This document shows, piece by piece, positions 1 through 64,000 of a DNA stretch of 64,000 nucleotides. Under the pieces are notes generated by a model that was given only the letters and a program-made list of their open reading frames with translations, was not told the DNA's origin and made no database searches. Source of the DNA: Hymenopus coronatus. Lineage: Eukaryota; Arthropoda; Insecta; Mantodea; Hymenopodidae. The stretch spans positions 52,164,001 through 52,228,000 of the forward strand of contig CM060883.1 in NCBI GenBank assembly GCA_030762935.1, written 5' to 3'. The position numbers and the translations under genes are program-made. The first letter of the stretch is position 1, and each line of letters opens with the position of its first letter.

Positions 1-175
1 TTCAATAGATGGCCCGGGTTCGATCCCATGTGAAATTTGTGGTAGACAATGCGATGCAAGGGCGGGTTTCTCTGGGTTCTCCATCGCATTCCACCGGTGC
101 ATCCGGTCATCAGCGTCATCGTCTACAGTACCATAGTAGTAAAAGCGGGCGTTAAACACTATAAAAACAATACTT
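1..175 (+). repeat. SINE-3 copy, 3' part, cut by the window edge
   Basis: This starts inside a tRNA-like head whose B box is visible as GGGTTCGATCCC (positions 17-28). It continues with the family body (a 'gtggtagacaatgcg' segment, 'ccatcgcattccaccggtgc') and ends in 'aaagcgggcgttaaacac'. The same body occurs inverted at 22757-22992 and, diverged, at 23228-23460. The A box lies outside the window. The SINE assignment rests on the pol III B box plus repetition within the window. Confidence 0.75.
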
Positions 176-500
176 TGTTATCAAGATCGTGTGAATGAAA
201 CACAACTTTTTTGTGGTGCTATACATAGTGTTCCCAAATCGTTTACTTGGTTTAAATATGCAACCGAAATTCATCAAGGATGGTAAAATATTTCTACTGT
301 TTTATCATTACATTACATAGACTACTTATTTCGCTTTCAGCTATTTTATTTAAAAGCGTTCTGGTATTAAACACATTTACCTCGTATGAGGCAATTGATT
401 TGGTGTACAGCAGTAAGCTTTGATTGTTCCTACATCGATCTAATCGACATATTGTTTTCTATTAACTTTGTATGATAGTATAATATTTTTTTTATTTACC
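176..500. other. Unassigned AT-rich DNA
   Basis: I see no ORF of note, no terminal repeats and no match to the repeat families in this window. Confidence 0.6.
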
Positions 501-730
501 TTAAGGTCCTTTAACCTGGTAGGTCATATCGGACGATTAATTAAATCTGTGAAATGATACTCAAAGGATATCGGGTCCATGGATCTTAAAGTTACTCCAC
601 ATTCCTCTTCGTAGGGTAAGGGAAAACCCCGAAAAATGTTTTTCTAGTTAATTCACCCTAAGTGAGATTCGAACTCGCGACCTCTTAAATGTGAAGCAGA
701 TACGCTAGCCCTACATTACCGAGGCGGGCA
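501..730 (-). repeat. SINE-2 copy
   Basis: Read on the minus strand, this begins 'gcccgcctcggtaatgtag' and carries a B box-like GAGTTCGAATCTC (about 665-680). A body follows with 'tttttcggggttttccctta' and 'atggaccc', ending 'gacctaccaggttaaaggac'. A second copy in the opposite orientation lies at 21445-21685 with the same order of blocks, so this is a genuine dispersed family. The tRNA-like head indicates a tRNA-derived SINE. Confidence 0.75.
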
Positions 731-819
731 ACTATAATCCATATAATAGGAGTACATTATTATTATTTTTTTGTTTGTTGAGTCTTCAATCCTTGGATTG
801 GTTTGCAGCGACTCTCCAT

Positions 820-1425
820 TCAGATTTTCTCTGTTTTCCGTTTGAGTTCTTCATATTTACTGCATTTCATATCTTCCATATTTTGTTTTATATATTGTGA
901 TCTTGCTCTTCCTTTGCCACTTCTTCCTTCTATCATACCTTCTATTATAATATTTAGTGTGCTCTGATGTCTTAATAAATGCCCTATTAATTTTGTTCTT
1001 CTTCTTTTAATTTGGTTCCAAATTCGTTTTTCCGCTTCTGCTCTTTCATATACTTCTTCATTTTTAATTTTGTCACTCCATTTAATTTTTAGCATTTTCC
1101 TATAGCACCATGTTTCAAATGCTTCTATTCTCTTTCTTTCTGCTTTTAAAATTGTCCAAGTTTCACATCCATATAACATAATACTCCATACATATGTTTG
1201 TAATAAATTCTTCCTGGTTTCAAGGCTAATATTGTTTGCAGTAAATAGCTGGTACTTTTTATTAAAAGCAAGTTTTGCGTGTTGTATTCTACTGGTTATT
1301 TCTGTTTTGCTCCTTCCATCAGCTGTTATTTTGCTTCCTAGATATTGAAATATTTCGGTTTCTTCTAATAGTTGTCCATTTAGTTTAATTTTTGTGTTAC
1401 TATTCCCTTTCTTCCTGCAAGTCAT
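820..1425 (-). pseudogene. RTE-type non-LTR retrotransposon, C-terminal fragment of reverse transcriptase ORF
   Basis: This is an open frame of 201 codons whose protein matches the region after the RT palm in RTE-clade endonuclease-reverse transcriptases. Seen in order are YLGSKITADGRSKTEI (the thumb-entry 'YLG' block), KLAFNKKYQLF, the strongly conserved LYGCETWT, EAFETWCYRKMLKIKW and an IGHLLRH-like block near the C-terminus. Endonuclease and RT catalytic motifs are absent, so this is a 5'-truncated copy, the usual product of incomplete target-primed reverse transcription. Its AT-rich codon use matches the surrounding DNA. The RTE assignment follows from family knowledge; related clades such as CR1 lack this exact block order. 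It is not functional alone. Confidence 0.85.
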
Positions 1426-1478
1426 AATTTTTGTTTTTGATTTATTAATGTTTTAAGTTGTAGTTGTTCCTTAATGTA

Positions 1479-1553
1479 CATTATTATTATTGTTATTATT
1501 ATTATTATTAGTGGTAACCAGCACCACTCCACCACTACTACCACCACCACCTT
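1479..1553 (+). repeat. Compound microsatellite (ATT)n and CCA-rich
   Basis: An ATT/ATTGTT run is followed by CCACTACTACCACCACCACC. The short ORFs across it are low-complexity artefacts. Confidence 0.85.
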
Positions 1554-1557
1554 TACA

Positions 1558-1765
1558 TACCGTGCTACTCAAAAGGTTAACATGTCGGCTTCAAAGGCTG
1601 CGATAAGACGTGTTTTACTCCACGCGTACTCTGTCTTTCTATCATTTGTGATTTCTATTGGCTGAAACGACGCGCTTATTGGTGCACTGTAAAACGTAGG
1701 CGATTTCCCAGAATAATCAGTGCGTTATATGAGAGGCCCATGTTAACCTTTTGAGTAGCATGGTA
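1558..1765. mobile_element. MITE with 27-bp terminal inverted repeats
   Basis: The left end (1558-1584) and the reverse complement of the right end (1739-1765) agree at 26 of 27 positions; the TIR begins TACC[G/A]TGCTACTC. The outermost TA on each side is consistent with a TA target duplication, as in Tc1/mariner-type elements. The roughly 150-bp interior is non-coding. This is a small non-autonomous DNA transposon, and I cannot name its autonomous partner. Confidence 0.8.
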
Positions 1766-1974
1766 ATACATGTACAGAGCCACAACTATTAACAGATTAA
1801 AATGTATACCACCCTTTAAACTCTGTAACATACAACTAACTACATTACTGGAGCACAGTGCATAACTACGAAGCTCATGAAGTGGACGGAGATTCGGAAA
1901 TACCGTATAAATGTAGATAGTACTACAAATACATTTTAAAATTTGAAACTAACACTTCTCTTTCTTTTTTACAG

Positions 1975-2021
1975 GAAAATTAACGTATAGCGCATGTCCT
2001 AAAACCGCTACCCGAGATAAG
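1975..2021 (+). CDS. Candidate internal exon of an unidentified gene
   Basis: A 16-nt pyrimidine-rich tract ending in ACAG directly precedes position 1975, and a perfect GTAAGT donor follows at 2022-2027. The 47-nt segment between them has one open frame, the third (two nucleotides, then 15 codons), reading KLTYSACPKTATRDK. The other two frames contain stops. It would enter in phase 1 and leave in phase 0. I do not recognise the peptide. The paired strong splice signals make a real exon plausible, but a chance match is also possible in 64 kb of sequence. No promoter or neighbouring exon is evident. Confidence 0.3.
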
Positions 2022-2379
2022 GTAAGTAATTTGTACTGTAGTAGGCTAATTTCTCTGCAGTATAATTTTCTATTTTACGCATATTCAATACCTTTCTTTT
2101 CTGTTACTCTCTTTGATCACAATCACTTATATTAACAGAGAAACGATTTAGAGAAACTTAAATAGCCAGAGCAAAAACAGTAAAGCGAAAGATAGGCAAT
2201 TCTTCGATATAACTTGCGAAAACAGCAGTGCTAGTTGGCGAAATTACGTCATCGTATTTTTTATAGTGTTTAATTTATTGAAGGTGTGTTTTAAGCTTAT
2301 GGTAAAAATGTAGTTTGTGCGTAATTTACCTTTAAGCTTAACTCTTTTATTCTTACAATACTTAAGCTTACCAACACAG
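2022..2379. other. Unassigned AT-rich DNA
   Basis: Nothing is recognisable here. If 1975-2021 is an exon, this would be intron. Confidence 0.5.
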
Positions 2380-2655
2380 TAGAAAAATTATATGTCGAGA
2401 TTTCACCGTTAATATATATTTAGATGCTCCTTGAACTCCCTCACCCCCTGCAAATAGAAATGGTCCATTTGTATGCGTGTGTGCGCGCGTGCGCATATGA
2501 ACAGCATAACTTAAACATGAAAAGTTGAAATTCTCCATCTTCAAAAGTATGTAACACAATTTTTAAGAAAATCTCACTCCCCAAACTATCGTTTCTATAA
2601 CTTTTAGACAATTGTAATTTTCTCAAAAATGGCTGTAACTCTTTTGACTAAAATA
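2380..2655 (-). repeat. Rep-A copy, partial
   Basis: This matches the middle of Rep-A in minus orientation ('cgagatttcaccg', a TG-rich microsatellite near 2475-2495, 'ttttctcaaaaatggctgta'). It stops where the Tc1-like element begins at a TA, which suggests that the transposon interrupted or truncated this copy. Confidence 0.75.
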
Positions 2656-2656
2656 T

Positions 2657-3988
2657 ACTGGTGTGCATAATCTAAGGACGAAAGTAACATTCGCATGCTG
2701 TGCCACTGCTCGATGAAACTTGTATCATAGTTGCTAAAGTAGGCAACTAAACGAAATATGCAATGAGACGAACAGAAATGACATTTTATTCAAGAAAGTA
2801 AGCTACACTAAAGTCACTACGCCATTTATGGTCCGCTAAATTTACAAAGATAAAGCCTTTGTGCTTAAAAGGGTGTATAACCACCACGGACCACAATGGA
2901 TGTTTTGCATCGTACTCCTACGCTGGCCATAAGGTTGGTAAGGAGTTCTCGTGGTTCTTCCTCCACCAGCGCTGTTGACAACTGTTGGATCGTCGTTCGT
3001 GCATGTGGCCATACTGCAATGCTTCTCTCCAAAGCATTCCACACGTGTTCAATGGGATTTAAATTGGAGGAACGGACAAGACGACTATTCTATCATTCCA
3101 AGAGATCTTCCACCTGCGCTGTTTGATGCGGTCGTGCATTACCTCTAAAATGAAGTCAGAGCCGACTGCATCTCTGAAAAGATGCATATGGTGAAAGACT
3201 ACCGTATCTCAATAACGTTCACTAGCGAGTTCAAAGATTTGGAGGTCGGTACTCACATGGAACATTATGCCTCCTCATACCATAACACCCGGACCACCAA
3301 AATGATCCCTTTCAAGGATGTTCCTTGGTGTATTACATGTTCCCATCTCTGTCCAGAGGAGGGTACATCGAGAATCACTACTCAGACCGAATCTGCTCTC
3401 ATTCTCGTTGGTCCAATTTTGATGCCCTAGAACAATTGCAAACGGTGCCGCCGACTTTTGGGTGTCAATGGAACACTACGTACTGGACGTCGGGCAAAGA
3501 GACCACCCCTATGTAGCCGCTGTGAGATTGCGTGTCTTTTAAGTGTGGTAGCAATTGTAACTGTCTTTGATGTGGATCCCTTCTTGCAAGTTGAACAATG
3601 AAGCTGTCATCTGCTGCTGTGGTTGACAGTGGTCGACCACCTACTTTCCTTTTTTTTTTTTTTTTTTTAAATACAGTACCGGAGTCTGATCAGGACTCCG
3701 GCACTGTATACCCTACTTTTATTTATCTTTTTCTTTTTACCTTGTTTTGCCGTATTATTACTGTTTTCTTACTTTTACAACACCCACGCTACGAAGCACC
3801 AAAGCGGGACGCCTTGGCGAGCGGCCAGGGGGACCGGCATCCTTGGGACAGCAGTGCGTGTGGTTTGGAAGGCTTCCCATGCAATAATGCTGTGAGCAAT
3901 ACCAAACTCCTGGACAGCACTTCGTCCTTCTTCCGGTCCCGACGATTCTTCCCCGTGTGAAGTCAGCAAAATGTTGTCTATGGGCCAT
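2657..3988 (-). pseudogene. Tc1-like DNA transposon, broken transposase
   Basis: The 3' terminus has a typical Tc1-like inverted repeat start, CTGGTGTGCATAATCTAAGG, next to a TA. The minus-strand transposase can be followed piecewise. It starts at ATG 3986-3988 with HFADFTRGRIVG (N-terminal helix-turn-helix), then EFGIAHSIIA and AFQTTRTAV. The middle has SRFGLSSDSR and LLWTEMGTC of the DDE core, then a 'pNPIEHVWNALER' block, and the end is VRGGYTPF with a stop at 2865-2867. Several frameshifts and stops separate these pieces, and the first catalytic Asp context is altered (NESRF in place of DESRF). A T-run plus a hairpin sits at 3648-3708 inside the gene. No matching right inverted repeat is seen, so the element is immobile. 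Confidence 0.85.
3648..3708. other. Poly(T) followed by a near-perfect 37-bp palindrome
   Basis: A run of T is followed at 3672-3708 by TACAGTACCGGAGTC, then TGATCA, then the inverted match GGACTCCGGCACTGTA, with one mismatch between the arms. It lies inside the Tc1-like pseudogene and probably belongs to a small insertion that splits the N-terminal part from the rest. Confidence 0.6.
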
Positions 3989-4019
3989 GTTGTAAAGATT
4001 AAATGAAGGGACAGGAAAT

Positions 4020-4195
4020 ACGGGGTAATGAAGAAACCTCCTCAGCGTTTGCCTAGTGACCTGGTAAAAACTTCCGAAAAAACCGATGGATCACGGAGGT
4101 TGGCCGAGGAACCGATCCCCTGACTGTGCCAGTCTCAGATGAAGCGCCTAAGCAACCTAGCCTGGTTAGAGAACGACTAATTCTGGCTTTGGAAG
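4020..4195 (-). repeat. SINE-like fragment
   Basis: This GC-richer block contains 'cggggtaatgaagaaacctcc' and 'ccgaaaaaaccgatgg'. Its make-up resembles tRNA-derived SINE bodies, but I see no second copy in the window, so the assignment is weak. Confidence 0.3.
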
Positions 4196-4252
4196 GGGCG
4201 GGGGAAATACACGATAAATCAACAAATGGTTTTGTTATATTCTGCAATTTTT

Positions 4253-5969
4253 ACTTTATCTACATGTACTATGTACAGTGTTTAGAGAAGGTATTGCATT
4301 CCACCCAAAATTTCGATACCCAGATTTCACCAGAAATACATGTTTTGGGTCCCGCTGAATCCAAAAGAATCTGATGTGCACCATTCACATGACTATCTCC
4401 ATATCCATGCAACAAATAATTCTTAAAAAGCTTATACTTCTATTTACTTTATGCTAATCAGAAAAAAATAGTAGAAATAGTCTAATTACTCGCTTCCTTG
4501 TAAGTAGAAGCGAAATAAGGGAAACCGTAAGTTAAAGTGATAGTCAAAAGCTGGTTGCTATGTCAATGAAGTTCCTTTGTCTATATGGATAGGAGTTGAC
4601 AAGTTAAAATATGAGAAAGGTATACGTTTTTCATACCAGAAACCAAAAATAAGGAATGTCACAAATACGACGAACTCCACGAAAAAAATGTATATAACAT
4701 AAATTGTGTGTTTTAATGTGTTCTACATCTTTTGTGTAGTAAGTTTTTGTCCATCTCTTACGGTTTAGCAGTTATTCAAATTTTAGTAAAATTCATCTAG
4801 AATAAACTACTCTTCAGAGGCTATTCCCAGAAAATTCAAGATATACATTTTATTATTCAGGTAAATATCTTTAATATATTAAATTTTAATCAAAACCGTT
4901 AGAACCATTTTTGAGAAAATCAAAATTTTCGAAAAAAGTTCCATGTAAAGGGTAGTTGGGGGTGGGGGGACTTTTCTCAAAATCTTCGTGTCGCATCCCT
5001 GGAAGATACTAAACTTAAATACCAAGTTTGGTATTTTACCTACTTTTCGTTTTTGAGTTATCGTGTTCACAGACACACGGTCACACACACACACGGACCT
5101 TTTTGTGAAAGTGCTTTTTTTGGATATTGGGGACCCTAAAACATATATTTCCGGTGAAATCTCGGTATCGAATTTGTTGGTGGAATGCAATACTTTCTCT
5201 ATACACTATGTACATAGTGCGTATGGAGAAAGTAAAAAGCATTTTTAGAAAAAGGTCCGTGTGTGCGTGTCTGTGGACAGGATAGCTCAAAAACGAAAAG
5301 ACCGTTGAGTACCAAACTTGGCATTTAAATTTGCTATCTTCCAAGGATACGACACGAACATTTTCAATAAAATCCCCCACCCCCAACTACCCTTTACATC
5401 GAACTATTTTCGAAAATGTTTATGTTCTTAAAAATGGCTCTAACGATTTTGAATTAAAATATGGTATTAAAGATATTTACCTGACAAATAAATTTGGATT
5501 TTCTGGGAGTAGCCTCTGAAGACTACTTTATTCTGGATCAATTTTACGGAATTTTGCATAACTGCTAAACCGTAAGAGATGGACAAAAACTTACCACACA
5601 AAAAATGTAGAGCACGTTAAAACACACAATTTATGTAACATACATATTTTTCGTGGAGTTCGATCGTCTTTGATATATTCCTTGTTTTTGGTTTCAGCTT
5701 TGAAAAACTTAATACTTTTCTCATATAGGAATTTGTCAACTGCTGTCCATACAAACGAAGGAACTTCAGTCACATAGCAACCAGCTCTTGACTATCACTT
5801 TAACCTATGGTACTCCCTTATTTCGCTTCTACTTACAAGGAAACAAGTAATAAGACTATATTTCTGCTAATTTTTTCTCCATTAGCATGAAGTAAATATA
5901 AGCATAAGCTTTTGAACAATAATTTGTTACAGAGATGTAGAGAAAGTCATGTGAATGGAACTCATAAGA
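4253..5969 (-). repeat. Rep-A copy in minus orientation, split by a nested Rep-A
   Basis: The left piece (4253-about 4366) holds the outer end of the family ('actttatctacatgtacta' to 'ccgctgaatccaaaa'). The rest resumes at about 5238 with 'gcatttttagaaaaaggtcc' and runs to 'ggaactcataaga' at 5969. Joining the two pieces gives the normal order seen in unbroken minus copies such as 19500-19885. The whole copy is flanked by T-runs. Confidence 0.85.
4370..5233 (+). repeat. Rep-A, full-length copy nested in another Rep-A
   Basis: The copy runs from TCTGATGTG to GGAGAAAGT, 864 bp. In order it contains the AAGCTTATACTTC block, the CTTACGGTTTAGCAG block, GAGGCTATTCCCAGAAAATTC, GGGTGGGGGGA, GGAAGATACTAAACTTAAAT, a CA microsatellite, TTTCCGGTGAAATCTCGG and the terminal palindrome family CACTATGTACATAGTG. 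A-runs flank it on both sides. The insertion point is the oligo(A) stretch of the host copy. Confidence 0.88.
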
Positions 5970-8329
5970 TTTTTATGTTAGTTTCATATGTGAATTTAAA
6001 GTAAAAGTGAGCGAAGAAGGTGATTTTCACTATTCATTAGGAACAATTTTAAAAGCAGTCCAAGATACACCAATTAATTAATACACTTCCAGAAAAGTCA
6101 AGGCAAGTTTATGTACACAGTTATACGAAATTTAAAGTACTGGTGTGGAGTAATGAAGCAGATGCAAATACTGATCTTTATTTGGCGTATTTTTATAAAA
6201 AGTCGAAATGTTTTAAATATTTGGAGTGAGTATTTCATGGTGAGATCAATTGGTTTCATTAAGTTTACTACTGAAATCAGCAGGCTTGGAAAATATAAAA
6301 TACAAATACAATACTTCTAATAATAGAGAAAATATGCCGCTAGTAAGAATTACAACTTGTAATGGTTGTAGTATTACAATAACTATTAATTGGGAGAGAA
6401 AGCTTTTTGTTTTAATGTATATTATTATCAAGAAAAATAAAAATCAAGTGATCATCAGTAAAGTGTTTTGTACGTTTTGTTGAACCAGTATTTTATGCTT
6501 TGATAGCATGTTTTGTGTTTTCTTAGAATATGAAGTATAGGTTTTGTTGCCTAGAAACTACAAATTAAATTATGATTATTATTATAATAGTAGATAAAAT
6601 ATTGTTTTTGTCTTTCATTGTCATATGAAGTATTTCGCTCCTCAGAAGTAAGGCTTGTACACATTTTGTCTGCTCTGGAAATCCATGACAATAAATATCT
6701 TAATAACCTGAACTACCATGATGTGTATTTGTGTTGCCGTTTGATAAATAAACTGATTATAACAGGGTTGGCCTTGAAACAAGGAAACAATAATTTAGCT
6801 CCAACTAACATAAGTTGTACAGAAGCAGTGATCCATGTTCTTTACGCTGGTGGTCAGATCTTGTGAGATGAAGCGTGGTATATAGCACCTGCAGGTTCAA
6901 AAACCCGAAGAGAATAGCACACCAATAAAATTCACGTAATAGATTTGTGACCCTTTCTGCCACCAGAGCTCACCTTCACCGATAGAAGAGCTAAAAACGT
7001 ATATGCATTAAAGATATTTAAGAAAGCTGTGGATTTTCAATTAAGCGTCATTTCGCAACAATATTCTTAAGCAATGATTAGACCAAAATAGTTCTTTCAA
7101 AAGTAAGTCAAGACAAGTAAATCAAAACTATTCCTTTTAAAGTATACCTTTATTCAATCGAACAAAAGGAGTTACCATTATATATAGGTCTAAATAAAAC
7201 ATGTGTGGCACGTCGTTTTAGAGTCAATTGAAATCGGTGGCATTAATTATTTATGATTTTGTGGTAGTGAAGCAATTGGGTAAATAACGCATCTTATCCG
7301 TTCTACGTTTTTTTTTATCCTATCCTGAATTGTACGACGTGCGTAAATTTACAATCTATTTTTATGGTTTCAAACGAAGTAATTTGTAGTCTTAGTGCTA
7401 TACAGTTGCCATGAAAGGCGTTGAAGTAAACACCTGCTGGGATTGCTCGACGGACTTCCAGCTGATCAGTTAACATTTTGAAAGAAGCGTGGCTAATTTG
7501 CTGTTGCGTACATACGACCTTGGGCCGCTTTGAATTACTCAGTGGTCAAGGACGTCACGAAATCACTGCTATGAAGTGGAGGTCTGTCATACACAAATTA
7601 CGGAACAATAAAACCTCATCTGCTTTTCAGTACTTTATGTCCTCATCGGATAACACGAAGAACCAATTATTCAGTGTGATGGTTGGTATCGGAGAGTTTT
7701 TTGTCTGGTCGTAAACCTTGAGAGCCGTAATGCCGATCGTACTATTATAAAAACCTGATTTGCTTCATTCACATGTCTTTCCCTAGCTGTTCCACAAACA
7801 GATTTTCCTTGCAAAAGATTAAACCGAGATGAGAGTCGTCTTATTGGGAATCACTTCCTGAGAAAAACAGCAAATCCTATGGGAGACGACTTTTGTCCGA
7901 GAACTGCATCAGATCTGAAATTATCTAAGCGCTCCCTCCTCCTTGATAATCTTATTCATTAACGTGTGGCCTTTATGCACGGACACAGAAGCCCGAATTT
8001 TCGCACACTACCGTTTGGCTTCTTATGTCCCAAAAGTCGTCTCTTGTGGCGCCAGCCACATATGCTCCCCTCGATATCTTAGTTAAAAGGAGCATTCCCC
8101 ACACCCTATGGCTACTTTACGAGAGGGGAGACTTACCCAAGAACACTTATGTCTTCACCTAACTGAAAAGCTTTCTGTTACAATGCCAGCCAGCTTAGTA
8201 TTTATCCCACTTTAGGTTTTGAAATATACCATTTACATAAAAGTACATAATACATGCTTAATGTATCAGTTTCAGGAGATCTCAACAACTATATTTTGGG
8301 TGAAATCTTGATACACGTCTTTTTTTTTT
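5970..8329. other. Unassigned AT-rich DNA, 2.4 kb
   Basis: Short open frames occur (for example 6618-6866 and 7478-7714 +), but none has a recognisable domain, a convincing codon pattern or splice signals. I found no inverted-repeat ends or SINE heads. Confidence 0.6.
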
Positions 8330-9146
8330 AGTAAACCTTCTCTATCACGTTTGTACAAGAGCAGGAAATTTTATTCCACCCAAAAGGTCTATATCGATAT
8401 TTCACCGGAAATACATGTTATGAGGCCCCCTGAATCCAAAATAATTTTTAGAGGTCGGCGCGTATGTGTTTTTGCTGTGGGCAGCATAGCTCAAAAAGAC
8501 CGTTAAATACCAAACGAAACTTTTCAAAATAATCCCCCCTTCTTCAACTATCCTTTACATGGAACATTTTTCGAAAATTTTGATTTTCTCAAAACTGGTT
8601 CTAATGATTTTGATTAAAATTTCTTATATTTAAGATATTTACATGACAAATAAAATGTATATCTTAAATTTTCTGGGAATAGCCTCTGAATACATGTTTA
8701 TTCTGGATGAATTTTGTGGAATTTTGCATACCTAGTTAACCGTAAGAGAGAGACAAAAACTTATGCAACAAAAAATGCAGATCTCGTTAAAACGCACAAT
8801 TTATGTTATATGTTATATATATTTCTTAGGGTTGGCCATTTTTTTGATATTCCTTGTTATTAGTTTCAGCTTTAAAATACTTTATACTTTTCTCATACAG
8901 GAATTTGTCAACTCCTGTCCATACATACAAACAAAGGTACTTCAATTACATAGCAAGCAGCGTTTAAAAGATTTTACTATTGCTTTAAACTGTGATACTC
9001 CTTTCGTTCTACTTACAAGAAAGCAAATAATAAGACAATTTCTGCTATTTTTTTCTCGACTAGTATCAAGCAAAAAGAAGAATAAGCTTTTAGCAATAAC
9101 TTATTGCAGAGATGTAGAGAAAGTCATGTGAATGGAACATATCAGA
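8330..9146 (-). repeat. Rep-A copy, near full length
   Basis: This begins with a variant of the palindromic end ('ccttctctatcacgtttgtac') after a T-run and ends 'agaaagtcatgtgaatgg' plus 'acatatcaga'. It lies head-to-tail with the next copy at 9159. The ORF at 8763-9131 is incidental. Confidence 0.85.
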
Positions 9147-9158
9147 TATTTTTAGTAT

Positions 9159-10032
9159 ACTTTCTCTGTAACGTTTGTACAAGAGAAGGTAATTATATTC
9201 CACCCAAAAATTCTATACCCAGATTTAACCGGAAATAAATGTTTTGAGACCCCCTGAATCCAAAATAAGAACTTTTTTTATACATGTCCGTGCATATGTG
9301 TTTTTCCGGTGGACAGCATAGCTTAAAAACGAAAAGCCGGTTAAATACTAAACTTGGCATTTAAATTCAGTATCTTCCAAGGATACGACACCAAGATTTT
9401 CAAGAACCCCCCCCCCCCAAACTACCCTTTAAATGGAACATTACCCTTTACATGGAAAATTTTTAGAATATTTTGATTTTCTCAAAAATGGGTCTAACGA
9501 TTTTGATTAAAATGCCATATGTTTAAAATATTTTTATGGCAAACGAAATCTATGTCTTGGATTTTCTGGGAATAGCCTCTGAAGATCTCTTCATTTTGAT
9601 GACTTTTATACCACTGGAAACCGTAAGAGATAAGACAAGAGCTTGCTACACAAAAAACTGAATTAATACACACAGCTTATGTCGTATACTTTTTTGTGGA
9701 GTTAACCGTTCGAGATATTCGTTGTTATTGGTTTCAGTTTTAAACTACTTAAACTTTACTCAAGCGGAAAGTCTACTTTCGTTTCATCTCTTTTGTTTCA
9801 CTCCCGGTAATGGTAAAAGAACCGAATTTCAATAATTGTTTTACATAGTGATAGCTTTTAAAAGATTTAGCCTAGTATGCTCCCTTATCTCCCCTCTACT
9901 TACAAGAAAACAAATAATAGGACCATTTTACTAATGTTTATCTCGATTTGCATGATGATAAAAGAATACGTTTTTGTAAGGAAAATTTGTTGGTGGAACA
10001 GTTAGAAAGTCATGTGAATGGAACACATCAGA
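9159..10032 (-). repeat. Rep-A copy, full length
   Basis: This runs from 'actttctctgtaacgtttg' to 'ggaacacatcaga'. It contains a C-run (about 9409-9418) at the family's G/C-rich site and a short local duplication of 'taccctttacatggaa' near 9430-9460. It is separated from the preceding copy by only about 12 bp, so the two form a tandem pair. Confidence 0.85.
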
Positions 10033-10332
10033 ACGATTTCTTCCTAAAGGTAACCAATCGGTTGGAAAGGTGAAATAAAAAGGAGAAGAAAAGAAGTTTG
10101 ATTAGAAGCAAGTCGAAGGCAAATTGTAAATCTCAATTCTACCATTATCTTTCCCGCCATTTGTATCAAACCAAGCACAAATGAAACTAATACCTCACAT
10201 CTGCTATTTTTCGTTAAACCAGTAACAAGAATATTTATGTAAAATCAATTATATTCACGTTTATCACTGTTTCTTCAGTCAAACAAGTTTCTACTGCTTG
10301 CTAATGGCTAAATGCAGATTGATAAGCTCTTA
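10033..10332. other. Unassigned AT-rich DNA
   Basis: Nothing is recognisable. Confidence 0.5.
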
Positions 10333-10893
10333 TTTTCTCTTGCACGAATGTGCAATGTACAATGTAAATAGAGCAGATGTATTCATAATTCCAAAAAGTC
10401 TATACCGAGATTTCACCGTAAATAGCCGATATATATAAGCTGATAAACTGGTAAACTGAGATAGACAAAAAGCCTACCACACAAAAAAGTGTAATCTCGT
10501 TAAAATGCATAATTTATGTCATATACATTTCTTTTCTGTAGAGTTAGCCATTTCTGAGATATTCCGTGTTATGCATTTCAATTTTAAACTACTTAATCGT
10601 TTCTCAAACGGGAAGCCATCTTTCTTTTCGTCTCTCTTTTGTTTGACTCCTGGCTTGCAAAGAGAATCGTATTTCAATTGTTTCTTATAGCGACCGGCAT
10701 TTAAAAGATTTGACTATCGCTTTAGCCTAGTACATTCCTTATTTCCCTTCTACTTCCAAAGAAGCAAGTAAAAAGACCAATTCTGCTATTAGTTATCTCG
10801 ATTAATCGTATAATCGTAGATAAAAGAAAAAATCTTTTGTAGGAAAAGTTTATTTGCGGAACAGCATGAGAAAGTCATGTGAATGGAACACAA
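10333..10893 (-). repeat. Rep-A copy with large internal deletion
   Basis: The outer end ('cttgcacgaatgtgcaatg' to 'cgagatttcaccgtaaa') is joined near 10430-10450 directly to the 'gagatagacaaaaagcc' region. This removes the microsatellite and the middle third. The far end 'agaaagtcatgtgaatggaa' is intact. Confidence 0.8.
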
Positions 10894-11022
10894 GTTCTTT
10901 GAAGTTAGCATTGGAACAGTGAATGTTAAATTATCATTAATAGCCACCGCAATAGCTTGATTTTACAGTATGTTTCTGATAATATACTAGATCCAATAAT
11001 ATCCTAATCAGGAGGGGGGAAA

Positions 11023-11501
11023 TCTGATGTGTTAAAATCACATTTCTGTACATCTCTGTAACAAATTATTGTTAAAAAGCTTATTCTACTATCTACATCA
11101 TGCTAATCGAGATAAACATTAGCAGAAATTGTCCTCATTGCTTGGTCTCTTGTAAGTAGAAGGGAAAAAATCGAATTTGTTCTATTCACATGATGTCCTC
11201 TAGCTGTTCGACAAACACACATTTTATTCAAAAGATTAATCTGTTATCTACATCATGCTAATCAAGATAAACATACGCAGAATTAGACTTATTAGCACCT
11301 TGTAAGTAGAAGGGAAATAAAATGCACAGGCTAAAGCGATATCTAGTGCTTTAAAAGCCAGTCGCTATGTGAAACAATTGAAGTTCCAATCTCTTTGCTT
11401 TCCAGGAGTAAAACGAGTAACGAGAAGAAATGTGTCTTCCCGTTTGAGAAAAGTTTAAGTGGCCAAAATTGAAAATAATATCTCGAAAACAGTTAAGGCT
11501 A

Positions 11502-11539
<38 letters not shown>

Positions 11540-11974
11540 TAACAAATTGTGTATTTTAATGGGATCTACATTTTTGTGTAGTACGTTTTTGTAGATCTCT
11601 TACGGTTTGCCAGTTACTTATCATCCAGAATGAAGAGATTTTCAGAGACTATTCCCAGAAAAGCCAAGATATACATTTCGTTTGTCATAAAAATATCTTA
11701 TATACGGTATTTTAATCAAAATCGTTAAGAGGCATTTTTAAGAAAATCAACATGTTCGAAAAATGTTCCATGTAAAGAGTAGTTCGGTGGTGGGGGATTT
11801 TCTTGTGCCCACGGACACACACACACACACACACACACATGGACCTTTTTCTAAAAATGCTTTTTTATTCGGGGGTCTCAAAACATGTATTTCCGGTGAA
11901 ATCTCGGAATCGAATTTTTGGGTGCAATACAATACCTTCTCTATACACTATACACATAGTACGTGCAGAGAAAA
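11023..11974 (+). repeat. Two Rep-A pieces in tandem (5' fragment plus near-complete copy)
   Basis: The first 150 bp (11023-about 11170) are the start of a plus copy. A second start ('ttctattcacatgatgtcctc') then begins and runs through a long A-run (11503-11536), the CA microsatellite (11815-11839) and 'tttccggtgaaatctcgg' to 'gcagagaaaataaaa'. This could be unequal exchange or two insertions. Confidence 0.8.
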
Positions 11975-12547
11975 TAAAACTACATTACTTGAAAGGACAC
12001 TGCTAAATAAGGCTTAATATAAGAGAAATCAATGAAAATAGCCTCATAGGCTCACGTTTTAAGAGGCTGTTCTGTTCTTTAGCTAATAAACTAGTGACCT
12101 ATCACAGGCTTACAAACCTTGAACTACAACGCGACCTCCATCTGTACGGTTTTTATGAGGACAAATTGTTGAAATGTTTACTATTTCATTTGGCATTCCG
12201 TTTTTAACTTTTGCTTTCAGTGATGTAGATTTACGTAAATGGTTATAAATGCAAAGTCAATCTGAGGTTCAACAGTCTGTAAAGTTTTGTGGAGAGAATG
12301 TTTGTGTTGACCTTCATTCGGCATCCTTGTGCTTACCTCTGTAATTATAAGCTATTCCCAAATTTATACCTCTATATGGCGAGTAACATCAATTTAGCTA
12401 CTTCGCAGCCAAACTAGGCAGTTGATTAAATTTAATGTATGATTTTAAGTTCTACCTCTTGGCAGCAGCTTTCACTACCTTAACTTGGTTTTCTTTTCTT
12501 TTGACTGTTTTGTGGAAACAAACATTGGCCTACTAGATACTCATGCT
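11975..12547. other. Unassigned DNA
   Basis: I see no ORFs with domains and no repeat-family matches here. Confidence 0.5.
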
Positions 12548-12855
12548 AACCGAGCGAGATGACTCCGCACGCATTCGGGTGGTTCCGGGCTCGATTTCCG
12601 CCGGGACAACAATTCTGATGGGCTTTTCCTTAGTTTCCTCGGGTGGGTAAGCAAATGGTGGGGTGGTCCCCCTTCGATTCTGTCCCCATCATTTTCTTTC
12701 ATCTATTTCAGAGCTGTAGGACCAAGCGACGATGATTGGTATACTGCGGTAGGACGGTGGATTTTGCGCTTTGGAAAGATATCCAGCACCCTCAATTTGT
12801 AGGTGGATAAGGTAGCACTAGCCGCGTCAAGACTGATGTCATGTGGGAACTTTAA
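12548..12855 (+). repeat. SINE-like element
   Basis: The head is 'accgagcgagatgactccgc', followed by a B box-like GGGCTCGATTTCC and a GC-richer body. A body segment ('aggaccaagcgacgatg' ... 'ggtggattttgcgct') has a recognisable relative near 61050-61090 ('aggaccaatcgacggtg' ... 'ggtggatgtgcgct'). The mutated B box marks it as old. Confidence 0.5.
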
Positions 12856-13375
12856 GGATCCTCGTTCTTGCTAGGACACATCGTGGTCTGAATCTGGTCG
12901 TCCTTCGGGTCTCCCCTTAGTCCCAGCAGTCACGTTTGAAGCACAAAGGCCTATGTGAGGTTCTGTGCACCCATTATAGGTGGCCCTTCCTTCTACTAAT
13001 TGAACTATTGTACGTACTTGCATTGGCAAAGCGTTAAACTTTTTCATCATTAGGGACAGTGTCAATTGCACTGGTCTAAACAAAACAAGTGTCACATAAA
13101 CAAAACAAGTGTCACATAAACAAAACAAGCTGTTTCTGTAAGATATTTCGACCTTGTATCCAAATCTAATCTCGGAATTTCGTATCGGCCTAGTTCCCGT
13201 GTGATAATGCTTTCTGTAAATGCTTACGCAGTTCATGTATGTATCTAGCAAAAGGAGAACTAAAAATATGTGTGAGTACACAAATTAATCAAAGAAATGA
13301 ACATGATAAGGGTAAGGATAAGTGAAATAACAGAACTGAAACTAATAATTCCCCTTAGGAACGTCTTCGTAAGGT
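12856..13375. other. Unassigned DNA
   Basis: A minus-strand open frame at 12871-13281 has no recognisable domain. The stretch holds the 20-bp tandem repeat listed separately. Confidence 0.4.
13081..13129. repeat. Short tandem repeat, 20-bp unit, about 2.5 copies
   Basis: The unit CAAAACAAGTGTCACATAAA is repeated exactly twice, followed by a half unit. Confidence 0.9.
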
Positions 13376-13999
13376 CCACATTAGTCGGACAACAATGCAA
13401 CGCTCCAAATTGTCTTGATAAGCTTTTTCGTTTGAGAAACGTCCTGGTGAAATCGTTCTTCATGCCCTTGACCAACGACATCAAAGTTATCTGGGAAGAT
13501 GTGGTGGTTCAAGAAATGTATTTTAAGCGACAGTTAAACCCCATACGTTGGTATGATCTCACTAGTAACTGTGTAATATCGCGTTAGTTCTCTTCCTTAT
13601 TTTGCCTAAAAGGTTCTTGCGAACACGTGAAAGACAGCCATGCCATTTTTGCAACACCATTCGATAAATCAAGAAAATGTTCATCATTAATGCCGTAATT
13701 TTCGGTCTTGCAAATATTCCTTCCGTTTTGCTTTACTGATTCTTGGGAACGTATCGTGCAAAAACATGAATCATTGTGATGTTTTGTTCATCTTCCAGGA
13801 AGGTTTTGTTAATATACAGCTCAGGTAAATGTACATCTTTTGGGTCAACAAGTGGTGTTTTTACCACATTCTTCTCTCCTGGCAACAATTTTTTTCCAGC
13901 AGGCCATTTTTCCCAGAATACCGTTATTTTATGTCTCTGCTGTCCCACGCGCATATAAATCAGCAACTCGGGCTGCAAGCCGAGCAGAATTGCAATAAC
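13376..13999 (-). pseudogene. Decayed transposase-like gene of an arthropod repetitive family
   Basis: On the minus strand, conserved blocks appear in order: VFWEKWPAGKKLLPGEKNVV, then PLVDPKDVHLPELYI. Downstream, in another frame, come LKIHFLNHHIFPDNFDV and GHEERFHQDV. I recognise these blocks from a large, repetitive, transposon-associated protein family of arthropods and cnidarians, where they typically appear as 'W..R..L.PGEKNV..EPLVDP.KVLLPPLHIK' and 'E..GERFHQD'. I do not know an agreed superfamily name. Several frameshifts lie between the blocks, the C-terminal part is lost, and no terminal repeats were seen. It is a dead fragment. Confidence 0.6.
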
Positions 14000-14360
14000 C
14001 TTGAGATCTCCACATATCTATATGCCATTTGTATTTCATTATATTGGATACGCAATTTAAGGTCCAGATACATATGTCTCTTTCATGTTACTAAATGAGC
14101 AATTGAAACAGATGTTTCAGGTGTGGAGAAGTACTGCTTTCAGACGAAGTTTGATAGAATCCATGAAAGCGCCAACCACTTACACTGATATAATGGCCAG
14201 AACTTCCATAATGAATTCGAGGTCATTAAAAAGAACATGTATTCCTTGGCGAAATATTCAGGAAAAGCACATAGCTGATAAAACACTCACTTTCGTATTA
14301 GGAAGAAGATGTTTTTTTCAGTCGTGAAGTTGGAAGCTTTGCTTCGACAAAATTAAATCA
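14000..14360. other. Unassigned DNA
   Basis: This lies between the transposase remnant and the mitochondrial insertion. An 80-codon plus-strand frame at 14085-14327 has no recognisable domain. Confidence 0.5.
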
Positions 14361-14361
14361 C

Positions 14362-14602
14362 GAATACACATTATCTATTATCCTCAACAAATCATAAAGA
14401 TATCGGAATATTATATTTTATCTTTGGTGCATGAGCAGATATATCAGGAACATCTTTAAGAATTTTAATTCGAACTAAATTAGTACAACCTGGATCTTTA
14501 ATATTGGAGATGACCAAATTTACTACGTTCTTGTAACCGCTCACGCTTTCATTGTAATTTTCTTTATAGTTATACTCATTTCAATTGGAGGTTTTGGTAG
14601 TT
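14362..14602 (+). pseudogene. COX1: Nuclear mitochondrial insertion: 5' part of cox1
   Basis: Translated with the invertebrate mitochondrial code, this gives the conserved N-terminal region of cytochrome c oxidase subunit I: STNHKDIG, LYFIFGAWAD (TGA read as Trp), SGTSLSILIR (AGA read as Ser) and QPGSL. After a 2-bp insertion near 14503 it continues [15 protein letters not shown] and IGGFGSWI. The frameshift, altered residues and TGA codons in nuclear DNA show a non-functional numt. The true gene is in the mitochondrial genome, where it encodes the catalytic subunit of complex IV. The match stops abruptly at about 14600, where an atp6 fragment begins in the opposite orientation. Confidence 0.93.
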
Positions 14603-14790
14603 GAATTGACTTCTTTGGAATATAGTATTCTTAAAACTGAAAAAACATATGATTGAATAATAGCTACTGCAGATTCTAAGGTTAAAAGAAGAATTTGTAT
14701 GATAATAAGTAAAGGTAGAAGATAGATTATTATTGTTCCGCCAGTATTTCCTAAAAGTGTCATTAAAAGGTGACCTGCAATTATATTAGT
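14603..14790 (-). pseudogene. ATP6: Nuclear mitochondrial insertion: 3' part of atp6
   Basis: On the minus strand with the invertebrate mitochondrial code, this reads [17 protein letters not shown], then [18 protein letters not shown], then a VLSMLY-like block (AGA as Ser) and SKEVN. That is the C-terminal region of ATP synthase F0 subunit a. It is inverted relative to the adjacent cox1 piece. In a typical insect mitochondrial genome cox1 and atp6 lie on the same strand with cox2 and atp8 between them, so the insertion has been rearranged. It lacks the N-terminal half. Confidence 0.9.
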
Positions 14791-14944
14791 TTAGATTTAG
14801 TGAATGTTATTAAAAGATTTGGTAAAGGCTGTGCTAGCATCCACGGTTAGATAGCAACATCAAATGAACATTATTGGTTTCTAAGTAATTATCATTATTT
14901 ATGATATAATAGAATTATTTAAGGTTAAAGTTTTATTATCCACT
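14791..14944. other. AT-rich linker between numt pieces, origin unclear
   Basis: The composition is like mitochondrial DNA and it is flanked by mitochondrial fragments on both sides, but I could not place it in a mitochondrial gene with confidence. Confidence 0.4.
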
Positions 14945-15035
14945 TCACAGGAGCTACTATAATTATTGGTGTTCCAACAAGAATTAATTTTTTTAGTTAA
15001 ATTACAACAATATATGGTTCAAAAATTATTTTATA
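14945..15035 (+). pseudogene. COX1: Nuclear mitochondrial insertion: middle part of cox1
   Basis: This reads GATMIIGVPTRI, then NFFS, a stop, ITTIYGSKI. It matches the cox1 core block usually written ATMIIAVPTGIKIFSW. The conserved Trp codon (TGA in mitochondria) has become TAA at about 14998. It is in the same orientation as the first cox1 piece but separated from it by inverted atp6 and a linker, and much of the intervening cox1 sequence is missing. Confidence 0.85.
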
Positions 15036-15057
15036 TATTTTTTTTCCTACAAAATTA

Positions 15058-15202
15058 ACAGTTTGTTGTCCATACTGGCTGGAGTATAATCCGGGCTTGT
15101 GGGCCGTGGTCTACTGGGCTCCTTATTCTTCCCAGACGTTTCGTCTGCGACTACGGCAAACATCTTCGGTGGCAGCGGCGAGGCCGAAGATGTCTGCCGT
15201 AG
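15058..15202 (-). mobile_element. Retroelement end fragment with hairpin and hammerhead-like core
   Basis: This GC-richer block ends in an inverted repeat (15151-15169 against 15184-15202, one mismatch). On the minus strand it shares the arrangement GAAGATGT ... ACGAAACGT ... ACCACGGC with the fold-back element at 24378-24659, so both are probably ends of the same broad class. Penelope-like elements are a possibility, because members of that class carry hammerhead ribozymes in their terminal repeats. That classification is inferred. Confidence 0.45.
15138..15169 (-). ncRNA. Hammerhead-ribozyme-like core (degenerate)
   Basis: On the minus strand, CCGAAGA (15163-15169) is followed by a pairable stem, GTTTGC with GCAGAC around a short loop, and then GAAA (15139-15142). 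The hammerhead consensus is CUGANGA, stem II, GAAA; the second base of the first box is C instead of U. Stems I and III and the cleavage site are not established. Confidence 0.35.
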
Positions 15203-15472
15203 AGAAATAAAGAAGCGTAAATGGGCATGGATTGGAATATACTGAGAAAGGATCGTGGAAATATAGTTAGACAGGTATTGGAATGGAAGCCACAGGGAGA
15301 AAGGAGGATTGGAAAACTGAGCGTAACGAAATTGAAGCGGAATTGAGAGAAATGAATAAATCATGGAAGGAAATACAAGTCTTCTCAAGGAATAGAGTTC
15401 GATGGCGAAGATTTGTTGCGGCCCTATGTTCCACCTAGGAATTAAAGGAAATCATCATCATCATCATCATCA
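15195..15472 (+). pseudogene. RTE-type non-LTR retrotransposon, 3' end with (ATC)n tail
   Basis: Pieces of the C-terminus of an RTE reverse transcriptase are visible despite frame breaks: RKWAWIG, RQVLEWKPQG, RIGKP and MNKSWKEI. The end is VRWRRFVAALCST with a stop at 15436-15438. About 12 bp later an ATC repeat (15450-15472) forms the tail, as expected for a non-LTR 3' end. It is heavily 5'-truncated and belongs to a different subfamily from the copy at 820-1425. It starts right at the hairpin ending at 15202. Confidence 0.8.
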
Positions 15473-16204
15473 CTTCATATCATTCGCTGAAGAAGAAAAT
15501 ACTTGAGAATGTAAACCACATCGTTATGCAAATGCCGGATCACCTTGGTCAGGTCACACTCTGTATCCCAAGTTGGATTTTCACCAAGCGTGTGCAGACA
15601 TACAGCTATCACCTACACATGCGGTAGGAGAAAGTGTTTCGTCTGTCTTTGAAACAGCCTTGCCAGGTGAGTCATGTTTTAACCCAAGGATGACCTTTTA
15701 CAGTTACGCCAACTGTTTGCATACAAGTGGGCGAAAAATAACTGAACCAGTTTCCACATATGAACTGGTAGAAGTTGCAATGAATAACGGTACCTTGAAA
15801 TACCCGATTTGAAATTTTTCTGGACGGAATTGACAAGCAAACATTCAAATGGAGCAGGTACAAATGTGAATTTGTTTCTTTCAACATGTTTGTAATGTCA
15901 AAACGAGTGCTTATATACTCTTTTATAACGCGACTGCGATTACTTCACGAGTTATGTACATATTAATAAGATGCTGGTTTATTGTGAGAAGAAATCACAT
16001 TTCTTGCCTTAATTGAAGCTTCTCGGGAGTACTGCATCTCAAATGCGGTTATTATTCCTGAACATATGCCTTACAGTAATGGTATCCCACAAAAAAGTGT
16101 GTAACATATAATTTCATTGCACAACATCCGCACCTAATAACTGCCACTTTTTCCATTCATCAGATAGTCTTTCCAGTACGTTGGCTGCTGACTGGACTAT
16201 TATT
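15473..16204. other. Unassigned DNA
   Basis: A 79-codon plus-strand frame (15573-15812) has no recognisable domain. No repeat-family match was seen. Confidence 0.5.
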
Positions 16205-16211
16205 AAAAAAA

Positions 16212-17063
16212 TCTGATGTGTGCCATTCACATGACTTTCTCCATATCCCTGCAACAAATAATTCTTAAAAAGCTTATATTTCTATTTACTTTATGCTAAT
16301 CAGAAACAAATAGTAGAAATAGTCTAATTACTCGCTCCCTTGTAAGTAGAAGCGAAATAAGGGACAATCATAGGTTAAAGTGATAGTCAAAAGCTGGTTG
16401 CTATGTCAATGAAGTTCCTTTGTCTATATGGATAGGAGTTGACAAGTTCCTGTATGAGAAAAGTATACGTTTTTCATAGCAGAAACCAAAAATAAGGAAT
16501 GTCACAAAAACGACGAACTCCACGAAAAAAATGTATATAACATAAATTGTGTGTTTTAATGTGCTCTACATCTTTTGTGTAGTAATTTTTTGTCCATCTC
16601 TTACGGTTTAGCAGCTATTCAAAATTTAGTAAAATTCATCCTGAATAAACCACTCTTCTGAGGCTATTCCCAGAAAATTCAAGATATACATTTTATTTGT
16701 CAGGTAAATGTGTTTAATATACGAAACTTTAATCAAAATTGTTAGAGCCACTTTTGAGAAAATCAAAATTTTCGAAAAAAATTCCATGTAAAGGGTAGTT
16801 GGGGGTGGAGGGATTTTTCTCAAAATCTTCGTGTCGCATCCCTGGAAGATACTAAACTTAAATACCAAGTTTGGTATTTTACCTACTTTTCGTTTTTGAC
16901 ACACGGACACACACACACACACACGGACCTTTTTGTGAAAATGCTTTTTTTGGATATTGGGGACCCTAAAACATATATTTCCGGTGAAATCTCGGTATCG
17001 AATTTTTTTGTGGAGTGCAATACTTTCTCTATACACTATGTACATAGTGCGTATGGAGAAAGT
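16212..17063 (+). repeat. Rep-A, full-length copy
   Basis: This runs from TCTGATGTG to GGAGAAAGT, 852 bp, and is bounded on each side by exactly seven A (16205-16211 and 17064-17070), a possible oligo(A) target duplication. The CA microsatellite is at about 16909-16923, with 'acacggac' following. It ends with the palindrome ACTATGTACATAGT. A 152-codon minus-strand frame spans most of it but is judged incidental. Confidence 0.9.
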
Positions 17064-17229
17064 AAAAAAATATTTCCAAAACACAACGGATTATTGCTTT
17101 AAGAATTTGAAAGGAATATGTGATGAATGCGAAAAAGTGGCAGTTATTAGGTATGGATGGTGTACAGTGAAATTATGTTTTACACACTTCTTGTGGTATA
17201 CCATTACTCTAGGATATATATTCAAACCT

Positions 17230-17443
17230 CAATTGTTCATAGTGATTAGCTTTTAAAAGATTTGACTATCGCTTTAGCATGATGTATTCCTTTATTTCTC
17301 TTCTACTTACAATGAAGCAAGTAATAAAACCAATTCTTTTAATGTTTATCTCGATTAGTATGATGTAGATAAAATAATAATCTTTTGTACGAATAGTTTA
17401 TATTTGGAAGAGCTAGAGAATGTTATGTGAATGGAACACAAGA
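17230..17443 (-). repeat. Rep-A fragment
   Basis: Only the TCTGATG-side third of the family is present in minus orientation ('gatttgactatcgctttag' to 'ggaacacaaga'), followed by T-rich DNA. Confidence 0.75.
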
Positions 17444-17874
17444 TTGTTTTCTCTAAGGATTTCTATTGAAGATATTTAGATTAAATTAAAACAAATTGTG
17501 GTAGAGTAAAATGTGACAAAATATTGAAAACACTTGGTTAAAACTCAATGTTTAGAAACGTAATCTATGTAAAGGAGCTTTGATATAGAAATGTTACGTT
17601 GTAGAACATCTCACCATAGTTTGCTATTCAGAGGTGAAATCGAGATAGATTGCTAAGACCTGGTTTTGTTATATGGATGTATTTACGGTGCAAGGCTGGA
17701 AATTAAGTTTACACACGTATGTGTGAATTTCTGACATCTCTGAAAATCGTGTTGAACAGCAAATGTGGAGATCCTATAAGTCGAGCTCCACTGAAAATAA
17801 ATTCCTTATTCCTACTATTCATTCAGGCATTCGTTTTATCCATAGTTTGTTTTTTGCGGAATCTTTAAACAAAA
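17444..17874. other. Unassigned AT-rich DNA
   Basis: Nothing is recognisable. Confidence 0.5.
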
Positions 17875-18138
17875 CTGGAGGTTGAGTGGTCAGTGAACTG
17901 ACTTCTCACCCGGAGGTCCCGGGTTCGATTCCCGGTTGGGGCGGGGAATTTTTCCTTAACCAGAATTATTCCCTATCCCCCATAGAGTCTGGAAGTATGA
18001 ATGTGAGAGTAAATGTGCGTGTGTTTAGTAGTATAAAGTTTATTTAAAGTTTATAATGTTCTGAACGTATAGTTTCAGAAGTCAAAGCCCCCGATATGAC
18101 CATTGAAGTTAAAGGGGGCTATACACAAAAAAAAAAAA
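17875..18138 (+). repeat. SINE-1 copy (tRNA-derived)
   Basis: A-box region 'gagtggtcagtgaactg' and a perfect B box GGTTCGATTCC (17932-17942) are followed by the body 'attattccctatcccccata' and 'gagtctggaagtatgaatg'. It ends in a poly(A) tail. The same family occurs at 60697-60948. A Rep-A copy starts exactly in this poly(A) tail. Confidence 0.88.
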
Positions 18139-18840
18139 TCTGATGTGTTCCATTCGCATGACTTTCTCTACATCTCTGCAACAAATTATTCTTAAAAAGC
18201 TTATACTTCTATTTACTTCATGCTAATCAGAAAAAATAGCAGAAATAGTCTTATTACTTGCTTCCTTGTAAATAGAAGCCAAATAAGGGAGTACCATAGG
18301 TTAAAGTGATAGTCAAAAAGCTGATTGCCATGTCACTGAAGTTCCTTTGTTTGTATGGACAGCAGTTGACAAATTCCTGTATGAGAAAAGTATAAGTTTT
18401 TTATAGCAGAAACAAAAACAAGGAACGTCTCAAAAACAATGAACTCCACGAAAAAAATGGATATAACATAAATTGTGTGTTTTGACGTGCTCTACATTTT
18501 TTGTGTAGTAAGTTTTTGTCCATCTCTTAAGGTTTAGCAGTTATTCAAAATTCCGTAAAATTCATCCAGAATAAACTACTCTTCAGAGGCTATTCCCAGA
18601 AATTTCAAGATATACATTTTATTTGTCAGGTAAATGACTTTAATATATGATATTTTAATCAAAATCGTTAGAACCATTTTTGAGAAAATCAAAATTTTCG
18701 AAAAAAGTTCCATGTAAAGTGTAGTTGGGGGTGGGGGGATTTTTCTCAAAATCTTCGTGTCGCATCCCTGGAAAATACTAAACTTAAATACCAAGTTTGG
18801 TATGTTACCGACTCATCGTTTTTGAGTTATCGTGTTCACA

Positions 18841-18891
<51 letters not shown>

Positions 18892-19036
18892 TCACTCACG
18901 CGCGGACCTTTTTGTGAAAATGCTTTTTTTTTTTTTTTTTTTGGATACAGGGGACCCTAAAACATATATTTCCGGTGAAATCTCGGTGTCGAATTTTTGG
19001 GTGGAATACAATACTTCTCTATCCCTATGTGCATTG
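18139..19036 (+). repeat. Rep-A copy inserted at a SINE poly(A) tail, 3' end truncated
   Basis: This begins at TCTGATGTG directly after the SINE-1 A-run. It has an expanded CA microsatellite (about 18839-18887) and a T-run (about 18924-18941), and ends in 'ttctctatccctatgtgca' without the full palindromic terminus. Confidence 0.88.
18839..18890 (+). repeat. (CA)n microsatellite within Rep-A
   Basis: About 24 CA units followed by CTCA units. The same place in other copies holds 4-12 CA units, so this is a hypervariable site of the family. Confidence 0.95.
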
Positions 19037-19499
19037 GACGACTTTAAATGCGCGACATTTCGGCTTCAATTTATCACATTGATTGCCTCGGTGGAACATT
19101 GCCTGTATACATAAAAATAAATACATTTTAAATAGCAGTTTTTGGTCATCTCAATTGTTTTCGTAAGCTCTCGCATCAAATAGAAGTTAATAGCCCATAA
19201 ATAATATTGACAATTGATCTATCCAGACGTAACAGCTTTATTGAAGACCAGAGTGAATAAATGTGTCAGTACTACATTCGATAGATATCGTTGGCATAAA
19301 TAGTTATTTTAAACGACTACTGTTGCATACTATAAAATTTAAAGGACAACTGCATTTTCAATGAGAAATGAAATGGTACAGTATATAATGTGTAAATATT
19401 ATTTGTACATTTCACAAGAACAGTGTATTAGTTAACGTATCTATCGTGATATCTGCTCATTAAAATTGATAGAATCTTCCAAGGTTTGGAGCTATTTTT
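19037..19499. other. Unassigned AT-rich DNA
   Basis: Nothing is recognisable. Confidence 0.5.
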
Positions 19500-19885
19500 A
19501 CTTTCTCTAGCACGTATGTACAATGCACATAGTAGATAGAGAAGGTATTGTATTCTACCAAAAATTCGATGTCAAGATTTTTTCGGAAATATGTTTTGAG
19601 GTCCCCTGAGTCCGAAAAAAGCATTTTTAGAAAAAGGTTTATGTGTGTGTCTATGTCTATGGACAGCATAATTCAATAACTACACGACCGTAAAATACCA
19701 AACTTGGTATTTATATTTAGTATCTTCCAAGGATGCGGCACGAATATTTCAAGAAAATTCCCCAACCATAAACTACCCTTTACATGGAAGAAATTTTGAT
19801 GTTTTTCTCAAAAATGGTTAACGATTTTGATTAAAGTAACGCATCAAGGATATTTACATCAGAAATAAAAATATTATATAAAAGG
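19500..19885 (-). repeat. Rep-A fragment, left arm of an inverted pair
   Basis: This has the palindrome-side end ('actttctctagcacgtatg') and the middle to 'gatatttacatcagaaata'. It is followed immediately by an inverted Rep-A fragment, so 19500-20342 can fold back on itself. Confidence 0.8.
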
Positions 19886-20180
19886 CATTTATTAGAGGCT
19901 ATTCCCAGAAAATTCAAGATATACATTTTATTTGTCATGCAAATATCTTTAATAAACGGCATTTTAATCAAAATCGTTAGAGCCATAATAAAATAATAAT
20001 AAAAAAAAATATTAAAAAAATATAAAATAAAATTAAAAAAAATAAAATTTTCCCATATAAAGGTTAGTTTCGGGTGGCAATTTTCCTCAAAATGTTCGTG
20101 TCGCATCCTTGGAAGATACTAAATTTAGATACCAAGTTTGATATTTTATTGACTTTTCATTTTTTAGTTATCGTGTTTAG

Positions 20181-20211
<31 letters not shown>

Positions 20212-20711
20212 TGCGCGCATACACGCACTTTTTTCTAAAAATGTTTTTTTTTTAGACTCGGAGGACCCTAGAACGTGCATATCCGGCGAAATTTTAATAT
20301 CGAATTTTTGGTTGGAATGCAATGCTTTCTCTATACACTATACAGGGTGTTAATGAACTACGTCGAAATAATTTGCGAGATTGTGCACGTGACTGATATA
20401 AGTAATTTGAGATCGGCGATTCATGATCCCCGGATAAACATAACGCAGCTATATAGCGTTAAACGAGTGGGTATCAGGTGCGATTTATAGCAAAGCAGGT
20501 TGATAAAATGGCTTAGAATGTTTTTAAAACTGCTGCTCGAGTATAGAAATATCGATTTTTAGCATCTCGTAACTAGCGTTCTCAAGATTTAATGTCGCAA
20601 AAATCTGTAAAATCTCGAACTAGTCACTTGACAGTACGACACTGAGCATTCATTAGCTACGTTCTTGAGTTATGTAACCTACCGTGGAGACGTTTTTCTT
20701 TTTTTTTCCCC

Positions 20712-20800
20712 AACTGCTCTAGTGGCTTAATGCGTGACGCGGGAAGTTGCTATCCTAATGGTCATGAGTTCGATTCCTGTCATAGAGTAAATGATTTTTT
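20712..20800 (+). repeat. tRNA-like SINE head inside the DNA transposon
   Basis: An A box-like CTAGTGGCTTAATGCG and a B box GAGTTCGATTCCTG (20765-20778) are followed by an AT-rich tail. I see no second copy of the body in the window. Confidence 0.5.
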
Positions 20801-20925
20801 TTATTATTATTTCTTTCATTCCAGACGAAGTGCCGCGATTCTAATTGGCCAGTGCATTAACGTTGTTATCACTTCCTTACTGAGGTCAGTATGCCGAAGA
20901 TTGTCTGTAAGGCAACACGGAGAAC

Positions 20926-20988
20926 ATGTACACCTTCTCTGAACTTGCAGACATGTACCTCATTTACGGTGAATCAAACACTAAATAA
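20926..20988 (+). pseudogene. Transposase N-terminal helix-turn-helix fragment (DUF4817-like)
   Basis: This reads MYTFSELADMYLIYGESNTK and then a stop. The pattern 'Y-[ST]-x-x-E-x-A-D-M-x-x-I-Y-G' is characteristic of the short helix-turn-helix domain (DUF4817) at the start of transposase-like proteins widespread in arthropods. The rest of the protein is missing. Its place inside a CAGGGTGT-ended, TA-flanked element fits that class. Confidence 0.65.
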
Positions 20989-21444
20989 GAATTTAGAATC
21001 TAAGACTGAAACTGCAAAAACATAAAGAAATAAAGAAAAACGTAAAAAGAAACAGAAAAAAAAATTCGAGGTGAACGAGACCCTAACTCGGAAACTTTCT
21101 TTCACTGAAAAAGCCAAGTAACATAACCACTACGCTAGAGAGGTACGCTGTAACATGTCCCTTCGTTTTTCGTGTTATGCTCTCGAATGGCTGATAAATT
21201 AGCCAGTGGCGTACTGGCACTTCGGAAACTTATAACCATTACTTCGAAATTTCAATAAGTCTCCTAACTCAAATTGCTCATTTAAGTAATCTACATATTC
21301 TGTGAAAATATTTCGATATAGTTTATTAACACTCTGTATATGCATGTATAGAGAAAGTAAAACTAATTTTAAAACTTGTACTACTTTGGCGTGAATCGGA
21401 AAAATGGTTGAAACGTGATTTCTCAGCACAAACGAAATTAATTG

Positions 21445-21685
21445 GCCCTCCTGAGTAGTGTGGTGGTAGTGTATCTATCTCACATTCAACAGATCGCGAG
21501 CTCGAATCTCGCTTAGAGTGATTTACTCGGATAAGAATTTTTCGGGGTTTTTCTTTATCCTGAGAAGTCGAATGTCGAGTGGCTTTAAGCTCATGGACCC
21601 CGAGCTCATTTGCGCATCATTTCACCAATTCCATTTCATCGTCGGATATGACCAACCAGGTTATAGGACGTTAAGCTTAAGAAAA
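21445..21685 (+). repeat. SINE-2 copy
   Basis: The order matches the inverted copy at 501-730: 'ctcctgagtagtgtggtgg', the B-box region GAGCTCGAATCTCGC (21499-21513), 'tttttcggggtttttcttta', 'atggaccc' and 'gatatgaccaaccaggtta'. The promoter boxes are slightly mutated. Confidence 0.75.
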
Positions 21686-22756
21686 TGTATTTTGCATCAC
21701 ACCTTCGTGAATTGATAGCAGATATTAAAGCTGTAAAACATTCTTCTATAACAGGTTTTAAAGTACGGATTTATGTCAACACAAAATTAATTACACGTGA
21801 TTACGATGATAGTAAAACCTAGGTTCCGTCAAGTATTTTTTTTTTTAAGTTGAACTGTGTATTTGAGATAGTTAATCCTTGCAACTCAATGCAGTCTGTT
21901 GATTTTTTAAAATGTATTCTTATTTAGATTTACCTTGGAATTTTGGGGGCCCAGGCCCCTTCAGGAAAATTGTTGAAGGAGCGATGCCCCTTGTTTTGAA
22001 AGTTACGGAGGCAAAAAGTGCCTGACTCCCCGTAAGTCGGCGCATCGCCTAAAATAAATGGGCAGTGTGAAAAAACTAATCGAGTTGTAAAGTGTATAAA
22101 CTAGACGTAATTAATGCTTCTAAAATAACTTCCATCAGCCGAGTAAACAAGGCTCTTGATGTAGAACTACACAAATGGTGGTCGCAAATGTATAACTTCT
22201 AACTTGCTAAGGTGTAGAAATGGATTGCTTGCAAAATGGGCTAAGCTTTCATTTGTAAAAAGGCATCTGTGATTGTTATGTTTCACCAAATATCAACAGT
22301 AAAATTACCCTTGAATTCCAAATTACAGTCTCCCTACAAGTTCGAAATTGTTGGAAAATAATGAAAACAGCTTAAACACTATGTTATTTATCTTAATAGT
22401 TTGAACTAATATTAAGCCACAGGTTTGATAATAAACGAAAATGAAAATAAGGATATCTGTATTCATTTGAATTACGCTGTAATTGAAAACAAAATATTCA
22501 CTATTAGCAATAATACTGTTAATAATTACTCAAGCACAAAGAAGCTTTCAGAAAATTGAGCAATAAAAGGAAATGGAAAATATGTGCATTCTTCATGTAA
22601 ACCAAACCCTATTCAATAAAACTGTATTTAATGGACTGTTTTTACTTTATTAACCTGTCCCCCAAAAATATAATACAAGAGCAGTCCTAAACGAAAATAT
22701 GTAATGTGAAACGACAAATCAAGGGCTGAGCGCTTCAGTAGTTGGACGATGCTTTT
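21686..22756. other. Unassigned AT-rich DNA
   Basis: I see no ORF with a recognisable domain. A short GC-richer patch (21945-22050, 'gggggcccaggccccttcagg' onward) may be repeat-derived, but I see no partner. Confidence 0.5.
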
Positions 22757-22992
22757 TTTTGTTTAACGCCCGCTTTTACTACTCACGGCACCACAGGCGA
22801 TGACACTGGTGATACATGGAATGGAGATGGAGCACCGGTATAATGCGATGGCAGGGGAAACCGGGGAATCCGGAGAAAACTCGCCCCTGCGCCGCTCTGT
22901 CCACCACAAATCTCAGATCGGTCGCTTGGGATCGAACCCAAGAGAGTCTAGGTAAGAGGAAGTGGTCTAATCACTCGACCACGGCGCAGCCC
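22757..22992 (-). repeat. SINE-3 copy (tRNA-derived), complete
   Basis: On the minus strand it begins 'gccgtggtcgagtgattag' (A-box region of a Ser/Leu-like tRNA head) and has B box GGGTTCGATCCC (about 22929-22940). It continues 'gatttgtggtggacagagcg' and ends 'aaagcgggcgttaaac'. The tail matches 1-175. The head is the best preserved of the SINE-3 copies here. Confidence 0.85.
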
Positions 22993-23186
22993 GCGTTGCC
23001 TTTCTGCACTCAAGGGTACAGTTTTGGTCCTGATGTTGGATATTGTCATTTAAGTGTGCTTAAATGCGATGGCTCCGGTGTAAGTATATTTATTGGCATT
23101 TAAAGGAACCGCAGGACAAAATGCCGACTGGAAGGCGACTCTAAAGACCCTAGAAATAGCAAGCTTCCTTGTAATGTACGCAAATT

Positions 23187-23231
23187 ATTATTATTATCAT
23201 TATTATTATTATTATTATTTATTATTATTAT
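23187..23231 (+). repeat. (ATT)n microsatellite
   Basis: An ATT/ATC run at the border of the next SINE. Confidence 0.9.
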
Positions 23232-23465
23232 GGGCGGCGCCATCGTGACAGTGGTTTGACCGCTCGCCTCCCTCCTAGATGTCCTGGTGTGGGATTTGCG
23301 GTGGACGAAACGGCGTCTGTGTGGATTTTCTCCGGGTCCTCCGGTTTTCCCCGCCATTCATTCCACCAATTGCTCCATCATCACTTTTCCTATCATCTAT
23401 TTCGTTTTAATTTCATATAATCCACCTCCTCACGCTCATGCCTGGCTATGGGCCCACCACTCGCT
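23232..23465 (+). repeat. SINE-3-related copy
   Basis: The head 'gacagtggtttgaccgctcg' and the body 'gggatttgcggtggacgaaa' with 'tttctccgggtcctccggt' parallel the SINE-3 body ('gatttgtggtggacagagcg', 'tttctccggattccccggt'). The tail differs, so this is a sister subfamily. The B box is lost. Confidence 0.65.
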
Positions 23466-23628
23466 CCAGACTTTTTATTCTGTGGTTACGTTATACCGTT
23501 GACTTCCCGCCACGCTTCTGATCCCTCTAGGCATCCGCTTGTAAATCCTAGAAGGTGTCAGGCCTACGTAAGACGACTACGAAACGAAAATAATAATAAT
23601 AATACTATTGTTATCACTATTAACATAA

Positions 23629-23972
23629 CTCCATGGCACGACAGCTCACGGGGAGCTTTGGCCTACCGCCCGGCCGCTGCGTCCCCCATCTCGGTCCACT
23701 ACAGACGTCATGGATGGGGTGCAGTATTGGAGGGTGAGACGTGGTCAGCGCCTCGAGCCCCTCCCGGCCGGTTAATGCGGTCCTCACGACCTGGAGCCGC
23801 TACTTTTCCATCAAGTAGCTCCTCAATTGGCCCCCCAGGGACCTCACGAGGCTGAGTGCACCCCGGTCCAGGTCTCCCAGCGGTGGAAAAATCCCCACGC
23901 CGGTACTGGGGATCGAACCCAGGTCTCCCGCTTGGTAGGTAGCTGCGCTACCACCGCGCTAAGGAGACGACC
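23629..23972 (-). repeat. SINE-4 copy (tRNA-derived), full
   Basis: On the minus strand the head 'gcgcggtggtagcgcagcta' has an A box (TGGTAGCGCAG) and a perfect B box GGTTCGATCCC (about 23910-23920). A GC-rich body of about 270 bp follows ('gggagacctggaccggggtg', 'gaccgcattaaccggcc'). A shortened copy is at 28548-28795. It is far more GC-rich than its surroundings, which suggests a fairly recent insertion. Confidence 0.88.
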
Positions 23973-24276
23973 TGTTATCACTATTACCACATCATTATAC
24001 TCTTTCTGTTCATCCATGTTTAATGAACAGATAATAAATTGCAATGAATGTATTAAAGTGCAAGTCGCGAGTACAGTTATTTTGTAAGATTTCATATTTG
24101 TTTCTCTGTACTGTGCTGTAGTGTTCCTTTAGCATTTTATAGGCTAGCCCGCCAATATGTGTATGAAATCTCTCCATGCTCTTTCAAGGAAGATGATGGT
24201 AACTGCCTAGGATTTTGAATAAATAATGACAATAGGTACTTGGAGATATTTTAAGTTCTTCAATTTAATTTTAATG

Positions 24277-24316
24277 TATTATTATTATTATTATTATTAT
24301 TATTGTTGTTGTTGTT
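24277..24316 (+). repeat. (ATT)n / (GTT)n microsatellite
   Basis: A run of ATT followed by GTT units. Confidence 0.9.
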
Positions 24317-24377
24317 GATTTATTAAGCTACATCGATATTTTTGTTTCTCCTAGCTCTATTGATGATCCCTTCAAAC

Positions 24378-24659
24378 AATGAGGTCAATAGTTTTAAAAT
24401 TTAAAATTTTCGGGCTGTTTTGCCGTGGTGTGTAGGTTAAAATATGTTTAGTTAAAATATTTCTACTTAACGTTTCGTCCCTGTCTGTGGGGGACATCTT
24501 CAGAGGCACTGCACTCACGTCGCTAACTCGGAAAGAATATTTTAACTAAACATATTTTAACCTACAGACCACGGCAAAACAGACCGAAAATTTTAAATTT
24601 TAAAACCATGGACACCGGCCGTGAAAGCTTACGCATATATTTAATGAGGTCAATAGTTT
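24378..24659 (-). mobile_element. Fold-back retroelement end with 17-bp target-site duplication
   Basis: AATGAGGTCAATAGTTT occurs at 24378-24394 and again at 24643-24659. Inside are arms of about 70 bp (24391-24461 against 24536-24606) with few mismatches, then a unique 36-bp tail. A duplication as long as 17 bp points to reverse-transcription-primed insertion rather than a DNA transposase. The interior carries a hammerhead-like core. It resembles the terminal part of Penelope-like elements, but no protein sequence is present to prove that. Confidence 0.7.
24470..24505 (-). ncRNA. Hammerhead-ribozyme-like core
   Basis: Reading the minus strand, CTGAAGA (24497-24503) fits CUGANGA exactly. It is followed by TGTCCC, a loop and GGGAC (a 5-bp stem II), then GAAA (24473-24476) and C. 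The long arms of the fold-back element on either side could supply stem I. A short stem III (AC with GT, closing before GTA) is possible. Order and core match the type I hammerhead; pairing directly next to CUGANGA is weak, so activity is uncertain. Confidence 0.5.
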
Positions 24660-25420
24660 CTGAGAAATTAATTCATTAGGAAAATCAAGCAGGTCAGAAG
24701 ATGTCCGTAGGTGAGAAAAATAATAAATGTAGTAAATTGGATGTGCGGAAAAAAAAAAAAAAAAAAAAAAAGGAAGGTAGCGTTGCTGCCAAATAAATAA
24801 AAGAAATACAAATTTGGAAACTATGAGACTAAAACACAATTTGGCGTCAACGTATGGCATATCTTCAGTAGCCAGTTATCGATAAGAATGAAGAGATATG
24901 AGAACGGATTAAATAAAAGTGTAAGAGATAGTGAAGAGTAAGCCACCGAGAGATGTATTTCAAGTAAGTTTTCACATCCAGAAGGTCATATGTTTTATGA
25001 AGTGTTGTTTTATGTGTACATTTTTAGTGGAAGTTCATCAGCGCCGGATTTTGTGTGCGTACTAAACTACAGTAAGTAAGCAGGGAAATGACTGTTGCTA
25101 TTTATTGAAAATAGACATAATTAAACCTGCTGATATAATTACACCTACTAGCACTGCAGGAGGAAGCGTCCTTGGGCAGTGTTTGTTACATTGGATAGAA
25201 AACGTTTCTGCATCATTATGGTTATTTGGCTTTAGAGAGTCAGGACGCACGCCATAAACGTAGACTTAACAAGTTCTGCACAAAACCCAGTGCAGAATAA
25301 TGCTCTACTAAATAACTATTCAGCTTGCCTTAAATAAAATCGCGTCTTTCTGTGAGTGCTGTTTGCTGTGGCTTTCGGAATGTCTTCACTTTAATCCATC
25401 CATTTTTTCGTGTGACAACT

Positions 25421-25421
<1 letters not shown>
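24660..25421. other. Unassigned AT-rich DNA with a poly(A) run
   Basis: A poly(A) run lies at about 24749-24771. No recognisable gene or family was seen. Confidence 0.5.
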
Positions 25422-25473
<52 letters not shown>

Positions 25474-25515
25474 TGTGTGTGTGGGGGGGGGGGTTGTGGT
25501 TTTTTTTTTTTCTTT
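25422..25515 (+). repeat. (TG)n microsatellite with G-run and T-run
   Basis: About 24 TG units, then CGCG and TG units, then a G-run of about 11 and a T-rich run. Confidence 0.95.
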
Positions 25516-27279
25516 TTTTAAGGCTTCTACACCGATTTCGACCAAACTTGACAAGAGATAACCTTTGACACAAGGCAAACATTACTGTCTAGCTTAGAAT
25601 TTGAAATGTTGTCCCCTTTCACAGGATTAACTATTTAATTTCGTGTAATACCTACAAAAGCTTATAAGACCATCTTATCCTTCTCGTAATAGCTGGAATA
25701 TTGCCAATATAAAAATATTAGTTGCGTAGGCATTCACGATCTCAAAAATAACAGTGAGTTTACATAATATGCGTTAATCTAATATTTTAAATTGATCATA
25801 GAGTAATAAAAGTCAAATAATTACAACAGCTAAACTTTGTTTAAATAAAAGCATGGTTGAAAGATTAACAAAATTTTGAACTGCGTTATATTACATACAA
25901 TAACAACAAACATATCAAACAGATAAACAACTTCCTCTTTAACATTATTATCTTGTTTATTTTCATATGATTATTTTTTATACTTTATTGAGATAAAATG
26001 ACACATAAGGATTCAGTATAATCGCAATGGTTACAAAAGTTCTGTGGCGTTCAAACCTTACTAACATTAAGTAATAGATAAGTCGGTATTAAACACGAGT
26101 ATATTCGATGTTTGGAAATATACTCATAATGTTCAGTTTCTCAATTTTTGTAACCAGAAGGTTTATTTATCTACGGGAAGTTTTATAAGCAAGAAAACAA
26201 AACTGATGACACATAAAACGATAAAGTGGGCGTTGATAACAGCAATAATATCAAAGCGGACGAATTACCACTTCTTGTTCCTCTTTTCTTTTGTATGTTC
26301 ATTTTGTTAGATCGTATGTCTTTGTTTGTTTCTTTCTTTCTTATGTTTTCTTGGTAGTTCTATGTATGTTGGTTACTGAGAATAAACAAAGATATATTGA
26401 CGTTAATTAAACTGGCATTACTTCATCACAACTGAGATTTTCTTGTAAATAGCGACGAGTCAACCCAAATATGAAAACGCGAAAGTCATAGGTGCATTCA
26501 CAAGAAAATATCATTAAAAACTAATATTTTGGTTGTTAAACCGAGCTTTTGCGTATTGTTTTCTCAGTTACTTTTCTTTGTTTGTAGTTTACTGAGTTTT
26601 ATTTATTTTTTTGAGCGTTTTGTTTCATATTTTCTAAATACGCCCGAAGAAACGCACGACTATTGGACAAGCAATCTAAGGCTAGTTGTGAATAAATCGT
26701 CAATACACGGGCAAGGCCTGGTATTTCAGCTAGTTAAAATAAATCCGTACTTGAAACTACTGTATGAAATCCGAATATACTAAAATTAATAAATAGTATA
26801 TGTTCTTTTTTTTTTTTTTGTTTTTTTGTTTGTTAAGATTCTGTCAGAATTTCTTTAAACTATATCTTCATTCTGGTGCGTTATAATGATTTCACAGATG
26901 CCAGTGTTACGGATCACATTTTTGGTCCTAGCTTCTTCAGTAATTGGAGTATTTTTATTTTTAAAATAGTCTAATAAAGCTTAAATCTTTCCCTACAAAT
27001 GGATTTTTTTTTTTTAAAAAAAAAGGGGGGGATTAAAGATTCAGAGAAATTTATAATTTGGCTACTTGACCTGTAAAGAGGAGTGACAAATGTTGTCTGC
27101 TATGAAATGTTTATAAATGAAATTTCATATAAATTTGGCTTTAAATTGCATTTTTTGTGACGCAATGATGTAATCAAAAATCGCAATTGAAACCCTTCAT
27201 GTGACAGACTGCTTTATTTGGAAAAATATACTGTGAATGTCAGTCTACAATGAGTTGAATTGCCCTTTTGCTGTTTTAG
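25516..27279. other. Unassigned AT-rich DNA, 1.8 kb
   Basis: Open frames are short and without domains (for example 26529-26783). T-runs occur near 26806-26830 and 27003-27025. No terminal repeats were found. Confidence 0.5.
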
Positions 27280-27283
27280 AAAA

Positions 27284-27347
<64 letters not shown>

Positions 27348-27512
27348 ACCTATGTCTGCCGTGGAGGTGTGTTCTGAACACATACCTCAAAAGCGATAAT
27401 TCGGTTAAGTACCAAACGTGGTATTTTTTTATTATTCTATTATCTTTCTTCATACCAAACTGCCGTTTACATGGAAGATTTTACGTAATTTACGATTTTC
27501 TCAAAAATGACT
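27280..27512 (-). repeat. Rep-A fragment with expanded (TC)n
   Basis: This is the middle of Rep-A in minus orientation ('taagtaccaaacgtggtat', 'tttctcaaaaatgactaatg'). At the place where other copies carry TG/CA repeats it has about 25 TC units (27286-27335) followed by TG units. Confidence 0.75.
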
Positions 27513-27522
27513 AATGTTTTTT

Positions 27523-28369
27523 ACTTTTTCTACATAGTACATGGTACGTAGGTAGAGAAGGTATTGCACTCCACTCAAAAATTCCTTACCGAGATTTCAC
27601 CGGAAATGCGTGTTTTAAGACCCCATGTATCCAAAAAAATTCATTTTTAGAAAAACGTCCGTATTGCAGAGTGTCCTGTAAACACGATAACTCAAAACAG
27701 AAAAGTAGGTAAATTACCAAAAACACTTAGTATTTAAGCTTACTGTCTTCCAAGGATGCGACACAAGGATTTTGAGAGACATTCCTCAACTCAAACTAAC
27801 ATTTATGTGAAAACAATTTCGAAATTTTGATTTTCTCAAAAATGGCTGTAACGGTTTTGATTAAAATGCCGCATATTAAAATATTTACATGAAGTATAAA
27901 ATGTATGTTTTGAAATTTCCGGGAATAGCCTCTGAAGACCTCTTTATTCTGGACGAATTTTGCTGAACTTTGCATAACTTTGTAAGAGATAGACAAAAAC
28001 TTACTACACACAAAAAAGTATATCTCGTTAAAACATATAAATAATGTCATTTGCGTTTTTTATGTAGATATATTCTTTGTTATTCGTTTCTGTTAAACTA
28101 CAAACTTTCTACAAACGTTTCGTTTCATCTCTCTTGTTTTACGGCAGGCCATGCAAAGCGAGTCGAACTTATATGGTTTCACATTGGACCAGCTGTTAAA
28201 ATATCAATTTATCTAGGTATTCACTTTCTACTTACAAGGAAGCAAAAAATAAATTTCTGCTAATGTTTGCCTTGATTAGCATGTCGTAGATGAAAGAAAA
28301 GATAATCTTTTGTAAGGAAAATTGTTTGTGTAACAACTAGAGAAAGACATCTGAATGGAACACATCAGA
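27523..28369 (-). repeat. Rep-A, near full-length copy
   Basis: This runs from 'actttttctacatagtacat' to 'ggaacacatcaga', with T-runs on both sides. It begins about 10 bp after the preceding fragment, in the same orientation. Confidence 0.85.
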
Positions 28370-28375
28370 TTTTTT

Positions 28376-28442
28376 GTTTAGCACCCATTCTTACAACATA
28401 CGATACCACAGGGTGGACATTGATGACATATGAACTCATTTT
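28376..28442 (-). repeat. SINE-3 tail fragment
   Basis: This matches the 3' end of SINE-3 in minus orientation ('gtttagcacccattcttac', 'ataccacagg', 'tgatgaca'). The head is absent. Confidence 0.5.
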
Positions 28443-28547
28443 TGGAGAAGTTAACTTTCCAGACCTTGGGTCATTCATAAATGTCACTTGGTCCCCTGTT
28501 GAAGAGAAATGTTTTTGTTTTTCTCCCAAACTCCGTGTTACAGCTCT

Positions 28548-28795
28548 ACTTTACTAAGAGCCTTGGCCTACCACCCGGCTACAGACGCCCCCCCGGCCAG
28601 TTAATGCGGTCTTCACGACCTGGAGCCGCTACTTCTCCATCAAGTAGCTCCTCAATTGGCCCCCCAGGGACCTCACGAGGCTGAGTGCACCCCGGTCCAG
28701 GTCTCCCAGTGGGGGAAAAAATCCCCACGCCGGTATTGGAACCCAGTTCTCCCGCTTGGCAAGCAGCAACGCTACCACGGCGCTAAAGTTTTTCT
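28548..28795 (-). repeat. SINE-4 copy, internally shortened
   Basis: This is the same as 23629-23972 but lacks about 90 bp in the 3' part ('ccaccc' joins directly to 'cagacgcccc'). The B box is damaged by a deletion (GGTTC...CAATACC). Confidence 0.82.
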
Positions 28796-29003
28796 CCCAA
28801 GAATGTGAGTAAAGACTGAAAGCTATTCTTATGTGTATTTCAGTTGTGTACAAACATTTCTGGTGTTTGATAACTTCTCCGTATATAAAAGATCAATAAA
28901 GTAAATATCTTTATATATTCAGTGTAAATGCAAGAAAATTACCAAATGAATATCTAAAATGCAAGAAAATGATAAATGAATCATGCAAAGTGAAGACAAA
29001 ATA

Positions 29004-29940
29004 TCTGATGTACTCCATTCACATTTCTTTCTCTACAACTCTGTAACAAATTATTGTTAGTAAACTTATTCTTCTATCTACTTCATACTAACCAAGATGA
29101 ATATTACATGCTACGTAATAAAACAAAAGTTTTATTACTTAGTTCCTTATAGGTAGAAGGGAAATAAGGGGATACATTAGGTTAAACCAACAGTCAAATG
29201 CTTTCAAATTTGGTTGTTATGGTATAGAAATTCTATTCTTTGCATGGCCAGGTGTTGACAAGTTCCCGTATGAGAAAAGTATAAATATTTTAAAACTGAA
29301 ATCAATAACAAGGAATATCGTAAAAACAGTCAACTCCAGGAAAAAATGCATATAACATAAATTGTGTGTTTTAACGAGCTCTACATTTTGGGTAGTACAT
29401 TTTTGTCCCTCTTACGGTTTCCCAGTTATACAATATTTAGAAAAATTCATTCAGAATAAAGATGTCTTCAGAGGCTATTCCCAGAAAATTCAGATAAACA
29501 TTTTATTTGCCATATAGATAATTTTAATATACATACTGTATTTTAATCAAAATCGTAAGAGCCATTTTTGAGAAAACAAAATTTCGACAATTTGTCCATG
29601 TAAAGGGTATTTTGGTAGTCTTGAAAGTCTTCGTGTTACTTCCATGGAAGATACCAAGCCTAAACACCAAGTTTGGTATTTAACAGTATTTTCGTTTTTG
29701 AGCTATGCTGTCCGCACACACATTTTTATTTTGTTATCTGGGTTTAAAATTTTTCTTTTAAAGGCTTAGTTAAGTAAATTAAGTGAACACACACACGGAC
29801 GTTTTTCTAAAAATGATTTTTTTTCGGGCTCAGGGGACCCCAAAACATATTTTCGGTGAAATCTCGACATCGAATTTTAGGTGGTATACAATATCTTCTC
29901 TGTCCACTATGTATATTGTACATATGGGGCTAGAGAAAGT
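29004..29940 (+). repeat. Rep-A, full-length copy with a small insertion
   Basis: This runs from TCTGATGTA to 'gctagagaaagt'. About 60 bp of extra AT-rich sequence (about 29727-29788) interrupts the CA microsatellite region. A-runs flank the right end. Confidence 0.85.
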
Positions 29941-30479
29941 AAAAAAAAAATGTTTTTCATAATATGGGACTTCTGATAAGGTTTGTCTATGATGCACTAA
30001 TTAAAAAATGACATCGACATCAGAATCCGGGCTCTGATTATGAAGATTTTGTTATTATAGCGGCCAGGCATCAGCCCTTTTATTACAAGTGGCATTGACT
30101 GACAAAATAGAGGTTCTGTGGCACGCATGATGTTCGGTGTAACTTTCACTTACATCAGCAGCTGTTCTGAAGGCCAATCTAATGTTCAGCATCTGTTACA
30201 ATTACATGTTATGCCACCTAAATATACTTCTAGAATATTAAGCCAGTTGAAGTCCGATTTTAAAATCTCAGTTGTATTTTCAATTCAGCGAGGTCAATGT
30301 TCCGGAGTAGCTAAATGTCGCTAGAAGCTGAGTACAACCATCAGACTGGATTACGCTGTTTCGTAAACACTGCCCGGGGCAATGTCCTACACAGTCCCCC
30401 ATGAAACAAGTGAATTTGATTCCATTAGTTAGCTCTAACACGTTTCTTAGAGACTGCTCCTGCGATGTGATGCCTTTCA
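29941..30479. other. Unassigned DNA
   Basis: A 68-codon plus-strand frame (30118-30324) has no recognisable domain. Confidence 0.4.
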
Positions 30480-30828
30480 AACTAGGGAGTCCTGAGTTCT
30501 ATTTTCGGCTCTAGGTAAGAACTTTTCTTTAATATAGATTGTTTCTGTTCTCCCTAAAAGGAGGTTTTCCTCATTTTGCGGTTTCCAAGTTTCTGTTTCG
30601 CACGTTACACATACGGATTGCAGTCCCTTTTTACTTTCTTCACACGTATTATGTTCAAACCCGGCGGAGGACGTAAAGCCGTTGGTCCCGTATCGTAGAT
30701 TCACGGCACGTAAAAGAACCTCAAGCCTGATAAAAGAGGCCTCTGAGTAATATTAAGCGGTCTTTCACGCCCAGTATAGAACGGACGCTGAGAACCACAG
30801 TATTAAATAGCGTCCATTAATAAAACTC
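30480..30828 (+). repeat. SINE-5 copy
   Basis: This shares with 47432-47672 and the inverted 48915-49190 the body 'aaagccgttggtcccgt', 'cggcacgtaaaagaacctca', 'gaggcctctgagtaa', 'ttaagcggtctttc' and the end 'agcgtccattaa'. The first part differs from the other two copies (an extra segment at about 30520-30640). Confidence 0.75.
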
Positions 30829-31374
30829 CAAACAGCATTTTTGGAAAAAGGTCCGCGTGTAAATGTGTGTGTGTATCAGTGAACACGATAACTCAAAAAC
30901 GAAAAGTCGGTAAAATCCCAAACTTGGTATTTAAGTTTAGTATCTTCCAGGGATGCGACACAAAGATTTTGAGAAAAATTCTCCCACCCCAAACTACCCT
31001 TTACATGGAAAAAAAACGAAAATTTTTATTTATACAATTTATGCTAAATACATTTTATTCATGGAGTAGATCGTTTTCGAGATATTCCTTATTATTGGTT
31101 TCAGCTGTAAACTACTTATACTTTTCTCATACGGAAATTTGTCTACTCCTGTCCACACAAATATAGGAACTTTATCACATAGAAAGAAACCAGCTTTTGA
31201 CTATCGCTTTAACTTGTAGGCCTTTATTTCCCTTCTACTTACATGGAAGTAAGTAATAAGACCATTTTGGTATTTTTTTGTTCTCGATTAACATGAAGTA
31301 AATAGAAGAATAAGATTTTTAACAATAATTTGTTGCAGAGATGTGGAGAAGTCATGTGAATGGAACACTTCAGA
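30829..31374 (-). repeat. Rep-A copy with internal deletion
   Basis: This begins at the 'gcatttttggaaaaaggtcc' block. After 'accctttacatgg' it jumps to 'tttatgctaaatacatttt', skipping about 250 bp of the middle, and ends 'ggaacacttcaga' before a T-run. Confidence 0.8.
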
Positions 31375-31820
31375 TTTTTTGTAATTAAGATTAGGTTTTA
31401 ACATTATTAGATTTTGATTTATGACAGGTAATTCTTTAATAATTTTTGTAATAAGAGATACTGAATTCATTTTCTATTACTTTGTTGTTTATCTTTGATT
31501 CCGAGATACCCTATCTCCATATTAACTACATTTTTCTTAAAGTTCTTATGCAAATCATAAACTTACGGTAAAAATCTAGTCGATAAGGGTTCATATGTGG
31601 CTCTATGTTTTGACATAGCAAATACCCGGAAAGTAAGTTATGATTTAGTGATTCCGAAAAAATTAAGAGTTCCTTATTTCCTTACTTTGCTTTCTACTCG
31701 ATCAGAATAATCGAATTTCTAGAAAAAATGTGAGAATTTCAAGTTTCCTTCCATAGCTACAGCAGAATCGTCGAAAAACAATGAAAATGAACGCTAATCT
31801 TACAATGCCATGGGAGCTTT
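31375..31820. other. Unassigned AT-rich DNA
   Basis: Nothing is recognisable. Confidence 0.5.
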
Positions 31821-32715
31821 ACTTTCTCTAGCACGTATGTATAATGTACATAGTAGGAAGAGAAGGTACCTGTTGTATTCCACCCAGAAATTCGATACCG
31901 AGATTTCACCGGAAATGCAGTTTTAGGGTCCCCTGAGTAAAAAAAAAAAGTATTTTTAGATAAAGGCCCCTGTGTGCGTGTCCATGTACACCCAATCAAA
32001 AAACGAAAAGTTGGTTAAATAGAAAACTTCCTGATTAAGTTTAGTATCTTCCAAGAATGTGACACGAAAAACCTTTTACGTATAACAATTTTGATTTTTT
32101 CAAAAATGGTTCTAATGATTTTGATTAAAATGCCGTATATTAATGATAATTACATGACAAATAAAATGTATATCTTGAATTTTCTGGGTATTGCCTCTGA
32201 AAATTTTTTCATTCTAGATGACTTTTGCATTTCTAATAAACCGCAAGAGATAGACAAAAAACATACTATACCAAAAATGTAGATCGCGTTAAAACATACA
32301 ATTTGTGTCACATTAGGTTTTTTGTGTCTTGTTTTTATTCTTTTGCTTTTTTTTTTTGCTAGCCATTTGAAAGATATAACCTGTTATAAGTTTCAATTTT
32401 AAAATAGATACTTAAGTGTTTCTCAAACGGGATATCGTCATCCGTTTCATATCCCTTTTGTTTTACTCCTTGCACATGGAAAGAGAACCTAATTTCAATA
32501 ACAAAGGCATAGTATAACAGATTTTAAAATATTTCACTGTTGCTTTAGCCTAGTTGCTCCCTTATTTCCTTTCTTCTTATAAGGAGCTATGTAATAAGAC
32601 AATTTTTGGTAATATTTATCTTAATTAGTATGCTGTAGATAAAAGAACACTCTTCTATAAAAATGGGTTGTTTGCAGAACAGATAGAGAAAGTCATGTGA
32701 ATGGAACACATCAGA
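31821..32715 (-). repeat. Rep-A, full-length copy
   Basis: This runs from 'actttctctagcacgtatg' to 'ggaacacatcaga', 895 bp, with a T-run after the end and TTT before the start. Part of the CTTCGTGTCGCATCC-to-GGGGTGG region is deleted. Confidence 0.87.
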
Positions 32716-34164
32716 TTTTTTAAAGCTGTATTTCATTTGTATTTCTTCTTTAATATCTACCTGTTTCTTTGGCATTGGACATTTTCCTTATCGCTATTGA
32801 TATTCACTATTTTTAATTTTGGTGTTATCGTTGACAATTATTACTCATTTGGGGGCGTAAAATCGCACAAATATCCATTCTCCGTACCTTCATAATAGTA
32901 AGGAGAGAGAATATCAGTATATTAAAACTCTCTGTTAGTAATCCTCTGGAGTTAGTAAAGGAAGTGATGTTCTTTGCTTCAAGCATGACAGCATGAGTAT
33001 GATGACAGCATGAGTACTATCGGGTTTTCAAGAATTTATATAACGGAATTCCCATTTATTTTAATGCAATGTTTGTACATTTACTTCACTACTCATTCTA
33101 AATTCCATGTCATACCAACATTATTACGTTTTGGCTAGCGTTACTACAAGGTACATAAGTCTTGGCAAAGCTTTGCACGTAAATTGTAACCACCAATTGA
33201 ACCATTCTTGGTCCATCATACATGCATAGTTTGGAGATGACAAGAACACCCATACTGAGTTACTGGTAGATGATGTTCACTGTTCAGTAGAATCTCAAGT
33301 CAGTGATCACATTTCCATGCAAGTATGCAGGACCTGTTCCTTCCCTATGCGAGCTGAATTTGAATGCGTTTCAGTTTCCTACAGAGATGCGAGCATTCCT
33401 TACAAGGAACCGTTCTTCTTCTGCACTTGACCCTTTGTGACGCAGTAAAACAGTCCTTTGTCCCAAGCAGTGATTAACGATTCATCTGAGCATATTCATC
33501 TGTGTCTTTGCTTAATTGCTTATCTGGGAGTTGCCGTCCACAACGTAGTAAATGTTGCTATCTGCAACAATAACCGGAAGTTCTGCTCTTTCAGCGACAA
33601 ACGCGATTATGATCATGTAATAATTATAATGAAGATGATAATCACCCAAATGTTGCTTTTATCGATACGTGTATTAATGTGTGTGCAAATTTAGCGCGGT
33701 TTTCAATTGCTACACTTCACACTCTTTTGCTATTTACGAAAGAAATTAAGAAGAGAGAACGAAATATTATGCATTAATTTCAAAGTTTTATGCTGATCAA
33801 AAAGCGCCCTTTCTCAGTTGCGGTTTGTTGATTTTTACGACAAATATCGAACAGGGTACTACTGTACGTGCGGCTTTTTTTTTTTTTTTTTTTTTGGGGG
33901 GGGGGGTCGCTCGGCTCCCGTCTTTTTTTTTTTTCTGCAGGATCGTGTAATTTCGTAAACAGAATAGAGCAACAACTATGAGCTATAAATACGTATACAC
34001 ACTGATATCTAAGGTCTGCTCCACTTAAGTTTGATCGGTATTGCGTAATGGTAATACACCTATACACCTAAATACACCTTTGAGCGCGATATACAAACCC
34101 TATGCAGAGTAACGTCGGATAATAAATACCCTGGCATGATAGCACGTACGTGCTTTCGTCATCT
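32716..34164. other. Unassigned DNA with poly(T)/poly(G) run
   Basis: T-rich and G-rich homopolymers lie at 33877-33906. A 16-bp local duplication (GATGACAGCATGAGTA-like) is near 32985-33017. No gene was recognised. Confidence 0.5.
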
Positions 34165-34375
34165 GAGAGGCAGACTTAAAACAGGATATTCGCCTATTCC
34201 ATCACGGCAGCCAATGATGGTGACTTGTCTAGTGACAGTTAAGAAACATGGGGCAAAATGCGATCCGAGAGAGGCAAGTTTAAAACGTAGTATATTCGCC
34301 TATTCCACCACGGCAACCAATAAGGGGTGAGTAGTCACGAGACAGTTAACAGATACGAGGCAAATTACAAGGAAC
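34165..34375 (+). repeat. Two-copy tandem repeat of about 105 bp with CCAAT motifs
   Basis: Copy 1 (34165-34268) and copy 2 (34269-34375) share 'gagaggca', 'cgcctattcca', 'cacggca.CCAAT' and 'gacagttaa.a.a'. The 'cgcctattcc' blocks start at 34191 and 34297. The repeated CCAAT boxes could be promoter-like, but no downstream transcript start is evident. Confidence 0.65.
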
Positions 34376-34824
34376 AGGGCAAGCACGTGTCATGAAAAAA
34401 ACTGAATTCTCCTTGTTCATTATTAACAAATCAGTTCTAGAGTTCAGGACAAGGGGCAAAGGAAGTCACTCAAAATACTACTAATGAGGTTGTTCTTGGA
34501 TGCGAGACATGCGTATTTTGTCGTAATCACGAATATCTTGAACTTATTATCGTAATTATTTATATTTATCCTAATAGTAAGCTCTCAATAATGTGTTGTA
34601 AATATCAGCAAGAACTTGTTGAATGTGCAAATGTTTAATTTAGTATTTACGAGTTAAAGATAATAAAATAAATGTGTTATCTCACCGCAAAAAGGATTTA
34701 TTTTTGTTTAATTTTATATACCATCCTTTGCTAGTAATCTGATCAGCAATTTTTCCTCTTTTATCTTCATCAGTTCATTGCCTCTTTCCTCACATCACTA
34801 AAGTTAAAATGTCTCTATAAGGTC
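34376..34824. other. Unassigned AT-rich DNA
   Basis: Nothing is recognised apart from the TAAGGT at 34819-34824, which may be the left target duplication of the following retrotransposon. Confidence 0.5.
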
Positions 34825-35300
34825 CCACCAGGGGCCTACTACGGTAGGTACGGGTTTGGCGCACCCGGGGGTTACCGAGCCACGCACCGCCACTTGACCC
34901 TACCCATCGCCATCCGGTGTTGCCACGTCCTTTTTCTGCTTTTGGTTTTTCAGTTTTTACAATGACACCCTCTTCCTCTTCTAGGCGTACAGAGATGATT
35001 AGTTCTTAAGACCTTAGGATTATTTCTCCCCAGGGGCTGACATTGTTAGTACGGGTTTGGCGTGCCCAAGCCATTCACACCCATTGTCGTTCGCTCATTC
35101 CCATCTGTCACAGCCACGTTGGAGTCTTCATATTACACTTAATATTCAACATTATGATAGCGTCTTCCTCTTCTAGGTTTATAAAATTCTTAGGTTTTAG
35201 GAATTTAAGTTTATGAACTCCTGTCTCACCAACAGGGATCTTTCCTATCTCCGTGGTTCCTGTCCCACGGTTTCGGCGCAGCTTTCAACTTGTGTGCTCA
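34825..35300 (+). promoter_or_regulatory. Tandem 5' units of the non-LTR retrotransposon
   Basis: 'AGGGGC...TA[GC]GTACGGGTTTGGCG' occurs at 34831-34862 and 35032-35062, exactly 200 bp apart. 'TCTTCCTCTTCTAGG' follows at 34971-34985 and 35163-35177. A third, diverged unit may start near 35262. Repeated 5' monomers act as internal promoters in some non-LTR elements; that role here is inferred. Confidence 0.65.
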
Positions 35301-35725
35301 AATGTGAAGGTTGAGTGGACCCTCCTCACTACCCCTTTCGTGCGACACTAGGTGCGGAGCCGTTCCGATGTCATGTACACCCACGTAGCTCAATGGAGCC
35401 GGGTCCCCACGAGCGGCTCGGCGACCGCGAGTGGCTGGGTTGATCGGGCGGACCCGGCGTGTTACCACTGTCTGGGGCCCGCTGTAATCAACCACAAGTC
35501 CCCTGAATCCACGCTGACTCCGTTGAGGCGGCGTGGCCTATAGTGGGGAGCCACTGGCGGTTTTTCCAGTGGTAGGGGCATAAAGTCGGGCCTTCCATCG
35601 GTGAAACTGTCGCATACCAGTCAATAGTGATAGTCGGAGGGTAACTCCTCTGACGTACTCCTTGAGATCAGGCCTGTAGCGGGTGCTCCTGGCCGGCACA
35701 GACCGAAAGATTTAGGTGTCTTTTC

Positions 35726-36904
35726 TTGTATCCCCCGGATGGCAAGCTGACGCCGCCGGTTCCGGAAGGGGACTATACCATCATGGCTCCTCTGCGCTCA
35801 ACCCCTTCAATACCACGTTTTTTTGTTATGCGTTTGATGCGTGAAAGTAAGACAATGAAAGACCTCAGTTCATTTTATATACAAAAGGAACTGGACAGGA
35901 TTTGCGGTAAAGTCACAAATGCAACAAGATGTAGAGATGGCACACTCTTAATTGAGATAGCCACTTCAGAACAACCACCCAAGCTCCTGAGTGCTTCTCT
36001 TTTGGGTTCTTGCCCCATTAAGGTGGAGAAGCACAAAACTTTAAATAGTAGCCGAGGTGTGGTGACGACCTCCAGTTTGGATGGTTTAACCAACGAGGAT
36101 ATAGTGAACTGTCTTTCCGATCAAGCTGTAGTTGCTGCCTATAGATTAGTTGGCAAACGGGATGACAAGCCGTTCCCATTGCGTACAGTCTTCTTGACTT
36201 TCGAGCGAACTGACTTACCAGCTTGTATTATGCGCGGTTATGAAAGAGCGCCCGTGCGGCCTTATATCCCGAACCCAATGCGCTGTTACCGTTGTCAGAA
36301 GTTTGGACATACGCAACAACGTTGTAACAACTCGCCGGTTTGTGCGCAATGTGGGCAAAACGCACATGATGGCTCTGTATGCGCTCCAGGCCCCACTTGT
36401 GTCAACTGTGGAGAGGCGCATACATCCAGCTCTAAAGAATGTTCCCGTTTTATCGAGGAGAAGACCATACAGGAGATTAGAATCAAAGAGCATTTAACTT
36501 CTCAGGCAGCACGGAAACGTTATCTCGACCTTCACCCGACTACTCCTTTGAAATATTCCGCTGCTGTCCGCCAGCCGGTGCGGAAACAGGATGCTATAGT
36601 TCAGACGCTCCCTGGCCCTCGTGCCTGTGTGCCTATAGGTATCCAGACCGCATCCTCCGAATACGTTTCTCCTCCAAAGGTAGCGCCACCAGCTTCTTCT
36701 GTGCCATCTACATCTTCCGCCGCTGTTTCTGCCCGCCCGATTCGTAAATCGCCCATTCGTCGTACAAGTCGTTCTCGCTCCCCTAACCGCACCCGCACGA
36801 CTTGTTCGGACACTGATACCAGCGATGGCAATCTGGATTGTGTCCGGTTGGCGACCACACTAGACGGAGTCGAAGCCCAACGAAAAAGAGAAAGCTTAAA
36901 CTGA
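35726..36904 (+). CDS. Gag-like ORF1 nucleic-acid-binding protein of the non-LTR retrotransposon
   Basis: Uninterrupted frame of 392 codons. The likely function is RNA binding and ribonucleoprotein formation for retrotransposition. Residues of about 30-170 form the N-terminal domain typical of insect non-LTR gag proteins. Three zinc knuckles follow at about residues 189-235: CYRCQKFGHTQQRC (CX2CX4HX4C), CAQCGQNAHDGSVC (CX2CX4HX4C) and CVNCGEAHTSSSKEC (CX2CX3HX6C), the standard trio of Jockey/I/R1-like ORF1 proteins. The C-terminal part is rich in Pro/Ser/Arg, with an RS-like stretch near residues 340-365. A second in-frame ATG at 35783 could be the real start. ORF2 begins about 50 bp after the stop. 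It is intact although its partner ORF2 is broken. Confidence 0.9.
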   Translation: MYPPDGKLTPPVPEGDYTIMAPLRSTPSIPRFFVMRLMRESKTMKDLSSFYIQKELDRICGKVTNATRCRDGTLLIEIATSEQPPKLLSASLLGSCPIKVEKHKTLNSSRGVVTTSSLDGLTNEDIVNCLSDQAVVAAYRLVGKRDDKPFPLRTVFLTFERTDLPACIMRGYERAPVRPYIPNPMRCYRCQKFGHTQQRCNNSPVCAQCGQNAHDGSVCAPGPTCVNCGEAHTSSSKECSRFIEEKTIQEIRIKEHLTSQAARKRYLDLHPTTPLKYSAAVRQPVRKQDAIVQTLPGPRACVPIGIQTASSEYVSPPKVAPPASSVPSTSSAAVSARPIRKSPIRRTSRSRSPNRTRTTCSDTDTSDGNLDCVRLATTLDGVEAQRKRESLN

Positions 36905-36956
36905 ACCCACCGGTCCCGGGCAACCATTAATTCGCTCCCTTACCGGCGCACGCATA

Positions 36957-39900
36957 ATGAACAGCAGCCTTCTTACCGTCCTCCTTATGTCCATCCTCCA
37001 ATGGAATATACGTGGTCTACGCACCCATCGGCCCGAACTGGATATTTTAATCCAGTCCTATTCACCCCTTATCGTTTGTTTGCAGGAGACCAAACTTCGC
37101 CCTCGAGATACCTTTGTTTTACGTCGGTATACCCCGGTTCGCTTCGATCTGGAACCGGATGAGGGCTCTCCTGCACACGGCGGTTCTCTAGTTCTGGTAC
37201 GTGACGACATGTGTTTCCGAACTGTTCCACTCACCACTCAACTGCAGACTGTTGCTTCCACCTTTCTCTTCCCGGTTTTAGTTTTTCAGTGTGTAGTAAC
37301 TATGTTCCACCTTCGTCTCCCCTCGCCGCTGCCGAACTTGTAAATTTAGTTTTGCAGTTACCTTCACCGTATCTTCTGGTGGGAGATTTCAACGCCCATC
37401 ACCCTCCTTGGGGATCTCCGAGGGCGTGTGCGAGGGGAACCTTAATCAGCGATCTTCTGGACCAGCTGAATCTCTCCCTTTTGAATACTGGTGAACCTAC
37501 CTTTCTCTCAGACTCTACAGGCACCCTTTCTCACCTCGATTTAAGTCTCTGTTCAGCACAGCTTGCACACCGTTTGGAGTGGAATGCTCTCTCTGACACT
37601 CACGGCAGTGATCACTTTCCAGTTGTTATTACACTCCTTCATTGTACTCCTCCAACCACTGGCACCCCAAAATTTCAGTTTAACAAAGCAGATTGGTCAC
37701 TTTATACTCGCCTAGCCCGATTTTCCGTTGCCGAATATCTCGCTGTGAATAACATGGTTGAGCACCTAACTTCCGTTATCATAGCCGCCGCCGAACGCTC
37801 CATTCCCCGTACGTCTTCCCAACCTAGGCGTACCCGGGTTCCTTGGTGGAACGAGGAATGCGGCTAAGCTATCCGTGCGCGGCGAAGTGCTCTTCGGGTT
37901 TTTAAACGTCATCCAACAGAAGATAACTTATTAGTCTATAAACGACTACGGGCTAGAGCGCGGCGCATTATCCGTGAAAGTAAGAAGGCCTCTTGGAAGC
38001 GCTATGTGGAGAGCTTTCATAGCTCGACTTAGGTGTGTAGCCGGTAAGGCAAAACTATGCACTATACCCGGTCTTAGGGTAGGAGGTGATACCCTGGTGG
38101 AGCCGGCTCTTATCGCAGATACCTTGGGCAGAGCCTTTGAGGCAGTTTCCAGTTCCACCAATTATGACCCAGCTTTTATTCCCCATACGGTCACGTTGGA
38201 AGCCCAGGAGTTGTCATTCCGCTCCGACAACCATGAGGACTACAACCGCCCTTTTAGCCTTCGTGAACTAGAACATGCCCTCTCTTTTTCTAGGCATACC
38301 GCTCCTGGGCCCGATGCCATACATGCGTCACTGCTTCAGCATTTGTCTACGGATGGTAAGCTTTTTCTCCTCCAGCTCTTTAATCGCATCTGGCTCGAAG
38401 GTGCGTTTCCTGCTGCCTGGCGCGAGGCCACCGTTGTTCCCATTCTGGAACCTGGCAAGGATCGGCAACTTCCTTCCAGCTACCGCCCAATTTCCCTAAC
38501 TAGTTGCGTTTGCAAGGTTATGGAACGTATGCTCAATGGGCGGTTTATGTGGTGTCTCGAGTCTCGGGATCTCTTGTCGAACGTTCAGTATGGGTTTCGT
38601 CGTTACCGTTCTACTATCGACCACCTGGTGTCTCTTTCGACCCACATTATGAACGGATTCCTGAGTAAAAGCCAGACTGTAGCTGTATTTTTTTATTTAG
38701 AGAAAGCTTACGACACGTGTTGGAGAACTGGCATTCTCCGTACAATTCATCAGTGGGGTTTCCGTGGTCTCCTTCCAATATTCATTCGGGAGTTCATGAA
38801 ACACCGGGTATTTCGTGTGCGTGTGGTTTCGGTTTTATCTGACTATTTTACTCAGGAGAACGGAGTACCTCAGGGTTCAGCACTTAGTGTCACTCTGTTC
38901 CTTATAGCTATCAACCCTATTGTTGACTGCCTTCCCCCAGGGATTTCCTCGTCGCTGTTTGTTGACGATTTTGTTGTGTACCTCACAGCTCGGCGTTCCT
39001 GTCTGCTCGAGCGTCGTCTTTAGCGGTATCTAGACTCTCTTTCCTCCTGGAGTGTGTCCACTTCTCCGCCGAGAAGACGGTTTGTTTAGATTTCTGGCGC
39101 CGGAAGCAGTTTCCCACTCCTTCTCTCCGCCTAGGTACAGATATGCTACCGTTTGTTGAAGAAGCGAAATTCCTGGGCTTACTATTTGATAGAAAGTTAT
39201 TTTGGTCTGCCCATATAACTTATTTGAAGGCGCGGTGCACACGTTCTCTTGATATTTTACGTGTTTTAAGTGGCACATCCTGGGGAGCCGATAGGAGCGT
39301 TCTGCTATACCTCTATCGTACATTAGTCCGTTCCAAGTTGGATTATGGGTGTATCGTCTATTCTTCAGCGCGACCGTCTATCCTTCGTCGTTTAAACACC
39401 ATTCATCATCAAGGCATACGGCTAGCAACTGGCGCCCTCCGCACTAGCCCAGTCAGTAGTGTCTGTGCGGAAGCTGCAGAACCACCGCTATATAATCGCC
39501 GTGAGTTTCTCTTGTGCAGCTACGCCTGCCGTCTGTCCAGTTGCCTCACCACCCGGCTCATTCATACTTTTTTGATGACTCTTTGGACGCTAATTACGCC
39601 TCTCGCTCCCTCGCCCTCTTACCACCAGGGGTACGTTTTCGCAAGCTTCTAGGGCAAATGAGCATGACTATGCCTACAGTGCTTCCCAAACGAGAAACCC
39701 ATTTCCCTCCTTGGATTCGCCCTGGCAACTCTTTCTATCTAGGGTCCTCATCTCTTTCGAAGTCGACTACCCCTGGTTTCATCCTTCGATCCCAATTTTT
39801 AGCCCTTAAAGACCAACATCGCGACCACATTTTTATTTATACTGACGGGTCGAAGAATGATCAAGGTGTTGGATGTGCTTTTGTGGTTGATAACCACTGT

Positions 39901-40617
39901 TTTACTTTTCGTCTTTTACAACAGTGTTCGATTTTTACAGCTGAGCTATTTGGTATTCTTCAGGCTCCTTTTTATGTGCGGCGACATGCGCTACCACTCA
40001 CTGCAATATGTTCAGATTCTTTGAGTGCTCTCCAAAGTCTTCGTCCGCTGTATACTTACCACCCAATCATATAGCGGATCCAAGATTGCCTTCACTCGCT
40101 TTCGGCAGTAGGTCTCCGTGTAACGTTTTTGTGGGTACCTGGTCACACGGGAGTAGCGGGAAACGAAAAAGCTGATTCTGCTGCCAAGAGATCAATTACA
40201 TCATCCAGGATATTTTCTTCTGCCGTTCCCGCTAGTGATCTTAAGGTGGTGTTGCGAGGGACCATTTATTCTCGTTGGGCACTACTGGTAACAAACTGCG
40301 GGTAATCAAAGCACTCCCTGGATTCTGGAAAACCTCTTGTCACACCTCCCGCCGAGAAGAGGTCATTTTATGTCGCCAGCGTATCGGACACTTAACTTAG
40401 CCACTGCCATTTATTGCGAGGAGAGCAAACTCCAGTTTGTCGGTGCGGCGCAACCTTGACAGTGAGACACGTTTTAACCCAGTGTCAATTTTTAGCAGCC
40501 ACGCGACTGTCGTTGAATTTCCCCAGTGGCATGCGTGACATTTTAGCAGACCGTCCGACTGCTGTAGAACGGGTTTTATCTTTTATTCGACAGTGCCCTA
40601 TGATTGGACGTGTCTAA
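36957..40617 (+). pseudogene. ORF2 of the non-LTR retrotransposon (EN-RT-RNase H), broken
   Basis: Pieces appear in the expected order. The AP endonuclease N-terminus (36957-37343) has ILQWNIRGL and CLQETKL; the frame shifts near 37260. The second half of the endonuclease (37211-37867) has LVGDFNAHHPPWG and SDHFPVVI, then a TAA at 37865. Reverse transcriptase (37974-39023) has APGPDAIHASLL, YRPISLTSC, QYGFRRYRSTIDHL, motif A as VFFYLEKAYD (first Asp replaced by Tyr), motif B NGVPQGSALS and motif C FVDD. The RT thumb (39143-39652) has KFLGLLFD. RNase H (39514-40074) has IYTDGSK, FTAEL and CSDSLSAL; after a TAG it has VPGHTGVAGNEKAD. The C-terminal CRCGATLTVRHVLTQC motif is at 40414-40617. These lesions make it inactive. 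Confidence 0.92.
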
Positions 40618-40862
40618 TTTTAATGGCGTTGTACAGCTTTTGTCACTAGTTGTATCTGTTTCTTTTGACCACCTTAGGTTTTTTATACTTTATTTTCGGA
40701 GTGTTATCTCCTACAGTTTAATCCTCGTTTTAGCATCTGTGTGCGTGTTTTTATAGCATGAAATCTTAGGCCTAAGTTTAAGTTTTATTTTATGCTGGGT
40801 TTTGTTTTCTTACAACTCCTAGGACGCTAATAATCTTATAGGTTGGGCGCCCTAAAACCTTA

Positions 40863-40912
<50 letters not shown>
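40618..40912 (+). other. 3' UTR and (TC)n tail of the retrotransposon
   Basis: About 250 bp of non-coding sequence is followed by about 23 TC units (40866-40912). The simple repeat sits where non-LTR elements carry their terminal tail, followed by TAAGGT. Confidence 0.6.
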
Positions 40913-40914
<2 letters not shown>

Positions 40915-40918
40915 AGGT

Positions 40919-42711
40919 AAAATTAGCGGCGCATGTATTCCAGCTTATTTTCCCAGGCATTTCCTTTCATTCGTTATCTGTTATGATGATATTGTATGTT
41001 GGAAGAGTAAACAAACAATTGACGGTATACTTCTTTAGCGGTGATTCTTAAGAGAAGGAATCCTTTAATGTTAACTATCCACTATGTAGCATGTCAGTAT
41101 GTTTAGAAAACACTGCCAAAACACCCGACTTGGTACTTCTTAGGCTATCTGCTTACCTCCGGTATCGTGAGCAAAGATGGGCCTTTGTTCCTGTGTAACA
41201 AAGTAAACCTGACCATTAGGCGTTTTGTTGATGTATCTTTGTTGGTATTGAAAACTGTATTTTCGTTTCGTTTCAGAACATCCCTGTATTTTCAAAGAAA
41301 GAAACACTTGTCTTGAGCACACAAAAGCTACCATGTAAAGAATATCGCCAATTTTTAGAACAAAACTTCCCAAAAAAGACGGGCCGCAGTTTACGCAGGT
41401 ATTACGCTTACAGCGATAAAGCTAATATCCTATGTATAAGACTGCACAAAAACGTCTATTTTTAGCAATTTTATAATTTCTTCTCCCGTGGAAAGCTTAT
41501 GAGATGAAGCGTCATGCTTTACTTTTATTTCCGCAGAATAAAATACAGCCAGATTCACATTCATATTCTATCGCATCGAATACATGCTAACACCCTGCAC
41601 TGTATTAAAAACCGAGTTCACAGTCGCAATATTTACGGTAATCCCGTACTAAACTTCAAAGTTAGTGTCAAATTTCCATGCAATCAGTGAAACAAAACAA
41701 CACAGGGTTTCTTGAACCACATTCACAATGAAGTGCAAGCGCAGATGTAAAACAGCGCAAGCGCGAGGGTAGGCCATTCCAGCCTAACGCAATAAGTTGC
41801 GTACATGCGCTCCATACAGAATTCTTTCTCTGTATGCGCACGCAAGGATAACGTTTGAAGTTTGCAAACTCTTGCGTTGCATTGCGTAATGTTGGTGTGG
41901 CTTTGTGAATGCTTACATTGAATAATATGCGTGCAAAGTTTTGTCCTTAGCCTGCCGCTGTTCATTCATTGCGAATGGGGCATTACTGGGCGTAGCAAGG
42001 AATCCACAGAACGAACATGACTCGTGGAAAATAAATATCTACATTACTAATTTCTTATACAAACTAATACAGATAGTCAAATTGTAGCGGGAACTCTGTT
42101 TTCGTCTCCTTCTCCGGCGTCCTCTGTTCAACGGGTGATGAAGATTTTACTCCTAATATCTCCTAACTAATTATATCTCAGGATGCTTTGTGGGTGAGGC
42201 AAATATTAAATAACAATGCATTTTCCCTTACTACTTGCAGTTTTTAAAGGTTTCAAGCTTGTTTCCTTACAAAATAAATTTCCATTTATAACCTTTCCAC
42301 CACTTAAATCAATTTACCAGGAGAATAATCTAACCATCTGCATATCGTCCCCTCCCCACTTAAGCACGTGGACGTGCACACAGTGTAAGATTAACTATGT
42401 CAGAGAAGAGTAATCACAAAAGAGATATGCTCTCTCTTATATACTGCCACTGGGTGACGCCAACCTTCGCGCCATAAAATGTAACAGTATCTTTGATTGG
42501 TCCCTTGGTAGCATCACTTCATATGCTATGAAAATAAATTGTGTCAAGTTTTGCTGGCATGGCGTCCACTGTCGCGTTTGGGAAAACCCAATGCTTCCCT
42601 CATACTTTTAACTTCCTGCTTGCTTTGTCTACTTCTCCAATTCCCTGTGCTTCCTGGAGGACATGTCACTACGCATATGATCTTAGAAGTAGTTTCTTTA
42701 AGAAACTTAAA
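40919..42711. other. Unassigned DNA, 1.8 kb
   Basis: Open frames below 95 codons occur on both strands, none with a recognisable domain. Base composition is near the local average. No repeats are shared with the rest of the window. Confidence 0.5.
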
Positions 42712-43700
42712 TCTATATATATAGAAAGTCGTGTTAGTTACACTATTTATAGTTCAAGAATGGCTGAACCGATTTGGCTGAAAATCGGTGGGGAGGTAGT
42801 TGAGAACCAGGAGACGGACATATGATACTTTTTATCCCGTTTCCGTGGGACGTTACATAAAACGTGGTACAGCAAAACGCAACAGACAAAAAAAAAAAAC
42901 AACAACAACAACAACAAAAAACGCATTGTTGCCTATGGTGTTTGTTTCGAGTTTCTATTAGCTTATTGTGCCGATCTTATCATTAACAATGCCGCGACCA
43001 AGACTGGCGAATCTTTCCCGGCAAAGGATTCGAAACATTGCGAATGACATTGCACGTGAAGAGCAACTATCCAATTAAATGTTTAAACTCCTTGGATGTG
43101 CCTGCCTTACCACCGCACAATTTACGACTAAAGGTTGGCTCCGTAGTAATCATGCTTCGAAACATAAACCAACCAAAACTGTGCAACGGAAGGCGTTTGG
43201 TGGTAAGTAAATTGATGAACAATGTGATTTACGCGACGATACTCAAAGGAAAATTCGAAGGTGAGGAAGTTCTCATTCCGAGGATCCCGATGATCCCAAC
43301 CGATTTGCCGTTTTGAGTTTAAACGACTTCAATTTCCGATCCGTCTTGCATTCGCCATGACCATTAACAAATCACAAGGCTAATCCTTGAAAATTTGTGG
43401 TCTGAATCTAGAAAATCCATGTTTTTCCCCATGGTCAATTATATGTGGCATGTTCACGGGTCGGAAGACATCTGCGTTATTTGCTCTTGCGCCTGATAAA
43501 AAAACAAGAAATGTCTATCACAAGGTGCTTCACTGAAGAGTGCAACCCATGCACAAAATCACGGCCAATAAATAATCATTAAAATACTTGATTTTTTTGT
43601 ATTTATATTTATTATCCTAATAAAAAATTGAACTTAATAAAATCCAAAATCTGCTCATTTATTGCTTCTAAGGCGGAAGAAAGTTCGCCGGGTCAGCTAG
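42712..43700 (+). mobile_element. Internally deleted Helitron with both termini
   Basis: The 5' end starts TCTATATATATAGAAAG directly after an A. The characteristic 'accgatttggctgaaaatcgg' subterminal region and 'atactttttatcccgtttcc' follow. The 3' end has a short GC hairpin (GGCG...CGCC, 43672-43689), seven spacer bases and CTAG (43697-43700) directly before a T. TC...CTAG between A and T is the Helitron signature, with no target duplication. Inside are the first codons of a Rep/helicase (ATG at 42989) joined to the helicase C-terminus, so about 90 percent of the coding region is deleted. It could only move with help from an autonomous relative. Confidence 0.9.
42989..43540 (+). pseudogene. 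Helitron Rep-helicase, fused N- and C-terminal remnants
   Basis: The N-terminal start MPRPRLANLSRQRIRN (42989 onward) is typical of Helitron proteins. From about 43060, in another frame, comes the Pif1-like helicase C-terminus: LNSLDVPALPPHNLRLKVGS, IMLRNINQPKLCNGRRLV and LIPRIPMIPTDLPF. A one-base insertion near 43312 shifts the frame. It then reads FKRLQFPIRLAFAMTINKSQ plus Gly (helicase motif, 43351-43380), where a TAA at 43381 replaces the usual Gln codon. Degenerate sequence follows to 'rnvyhkvl'. The functional protein would nick and unwind DNA for rolling-circle transposition; this remnant cannot. Confidence 0.88.
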
Positions 43701-44227
43701 TATATTTATATACTTTTTCTACAGGACAGTTTGCTATTCTTTTCGTTTATTTTATTATGTTTTTTGAGGGGATTTTAATTTAGTCCCTATATATATATAA
43801 ATTAAGAGAAGAAAGATGAATGTTTCACTCCTTTCTATCTCTGTCCGTTTCTATTTTACATTATTTAGCCTAAACCTATGCCCATTAGCAAATGGTTGGT
43901 GGACTGTTACCTGGAATTAAGCTAGCTCGCTTTGCCTTAATTATTTAAGTTACAACTCGCTTTTATGCATGTTTTTACCGCTAAATATTCACAACTATTT
44001 TACATTGCTTTCTATACAATTATAATATTATATACAGTTCCACTTTTATATGCTTTGTGAGCATATGGTATGTCCTCCTATACAATGTTCAAGAACTAAC
44101 GTTCCATACTGTTTAAATGCAATCGCGAGAAATAACTCAAACTTCGAAAGAACTTTAATGAAGTGTTAAGTTCAAACAATTAATAACGGATGTATAGGAA
44201 ATAATTTATGATGCAAAATGTTATTTA
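43701..44227. other. Unassigned AT-rich DNA
   Basis: Nothing is recognisable. Confidence 0.5.
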
Positions 44228-44430
44228 AAATGAACTGTGTGCTTTAAAGAGCCATTTTTTTATGTATTTATTTATTTATTTGCTGTACATTTTTGTCTGT
44301 TGCTTAAGGGTTGACAGTTATACAAACATGTATGAAATTCCTTACCGATGAAAAAATGTATTCTCTAAACATTCAAGATAGGTACATATATATATTCTAT
44401 TCATCGCGTGGTAGTTTTAAGTGAATTACT
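44228..44430 (+). repeat. Old, diverged Rep-A fragment
   Basis: 'gtgtgctttaaagagcc', 'gtacatttttgtctgttgct', 'gacagttatacaaa' and 'cattcaagataggtacat' follow the Rep-A order with many substitutions. This is much older than most copies in the window. Confidence 0.55.
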
Positions 44431-45655
44431 GTGTACCTATGACTGAAGTATCTGATCGCTGAAAATTGACATAACTGCGAGTAAACGCATTTGCCGTTTA
44501 CATACTAAACACTCGCTTTTAATTAAAAACACTTGAGCGGTTTTAGAAGTACCAAGAAAAACAGCATAAATAATGTAGTTTAATTTACATGAACAAATGA
44601 GTAGATAAAAATAATTAGAATTATCCGTATGATATTACGGAAATAGCTATATAATTTACCTGTATTATTTGATCTAAATGTATTAGAAAATAGGTGTTTA
44701 AGCGGAAACCTACTCAGTCTGGTCTTATATTATTCTCTTTAGCCCGTGCAGTCGATTCGCGTGAAAGATGGCACAGTGAGAAAATAAGGAAGTCGGGCAA
44801 CTTATTGACCGGAAGTCAAGTTGTCATTCCTTTGTTTTGTTCGTTAAGTGCTTTCTTTCACTAGGAAGAGAAGACGTGAGTAAAAACAACTCGTGACGAA
44901 ACATATAATCGGCGATATGATGAGAAATGCCCTTTGTCAAGCAGATAAATGAGATGTCCTGTTTTCTCTCATTAAAATTAACGGTGAAACAGATTGCAAG
45001 CTAGTGCAGCGCAGTAATGAGCATTTGTATGTGCTTTCATGTCAAAATTGCTGTTTAGTTAACGTTTATAACACTGGTCTTGTATAGGAATACTGAGTTG
45101 AAAGAATATAATGTGACTCCAGATTTAATTACCGTTTTGTGATTCATAATATGTTTTATAATGAAGAGCAGTTGGTTTTATAATCATCGGTACATTGGTG
45201 ATTTATGCTGTTTTAACTGCTACAATTTTTATTTTTTCTACGATCCTTTTCATAGTTAAAAGGAATATTCACGAGGTAATTTCGGTTCAGATAGGCCCCG
45301 TGCAAATTTGTCTGAAGCAGCTTCCTGAATATGTATGTGAATTATACTGATATATTTGGTATAAAAATAAGTACTATTTTATTTCTCAAATGTAAAATAT
45401 ATGTATTTCAACCGCAGCCCGCGTCGTCGGGTATATTACTACAAGGAAGCAAATATTAATTTAAATTGATTTTCAAGTTGGCCAGAACGACTGATCTTAG
45501 GGAATCTGAACATCTATCAGAAATGAAAACACGTTCTAATTCATCTTCTCTTTAATATAAATATAATCTCAATATTATATTCTCAAATACAAAATGTGAA
45601 CATAGTGGCAAAACTTACGTGCTCAACATTAAAGCACAGTATTTAACTGAATTGG
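44431..45655. other. Unassigned AT-rich DNA
   Basis: No gene, splice pair or repeat family was recognised over 1.2 kb. Confidence 0.5.
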
Positions 45656-45661
45656 AAAAAA

Positions 45662-46535
45662 TCTGATGTGTACCATTCACATAACTTTCTCTATATCCCT
45701 GCAGCAAATTATTCTTAAAAAGCTTATACTTCTATTTACTTCATGCTAGTCAGAAAAAAAAAATTAGCAGAAATAGTCTTATTACTTGCTTCCTTGTAAG
45801 TAGAAGCGAAATAAGGGACTACCATAGGTTAAAGTGATAGTGAAAAGCTGGTTGCTATGTCACTGAAGTTCCTTTGTTTGTATGGACAGGAGTTGATAAA
45901 GTCCTGTAGGAGAAAAGTATAAGTTTTCCAAAGCAGAAACCAAAAACAAGGAATGTCTCAAAAACGATGAACTCCACGAAAAATAGTATAGAACATAAAT
46001 TGTGTGTTTTAACGTGCTCTACATTTTTCTTCTGGTAAGTCTTTGTCCATCTCTTACGGTTTAGCAGTTATTCAAAATTCCGTAAAATTCATCCACAATA
46101 AAGTACTGTTCAGAGGCTGTTCCCAGAAAATTCGAAATATATATTTTATTTGTCAGGTAAATAGCTTTAATATACGATATTTTAATCAAAATCGTTAGCC
46201 ATTTTTGAAAAAATCAAAATTTTCGAAAAAAGTTCCATGTAAAGGGCAGTTAGGGGTGGGGGGATTGTTCTCAAAATCTTCGTGTTGCATCCCTGGAAGA
46301 TACTAAACTTAAATACCACGTTTGGTATTTTACCAACTTTTCGTTTTTGAGTTATCGTGTTCACAGACACGGACACACGAACACACACACACACACGGAC
46401 CTTTTTCCGAAAATGCCTTTTTTTAGTTAAAGGGGATCTTAAAACATATATTTCCGGTGAAATCTCGGTATCGAATTTTTGGGTGGAGTGCCATACCTTC
46501 TCTATACCCTATGTACATAGTGCGTATGGAGAAAG
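45662..46535 (+). repeat. Rep-A, full-length copy
   Basis: This runs from TCTGATGTG to GGAGAAAGC, 874 bp. A-runs precede (45656-45661) and follow (46537-46541) it. The CA microsatellite is short and contains interruptions (about 46366-46396). It is one of the copies closest to the family consensus. Confidence 0.9.
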
Positions 46536-46621
46536 CAAAAATACTTAAGAAAAAGTTATAGAATTTAACTGAGCATTTAACTAGAATCATGTAAACCATT
46601 AAGAAATAATAGTTATTTTGT

Positions 46622-46802
46622 GTTGCCCCTGGCCATGCAAAGAGAACAAAATCTCTATATCAACAGCGATAGCTTTTAAAATATAAACTATCGCTTTAGC
46701 CTAGTGTATTCCATTCTATTTATAATGAATTAAGTAATAAGACCATTTCTGCTAATGGTTTTTCTCGATTAGCATAAAGTAGATAGAATATAACGCATCA
46801 GA
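46622..46802 (-). repeat. Rep-A fragment
   Basis: This is the TCTGATG-side end in minus orientation ('ggccatgcaaagagaac' to 'taacgcatcaga'), with a deletion removing most of the 'gtcatgtgaatgg' block. Confidence 0.75.
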
Positions 46803-47203
46803 TTTATTATAATGTAACGTTGTATAAGAATATGTTGCCAGTATAGTGGATTGTTCAAACTTATTGTAGATTGCGCAAAAGAGCAAACAGCTGAATGGAA
46901 GTAATAATGTTGTCCTCCCGACACTTCGCTTAACTCTAGCAGGTGCTCCAACAGTGGGAACCAGCTCAATATGCATGCGGAACTCCATAAATTCTGGGTG
47001 ACCTTCGTGAAGCCTCCCTGCGACACCTTGCACATCAACATGTACTTAGGTTACATTTACAGTTTTTTAAAAAACCATATTCAGATGTACATACATAGGT
47101 TTGATTACCGCTTAGGCACTACTCCGCATACCTCCCTGGCTGTTAGCGAGTTTAGCCCTTTAGTTTGTGCTACGTATTCCATCCCAATCACTGTTTTTGT
47201 TCT

Positions 47204-47252
<49 letters not shown>

Positions 47253-47431
47253 TATCCATTTTTCTTTTACCTTTCCCAAACATTTCCCTATTTAATTCTT
47301 CTCTTTCTGTTGACATTCAACGTTTGCATAGCTATCATCTCTCCTGGCATACTATCTCATTTGTGTTCCCAAATTTCTTTCCTCCAGTTTATGCCTCTTT
47401 ACTCGTACATTCTGTTAAACAGTAAACTCCC
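46803..47431. other. Unassigned DNA with (TC)n
   Basis: This contains a TC run at 47208-47250. The ORFs over it (46971-47492 and others) owe their length to the repeat. Confidence 0.5.
47208..47250 (+). repeat. (TC)n microsatellite
   Basis: About 20 TC units. Confidence 0.95.
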
Positions 47432-47672
47432 CGCATGCCCAAGGTCGTGGGTCCAAACCTGGCGGAGGACGATGGATTTTTTTCGGGCGTAAAAATCCTT
47501 AGCATGGCTTCCTTCGGAAGGGAAGTAAAGCCGTTGGTCCCGTGTCGTAGATTTACGGCACGTAAAAGAACCTCAAGCGTGATAGAGAGGCCTCTGAGCA
47601 AAATTAAGCGGTCTTTCACGCCAATGGGACGCTGAGAACCAGAGTAGTTAAAGAGCGTCCATAAAAAACACG
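47432..47672 (+). repeat. SINE-5 copy
   Basis: The B box-like region is 'cgtgggtccaaacctggcgg'. The body is 'aaaaatccttagcatggctt', 'aaagccgttggtcccgtgtc', 'cggcacgtaaaagaacctca' and 'ttaagcggtctttcacgcc', ending 'agcgtccataaaaaaca'. The A-box part is lost. Confidence 0.8.
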
Positions 47673-47971
47673 CCATTTACATTTCCCCGCATAAAATACA
47701 ACGTTCCAGTTCATTGCTCCTCATCCATTTCAAAAGTATTGCACCTGTTCTCACCAAGGCCAATTCTCCCTTCTCTTGTTTATTACATATGCCTATCTGC
47801 ACAGCATTAACTACATTTAAGCAGAAGCACTCTGCCCCGCTGAATCTGAGCCCTGGTCCGTTCTTTTGATACACCTAGTTGTCTTATTTTCACCCGAGAA
47901 GCTTCTCTTGCATATACTAATATAAATGATGAAATATTCAGGGATGGCGTCTAAAACTCCGCATTATTTTT
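47673..47971. other. Unassigned DNA
   Basis: Nothing is recognisable. Confidence 0.4.
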
Positions 47972-48811
47972 ACTTTATCTATCACGTATGAACACTGTAC
48001 ATGGTGGGTAGAGAAGGTAGATATTGTATTGCACACAAAATTCAATACCGAGATTTCAATGGAAATGTATGATTTGAGGACACTTGAATTAAAAAAGGTA
48101 TTTTTAGAAAAAAGGTCCAATTTTGTGTGTGTGTATGTGTGGACAGGCATAACTCAGAAAACGAATAGTTTAAATGCCAACCTTAGTATTCTAGTTCAGT
48201 ATCTTCCAAGACTGCGACACGAAGATTTTCAGGAAGATAATCTTACCTACCCCAAACTACCCTTTAGACGGAACATTTTTCGAAGTCTTCTTTTTTCTCA
48301 AAATTGGCTCTTAACGATTTTTATTAAAATTCCCTGTATTAAAGACATTTATTTACATGGCAAATAAAATGTATAACCAGAATTTCTTAGGAGTAGCCCA
48401 TGAACTTCTCTTTATTCTCAATGAATTTTGCATAATTAGTAAACTGTAAGAGATAGACAAACATTTACTACACAAAATGTATGTAAATCTCATTAAAATA
48501 CACAATTTATCTCATATACAGTTTTTTTCTAAAATTATTTCGGAGATATGCCTTGTTATTGGTTTTAAAATGTGCAACACTAATGTTCATGCTGGTCAAG
48601 CAAAGAAAAGCTAGTTTCAATTGCATCATATAGCGACTGAATTTTAAAACATTGGTTTTAGCCTGGTTCATTCTCTTCTTTCCCTCCTACTTGGAGAGAA
48701 AACCATTGCTGCTAATGTTTATCTCGATTAGCATAAAGAAGATAGATAGGCGTTTGTAAGAATAATGTGTTGTAGAATAGGTAGAGAAAGTCATGTGAAC
48801 GGAACCATTCA
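47972..48811 (-). repeat. Rep-A, near full-length copy
   Basis: This runs from 'actttatctatcacgtatg' (preceded by T-rich sequence) to 'gtcatgtgaacggaacc'. The last bases of the TCTGATG end are degraded and, unlike other copies, no T-run follows. Confidence 0.83.
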
Positions 48812-48914
48812 GCGCGAGCCGCCACTGTTGTGCTCTTTATCAAGTCATTAAGACAAGGACATTAGAGAACAAATATTAAGCTATCAAAGGTATAAAAATG
48901 GAAATGGAGTTTTA

Positions 48915-49190
48915 TTTATGGACGCTGTTTAACTACTGTAGTTATCAGCGACCCATTTTATGCTGGGAGAGAAAGACCGCTCAATTTTGCTGAGAGGCCC
49001 CTTTATCAGACTTAAAGTTCTTTTACGAGTCGTAAATGTACATTACGGGACCAACGGCTTTATTTACCTTCCAAAGGAAGCCATGTCAAGGATTTTTACG
49101 GTCGAAAAAAGTCATCGCCTTCCTCCGGTTTTGATCTCGCGACCTTGGATACAATAAACTAGCATTTTAACCACTACACCACGGAGGGCG
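48915..49190 (-). repeat. SINE-5 copy with tRNA-like head
   Basis: On the minus strand this begins 'gccctccgtggtgtagtggt' (A-box region TGGTGTAGTGG) and passes 'ggtcgcgagatcaaaaccgg' (degenerate B box). The body matches the other SINE-5 copies and ends 'agcgtccataaa'. It is the copy that shows SINE-5 is tRNA-derived. Confidence 0.8.
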
Positions 49191-49752
49191 ACTATAATAT
49201 ATATTTGGTACGATATACATATTTTACCTTATTACGAATGAAAGGTCCAGTCAAAGTAAATATGCTCACAAAGCTTTTAGATTCAGCGAAAAGCATTGAA
49301 AACAAGTGGCATACGTGATAATAACCACTTAAAACTTCACTCTGCGTGGGGACTCTGAAAAACGTTACGGGTAAATCATTTGCTCTAGACCTTATTGTGT
49401 TTCCAGTCAAACTTGGTAGTGACTCCATGACCCACTTTATCCAAATCTTAGATACCTATGTTGCAATTAGAAATGCAATTATTTTGAAGGTCGAACCCGC
49501 GTGCTGTGATTTAATTTACGATACATCTAACAAGATTGCTGCTAGTCGCTCACAAATTTGGAGAATCTGGTTTATGATTAAAACAGTATTAAGCTCCTTA
49601 GTAACCAATATCTAGGGAATCGATCCAGCGCAGGCAATATTTTATGAAATTTCGTCTCGCATTTTCCTACAACGCTCGGTAAATGTATGTATAACTTAAA
49701 GTGTGTTCATTTTGTGGTGAAAATAAAACAGTGTTGGTCATAATATTACTAC
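49191..49752. other. Unassigned DNA
   Basis: Short frames on both strands around 49192-49615 lack recognisable domains. Confidence 0.5.
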
Positions 49753-49754
49753 AG

Positions 49755-49920
49755 CAGTGTTCCGCAACCGATGTGCCGCGGCACAGTAGTGTGCCGTCAC
49801 ATAGTAAAAGGTTGTAACGCGAACTATCAAGGATCATTGTAATAAATGAATTGGTCGTAAGAGATATTCCTAACTGTACGGTTCCTTGCTGATGGCAATA
49901 AGATGTTGATGGACTTGCAA
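49755..49920 (+). mobile_element. hAT-like transposon terminus
   Basis: CAGTGTTCCGCAACCGATGT, then the palindrome GTGCCGCGGCAC and 'agtagtgtgccgtcac', closely resembles the well-known hAT-type end (CAGTGTTTCCCAACCGGTGTG..., followed by GCCGCGGCAC). Only one end is visible; no matching right end or transposase was found. Confidence 0.6.
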
Positions 49921-49969
49921 TATTACTAATCAGTATACCCGTTACCTGAAAGCTAAGTCCTTTTATATA

Positions 49970-50725
49970 GGGTGTCTACAAAATAAGTAGATTGAGTTAA
50001 CTTACAGGTTATTACTGAGCAGAATATTGACTAGATATTACTTAGTGTTTTGCCGTTGTCACATAGCGTCTACAGCATGTGAGCTGGACGACAGTTTCAA
50101 CGGAAATTTATAAGGATGGACCAACGAATAAAACCACATGAAAACTGTTAATACATGTCAGCGAATAGGCACTGTTGCTGAGGAGTGTCGAGGAGGTCGA
50201 ACCTACCACAAGCGCAGCTGACATTGACGCAATACGGAAGTCAATTGAACGGAGTCCTGCATCTGTACATTGTCTTTCAAGTCTATTTCAAATTCCGCAA
50301 TCATCAGTGTTCAATGTGCTGAAATTCACCTTGAAGAACCATGCCATATCATTTGCCAGTGTTGCACCAACACCATGACGGAATTTGCGATTGACGTGAA
50401 AGACAACATACAGATTTAGGACTCCGTTTAATTGACTCCCGTATTGCGTCAGTGTCAGCTGCGATTGTAGAAGATCGACCTGGTCGAGACTCATCAGCAA
50501 CTATTCATTTACATTTATTTAACAGATTCTATGTGGTTTTATTCGTTATCCATCCTTTCTAAATTTCCGTTGAAACCGTCGTCGCACGGAACAGCCTGTA
50601 GAAGCTATGTGACAACAGCAATACGTTCGGGAATAGTCAGCATACTGTTCAGTGATAAATATGCAACAAAAAGACATTCGTAAGTCACCTCAATCACGAA
50701 ATAGTTACTTATTTTGTAGACACCG
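49970..50725. mobile_element. Fold-back element of about 755 bp built from a transposase 5' region
   Basis: GGTGTCTACAAAATAAGTA at 49971-49989 is matched exactly in reverse at 50706-50724. Similarity between arms continues in blocks for about 340 bp each side ('gttgtcacatagc.tctacag', 'gtttcaacggaaattta', 'gcaatacgg.agtcaatt.aac') to a loop of about 60 bp around 50315-50372. TA flanks both ends. Both arms contain the same piece of a transposase N-terminal region. The end sequence (C-A-[GC]-GGTGT) is like that of the element at 20343. It is non-autonomous, and transcripts would form a long hairpin. Confidence 0.85.
50175..50378 (+). pseudogene. Transposase helix-turn-helix fragment in the fold-back arm
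   Basis: The frame includes SAADIDAIRKSIERSPASVH and IPQSSVFNVLKFTLKN. It has the shape of the second helix-turn-helix of Tc1/mariner-like transposases ('...IR..I...P..S...L....I..SSV..VL'). The mirror arm (about 50370-50480) carries the same segment on the minus strand. The catalytic domain is missing, so this is a remnant. Confidence 0.55.
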
Positions 50726-51602
50726 TGTATGTATCTATTTATTTGCGTTTTCTCATTATCGGCATTTAAACCTCACGTTTTCATAACTTATTTTTACGCA
50801 AACGTTTAGTTATTTGCTTATTTATACTGTTATATGTATTATTCTTCTGTAACATCCTTGTTTTATGGGAATATTTCTGTATAATTTGTAATTTCATGAC
50901 TAATGTAATAAACAAATTACATTTAAAAGGCATGAAAGATTATCTTCGTGGATATACCTTCGCTGAATATAGGGATTAAACTCATAAAAATATATAGGTT
51001 GCTGTGTAACCACGAGGCTATGAAGACCTCTATGATTGGCCTACCTTTCCAAGTTGCATGTCCCTGTTCCAAACTCTTATTTAAGAAAGAGGGTTCTTTG
51101 AAGTGCCGGTCAATAAATTGTTTTTGCTATGAACGGAATTAGTAAATTTTAAGTTCGCATTTTTTTAGGAGGGAAATGTTGTGGGACATCTTTGAAATTA
51201 CCATACTGATGACTGATTTATCATGACAACCTAACCTAGCCACTTTTTTGTGTAAACATCTTAGTTTGTTATTGATGTGATTGTGAATATTTTGTTGTTG
51301 TATTTGGTTATTATTTAAACTTGTTTACAATGCCACGACACAGTAATAGTGTTTTCAGAAAGCGGAAGAATTTTGGAATACTAAAAGAAATCACTGGAAA
51401 TAATGTTGATATTACAGATCCACATTGTTGAAATAAACACTGATGTAGGTAAAAGTAATAGTGATGATGTGAAATGTGTGTACAAAAGTCCATATAATGT
51501 GCTGTAAAATTTGAAGTAGATACAATAAATAGTTTCTGAGAAAATGTTCCTTGAAAGCTTAAATTTTAACATTGTCATTATGTGCCTTACGGGTCCCCTT
51601 AA
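50726..51602. other. Unassigned AT-rich DNA
   Basis: Nothing is recognisable; frames are short. Confidence 0.5.
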
Positions 51603-51996
51603 GTACTTTAAAACTGAAACCAATAACTCGGAATATCTCGAAAAGGTTAACTTTACGAAAATTGTTTATGACATAAATTGTGTTTTAATGAGATCTACCT
51701 TTTTTGTGTAGTAAGCATTTATCTATCTCTTACGGTTTACCAGTTATAAAAGTATAACTGGTAAACATAATTATACAAAAACCATCCAGAATGAAGAGAT
51801 ATCCAGAGGCTGTTCTCAGAAAATTCAAAATCTACATTTCGTTTGTCATATCTACTTCAAAAGAAGCAAGTAATAAGATTAATTCTGGCAATGTTTATCT
51901 TGATTAGCATAACGTAGATAAAAGAATACTCTTTTGTAAGGAAAGTTTGTTGGTGGAACAGCTAGAGAAAGTCATGTGAATGGAACAGATAAGATT
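51603..51996. repeat. Chimeric Rep-A: plus-strand middle joined to minus-strand end
   Basis: 51603-about 51850 is plus orientation ('aaactgaaaccaataactcgg' to 'tctacatttcgtttgtcata'). About 51852-51996 is the TCTGATG-side end in minus orientation ('ctacttcaaaagaagcaag' to 'ggaacagataaga'). A small extra inverted repeat (ACTGGTAAAC / GTTTACCAGT) lies near 51736-51765. The junction suggests a fold-back or deletion within an inverted pair. Confidence 0.75.
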
Positions 51997-52049
51997 TTTC
52001 ACATTCATGGATTACTTAATCCAATAATCAAGCGATATTAACTTGCGGT

Positions 52050-52415
52050 AACGTTCGAGGTTCATATTCAAGAGGTCCGGATTCGATTATCGTTGGGCCT
52101 GTCATTCTGACTATATAATTCCGCGAATTTTCCTATCATGTCATTTACCTTATATTTTTCGGAGTCCAGGAATTAGGCGATGGAAGGCGGGTGAGGCATA
52201 TGGTGGTGGCGTTTGCTTTCTGGAATTGTCTTCCCTGCCTTGGTATGAAATGGCCTCTCAGAGGCCTTCCATAGGAAAGATAGGTCTATGGGCCGTCAAG
52301 AAGAATATGTAGAGAAGTTAAGGGACCCAACTGTGTCTGAGGGTATCGCCCCAGGTCTGATTTCCATGTGACCTTTGCTCCATCCCTTTCCCTGTGAGAT
52401 TAAGTTCCAGATTCC
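52050..52415 (+). repeat. SINE-like element
   Basis: A B box-like GGATTCGATTATC (52079-52091) is followed by a GC-richer 300-bp body ('ggtggtggcgtttgctttctg', 'tgtgtctgagggtatcgcc'). I see no second copy in the window, so the assignment rests on promoter-box resemblance and composition. Confidence 0.4.
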
Positions 52416-52526
52416 TCCGTTTTCTGATAATAGTAATATGTACTTTTATGTAGCACTAATTATTTAAACTGTATTCATGATATGCATAAGTAAACTTACC
52501 TTAATAATATGTTTCTTTCTTTGCAG

Positions 52527-52564
52527 ATTACTATAAATCACGACGGCAGGCGGAGTTAAGAAAG
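52527..52564 (+). CDS. Candidate internal exon of an unidentified gene
   Basis: A pyrimidine-rich tract ending TTTGCAG directly precedes position 52527, and AAG/GTAAAT follows at 52565. The 38-nt segment is open only in its third frame, giving YYKSRRQAELRK, a charged helix-like peptide; the other frames have stops. Entry phase 1, exit phase 0, the same as the candidate at 1975-2021, so the two could not be consecutive exons. I do not recognise the protein. A chance splice-like pair cannot be excluded. Confidence 0.33.
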
Positions 52565-53680
52565 GTAAATTCATTTGTCATTAAATTGTTTTATTGTAAT
52601 GGTTTAGAGAAACTTTGCGTTTGTCATATTTGCAGTTCCTTCCTCCCTTAAAAGATTAAATGGACATTTATCTGAAAGCTTTTTGTTGAATACTCATTTT
52701 TAAATCATTCGCAATATCTATGATAGTTTTAATTGACTTTCTAGATATTATTCATGAAAGGATGAACACAGATATATACAAATGTACTGATGAAGTCATA
52801 CCCCTTGCAACTAAGGGTGGGGACGGTGCAGAGTAAAACCAATGAATGACTCTTGCACTTGTGGCGCATCTATACGGTATACCGTAAAACCGCGGTTGTA
52901 CCCAAATGAAGGCAATATATACAATACCTGTTGAATTAATGTTCCTTCCGAATTCTGTAAACTAGTCTGGCATCTCATGACAACCAGGGTTATCCCCCCT
53001 CCGCACCCTTTGCTCATACTTTGAAGTAAAGTTCCCACAGCTCAGACGGCCAAACGACAGCTGCCTCCACGGGAATGAAGACTAAATTGGGAAACAAGAA
53101 CCACGAGGCACTAACTCCCCACAAGGGCACTGTAGGTCACTAGTGTAGTTAGGCGGGAAGGAGACATTTCTGATTGGCTGTTTTAAGTTATGAAGCACGT
53201 AACATCTGAACAATGAGGAAGAAGCTTAAGAAAAAGTAAATGAACCTCAAAGGCAGGCATGTAGAACCATCTTGGATTTTGGTAACAAGAATATTTTGGC
53301 TTTGTCCGAGGACTTTGGCAAGGAACAGAAGCTTCTGCTTGAATATGTTTATGAGTAATAATGGTATTTTCTGTGAATTAATTAAAATTCGCAGTCATTA
53401 GGTAGAAGGCGTTAGACACTCTTAATAGATTATGGTTGTGCTACAAAAATTTGAGAACGGGTTGCTTACACGTTTCACATATTTGTTCGGAATGGTACGT
53501 GACCTAGTATGATTTTATCGGCTCAATATTTTCCTGTGTCTATTTCCTTCACGTTCAGTAAGTTCATGTCCCAATTTTCGGACGAAGATTTCTGAATTCT
53601 TCCACTCTGCTATTGTATTTGGGTCAAGCCTCTACCTGTGCATAACCGCTTTAAGTGCGAATGTCCCGTTCTGAAAATCT
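52565..53680. other. Unassigned DNA, 1.1 kb
   Basis: A mildly GC-richer part (52800-53160) has no recognisable domain or repeat partner. Confidence 0.5.
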
Positions 53681-53810
53681 GAAGTGGAAATATATGAGCC
53701 AATCAAAATATTAACATTCTAATAGGCTTTCCGCCATTAAGTCCAAATTTGAAGTGGAAATATAAGAGCCAATCAAAATATTAAAATTCTAATAGGCTGT
53801 CATTAAGTCC
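53681..53810 (+). repeat. Two-copy tandem repeat, 70-bp unit, with CCAAT
   Basis: GAAGTGGAAATAT starts at 53681 and 53751. Each unit carries GAGCCAATCAAAATATTAA and TTCTAATAGGCT. The second copy lacks a few bases in 'ttccgccattaag'. Confidence 0.85.
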
Positions 53811-54970
53811 GTTATGACTGTGATGGTGGTGTAGTTGAAGTCTGGTGTGATTTGTACTTCCTTTGAGCTAGAGTAACGTTCTTGAAGTTGGCGTGGTAGC
53901 TGAGTGTTTATTGGTTGTGGATTCTGTGGAATTGGCTGTGATTTGTTCATTTGAGGAGAAGTTTCTCTTGTGGTGTTTATTCTCAGTTGTAGGGGTTGCT
54001 GTGTGTGCTTCTTCTTCTTCTTCTTCTTCTTCTTCTGTGGACGTACATATTTATAACTGAGGTAGTGGCCGGTTTGTGTTTGTTCCCATTAGTCGTACTA
54101 CTGTGTTGTGCATGGTTTCCCGAGGATAGTATATGCAGCAGATCTGGGCAGTGTAGTGATCGGATCCGTGACATGTTGCGAAGTATCGACGGCGCCTTGA
54201 GAGATCGTGCTGTGATACCGATGTTAAGTATGGAGCTCCACCGACGTGGCGGTGTGGTAATGAACAGCTTTCTGTGGCCTGTCCATATTGGTTTAATCAT
54301 ACGCACATTGAAGTCCATTTTTTTCGGATTTCCTCTATCCGAAATTCTCTTCGATGAATGTTATTCCGTGTTGAGGGCTGCGGTGTACTGATTTCTGTCC
54401 TGAAACAAGTAGATGAGCGGCGTTGGTCCTCTGAGGTTACAGATTCTGACAGCCTTCACTAAGGTAGGTCAGACACACTGAACCTGTTCCAGGAAGAACC
54501 GTTTTGGCACTAAAGTGTCCAAAGCGTCCAATGATCTCATCAGCTAGTGGTGCTATGGTTGCCGTATCGATATATATCAGCGGTGATAGCTGCATGAATC
54601 TGTGGGTGGCAGGGGTGCTGGCTTCGCGCTTGGTGAGTAGACATCTCTTGAGATGGTCGTCTTTGTAGTGTTCGATGGTGATCAGCGTCTCATCAAACAT
54701 CGTTTTCGTCATTTCTGGTGTGTACTTTTCTTTCTTCTTATTCGTCGTCTTTGTGGTAGACAGTTGGTGTCTCTAGAGTTGATGTTTTCGATGTGGGTGT
54801 GTCGATATCTTGTGAGTTGTTTGGTGTTAATGTGGTTAGGCGTGATGTTCTGCGATTCGTCAAATATATTCTTCATTGTTACTGCGACGAGTTTCTTCCC
54901 ACTTTTTTTCTTCGTGGCGCTATGCTATGCTCTCCCCGGTGGTGGGATAGTTAATACTCGGGTTAATATT
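53811..54970 (-). other. GC-richer block, possibly a decayed unidentified coding sequence
   Basis: On the minus strand, the frame at 54712-54437 (91 codons) contains ITIEHYKDDHLKRCLL and FGHFSAKTVLPGTGSVCLTY. A second frame (54318-53983) ends in an Arg-rich stretch from a (TTC)n repeat. Composition and continuity suggest an old ORF of a mobile element, but I recognise no domain. The long plus-strand frame at 53996-54391 starts in the TTC repeat and looks like a shadow. Confidence 0.3.
54008..54036 (+). repeat. (TTC)n microsatellite
   Basis: About nine CTT units. Confidence 0.95.
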
Positions 54971-57640
54971 GAAATTGTGGGAATATCAGAGTAACATAAA
55001 TGGTAAAGATACTAGAGGATTATAAATGGTATTCTTGGGAATTTAAACAGGCCTCCATATTCGTGATTGGTATTCATGGTTGATAATTATATTAATATTC
55101 TGATAAAAAAACAACTGTAAATGTGGTGGGACCAATAAATGTTGATATATACATATGTAAATAATATAATGCATTGCAACAGTATTCATTTACAATACAT
55201 ACTCATAAAACCCATCTTGAGAAATGAGGCTCATAGCCCTAGTTATATAAACACACCGAGTTTCATAGAAAAAAGGGTCCGCCGCAACCCCAATCAATTA
55301 CTAAATAAGATAATCCAATTTTAATTTTCGTCAGAAAAAAAAATCTTTTCTCAGTTTCATTTCCTTCTGTTCTGGCACGATTTTTAAAGTAAGTTGTACA
55401 TCTGAATTAAGACCTGTTAAGTCTTTTTATTGATGAGAAACCTTTAAAACCTTGGGATTCTGGTTCCTCAATATTAACCTATTGCAGCATTTGCCGTTTT
55501 TAATAATACACCGATCTAAACTTAGTTCTTAGTTTATGGGAATACATGTCGTACAAATGGTATTGTACACAGACAGTATTATGTGCCACATAAATTCATG
55601 TGAGATGTTGCCGATGACAATTTCGTAGATGCATTCACTAAAACAGTTTCGTATATGCATTCACTAAACTAATAGACGTTCCAAAATGTAGGAACTCCAT
55701 ATTTTTATGTGTTTTTCTTTCACTTCTTGTCGACGCTCTTTTATAAGGCCAGTAACCAAATCATGCTCTTCCTATACTCTTTAGGAAGGGCTGTAGTTCG
55801 AACCTATGCTGGGTTTTGTGGATGACTAGAACGTAGGTTACCATGAAGTGAGCATTAGAGTTCCTCAGCATGGTGTTGGTTCCCATGATGCCCCATCTAA
55901 CTGCATAACAAATAGCAGTTTTTGTAAAGATTCTGAAGCGGATGAGTTATAATAAAACAGAAAGCTTTCCTTATACGGTTTATTGTTGAATAAACTTGTG
56001 TCGCCTTTACTGCTTCGATTTTTCTTATCGGAAATGAATAAAAAGCTATACCAGTGTTATTGTATCTGTTTGAGCATCCAACAACACCATAAAATGTACA
56101 AATTTCTTTGTTTTAGCATCATCCATATTTTCTACAATTCTTTACATGCGACTCGTTAAAACTTGTAAATAGGAAGTCCACAATTGGTGCACTCACGGCC
56201 GCTGGATGTACGCGCATGCTACCTATAGATTACTTAGCTAAGCAATTACAACAGTTAACTGTTTCAACACAAGCAACCAGCATTCCGGTAGTGAAATCTT
56301 AAAACATGCCAGTTCCCGACGAGTTTGATCCACGCCAGGAAGGGAGGAATTTTATAGTTAGATAACAATCAAAGTGACACTTATTATCAAGACTATAATG
56401 AGTGTATGTTAATCACTATTTTATCAACAAATATCGGAGTCACACCTGAGGCTTACCGTAAGTGATTATCGACTGGCCCACGGCCTACAAGTCCGGAAAC
56501 TACCGTGATAGTATAAATATTTCCTATACGTATCACAAAACTCTTATGTAAAAGAATGGGCATATCTTTAACAGGTGCCAATTTATAAGAGCAATACTCT
56601 ATTTGATAGCAATTTGCATAAGCCCGGAGCAAATGAACTGCACTTACCGCTCTGGCAATGTGCCCAATCAGTTAGGCAGCATGAACAATTGCAGGGTTAT
56701 TTTGAACGTGATATGATTTCAAAAGAGTTCGACTGTCATTGAAGTGAGCATAATAAGATCTGCTCCTCATTCTACGTTTTAAATAAACTGACAGGTTGAT
56801 AACATAAACTGTTCTTGGCTAATGTGCAATATGTATATTGCATCAGATAACAAGAAGCTTCTTGAGTTTATAGATGTCTCACGACCTCGTATAGCAGGAA
56901 CACTTAATGTAACTATGGTGTAAAGCATTTGCACGAGGCAGAAGCTGTGTGATAAGAAGTTTTATACATTTTGGTGTTCGCGTCTACAGGTGTTGTCGGC
57001 CTCTCCAACTAGTAGCAACACATTCAGTGCAGAAATTGGATGCACCATTTAACAGATGCTTTTTTTTTTATTATTTTTTTTATATAGAAAAATGCATTAC
57101 TTAGTAGCACATATTAAGATCAAAATAAACAGTGATTTTACATAAAGGGTGTGGCTTCTGACAGAATGAAATGCTTTACTCCGTTTACACCCATTTCACC
57201 CTGTGAGCTTTTCGATACAGTTGCGAACAATTTTCTATGTTCTGGTTTAGCTCTGAATCTGGCACAAACTGCATATAAATATGACAATTTCAGTATTAAA
57301 ATTTTGCACTCGACAATAATATAACTCCACAGCTTTTAACTGTATATGCGTCACTCAACTAAACAAATATGTTCCTCAGACCCATCTCTATGGTGAGAGG
57401 GTAGCGTGTCTACCTCACGTTTCCCACTGTCTGAAATCAAATGTTCAAGTTACACTCTTTCATTGTGGTAGGATTGAAATCGAATTTTCGTATTGCACAA
57501 AGGTTTTCTATGATAACGTAACATGTATTGTTTATAATAGAACTGTCAAATATTTGGACTTGTAAAAATGTTAAATTACTTTATGCTAAAATGTTATGTA
57601 CCACCTGGCAGTAGCTCGTATGTGTCAATAATAGGATGAA
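54971..57640. other. Unassigned AT-rich DNA, 2.7 kb
   Basis: A 26-bp near-tandem duplication (TTTCGTA[GT]ATGCATTCACTAAA) lies at about 55620-55670. A weak tRNA-like head 'atggtgagagggtagcgtg' lies near 57391. No gene was recognised. Confidence 0.5.
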
Positions 57641-57689
57641 ACCTCGGTCAACAAGGTCAGCTTTTTCTTTACGAATTCAGTTTAGATGT

Positions 57690-57905
57690 TGACCACTAGA
57701 TAGGGGCGGCTCCTGGGGTAGAGCCATTGTGCTGTGGCACCACCATTAAATAAAATAAGCAGTACCTACATATTGTGATTATTGATTAAACATTATTCCT
57801 ACACTCGTGTTCTAGTTACCTCATTTAAACAGCAGGTTAAGCCTGCGCGGTCTGGCATTAGGCAGTAGTATTCTGAAGCTTGCGTCGTTTCCACGTGGGC
57901 ACCAT
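57690..57905 (+). mobile_element. Possible hAT-type element end
   Basis: 'tagataggggcggctcctgg' followed by 'tagagccattgtgctgtggc' recalls the CAGGGGCGGCTC-type ends of hAT elements in arthropods. The first bases deviate and no right end is seen. Confidence 0.3.
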
Positions 57906-59341
57906 TTGAACTCATAAGTCATTGTGTATAAGGCTAGAGTGTTCGTTTCTAGTGTCTGCTTATGGATGTGGTGCCAAAGTTGATCTGGCGCACAGTCCCC
58001 TTTCCACCCTCCAGGGCGCAGTAAAGTTCAGTATCTTGCAGGAGACAACGAAGAAATGCATTGTTCGTGCCTAAATCCTCCTGTAAATGCAGTGTTATCA
58101 TCTTGCTAAAAGTTTATGCCAACACATTTTGAGATTTAGTTAAATCCAGTGCAGAAATAGACACCAATATATCCTTATAAACAAATTTAATATACATGTT
58201 TTGAATGATGCTTTTAGGTTTTAAAATTATGGAGCATTATTTCAATATTTGTTTTTAGTTTTAAATATTAGTGATTTTTAAAAACACAAGTGCTACCGCA
58301 CGAATGTGCATGTATATAGTGTGATTTTCTGAGTTGTTCCTTTTTGTTTCTAATGCACATTAGGATTTGTTGCTAAATTACCATTTTTCTTTCTGTTCCG
58401 TGGAATCGTACACAAGCCAGGGATAACTAGGCTTGCTCGATCTTTAATCTACAACTCGAACGCAAAAGCTTTGTTGCATTTTCCGTTTTCTACTCGATGA
58501 TACTGCAAGAATAAACAGGTATTTGAAGAGTTTTATTATAACAACATATTCTTGGCACTACCAGTAGGATGCCTCGGCGGGGGCTACTGCCATTAAGATT
58601 GATTGTTCTGATATGTGTTTACAGTTCAGTCTTTCAAAAAAAAAAGTGACATTATTGGCTAGAGAAAATAAGGAAAGGCGGTTGATATTCAATAGGTAAA
58701 ATGGAAGCTTATAAGCACAATAACATTAAATCATTGCTCTCACGGCAATCAATTTTAAAACCTACTATACCAAAATCTCCCACACTAGGTGCGTTTAATG
58801 GATAATGTTACTCCACCATCAATAACCCCATATGTATTATTTCTGTAGGTATGACGCATATCTGTTCAATACGTTGTTGCTGCTGCTGTGCTAGTGTGTT
58901 TGTGAAAATAAAAGCTATGTCGGATATAAATTCTGGAGATATTTTAAGGTCGTTCGGGAGAGTTTACGATTCCTGCAGTTTCTTTGCACATTTGGCATAA
59001 GGAATAGGAAATGGCCTCGTGGGAAGGCGTCCTCTGGAAGAAGCAAATAACATTTGAATATTCCCTTGATGAAAAATATCTGTGAATCTGGCATTAACTC
59101 GTCATTAATTTAACGAAGAGCGTTAATTTCTCAGCTTAATTTGCAATACCTTAATTCTTGTTTTGGCTAATGCAGATTAATACAGAGTTAACCACTGCAT
59201 CTTTAAGCTGTAAAGACGCATTTCAACACTTGTCAGCAATTAATCAATGCTTGTATTGTTGGTCACCAGTTAATTAGCATTTACATTTTTGGCTACGAAT
59301 ATATTCGTTGCGAAACCTTTTCAATTAGACACCTAATTTTT
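57906..59341. other. Unassigned DNA, 1.4 kb
   Basis: No recognised domain, splice pair or repeat-family match. Confidence 0.5.
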
Positions 59342-60193
59342 ACATTCTCTAGCCCCGTTTGCACAATGTACATAGTGGATAGATAAGGTATTATATTCTA
59401 CCAAAAAATTAGATGCCAAGATTTCATTGGAAATGTATGTTTTGGGGTCCTCTGAGTCCGGAAAAGGCAGTTTTAGAAAAAGATCCGTGTGTGTTTGTGT
59501 ACAACATAGCTCATAAAGACCGTTAAATACCAAACTTGGTATTTAGGTTTGGTATCTTCCAAAGATGCGACACGAAGATTTTCCTTTACATGGGAAAATG
59601 TCCGAACATTTTGATTTTCTCAAAAATGGCTGTAATGATTTTGATAAAAATACCGTATATTAAACATATTCACATCCCAAATAAAATGTATATCTTGAAT
59701 TTTCTGGGAGTAGCCTCTGAAGAACCTCTTTATTCTGGATGAATCTTGCCGAAATTGCTTATCTGCTAAACCATAAGAGACAAGACATAAACTTGCTGCA
59801 CAAAAAATGTAGATCTTGCCAAAACACACAATTTATGTTATTTACTTTTTTTTGTGTGGAGGTAACCGTTTCCGAGGTATTCCTTGTTATTGGTTTCAAT
59901 TGTAAAGTACTTACACTTTTCTTTGACAGGAAGTGTCCGTTTTTCTTTTGTTCTGGTCTTGACCAAGCAAAGAAGCGATTTGTATTGACAAATGTATAAC
60001 GACAGTTTTTAAATCATATGACTGTCGGTTTAGCCTAGTGTATTTCCCTTAGTTGCCTCCTACTTATAAGGAACTAAGTAATAAGAACATTCTGCTAATG
60101 ATTATCTCGATTAGCATGGTGTAGAAAAAAGAATAATCTTATGTAAGAAGTTTGTAGAACAGCTAGAGAAAGTCATGAGAGTGTAACACAAGA
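59342..60193 (-). repeat. Rep-A, full-length copy
   Basis: This runs from 'acattctctagccccgtttg' (preceded by TTTT) to 'gagagtgtaacacaaga' (followed by a run of T), 852 bp. A gap removes the GGGGTGG block near 59580. Confidence 0.87.
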
Positions 60194-60445
60194 TTTTTTT
60201 TTCATAATAACAAAGGAAAGCATAGCGCTTATTGGCCGCGAGTTATTGGGCCCTTTGTGACAGAAATGCAATTCCACAAGTGAACAAGCGCAAACAATTT
60301 TCTCGGCAGCATGCAAAGCTGCATTTGCTAATGCATATCTCAATGCCCAAGGAAATGTGTTGCGCATGCAGGCAAAGTAATGCGCCATGTTTCCTTACTT
60401 TTATTTGTACAAAAATACCTTTATTAATATCCTGTTTGTCATATT
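60194..60445. other. Unassigned DNA
   Basis: Frames on both strands (60173-60518) lack recognisable domains. Confidence 0.4.
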
Positions 60446-60660
60446 GGTAGGAGGAATGAAATGTATATCTTAAAGTTTCTATGAATAGCGTACTAAGTTC
60501 CCCTCGTTCTGAGTGCATTTTATATTACTCTGAAACAGCAGATGAACAAAAATTGCATTCCGAAAAGATGTAGAAGAGTGCATATGATGCAATTAGAGTC
60601 CCATTGTTTGCAGCATTGGTCGTTAAGATATTTCCTGTGTTTCAACTTTCATCTTTCTGG
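60446..60660 (-). repeat. Old, diverged Rep-A fragment
   Basis: 'gaatgaaatgtatatcttaa', 'agtttctatgaatagcgta', 'aacagcagatgaacaaaaa' and 'gttaagatatttcctgtgttt' keep the minus-orientation Rep-A order at low identity. Confidence 0.55.
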
Positions 60661-60696
60661 AATGCTCCGTTTTGCGAATGACTCAATTATATTATG

Positions 60697-60948
60697 ACTG
60701 CCTCCGTGGTCGAGTGGGCAGCGAGCTGACTGCTCACCCGGAGGTCCTGGGTTCGATTCCCGGCTGGGGCGGGGAATTTTTCTTTAACCGGAATTATTCC
60801 CTATCCCCCATAGAGTCTGGAAGTATGAATGTGAGGGTGAATGTGCGTGTGTTTAGTAATATAACGTTTAACCTAATGTTCTGAACCTATAGTTTCACAA
60901 GTGAAAGTTAAAGGGGGTTATACAAACGAAGCAATAAAAAAAAAAAAA
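60697..60948 (+). repeat. SINE-1 copy (tRNA-derived)
   Basis: The head 'gcctccgtggtcgagtgggc' has an intact A-box region, and a perfect B box GGTTCGATTCC lies at 60750-60760. The body is 'attattccctatcccccata' and 'gagtctggaagtatgaatg', with a poly(A) tail at 60935-60948. The head is better preserved than in the copy at 17875-18138; the two differ by a short deletion near the 3' end. Confidence 0.9.
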
Positions 60949-61340
60949 TTATAGGCTGCCTCAAACCGAAGAAATGGTGTAGCCTGTAGCCATCTTATCC
61001 TGTGCTCTTAGCTTTCTTGCCATCTGTTTGAGGTTTGAAGGACCAATCGACGGTGTTCGGCAAGTTGTGGCTGGGTGGTGGATGTGCGCTCTTTATAGGT
61101 TTTTTTCTGGAGTTATTGCTTGGGCCGACCGGTCATGACCTGTCTTCCCTTCGGGTCGGGCGTTCCTTCACAGTACCATCGGGGATTTAGGGGCTTGTGG
61201 GTGTCCTCCGGGCGACGGCGGATACCGTCCGTCCATGCTTGCGCCCGTTGTCATCCAGATCTTGTCCCCCTTCGGGTCTCTCACTTCATCCGTACCTCCC
61301 TCCCAAGAATTACGAAAGTGGCAAGGCCTACTATGGTCAT
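60949..61340. repeat. GC-rich repeat-like block
   Basis: 61045-61090 resembles part of the SINE-like element at 12548-12855. 61110-61310 has two 'cccttcgggtc' motifs (about 61147 and 61269) and much higher GC than its surroundings. Probably mobile-element derived; no protein domain was recognised. Confidence 0.4.
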
Positions 61341-63180
61341 CCTAGAAAATATTTGTTATATTGTTAATTTCAGTCATATTGGTGTTGGTAAAAAGGCGAG
61401 TTTTTGCTTTGTTATGCATACATTACGCGAGATTTATTTTAGGCCGTCATACACTTCATTTCATCTTTACAATTCAGACGCTTAATACTAAAACTGCAAA
61501 CTCAGTAAGCATATACAAGCCATGCGGAACATGTGTAGATGATGCATACGTAAAATGTGATTTTTGCGGGAGTAGATTTTCTTATACATCTACATAAAAA
61601 ATTACGGAAATATTTGAATGGGCTATTCACACACATGCACACACCCACGGGTCTTTTTCCTAAAAACTAGTTGTGTTGCATTCACATGACTTTCCTCAGA
61701 AGATCTTGAAGGTTATTATACGGTTTGCAAATACGCGGACGAGATGCACATGTGCATGTAGACTCTCTTGAGAAATAGCCACAGGTGTTTACAAGTTTGA
61801 GTAAACATCGCAGAGTTGCAAGGTTGTTAATTACGTGTTTCTTATTACTTCGAATGTGGATCGGTCACAAACACATCAGTTCTCACTTAGGCAACAAAAC
61901 TACATTCATTGCATAAATATGGTTACTCAAATCGATTCAAAAGTGCACACATTTTTATACGTGATGGTTATGAATAAACTCTTAAGCTTATTAGTAACAA
62001 AACATGCGTGTACTGGTAAGGTCAAACAAGGTGCATAGTTTTAATAGTGGTGAATCAAGATCCAGAGTTGCAAACTATCTGGAAGTCTATTCTCTAAGAT
62101 TGCTTCAATAAATCTGAAATTTCTCCAACTTTGAATTTCAAAAGCGTGTGTGAATGTGTGTGCCTGCAGTTTACGCTCCTTTAGAATTGTTATCATGGAT
62201 GTTAACCCTTGAACCTAACATAAGAAACAGTGAAAGACCGACAGATATGCAATAGCATTTTTGGAATCAAACCTCGAAAATGAAATTATCAAGCACATCA
62301 TAACTGTAAGTTGAATATTCTTTATCGATTTTGTACAACTGTATTATTCCGATCTGAATTTGCATATACTTTGGCGGCTGCTGCAAACTGCTTTTGCTAA
62401 GAGAAGTGCACTCAATGCGGCTACATCTTAGCCATTAAGGAGAAGAAGAAACGCTGTGTGAGTGTGTGTGTGTGTGTATGAGAGAGAGAAAGAGAGAGAG
62501 CGAGCGAAAGCGAGAGCGCATTTTGGTATAGTAGGTAATCGAGTTGACACAAACCCTTTTTAGATTGCATCAAATAATAAAACAAGTCTGTGGAGACATC
62601 GTTCCTATACGTAAATATGTATGGAGTTGCAACTAGTCGTTACTAGTAGCCATTATTGCAATGTACTTGCGAATGTAATAAAACAAGTTACCCGTTCTAA
62701 TGGTTATTAGTGATAAGTTGATAACCGCTACATGTAATGTAACTGCCAACGTGATAACTGATAGTGATAACTATTAAAACAAATAACTTAATCGTTCCTG
62801 GTAACCGTTACATGCAGCCGTAACCATGGTAGTTATAACCGATACACGAACATAATTGTTAATCACACCTCTATACGTTGTTTCTTATAGTTCGCCCCCG
62901 TATCGCTTAACTGTCACGTGACTAGGCACCTCTAATTGACTGGTGTGATGAAATAGAAGAGGATCCTTCTTCATTGTAAACCTTTCTCTCGGATGATGAA
63001 ACCACCTATGACAGAGTATTTAAATAATTTTATCGCCTGACCTTGCTCTGCATAGAGTTATATATCTTATTCAAAGGCATCGCATTAGCCAATCAGGGGA
63101 AAAGGGGTTGGGAATTATGAGAGACAGCTTATAGGGAACAAGGATTAGTTCAGGTGACCGTTAAGCGATGCCGACAAATC
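61341..63180. other. Unassigned DNA, 1.8 kb
   Basis: A (TG)n/(AG)n run lies at 62455-62512. A small piece near 61622-61695 ('cacacccacgggtctttttc', 'gcattcacatgactttcctc') looks like Rep-A debris. 62600-62870 has repeated GTAAC/GTTAC words (separate entry). Confidence 0.45.
62600..62875. repeat. Region rich in inverted GTTAC/GTAAC words
   Basis: 'taaccgctacatgtaatgta', 'ggtaaccgttacatgcagcc' and 'gttataaccgatac' repeat one theme (TAACCG[CT]TACATG) in both orientations, making local palindromes. It may be the subterminal part of a DNA transposon, but no ends were identified. Confidence 0.35.
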
Positions 63181-63231
63181 TATAATAAGCCAGCCTGAGT
63201 AGTATGGTGAGGGCGGCGACTTCGCTTCGAG

Positions 63232-64000
63232 ATGCCGAAGAGGAAGCAACAGCGCAGACCAGCAGCTCCTACAGCTGCCACCGCTTCTCCGGCAACCGCC
63301 GGTAGGAAGCGCTCACAGGCATCTCCACCACCTGCCGTTACGCCGGCAGTGAGCGCTGAACCTTTGCCGCGCTCACCATCACCACTGCCGCAGACCGCCG
63401 CCGCTGCCTCACCGGCAGCCAACACTTCATCGCCGCCGCCCCGGTACAGTGCCGTGGTTAGGGGTGTCCCTCGGGATCTCTCCACCCGGCACCTCCTCGC
63501 CGCTGCTCAATCTAGATGGCCTTCATGTTCGAGGGCCACTAGAATTATCTGTGACCGGGGCCCGACACCACTAGTTAGGGTGGAGCTACAGGACCGATCA
63601 GACCTGGAGGCTGCCTTGGCGTCAGGGTTGCCCTTATTAGGGCGAATTCTGCACGTTGAGGAAAGCAAACAGGAAAGACACCGGCCCTGCCGTCGCTGCT
63701 GTGCCTACGGGCACAGCCAAGAAAACTGCTCTTCGCCGCCGAAGTGCCACTACTGTGGCACCAACTCATACACATCGGAGTGCACTGGGCACGACCTCCG
63801 CCGCCGTCGCCGGTTCTGTGCCACCTGTGGTGGTACGGGACATTTCACCGGGCAAGCCCAGTGCCCCAGCTACCCAAAGAGCAGGCACTCATCGCCTAAA
63901 CCAGCCCGGACACCATCATCTACACAACCATCTCCGCAGACTAAACAACCAACACCAACCATCCTGCAGCAGGAAATCCAAGGCCTAAGTGAAGCTATTC
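63232..64000 (+). CDS. Gag-like ORF1 of a non-LTR retrotransposon, 5' part, open at the window edge
   Basis: The frame is open from ATG 63232 to the last base: 256 codons with no stop or shift. The last in-frame stop upstream is at 63208. The N-terminus is Arg/Lys-rich (MPKRKQQRR) followed by about 65 residues rich in Ala, Pro and Ser. A domain with YSAVVRGVPRDLSTRHLL and LVRVELQDRSDLEAAL (residues about 75-140) resembles gag proteins of R1/Jockey-like elements. Zinc knuckles follow: CRRCCAYGHSQENC (perfect CX2CX4HX4C), CHYCGTNSYTSEC (His replaced by Tyr) and CATCGGTGHFTGQAQC (CX2CX4HX6C). It would bind element RNA. The very high GC and lack of damage suggest recent insertion. ORF2 should lie beyond the window. 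Confidence 0.85.
   Translation, partial: MPKRKQQRRPAAPTAATASPATAGRKRSQASPPPAVTPAVSAEPLPRSPSPLPQTAAAASPAANTSSPPPRYSAVVRGVPRDLSTRHLLAAAQSRWPSCSRATRIICDRGPTPLVRVELQDRSDLEAALASGLPLLGRILHVEESKQERHRPCRRCCAYGHSQENCSSPPKCHYCGTNSYTSECTGHDLRRRRRFCATCGGTGHFTGQAQCPSYPKSRHSSPKPARTPSSTQPSPQTKQPTPTILQQEIQGLSEAI

Follow-up and report, generated by a model that had tools for sequence, protein, structure and literature searches.

The closest described systems to the family reported here are the DINE-1 (INE-1) elements of Drosophila, the HINEs of mites and the lepidopteran element Hel-2. In the sections cited here, mite HINEs have subterminal inverted repeats (subTIRs) of 12–15 bp, one close to the 5′ end, 2–4 nt in, and the other 38–60 bp from the 3′ end (PMC4067079). 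The published family rule is 11 identical bp in the subTIR. DINE-1 is described with a partial inverted repeat next to its 5′ subTIR, a microsatellite in block A and a hairpin a few nt past the 3′ subTIR (PMC2374699, PMC4067079). Targets of DINE-1 and HINEs are given as T-rich or TT, with no clear target modification.

We analysed a stretch of 64,000 nucleotides from Hymenopus coronatus (the window; GCA_030762935.1, contig CM060883.1, positions 52,164,001 to 52,228,000). A first-pass annotation had described a recurring sequence here, Rep-A, as a mobile element of unknown class. Fixed ends, the presence of both orientations and one copy inside another support mobility. Conversely, "unknown class" is not supported because reversed Rep-A has the published DINE-1/HINE end anatomy. 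It shows the majority of the features published for DINE-1 and for the mite HINEs, among them a 5′ subTIR, a 3′ hairpin, T-rich targets and an internal microsatellite without coding sequence. We consider it highly probable that Rep-A is a family of non-autonomous Helentrons (HINE/DINE-1-like) in an animal genome. We regard Rep-A as a new family within a known class. On this assignment, a known rolling-circle class accounts for nearly a quarter of the window. Having no terminal repeats, clear duplications or proteins, elements of this sort readily end up labelled "unknown".

A profile built from eight copies, which match by construction, identified 32 segments. These total 15,428 bp, or 24.1% of the window, close to the 23% estimated before. 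The reversed window, used as a control, gave no matches. Of these, 11 are near full-length copies and four form two split copies; the other 17 are fragments, and some of them may be parts of the same copy. Five of the 32 score below 35 bits. The earlier count of about 24 copies fits the 13 near-complete copies, found on both strands, and the 17 fragment segments. Eleven of the 12 starts listed at first pass are exact core starts here and the twelfth moves from 8330 to 8335. The near-complete copies are as follows, with strand in the reversed, preferred orientation.

4370..5233, minus: young copy, lying within the A/T-run of older copy 4253–5969
4253..4362, plus: older interrupted copy, left part, 5′ end
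5239..5969, plus: older interrupted copy, right part, reaching the 3′ end
8335..9146, plus: first copy of head-to-tail pair
9159..10032, plus: second copy of head-to-tail pair, after a 12-bp T-rich spacer; 74% identity to the first
11171..11975, minus: copy, found as two pieces
16212..17063, minus: copy, young subfamily, between two inverted 117-bp arms
18139..19036, minus: copy, young subfamily, 5′ end truncated within the palindrome
27523..28369, plus: copy
29004..29940, minus: copy
31821..32715, plus: copy, example for sub-features
45662..46536, minus: copy, young subfamily
47972..48810, plus: copy, 3′ end degraded within and past the hairpin
59342..60193, plus: copy

The profile also placed the following pieces.

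2383..2656, plus: old fragment
7747..7821, minus: weak fragment, 23.6 bits
8188..8357, minus: weak fragment, 15.2 bits; possibly a chance match
10329..10899, plus: probably one internally deleted copy (model 10–101 + 467–890)
11020..11169, minus: 3′ fragment adjoining copy 11171–11975
17238..17450, plus: 3′ fragment
19493..19870, plus: 5′ fragment
19892..20344, minus: 5′ fragment, in opposite orientation to the adjacent piece
27273..27520, plus: internal fragment adjoining copy 27523–28369
30830..31383, plus: probably one internally deleted copy (model 127–328 + 536–894)
44174..44411, minus: weak fragment, 27.2 bits
46619..46789, plus: 3′-side fragment
51599..51851, minus: internal fragment
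51847..52003, plus: 3′ fragment
60440..60648, plus: weak fragment, 33.5 bits

In the profile search of the window, no segments fell between 32725 and 44174. Elements are about 0.81–0.94 kb long and 12 of the 13 near-complete copies, compared pairwise, are 69–94% identical. Consistent with the constant ends reported previously, a 29-nt end motif occurs 10 times at up to three mismatches, against 0.00 expected from 100 shuffles. A 29-nt end motif had no exact match in viral contigs, nor had a 27-nt motif in prokaryotic contigs, collections that are hardly informative here. A literature search with phrases from the element's sequence gave no match, which hints, weakly, that it has not been published. 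A search linking Helentron with cockroach found nothing.

Rep-A is best read in the reverse of the orientation first annotated. Read this way, the layout is 5′ T(n)-ACTTTCTCTAGC...inverted copy...TG microsatellite...TAGAGAAAGT-C-hairpin-CAGA-T(n) 3′. The copy at 31821–32715 illustrates the parts.

31821..31832, plus: 5′ subterminal inverted repeat ACTTTCTCTAGC, 3 Ts off the flank
31859..31867, plus: AGAGAAGGT, an inverted copy of part of the 5′ subTIR, making the 5′ palindrome
32682..32693, plus: 3′ subterminal inverted repeat GATAGAGAAAGT
32695..32711, plus: 3′ hairpin ATGTG-AATGGAA-CACAT, then CAGA and the T-run

The first-pass annotation saw no clear terminal inverted repeat. None is terminal; 12-bp inverted repeats do exist, in subterminal positions. 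The 5′ subTIR starts after 4–10 Ts in eight of nine copies and after three Ts in the other. The 3′ subTIR begins 32–34 nt plus the Ts, and ends 20–22 nt plus the Ts, before the 3′ end. Within copies, the two subTIRs match at a mean of 10.0 of 12 positions (range 7–12; nine of the 13 near-complete copies), with 12/12 in one copy, 11/12 in four and 7–10 in four. When 3′ ends were swapped between these same nine copies the match was 9.0/12 (permutation p = 0.017). Young copies carry a CCATA-type subTIR and older copies a TAGC/TACA-type.

About 38 bp further in, part of the 5′ subTIR recurs in inverted form. In the resulting palindrome, 92.9% of 112 cells are paired (14 rows), compared with at most 60.0% in slid controls. 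The two copies folded as single-stranded DNA gave z = −5.6 (young) and −1.9 (older), and covariation did not exceed that of shuffles, 137 of 500 of which scored as high. The 3′ hairpin has a 5-bp stem and a 7-nt loop, and sits 1 nt past the subTIR and 4 nt plus the Ts before the end. Its sequence is conserved: across 18 rows, 85.6% of 90 cells are paired, and slid controls reach at most 58.9%. There were no compensatory pairs in the hairpin, its covariation was not above shuffled pairings (500 of 500 as high) and folding of two copies was no better than shuffles (z −0.6 and −0.4).

A TG/CA run of at least three units is present in nine of the 12 copies tested. Its near side lies 136–152 bp from the 5′ core end in eight copies, so the CA microsatellite at a fixed place described earlier holds for these; in one copy the distance is 218 bp, and three of the 12 have no run of that length. 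The runs are merely 6 bp long in two of the nine, and copy 18139 is cut at that end. The longest stop-free stretch of the consensus is 109 codons, and 10 open reading frames (ORFs) overlapping copies had no Pfam match at E 0.01.

Flanking T-runs were scored in nine copies with ordinary ends; the set excludes the tandem pair, the 5′-cut copy 18139 and the 3′-degraded copy 47972. The 5′ run is 3–10 Ts long (at least four in eight of nine) and the 3′ run 1–9 Ts (at least four in seven of nine). Random positions have a mean run of 0.5, with a probability of 0.017 for at least four. The tandem pair is the exception, with 0–1 T directly at the core. Its members share an unusual 5′ end. We rejected a recent rolling-circle dimer at 8335–10032: each copy is nearer another copy overall and the two are only 74% identical, so the pair is not used as mechanistic evidence.

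Insertion can be read directly at 4370–5233. Both sides of this copy belong to one older copy (4253–5969), split in its A/T-run, and this position fixes the boundaries of the young copy. The A-run letters 4363–4369 and 5234–5238 could belong to either copy. A run of at least six As stands at this place in nine of 12 family members, the inserted copy among them, and is shorter or interrupted in three.

The first-pass annotation allowed that copies might be pieces of a larger element, with homology continuing past both ends. Comparison of the 150 bp beyond each of 22 ends, counting the tandem pair as one and the nested pair likewise, gave no match between flanks of different copies. The sole match was between the two flanks of copy 16212–17063, which repeat each other in inverted orientation (83% over 118 columns). 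These arms had no other match in the window besides the family fragment beside them. We rejected a larger element around this copy and take the arms as a private host feature; being private, they do not enlarge the Rep-A family.

Could a different class account for these data? One candidate is a cut-and-paste DNA transposon of the MITE type whose ends have degenerated and which duplicates about 5 bp of T-rich target; it would leave T-runs on both sides, as observed. The nested site keeps 12 A/T-run letters (one of them G), compared with 6–8 in most other copies, and a TTTTT duplication would give the same. Moreover, a flank repeat of 4–5 bp that includes a non-T base occurs in four of nine copies, against 11% of 72 mispaired flanks, and a T-only duplication would be indistinguishable from Ts belonging to the element. 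However, a repeat with a non-T base is absent in another four and just 2 bp long in one. The inverted repeats are also asymmetric, one at the very 5′ end and the other 20–22 nt inside the CAGA end at 3′. To our knowledge, cut-and-paste elements do not carry a hairpin outside an internal repeat, which counts against this origin. We regard it as improbable.

Derivation from a canonical Helitron, which starts with 5′ TC, ends in 3′ CTRR and inserts between A and T, would fit the 3′ hairpin, the lack of a consistent duplication and the absence of detected coding sequence, and a TC start can be read in the orientation first annotated. Yet the 3′ end is CAGA-T(n) rather than CTRR, targets are T-runs rather than A^T, and subTIRs are present. 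The window's own Helitron-like element with canonical ends (42712–43701) also looks quite unlike Rep-A, making this derivation very improbable. We give almost no credence to a SINE or other retroposed sequence. In the first-pass orientation the A-runs at both ends might pass for tails, but five A/B-box patterns found no match on either strand of the consensus, no copy contains a tRNA and there was no Rfam match. Target duplication is not consistent, and both ends, not one, are kept in 11 of the 13 near-complete copies.

Among non-autonomous Helentrons, Rep-A can be compared with published descriptions as far as the sections cited extend. DINE-1/INE-1 is alike in its 12–13-bp subTIRs, the partial inverted repeat at the 5′ subTIR, the 5′-block microsatellite, the hairpin a few nt past the 3′ subTIR, T targets, lack of a notable ORF and many copies (PMC2374699, PMC4067079). 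The subTIR sequence differs, the microsatellite is TG rather than GTCY-rich, the hairpin stem is 5 bp rather than 7–11, and the T-runs of Rep-A are longer. HINE-Mo of Metaseiulus occidentalis shares a palindromic subTIR near the 5′ end, a short 3′ palindrome near the end, T-rich targets and an ambiguous number of terminal Ts, but differs in sequence, in a 3′ subTIR lying somewhat further from the end and in having a known autonomous Helentron partner (PMC4067079). Unless measured from its far side, the Rep-A 3′ subTIR is nearer the end than the 38–60 bp published for HINEs. The 11-bp identity of the family rule is reached without mismatch in one of nine single copies. Hel-2 resembles Rep-A in its 5′ inverted repeat, subterminal inverted repeats, microsatellite and 3′ hairpin; its TC/CTAG ends and A/T flanks are both absent from Rep-A (PMC4344730).

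Of the 69 ORFs listed for the window, 30 were scanned and none revealed an autonomous Rep/helicase/endonuclease element, so rolling-circle movement is a step we infer. This result weighs against the Helentron assignment, as do the lack of covariation in the hairpin and the 5′ palindrome, the 4–5-bp flank repeats and the position of the 3′ subTIR. Briefly, a Rep/helicase/endonuclease protein from an autonomous Helentron elsewhere in the genome would bind the subTIRs and nick at the T-rich 5′ end. One strand would be peeled off by rolling-circle synthesis, which the 3′ hairpin would terminate, and the freed single strand could then enter another T-run. It is doubtful, though conceivable, that the subTIR pair changes in concert between subfamilies as ends kept matched, for example by one binding protein or by end exchange during rolling-circle movement, with about five target Ts perhaps duplicated, unlike in other Helentrons. 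The exact ends offer termini with which to search for the autonomous partner. The sole helicase fragment in the ORFs scanned, a Pif1 2B domain at 42987–43313, was rejected as this partner: it lies between Helitron-type TC... and ...CTAGT ends, not Rep-A ends, and falls in the stretch from 32725 to 44174, which holds no family segment. Separately, the window contains a LINE reverse transcriptase. Named relatives within the best 120 of its 716 matches are mostly spiders; some matches carry bivalve-symbiont or bacterial MAG labels and are probably animal DNA.

Rep-A, an abundant non-coding repeat of ~0.81-0.94 kb, is very probably a new family of non-autonomous Helentrons. Such elements are called HINEs, and DINE-1 is their Drosophila relative. 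Membership is assigned by anatomy, and an autonomous partner is presumed. The first-pass annotation took Rep-A for a mobile element of unassigned class. Read on the strand opposite to that annotation, the end structure points to a known class, with DINE-1 and HINE features matched in kind. This gives an answer to the class question; Rep-A is otherwise ordinary.

When the window was compared with itself by BLAST and searched with an nhmmer profile of 8 copies, 32 Rep-A segments were identified, covering 15,428 of 64,000 bases (24.1%). Five segments score below 35 bits; the reversed window, used as a control, gave 0 matches to the profile. There are 13 near-complete copies, of which two are each broken into a pair of segments, and the 17 further segments are fragments. 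Eleven of the 12 coordinates first listed equal our core starts, and the twelfth is 5 bp off. In 11 aligned near-complete copies and at 19 + 15 listed ends, the common sequence halts at the same T-runs, except at truncated or degraded ends (18139 at 5'; 47972, 10892 and 46793 at 3', among others). In the 150 bp outside 22 ends, no match was found between different copies. The sole flank match, private to copy 16212-17063, joins its two flanks with each other. Because pairwise identities span 0.69 to 0.94 (median 0.74; 66 pairs, 12 near-complete copies), with 0.89-0.94 inside a young group (copies 4370, 16212, 18139 and 45662), Rep-A has been mobile over a long period, some copies being rather recent.

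At its 5' start, on this opposite strand, Rep-A has Ts, then ACTTTCTC followed as a rule by TAGC, CATA or TACA. The 3' end reads TAGAGAAAGT-C-ATGTG-AATGGAA-CACAT-CAGA, then Ts. These two end repeats form a 12-bp inverted pair, the subterminal inverted repeats (subTIRs). Their positions 9-12 vary among copies; agreement within a copy is 10.0/12, versus 9.0/12 with swapped ends (permutation p = 0.017, 9 copies). In example copy 31821-32715 (+), the 5' subTIR recurs, inverted and in part, ~38 bp further in, giving a 5' palindrome. Pairing is seen in 92.9% of 112 cells for this palindrome (14 rows) and 85.6% of 90 cells for the 3' hairpin (18 rows). Because neither showed covariation above shuffles, and in the two copies that were folded the 3' hairpin did no better than shuffled sequence, this predicted hairpin rests on conservation and position.

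A TG/CA run of at least 3 units occurs in 9 of 12 copies tested. In 8 copies its near side lies 136-152 bp inside the 5' core end; in one the distance is 218 bp. None of 10 ORFs overlapping Rep-A copies matched Pfam, and the longest stop-free stretch of the consensus is 109 codons. No tRNA lies within any copy, Rfam gave no match at gathering scores and 5 patterns found no Pol III boxes.

In nine copies with ordinary ends, the flanking runs are 3-10 Ts at 5' and 1-9 at 3'. They reach at least 4 Ts in 8/9 copies at 5' and 7/9 at 3', and their lengths are well above those at random positions. A flank repeat of 4-5 bp with a non-T base occurs in 4/9 copies, versus 11% of 72 mispaired flanks; such repeats are 2 bp in 1/9 and absent in 4/9. 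Young copy 4370-5233 is nested within older copy 4253-5969. Of 12 members compared at this site, counting the inserted copy, 9 have a run of at least 6 As, and the run is shorter or interrupted in 3. Because 12 A/T-run letters stand there today, about five were gained; the element's own Ts or a target duplication each fits. The HINE authors state equal uncertainty for terminal Ts (PMC4067079).

DINE-1, described as lacking a significant ORF, has 13-bp subTIRs, a partial inverted repeat next to the 5' subTIR, a block A microsatellite, a hairpin a few nt past the 3' subTIR, and TT targets (PMC2374699). In mite HINEs, palindromic subTIRs are reported to lie 2-4 nt inside the 5' end and 38-60 bp inside the 3' end; a palindrome at 3' is placed 8-35 bp before the end, and targets are T-rich (PMC4067079). 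Rep-A matches these described features in kind. However, its 3' subTIR distance agrees with mite HINEs only when taken from the repeat's far side, and its 5' T-runs are longer. Anatomy and nested insertion are observed directly; the enzymology we infer. Under the Helentron model, a Rep/helicase/endonuclease protein given in trans would nick Rep-A at the T-rich 5' end. Rolling-circle synthesis would then displace one strand, halting at the 3' hairpin, and this strand would enter a T-run.

Other features of the window are as follows.
16059-16175 and 17108-17224: inverted arms beside Rep-A copy 16212-17063, 83% identical over 118 columns
30669-30826, 47439-47678 and 48902-49148: three copies of a SINE-like repeat
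35666-40600: non-LTR retrotransposon encoding an endonuclease domain and a reverse transcriptase (RT) domain
42712-43701: canonical Helitron-like element or fragment, starting TCTATATATATAGAAAGTCGTG and ending with a GC-rich hairpin and CTAGT
60699-60772: ARAGORN, in its bacterial setting, predicts a tRNA-Val (gac)

The arms lie ~36 and 44 bp outside their Rep-A copy and have no further copy in the window. Copy 16212-17063 may have landed mid-way in a palindromic element. The Helitron-like sequence, which looks typical of Helitrons, retains a helicase domain, Pif1 2B (E 4.7e-15). Helitron ends are described by a TC/CTRR rule. In the retrotransposon, ORF1 has zinc knuckles by eye and no Pfam match, and a (TC)n tract (40867-40913) comes after the element. 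Among the best 120 of 716 matches to its RT, the nearest named records are mostly spider X-element/BS-type RTs. Identity to SINE-like copy 47439-47678 is 80% for 48902-49148 and 87% for 30669-30826. Two SINE-like copies, in opposite orientations, flank Rep-A copy 47972-48810.

Two Rep-A 5' fragments face each other, inverted, at 19493-20344, with breaks near model positions 397 and 431. The tandem pair 8335/9159 deviates in having 0-1 T at the core. These head-to-tail copies (8335-10032) have a common odd 5' end, with AGTA ahead of the subTIR and a shortened palindrome. Overall identity between them is a mere 74%, and the pair may be a mosaic.
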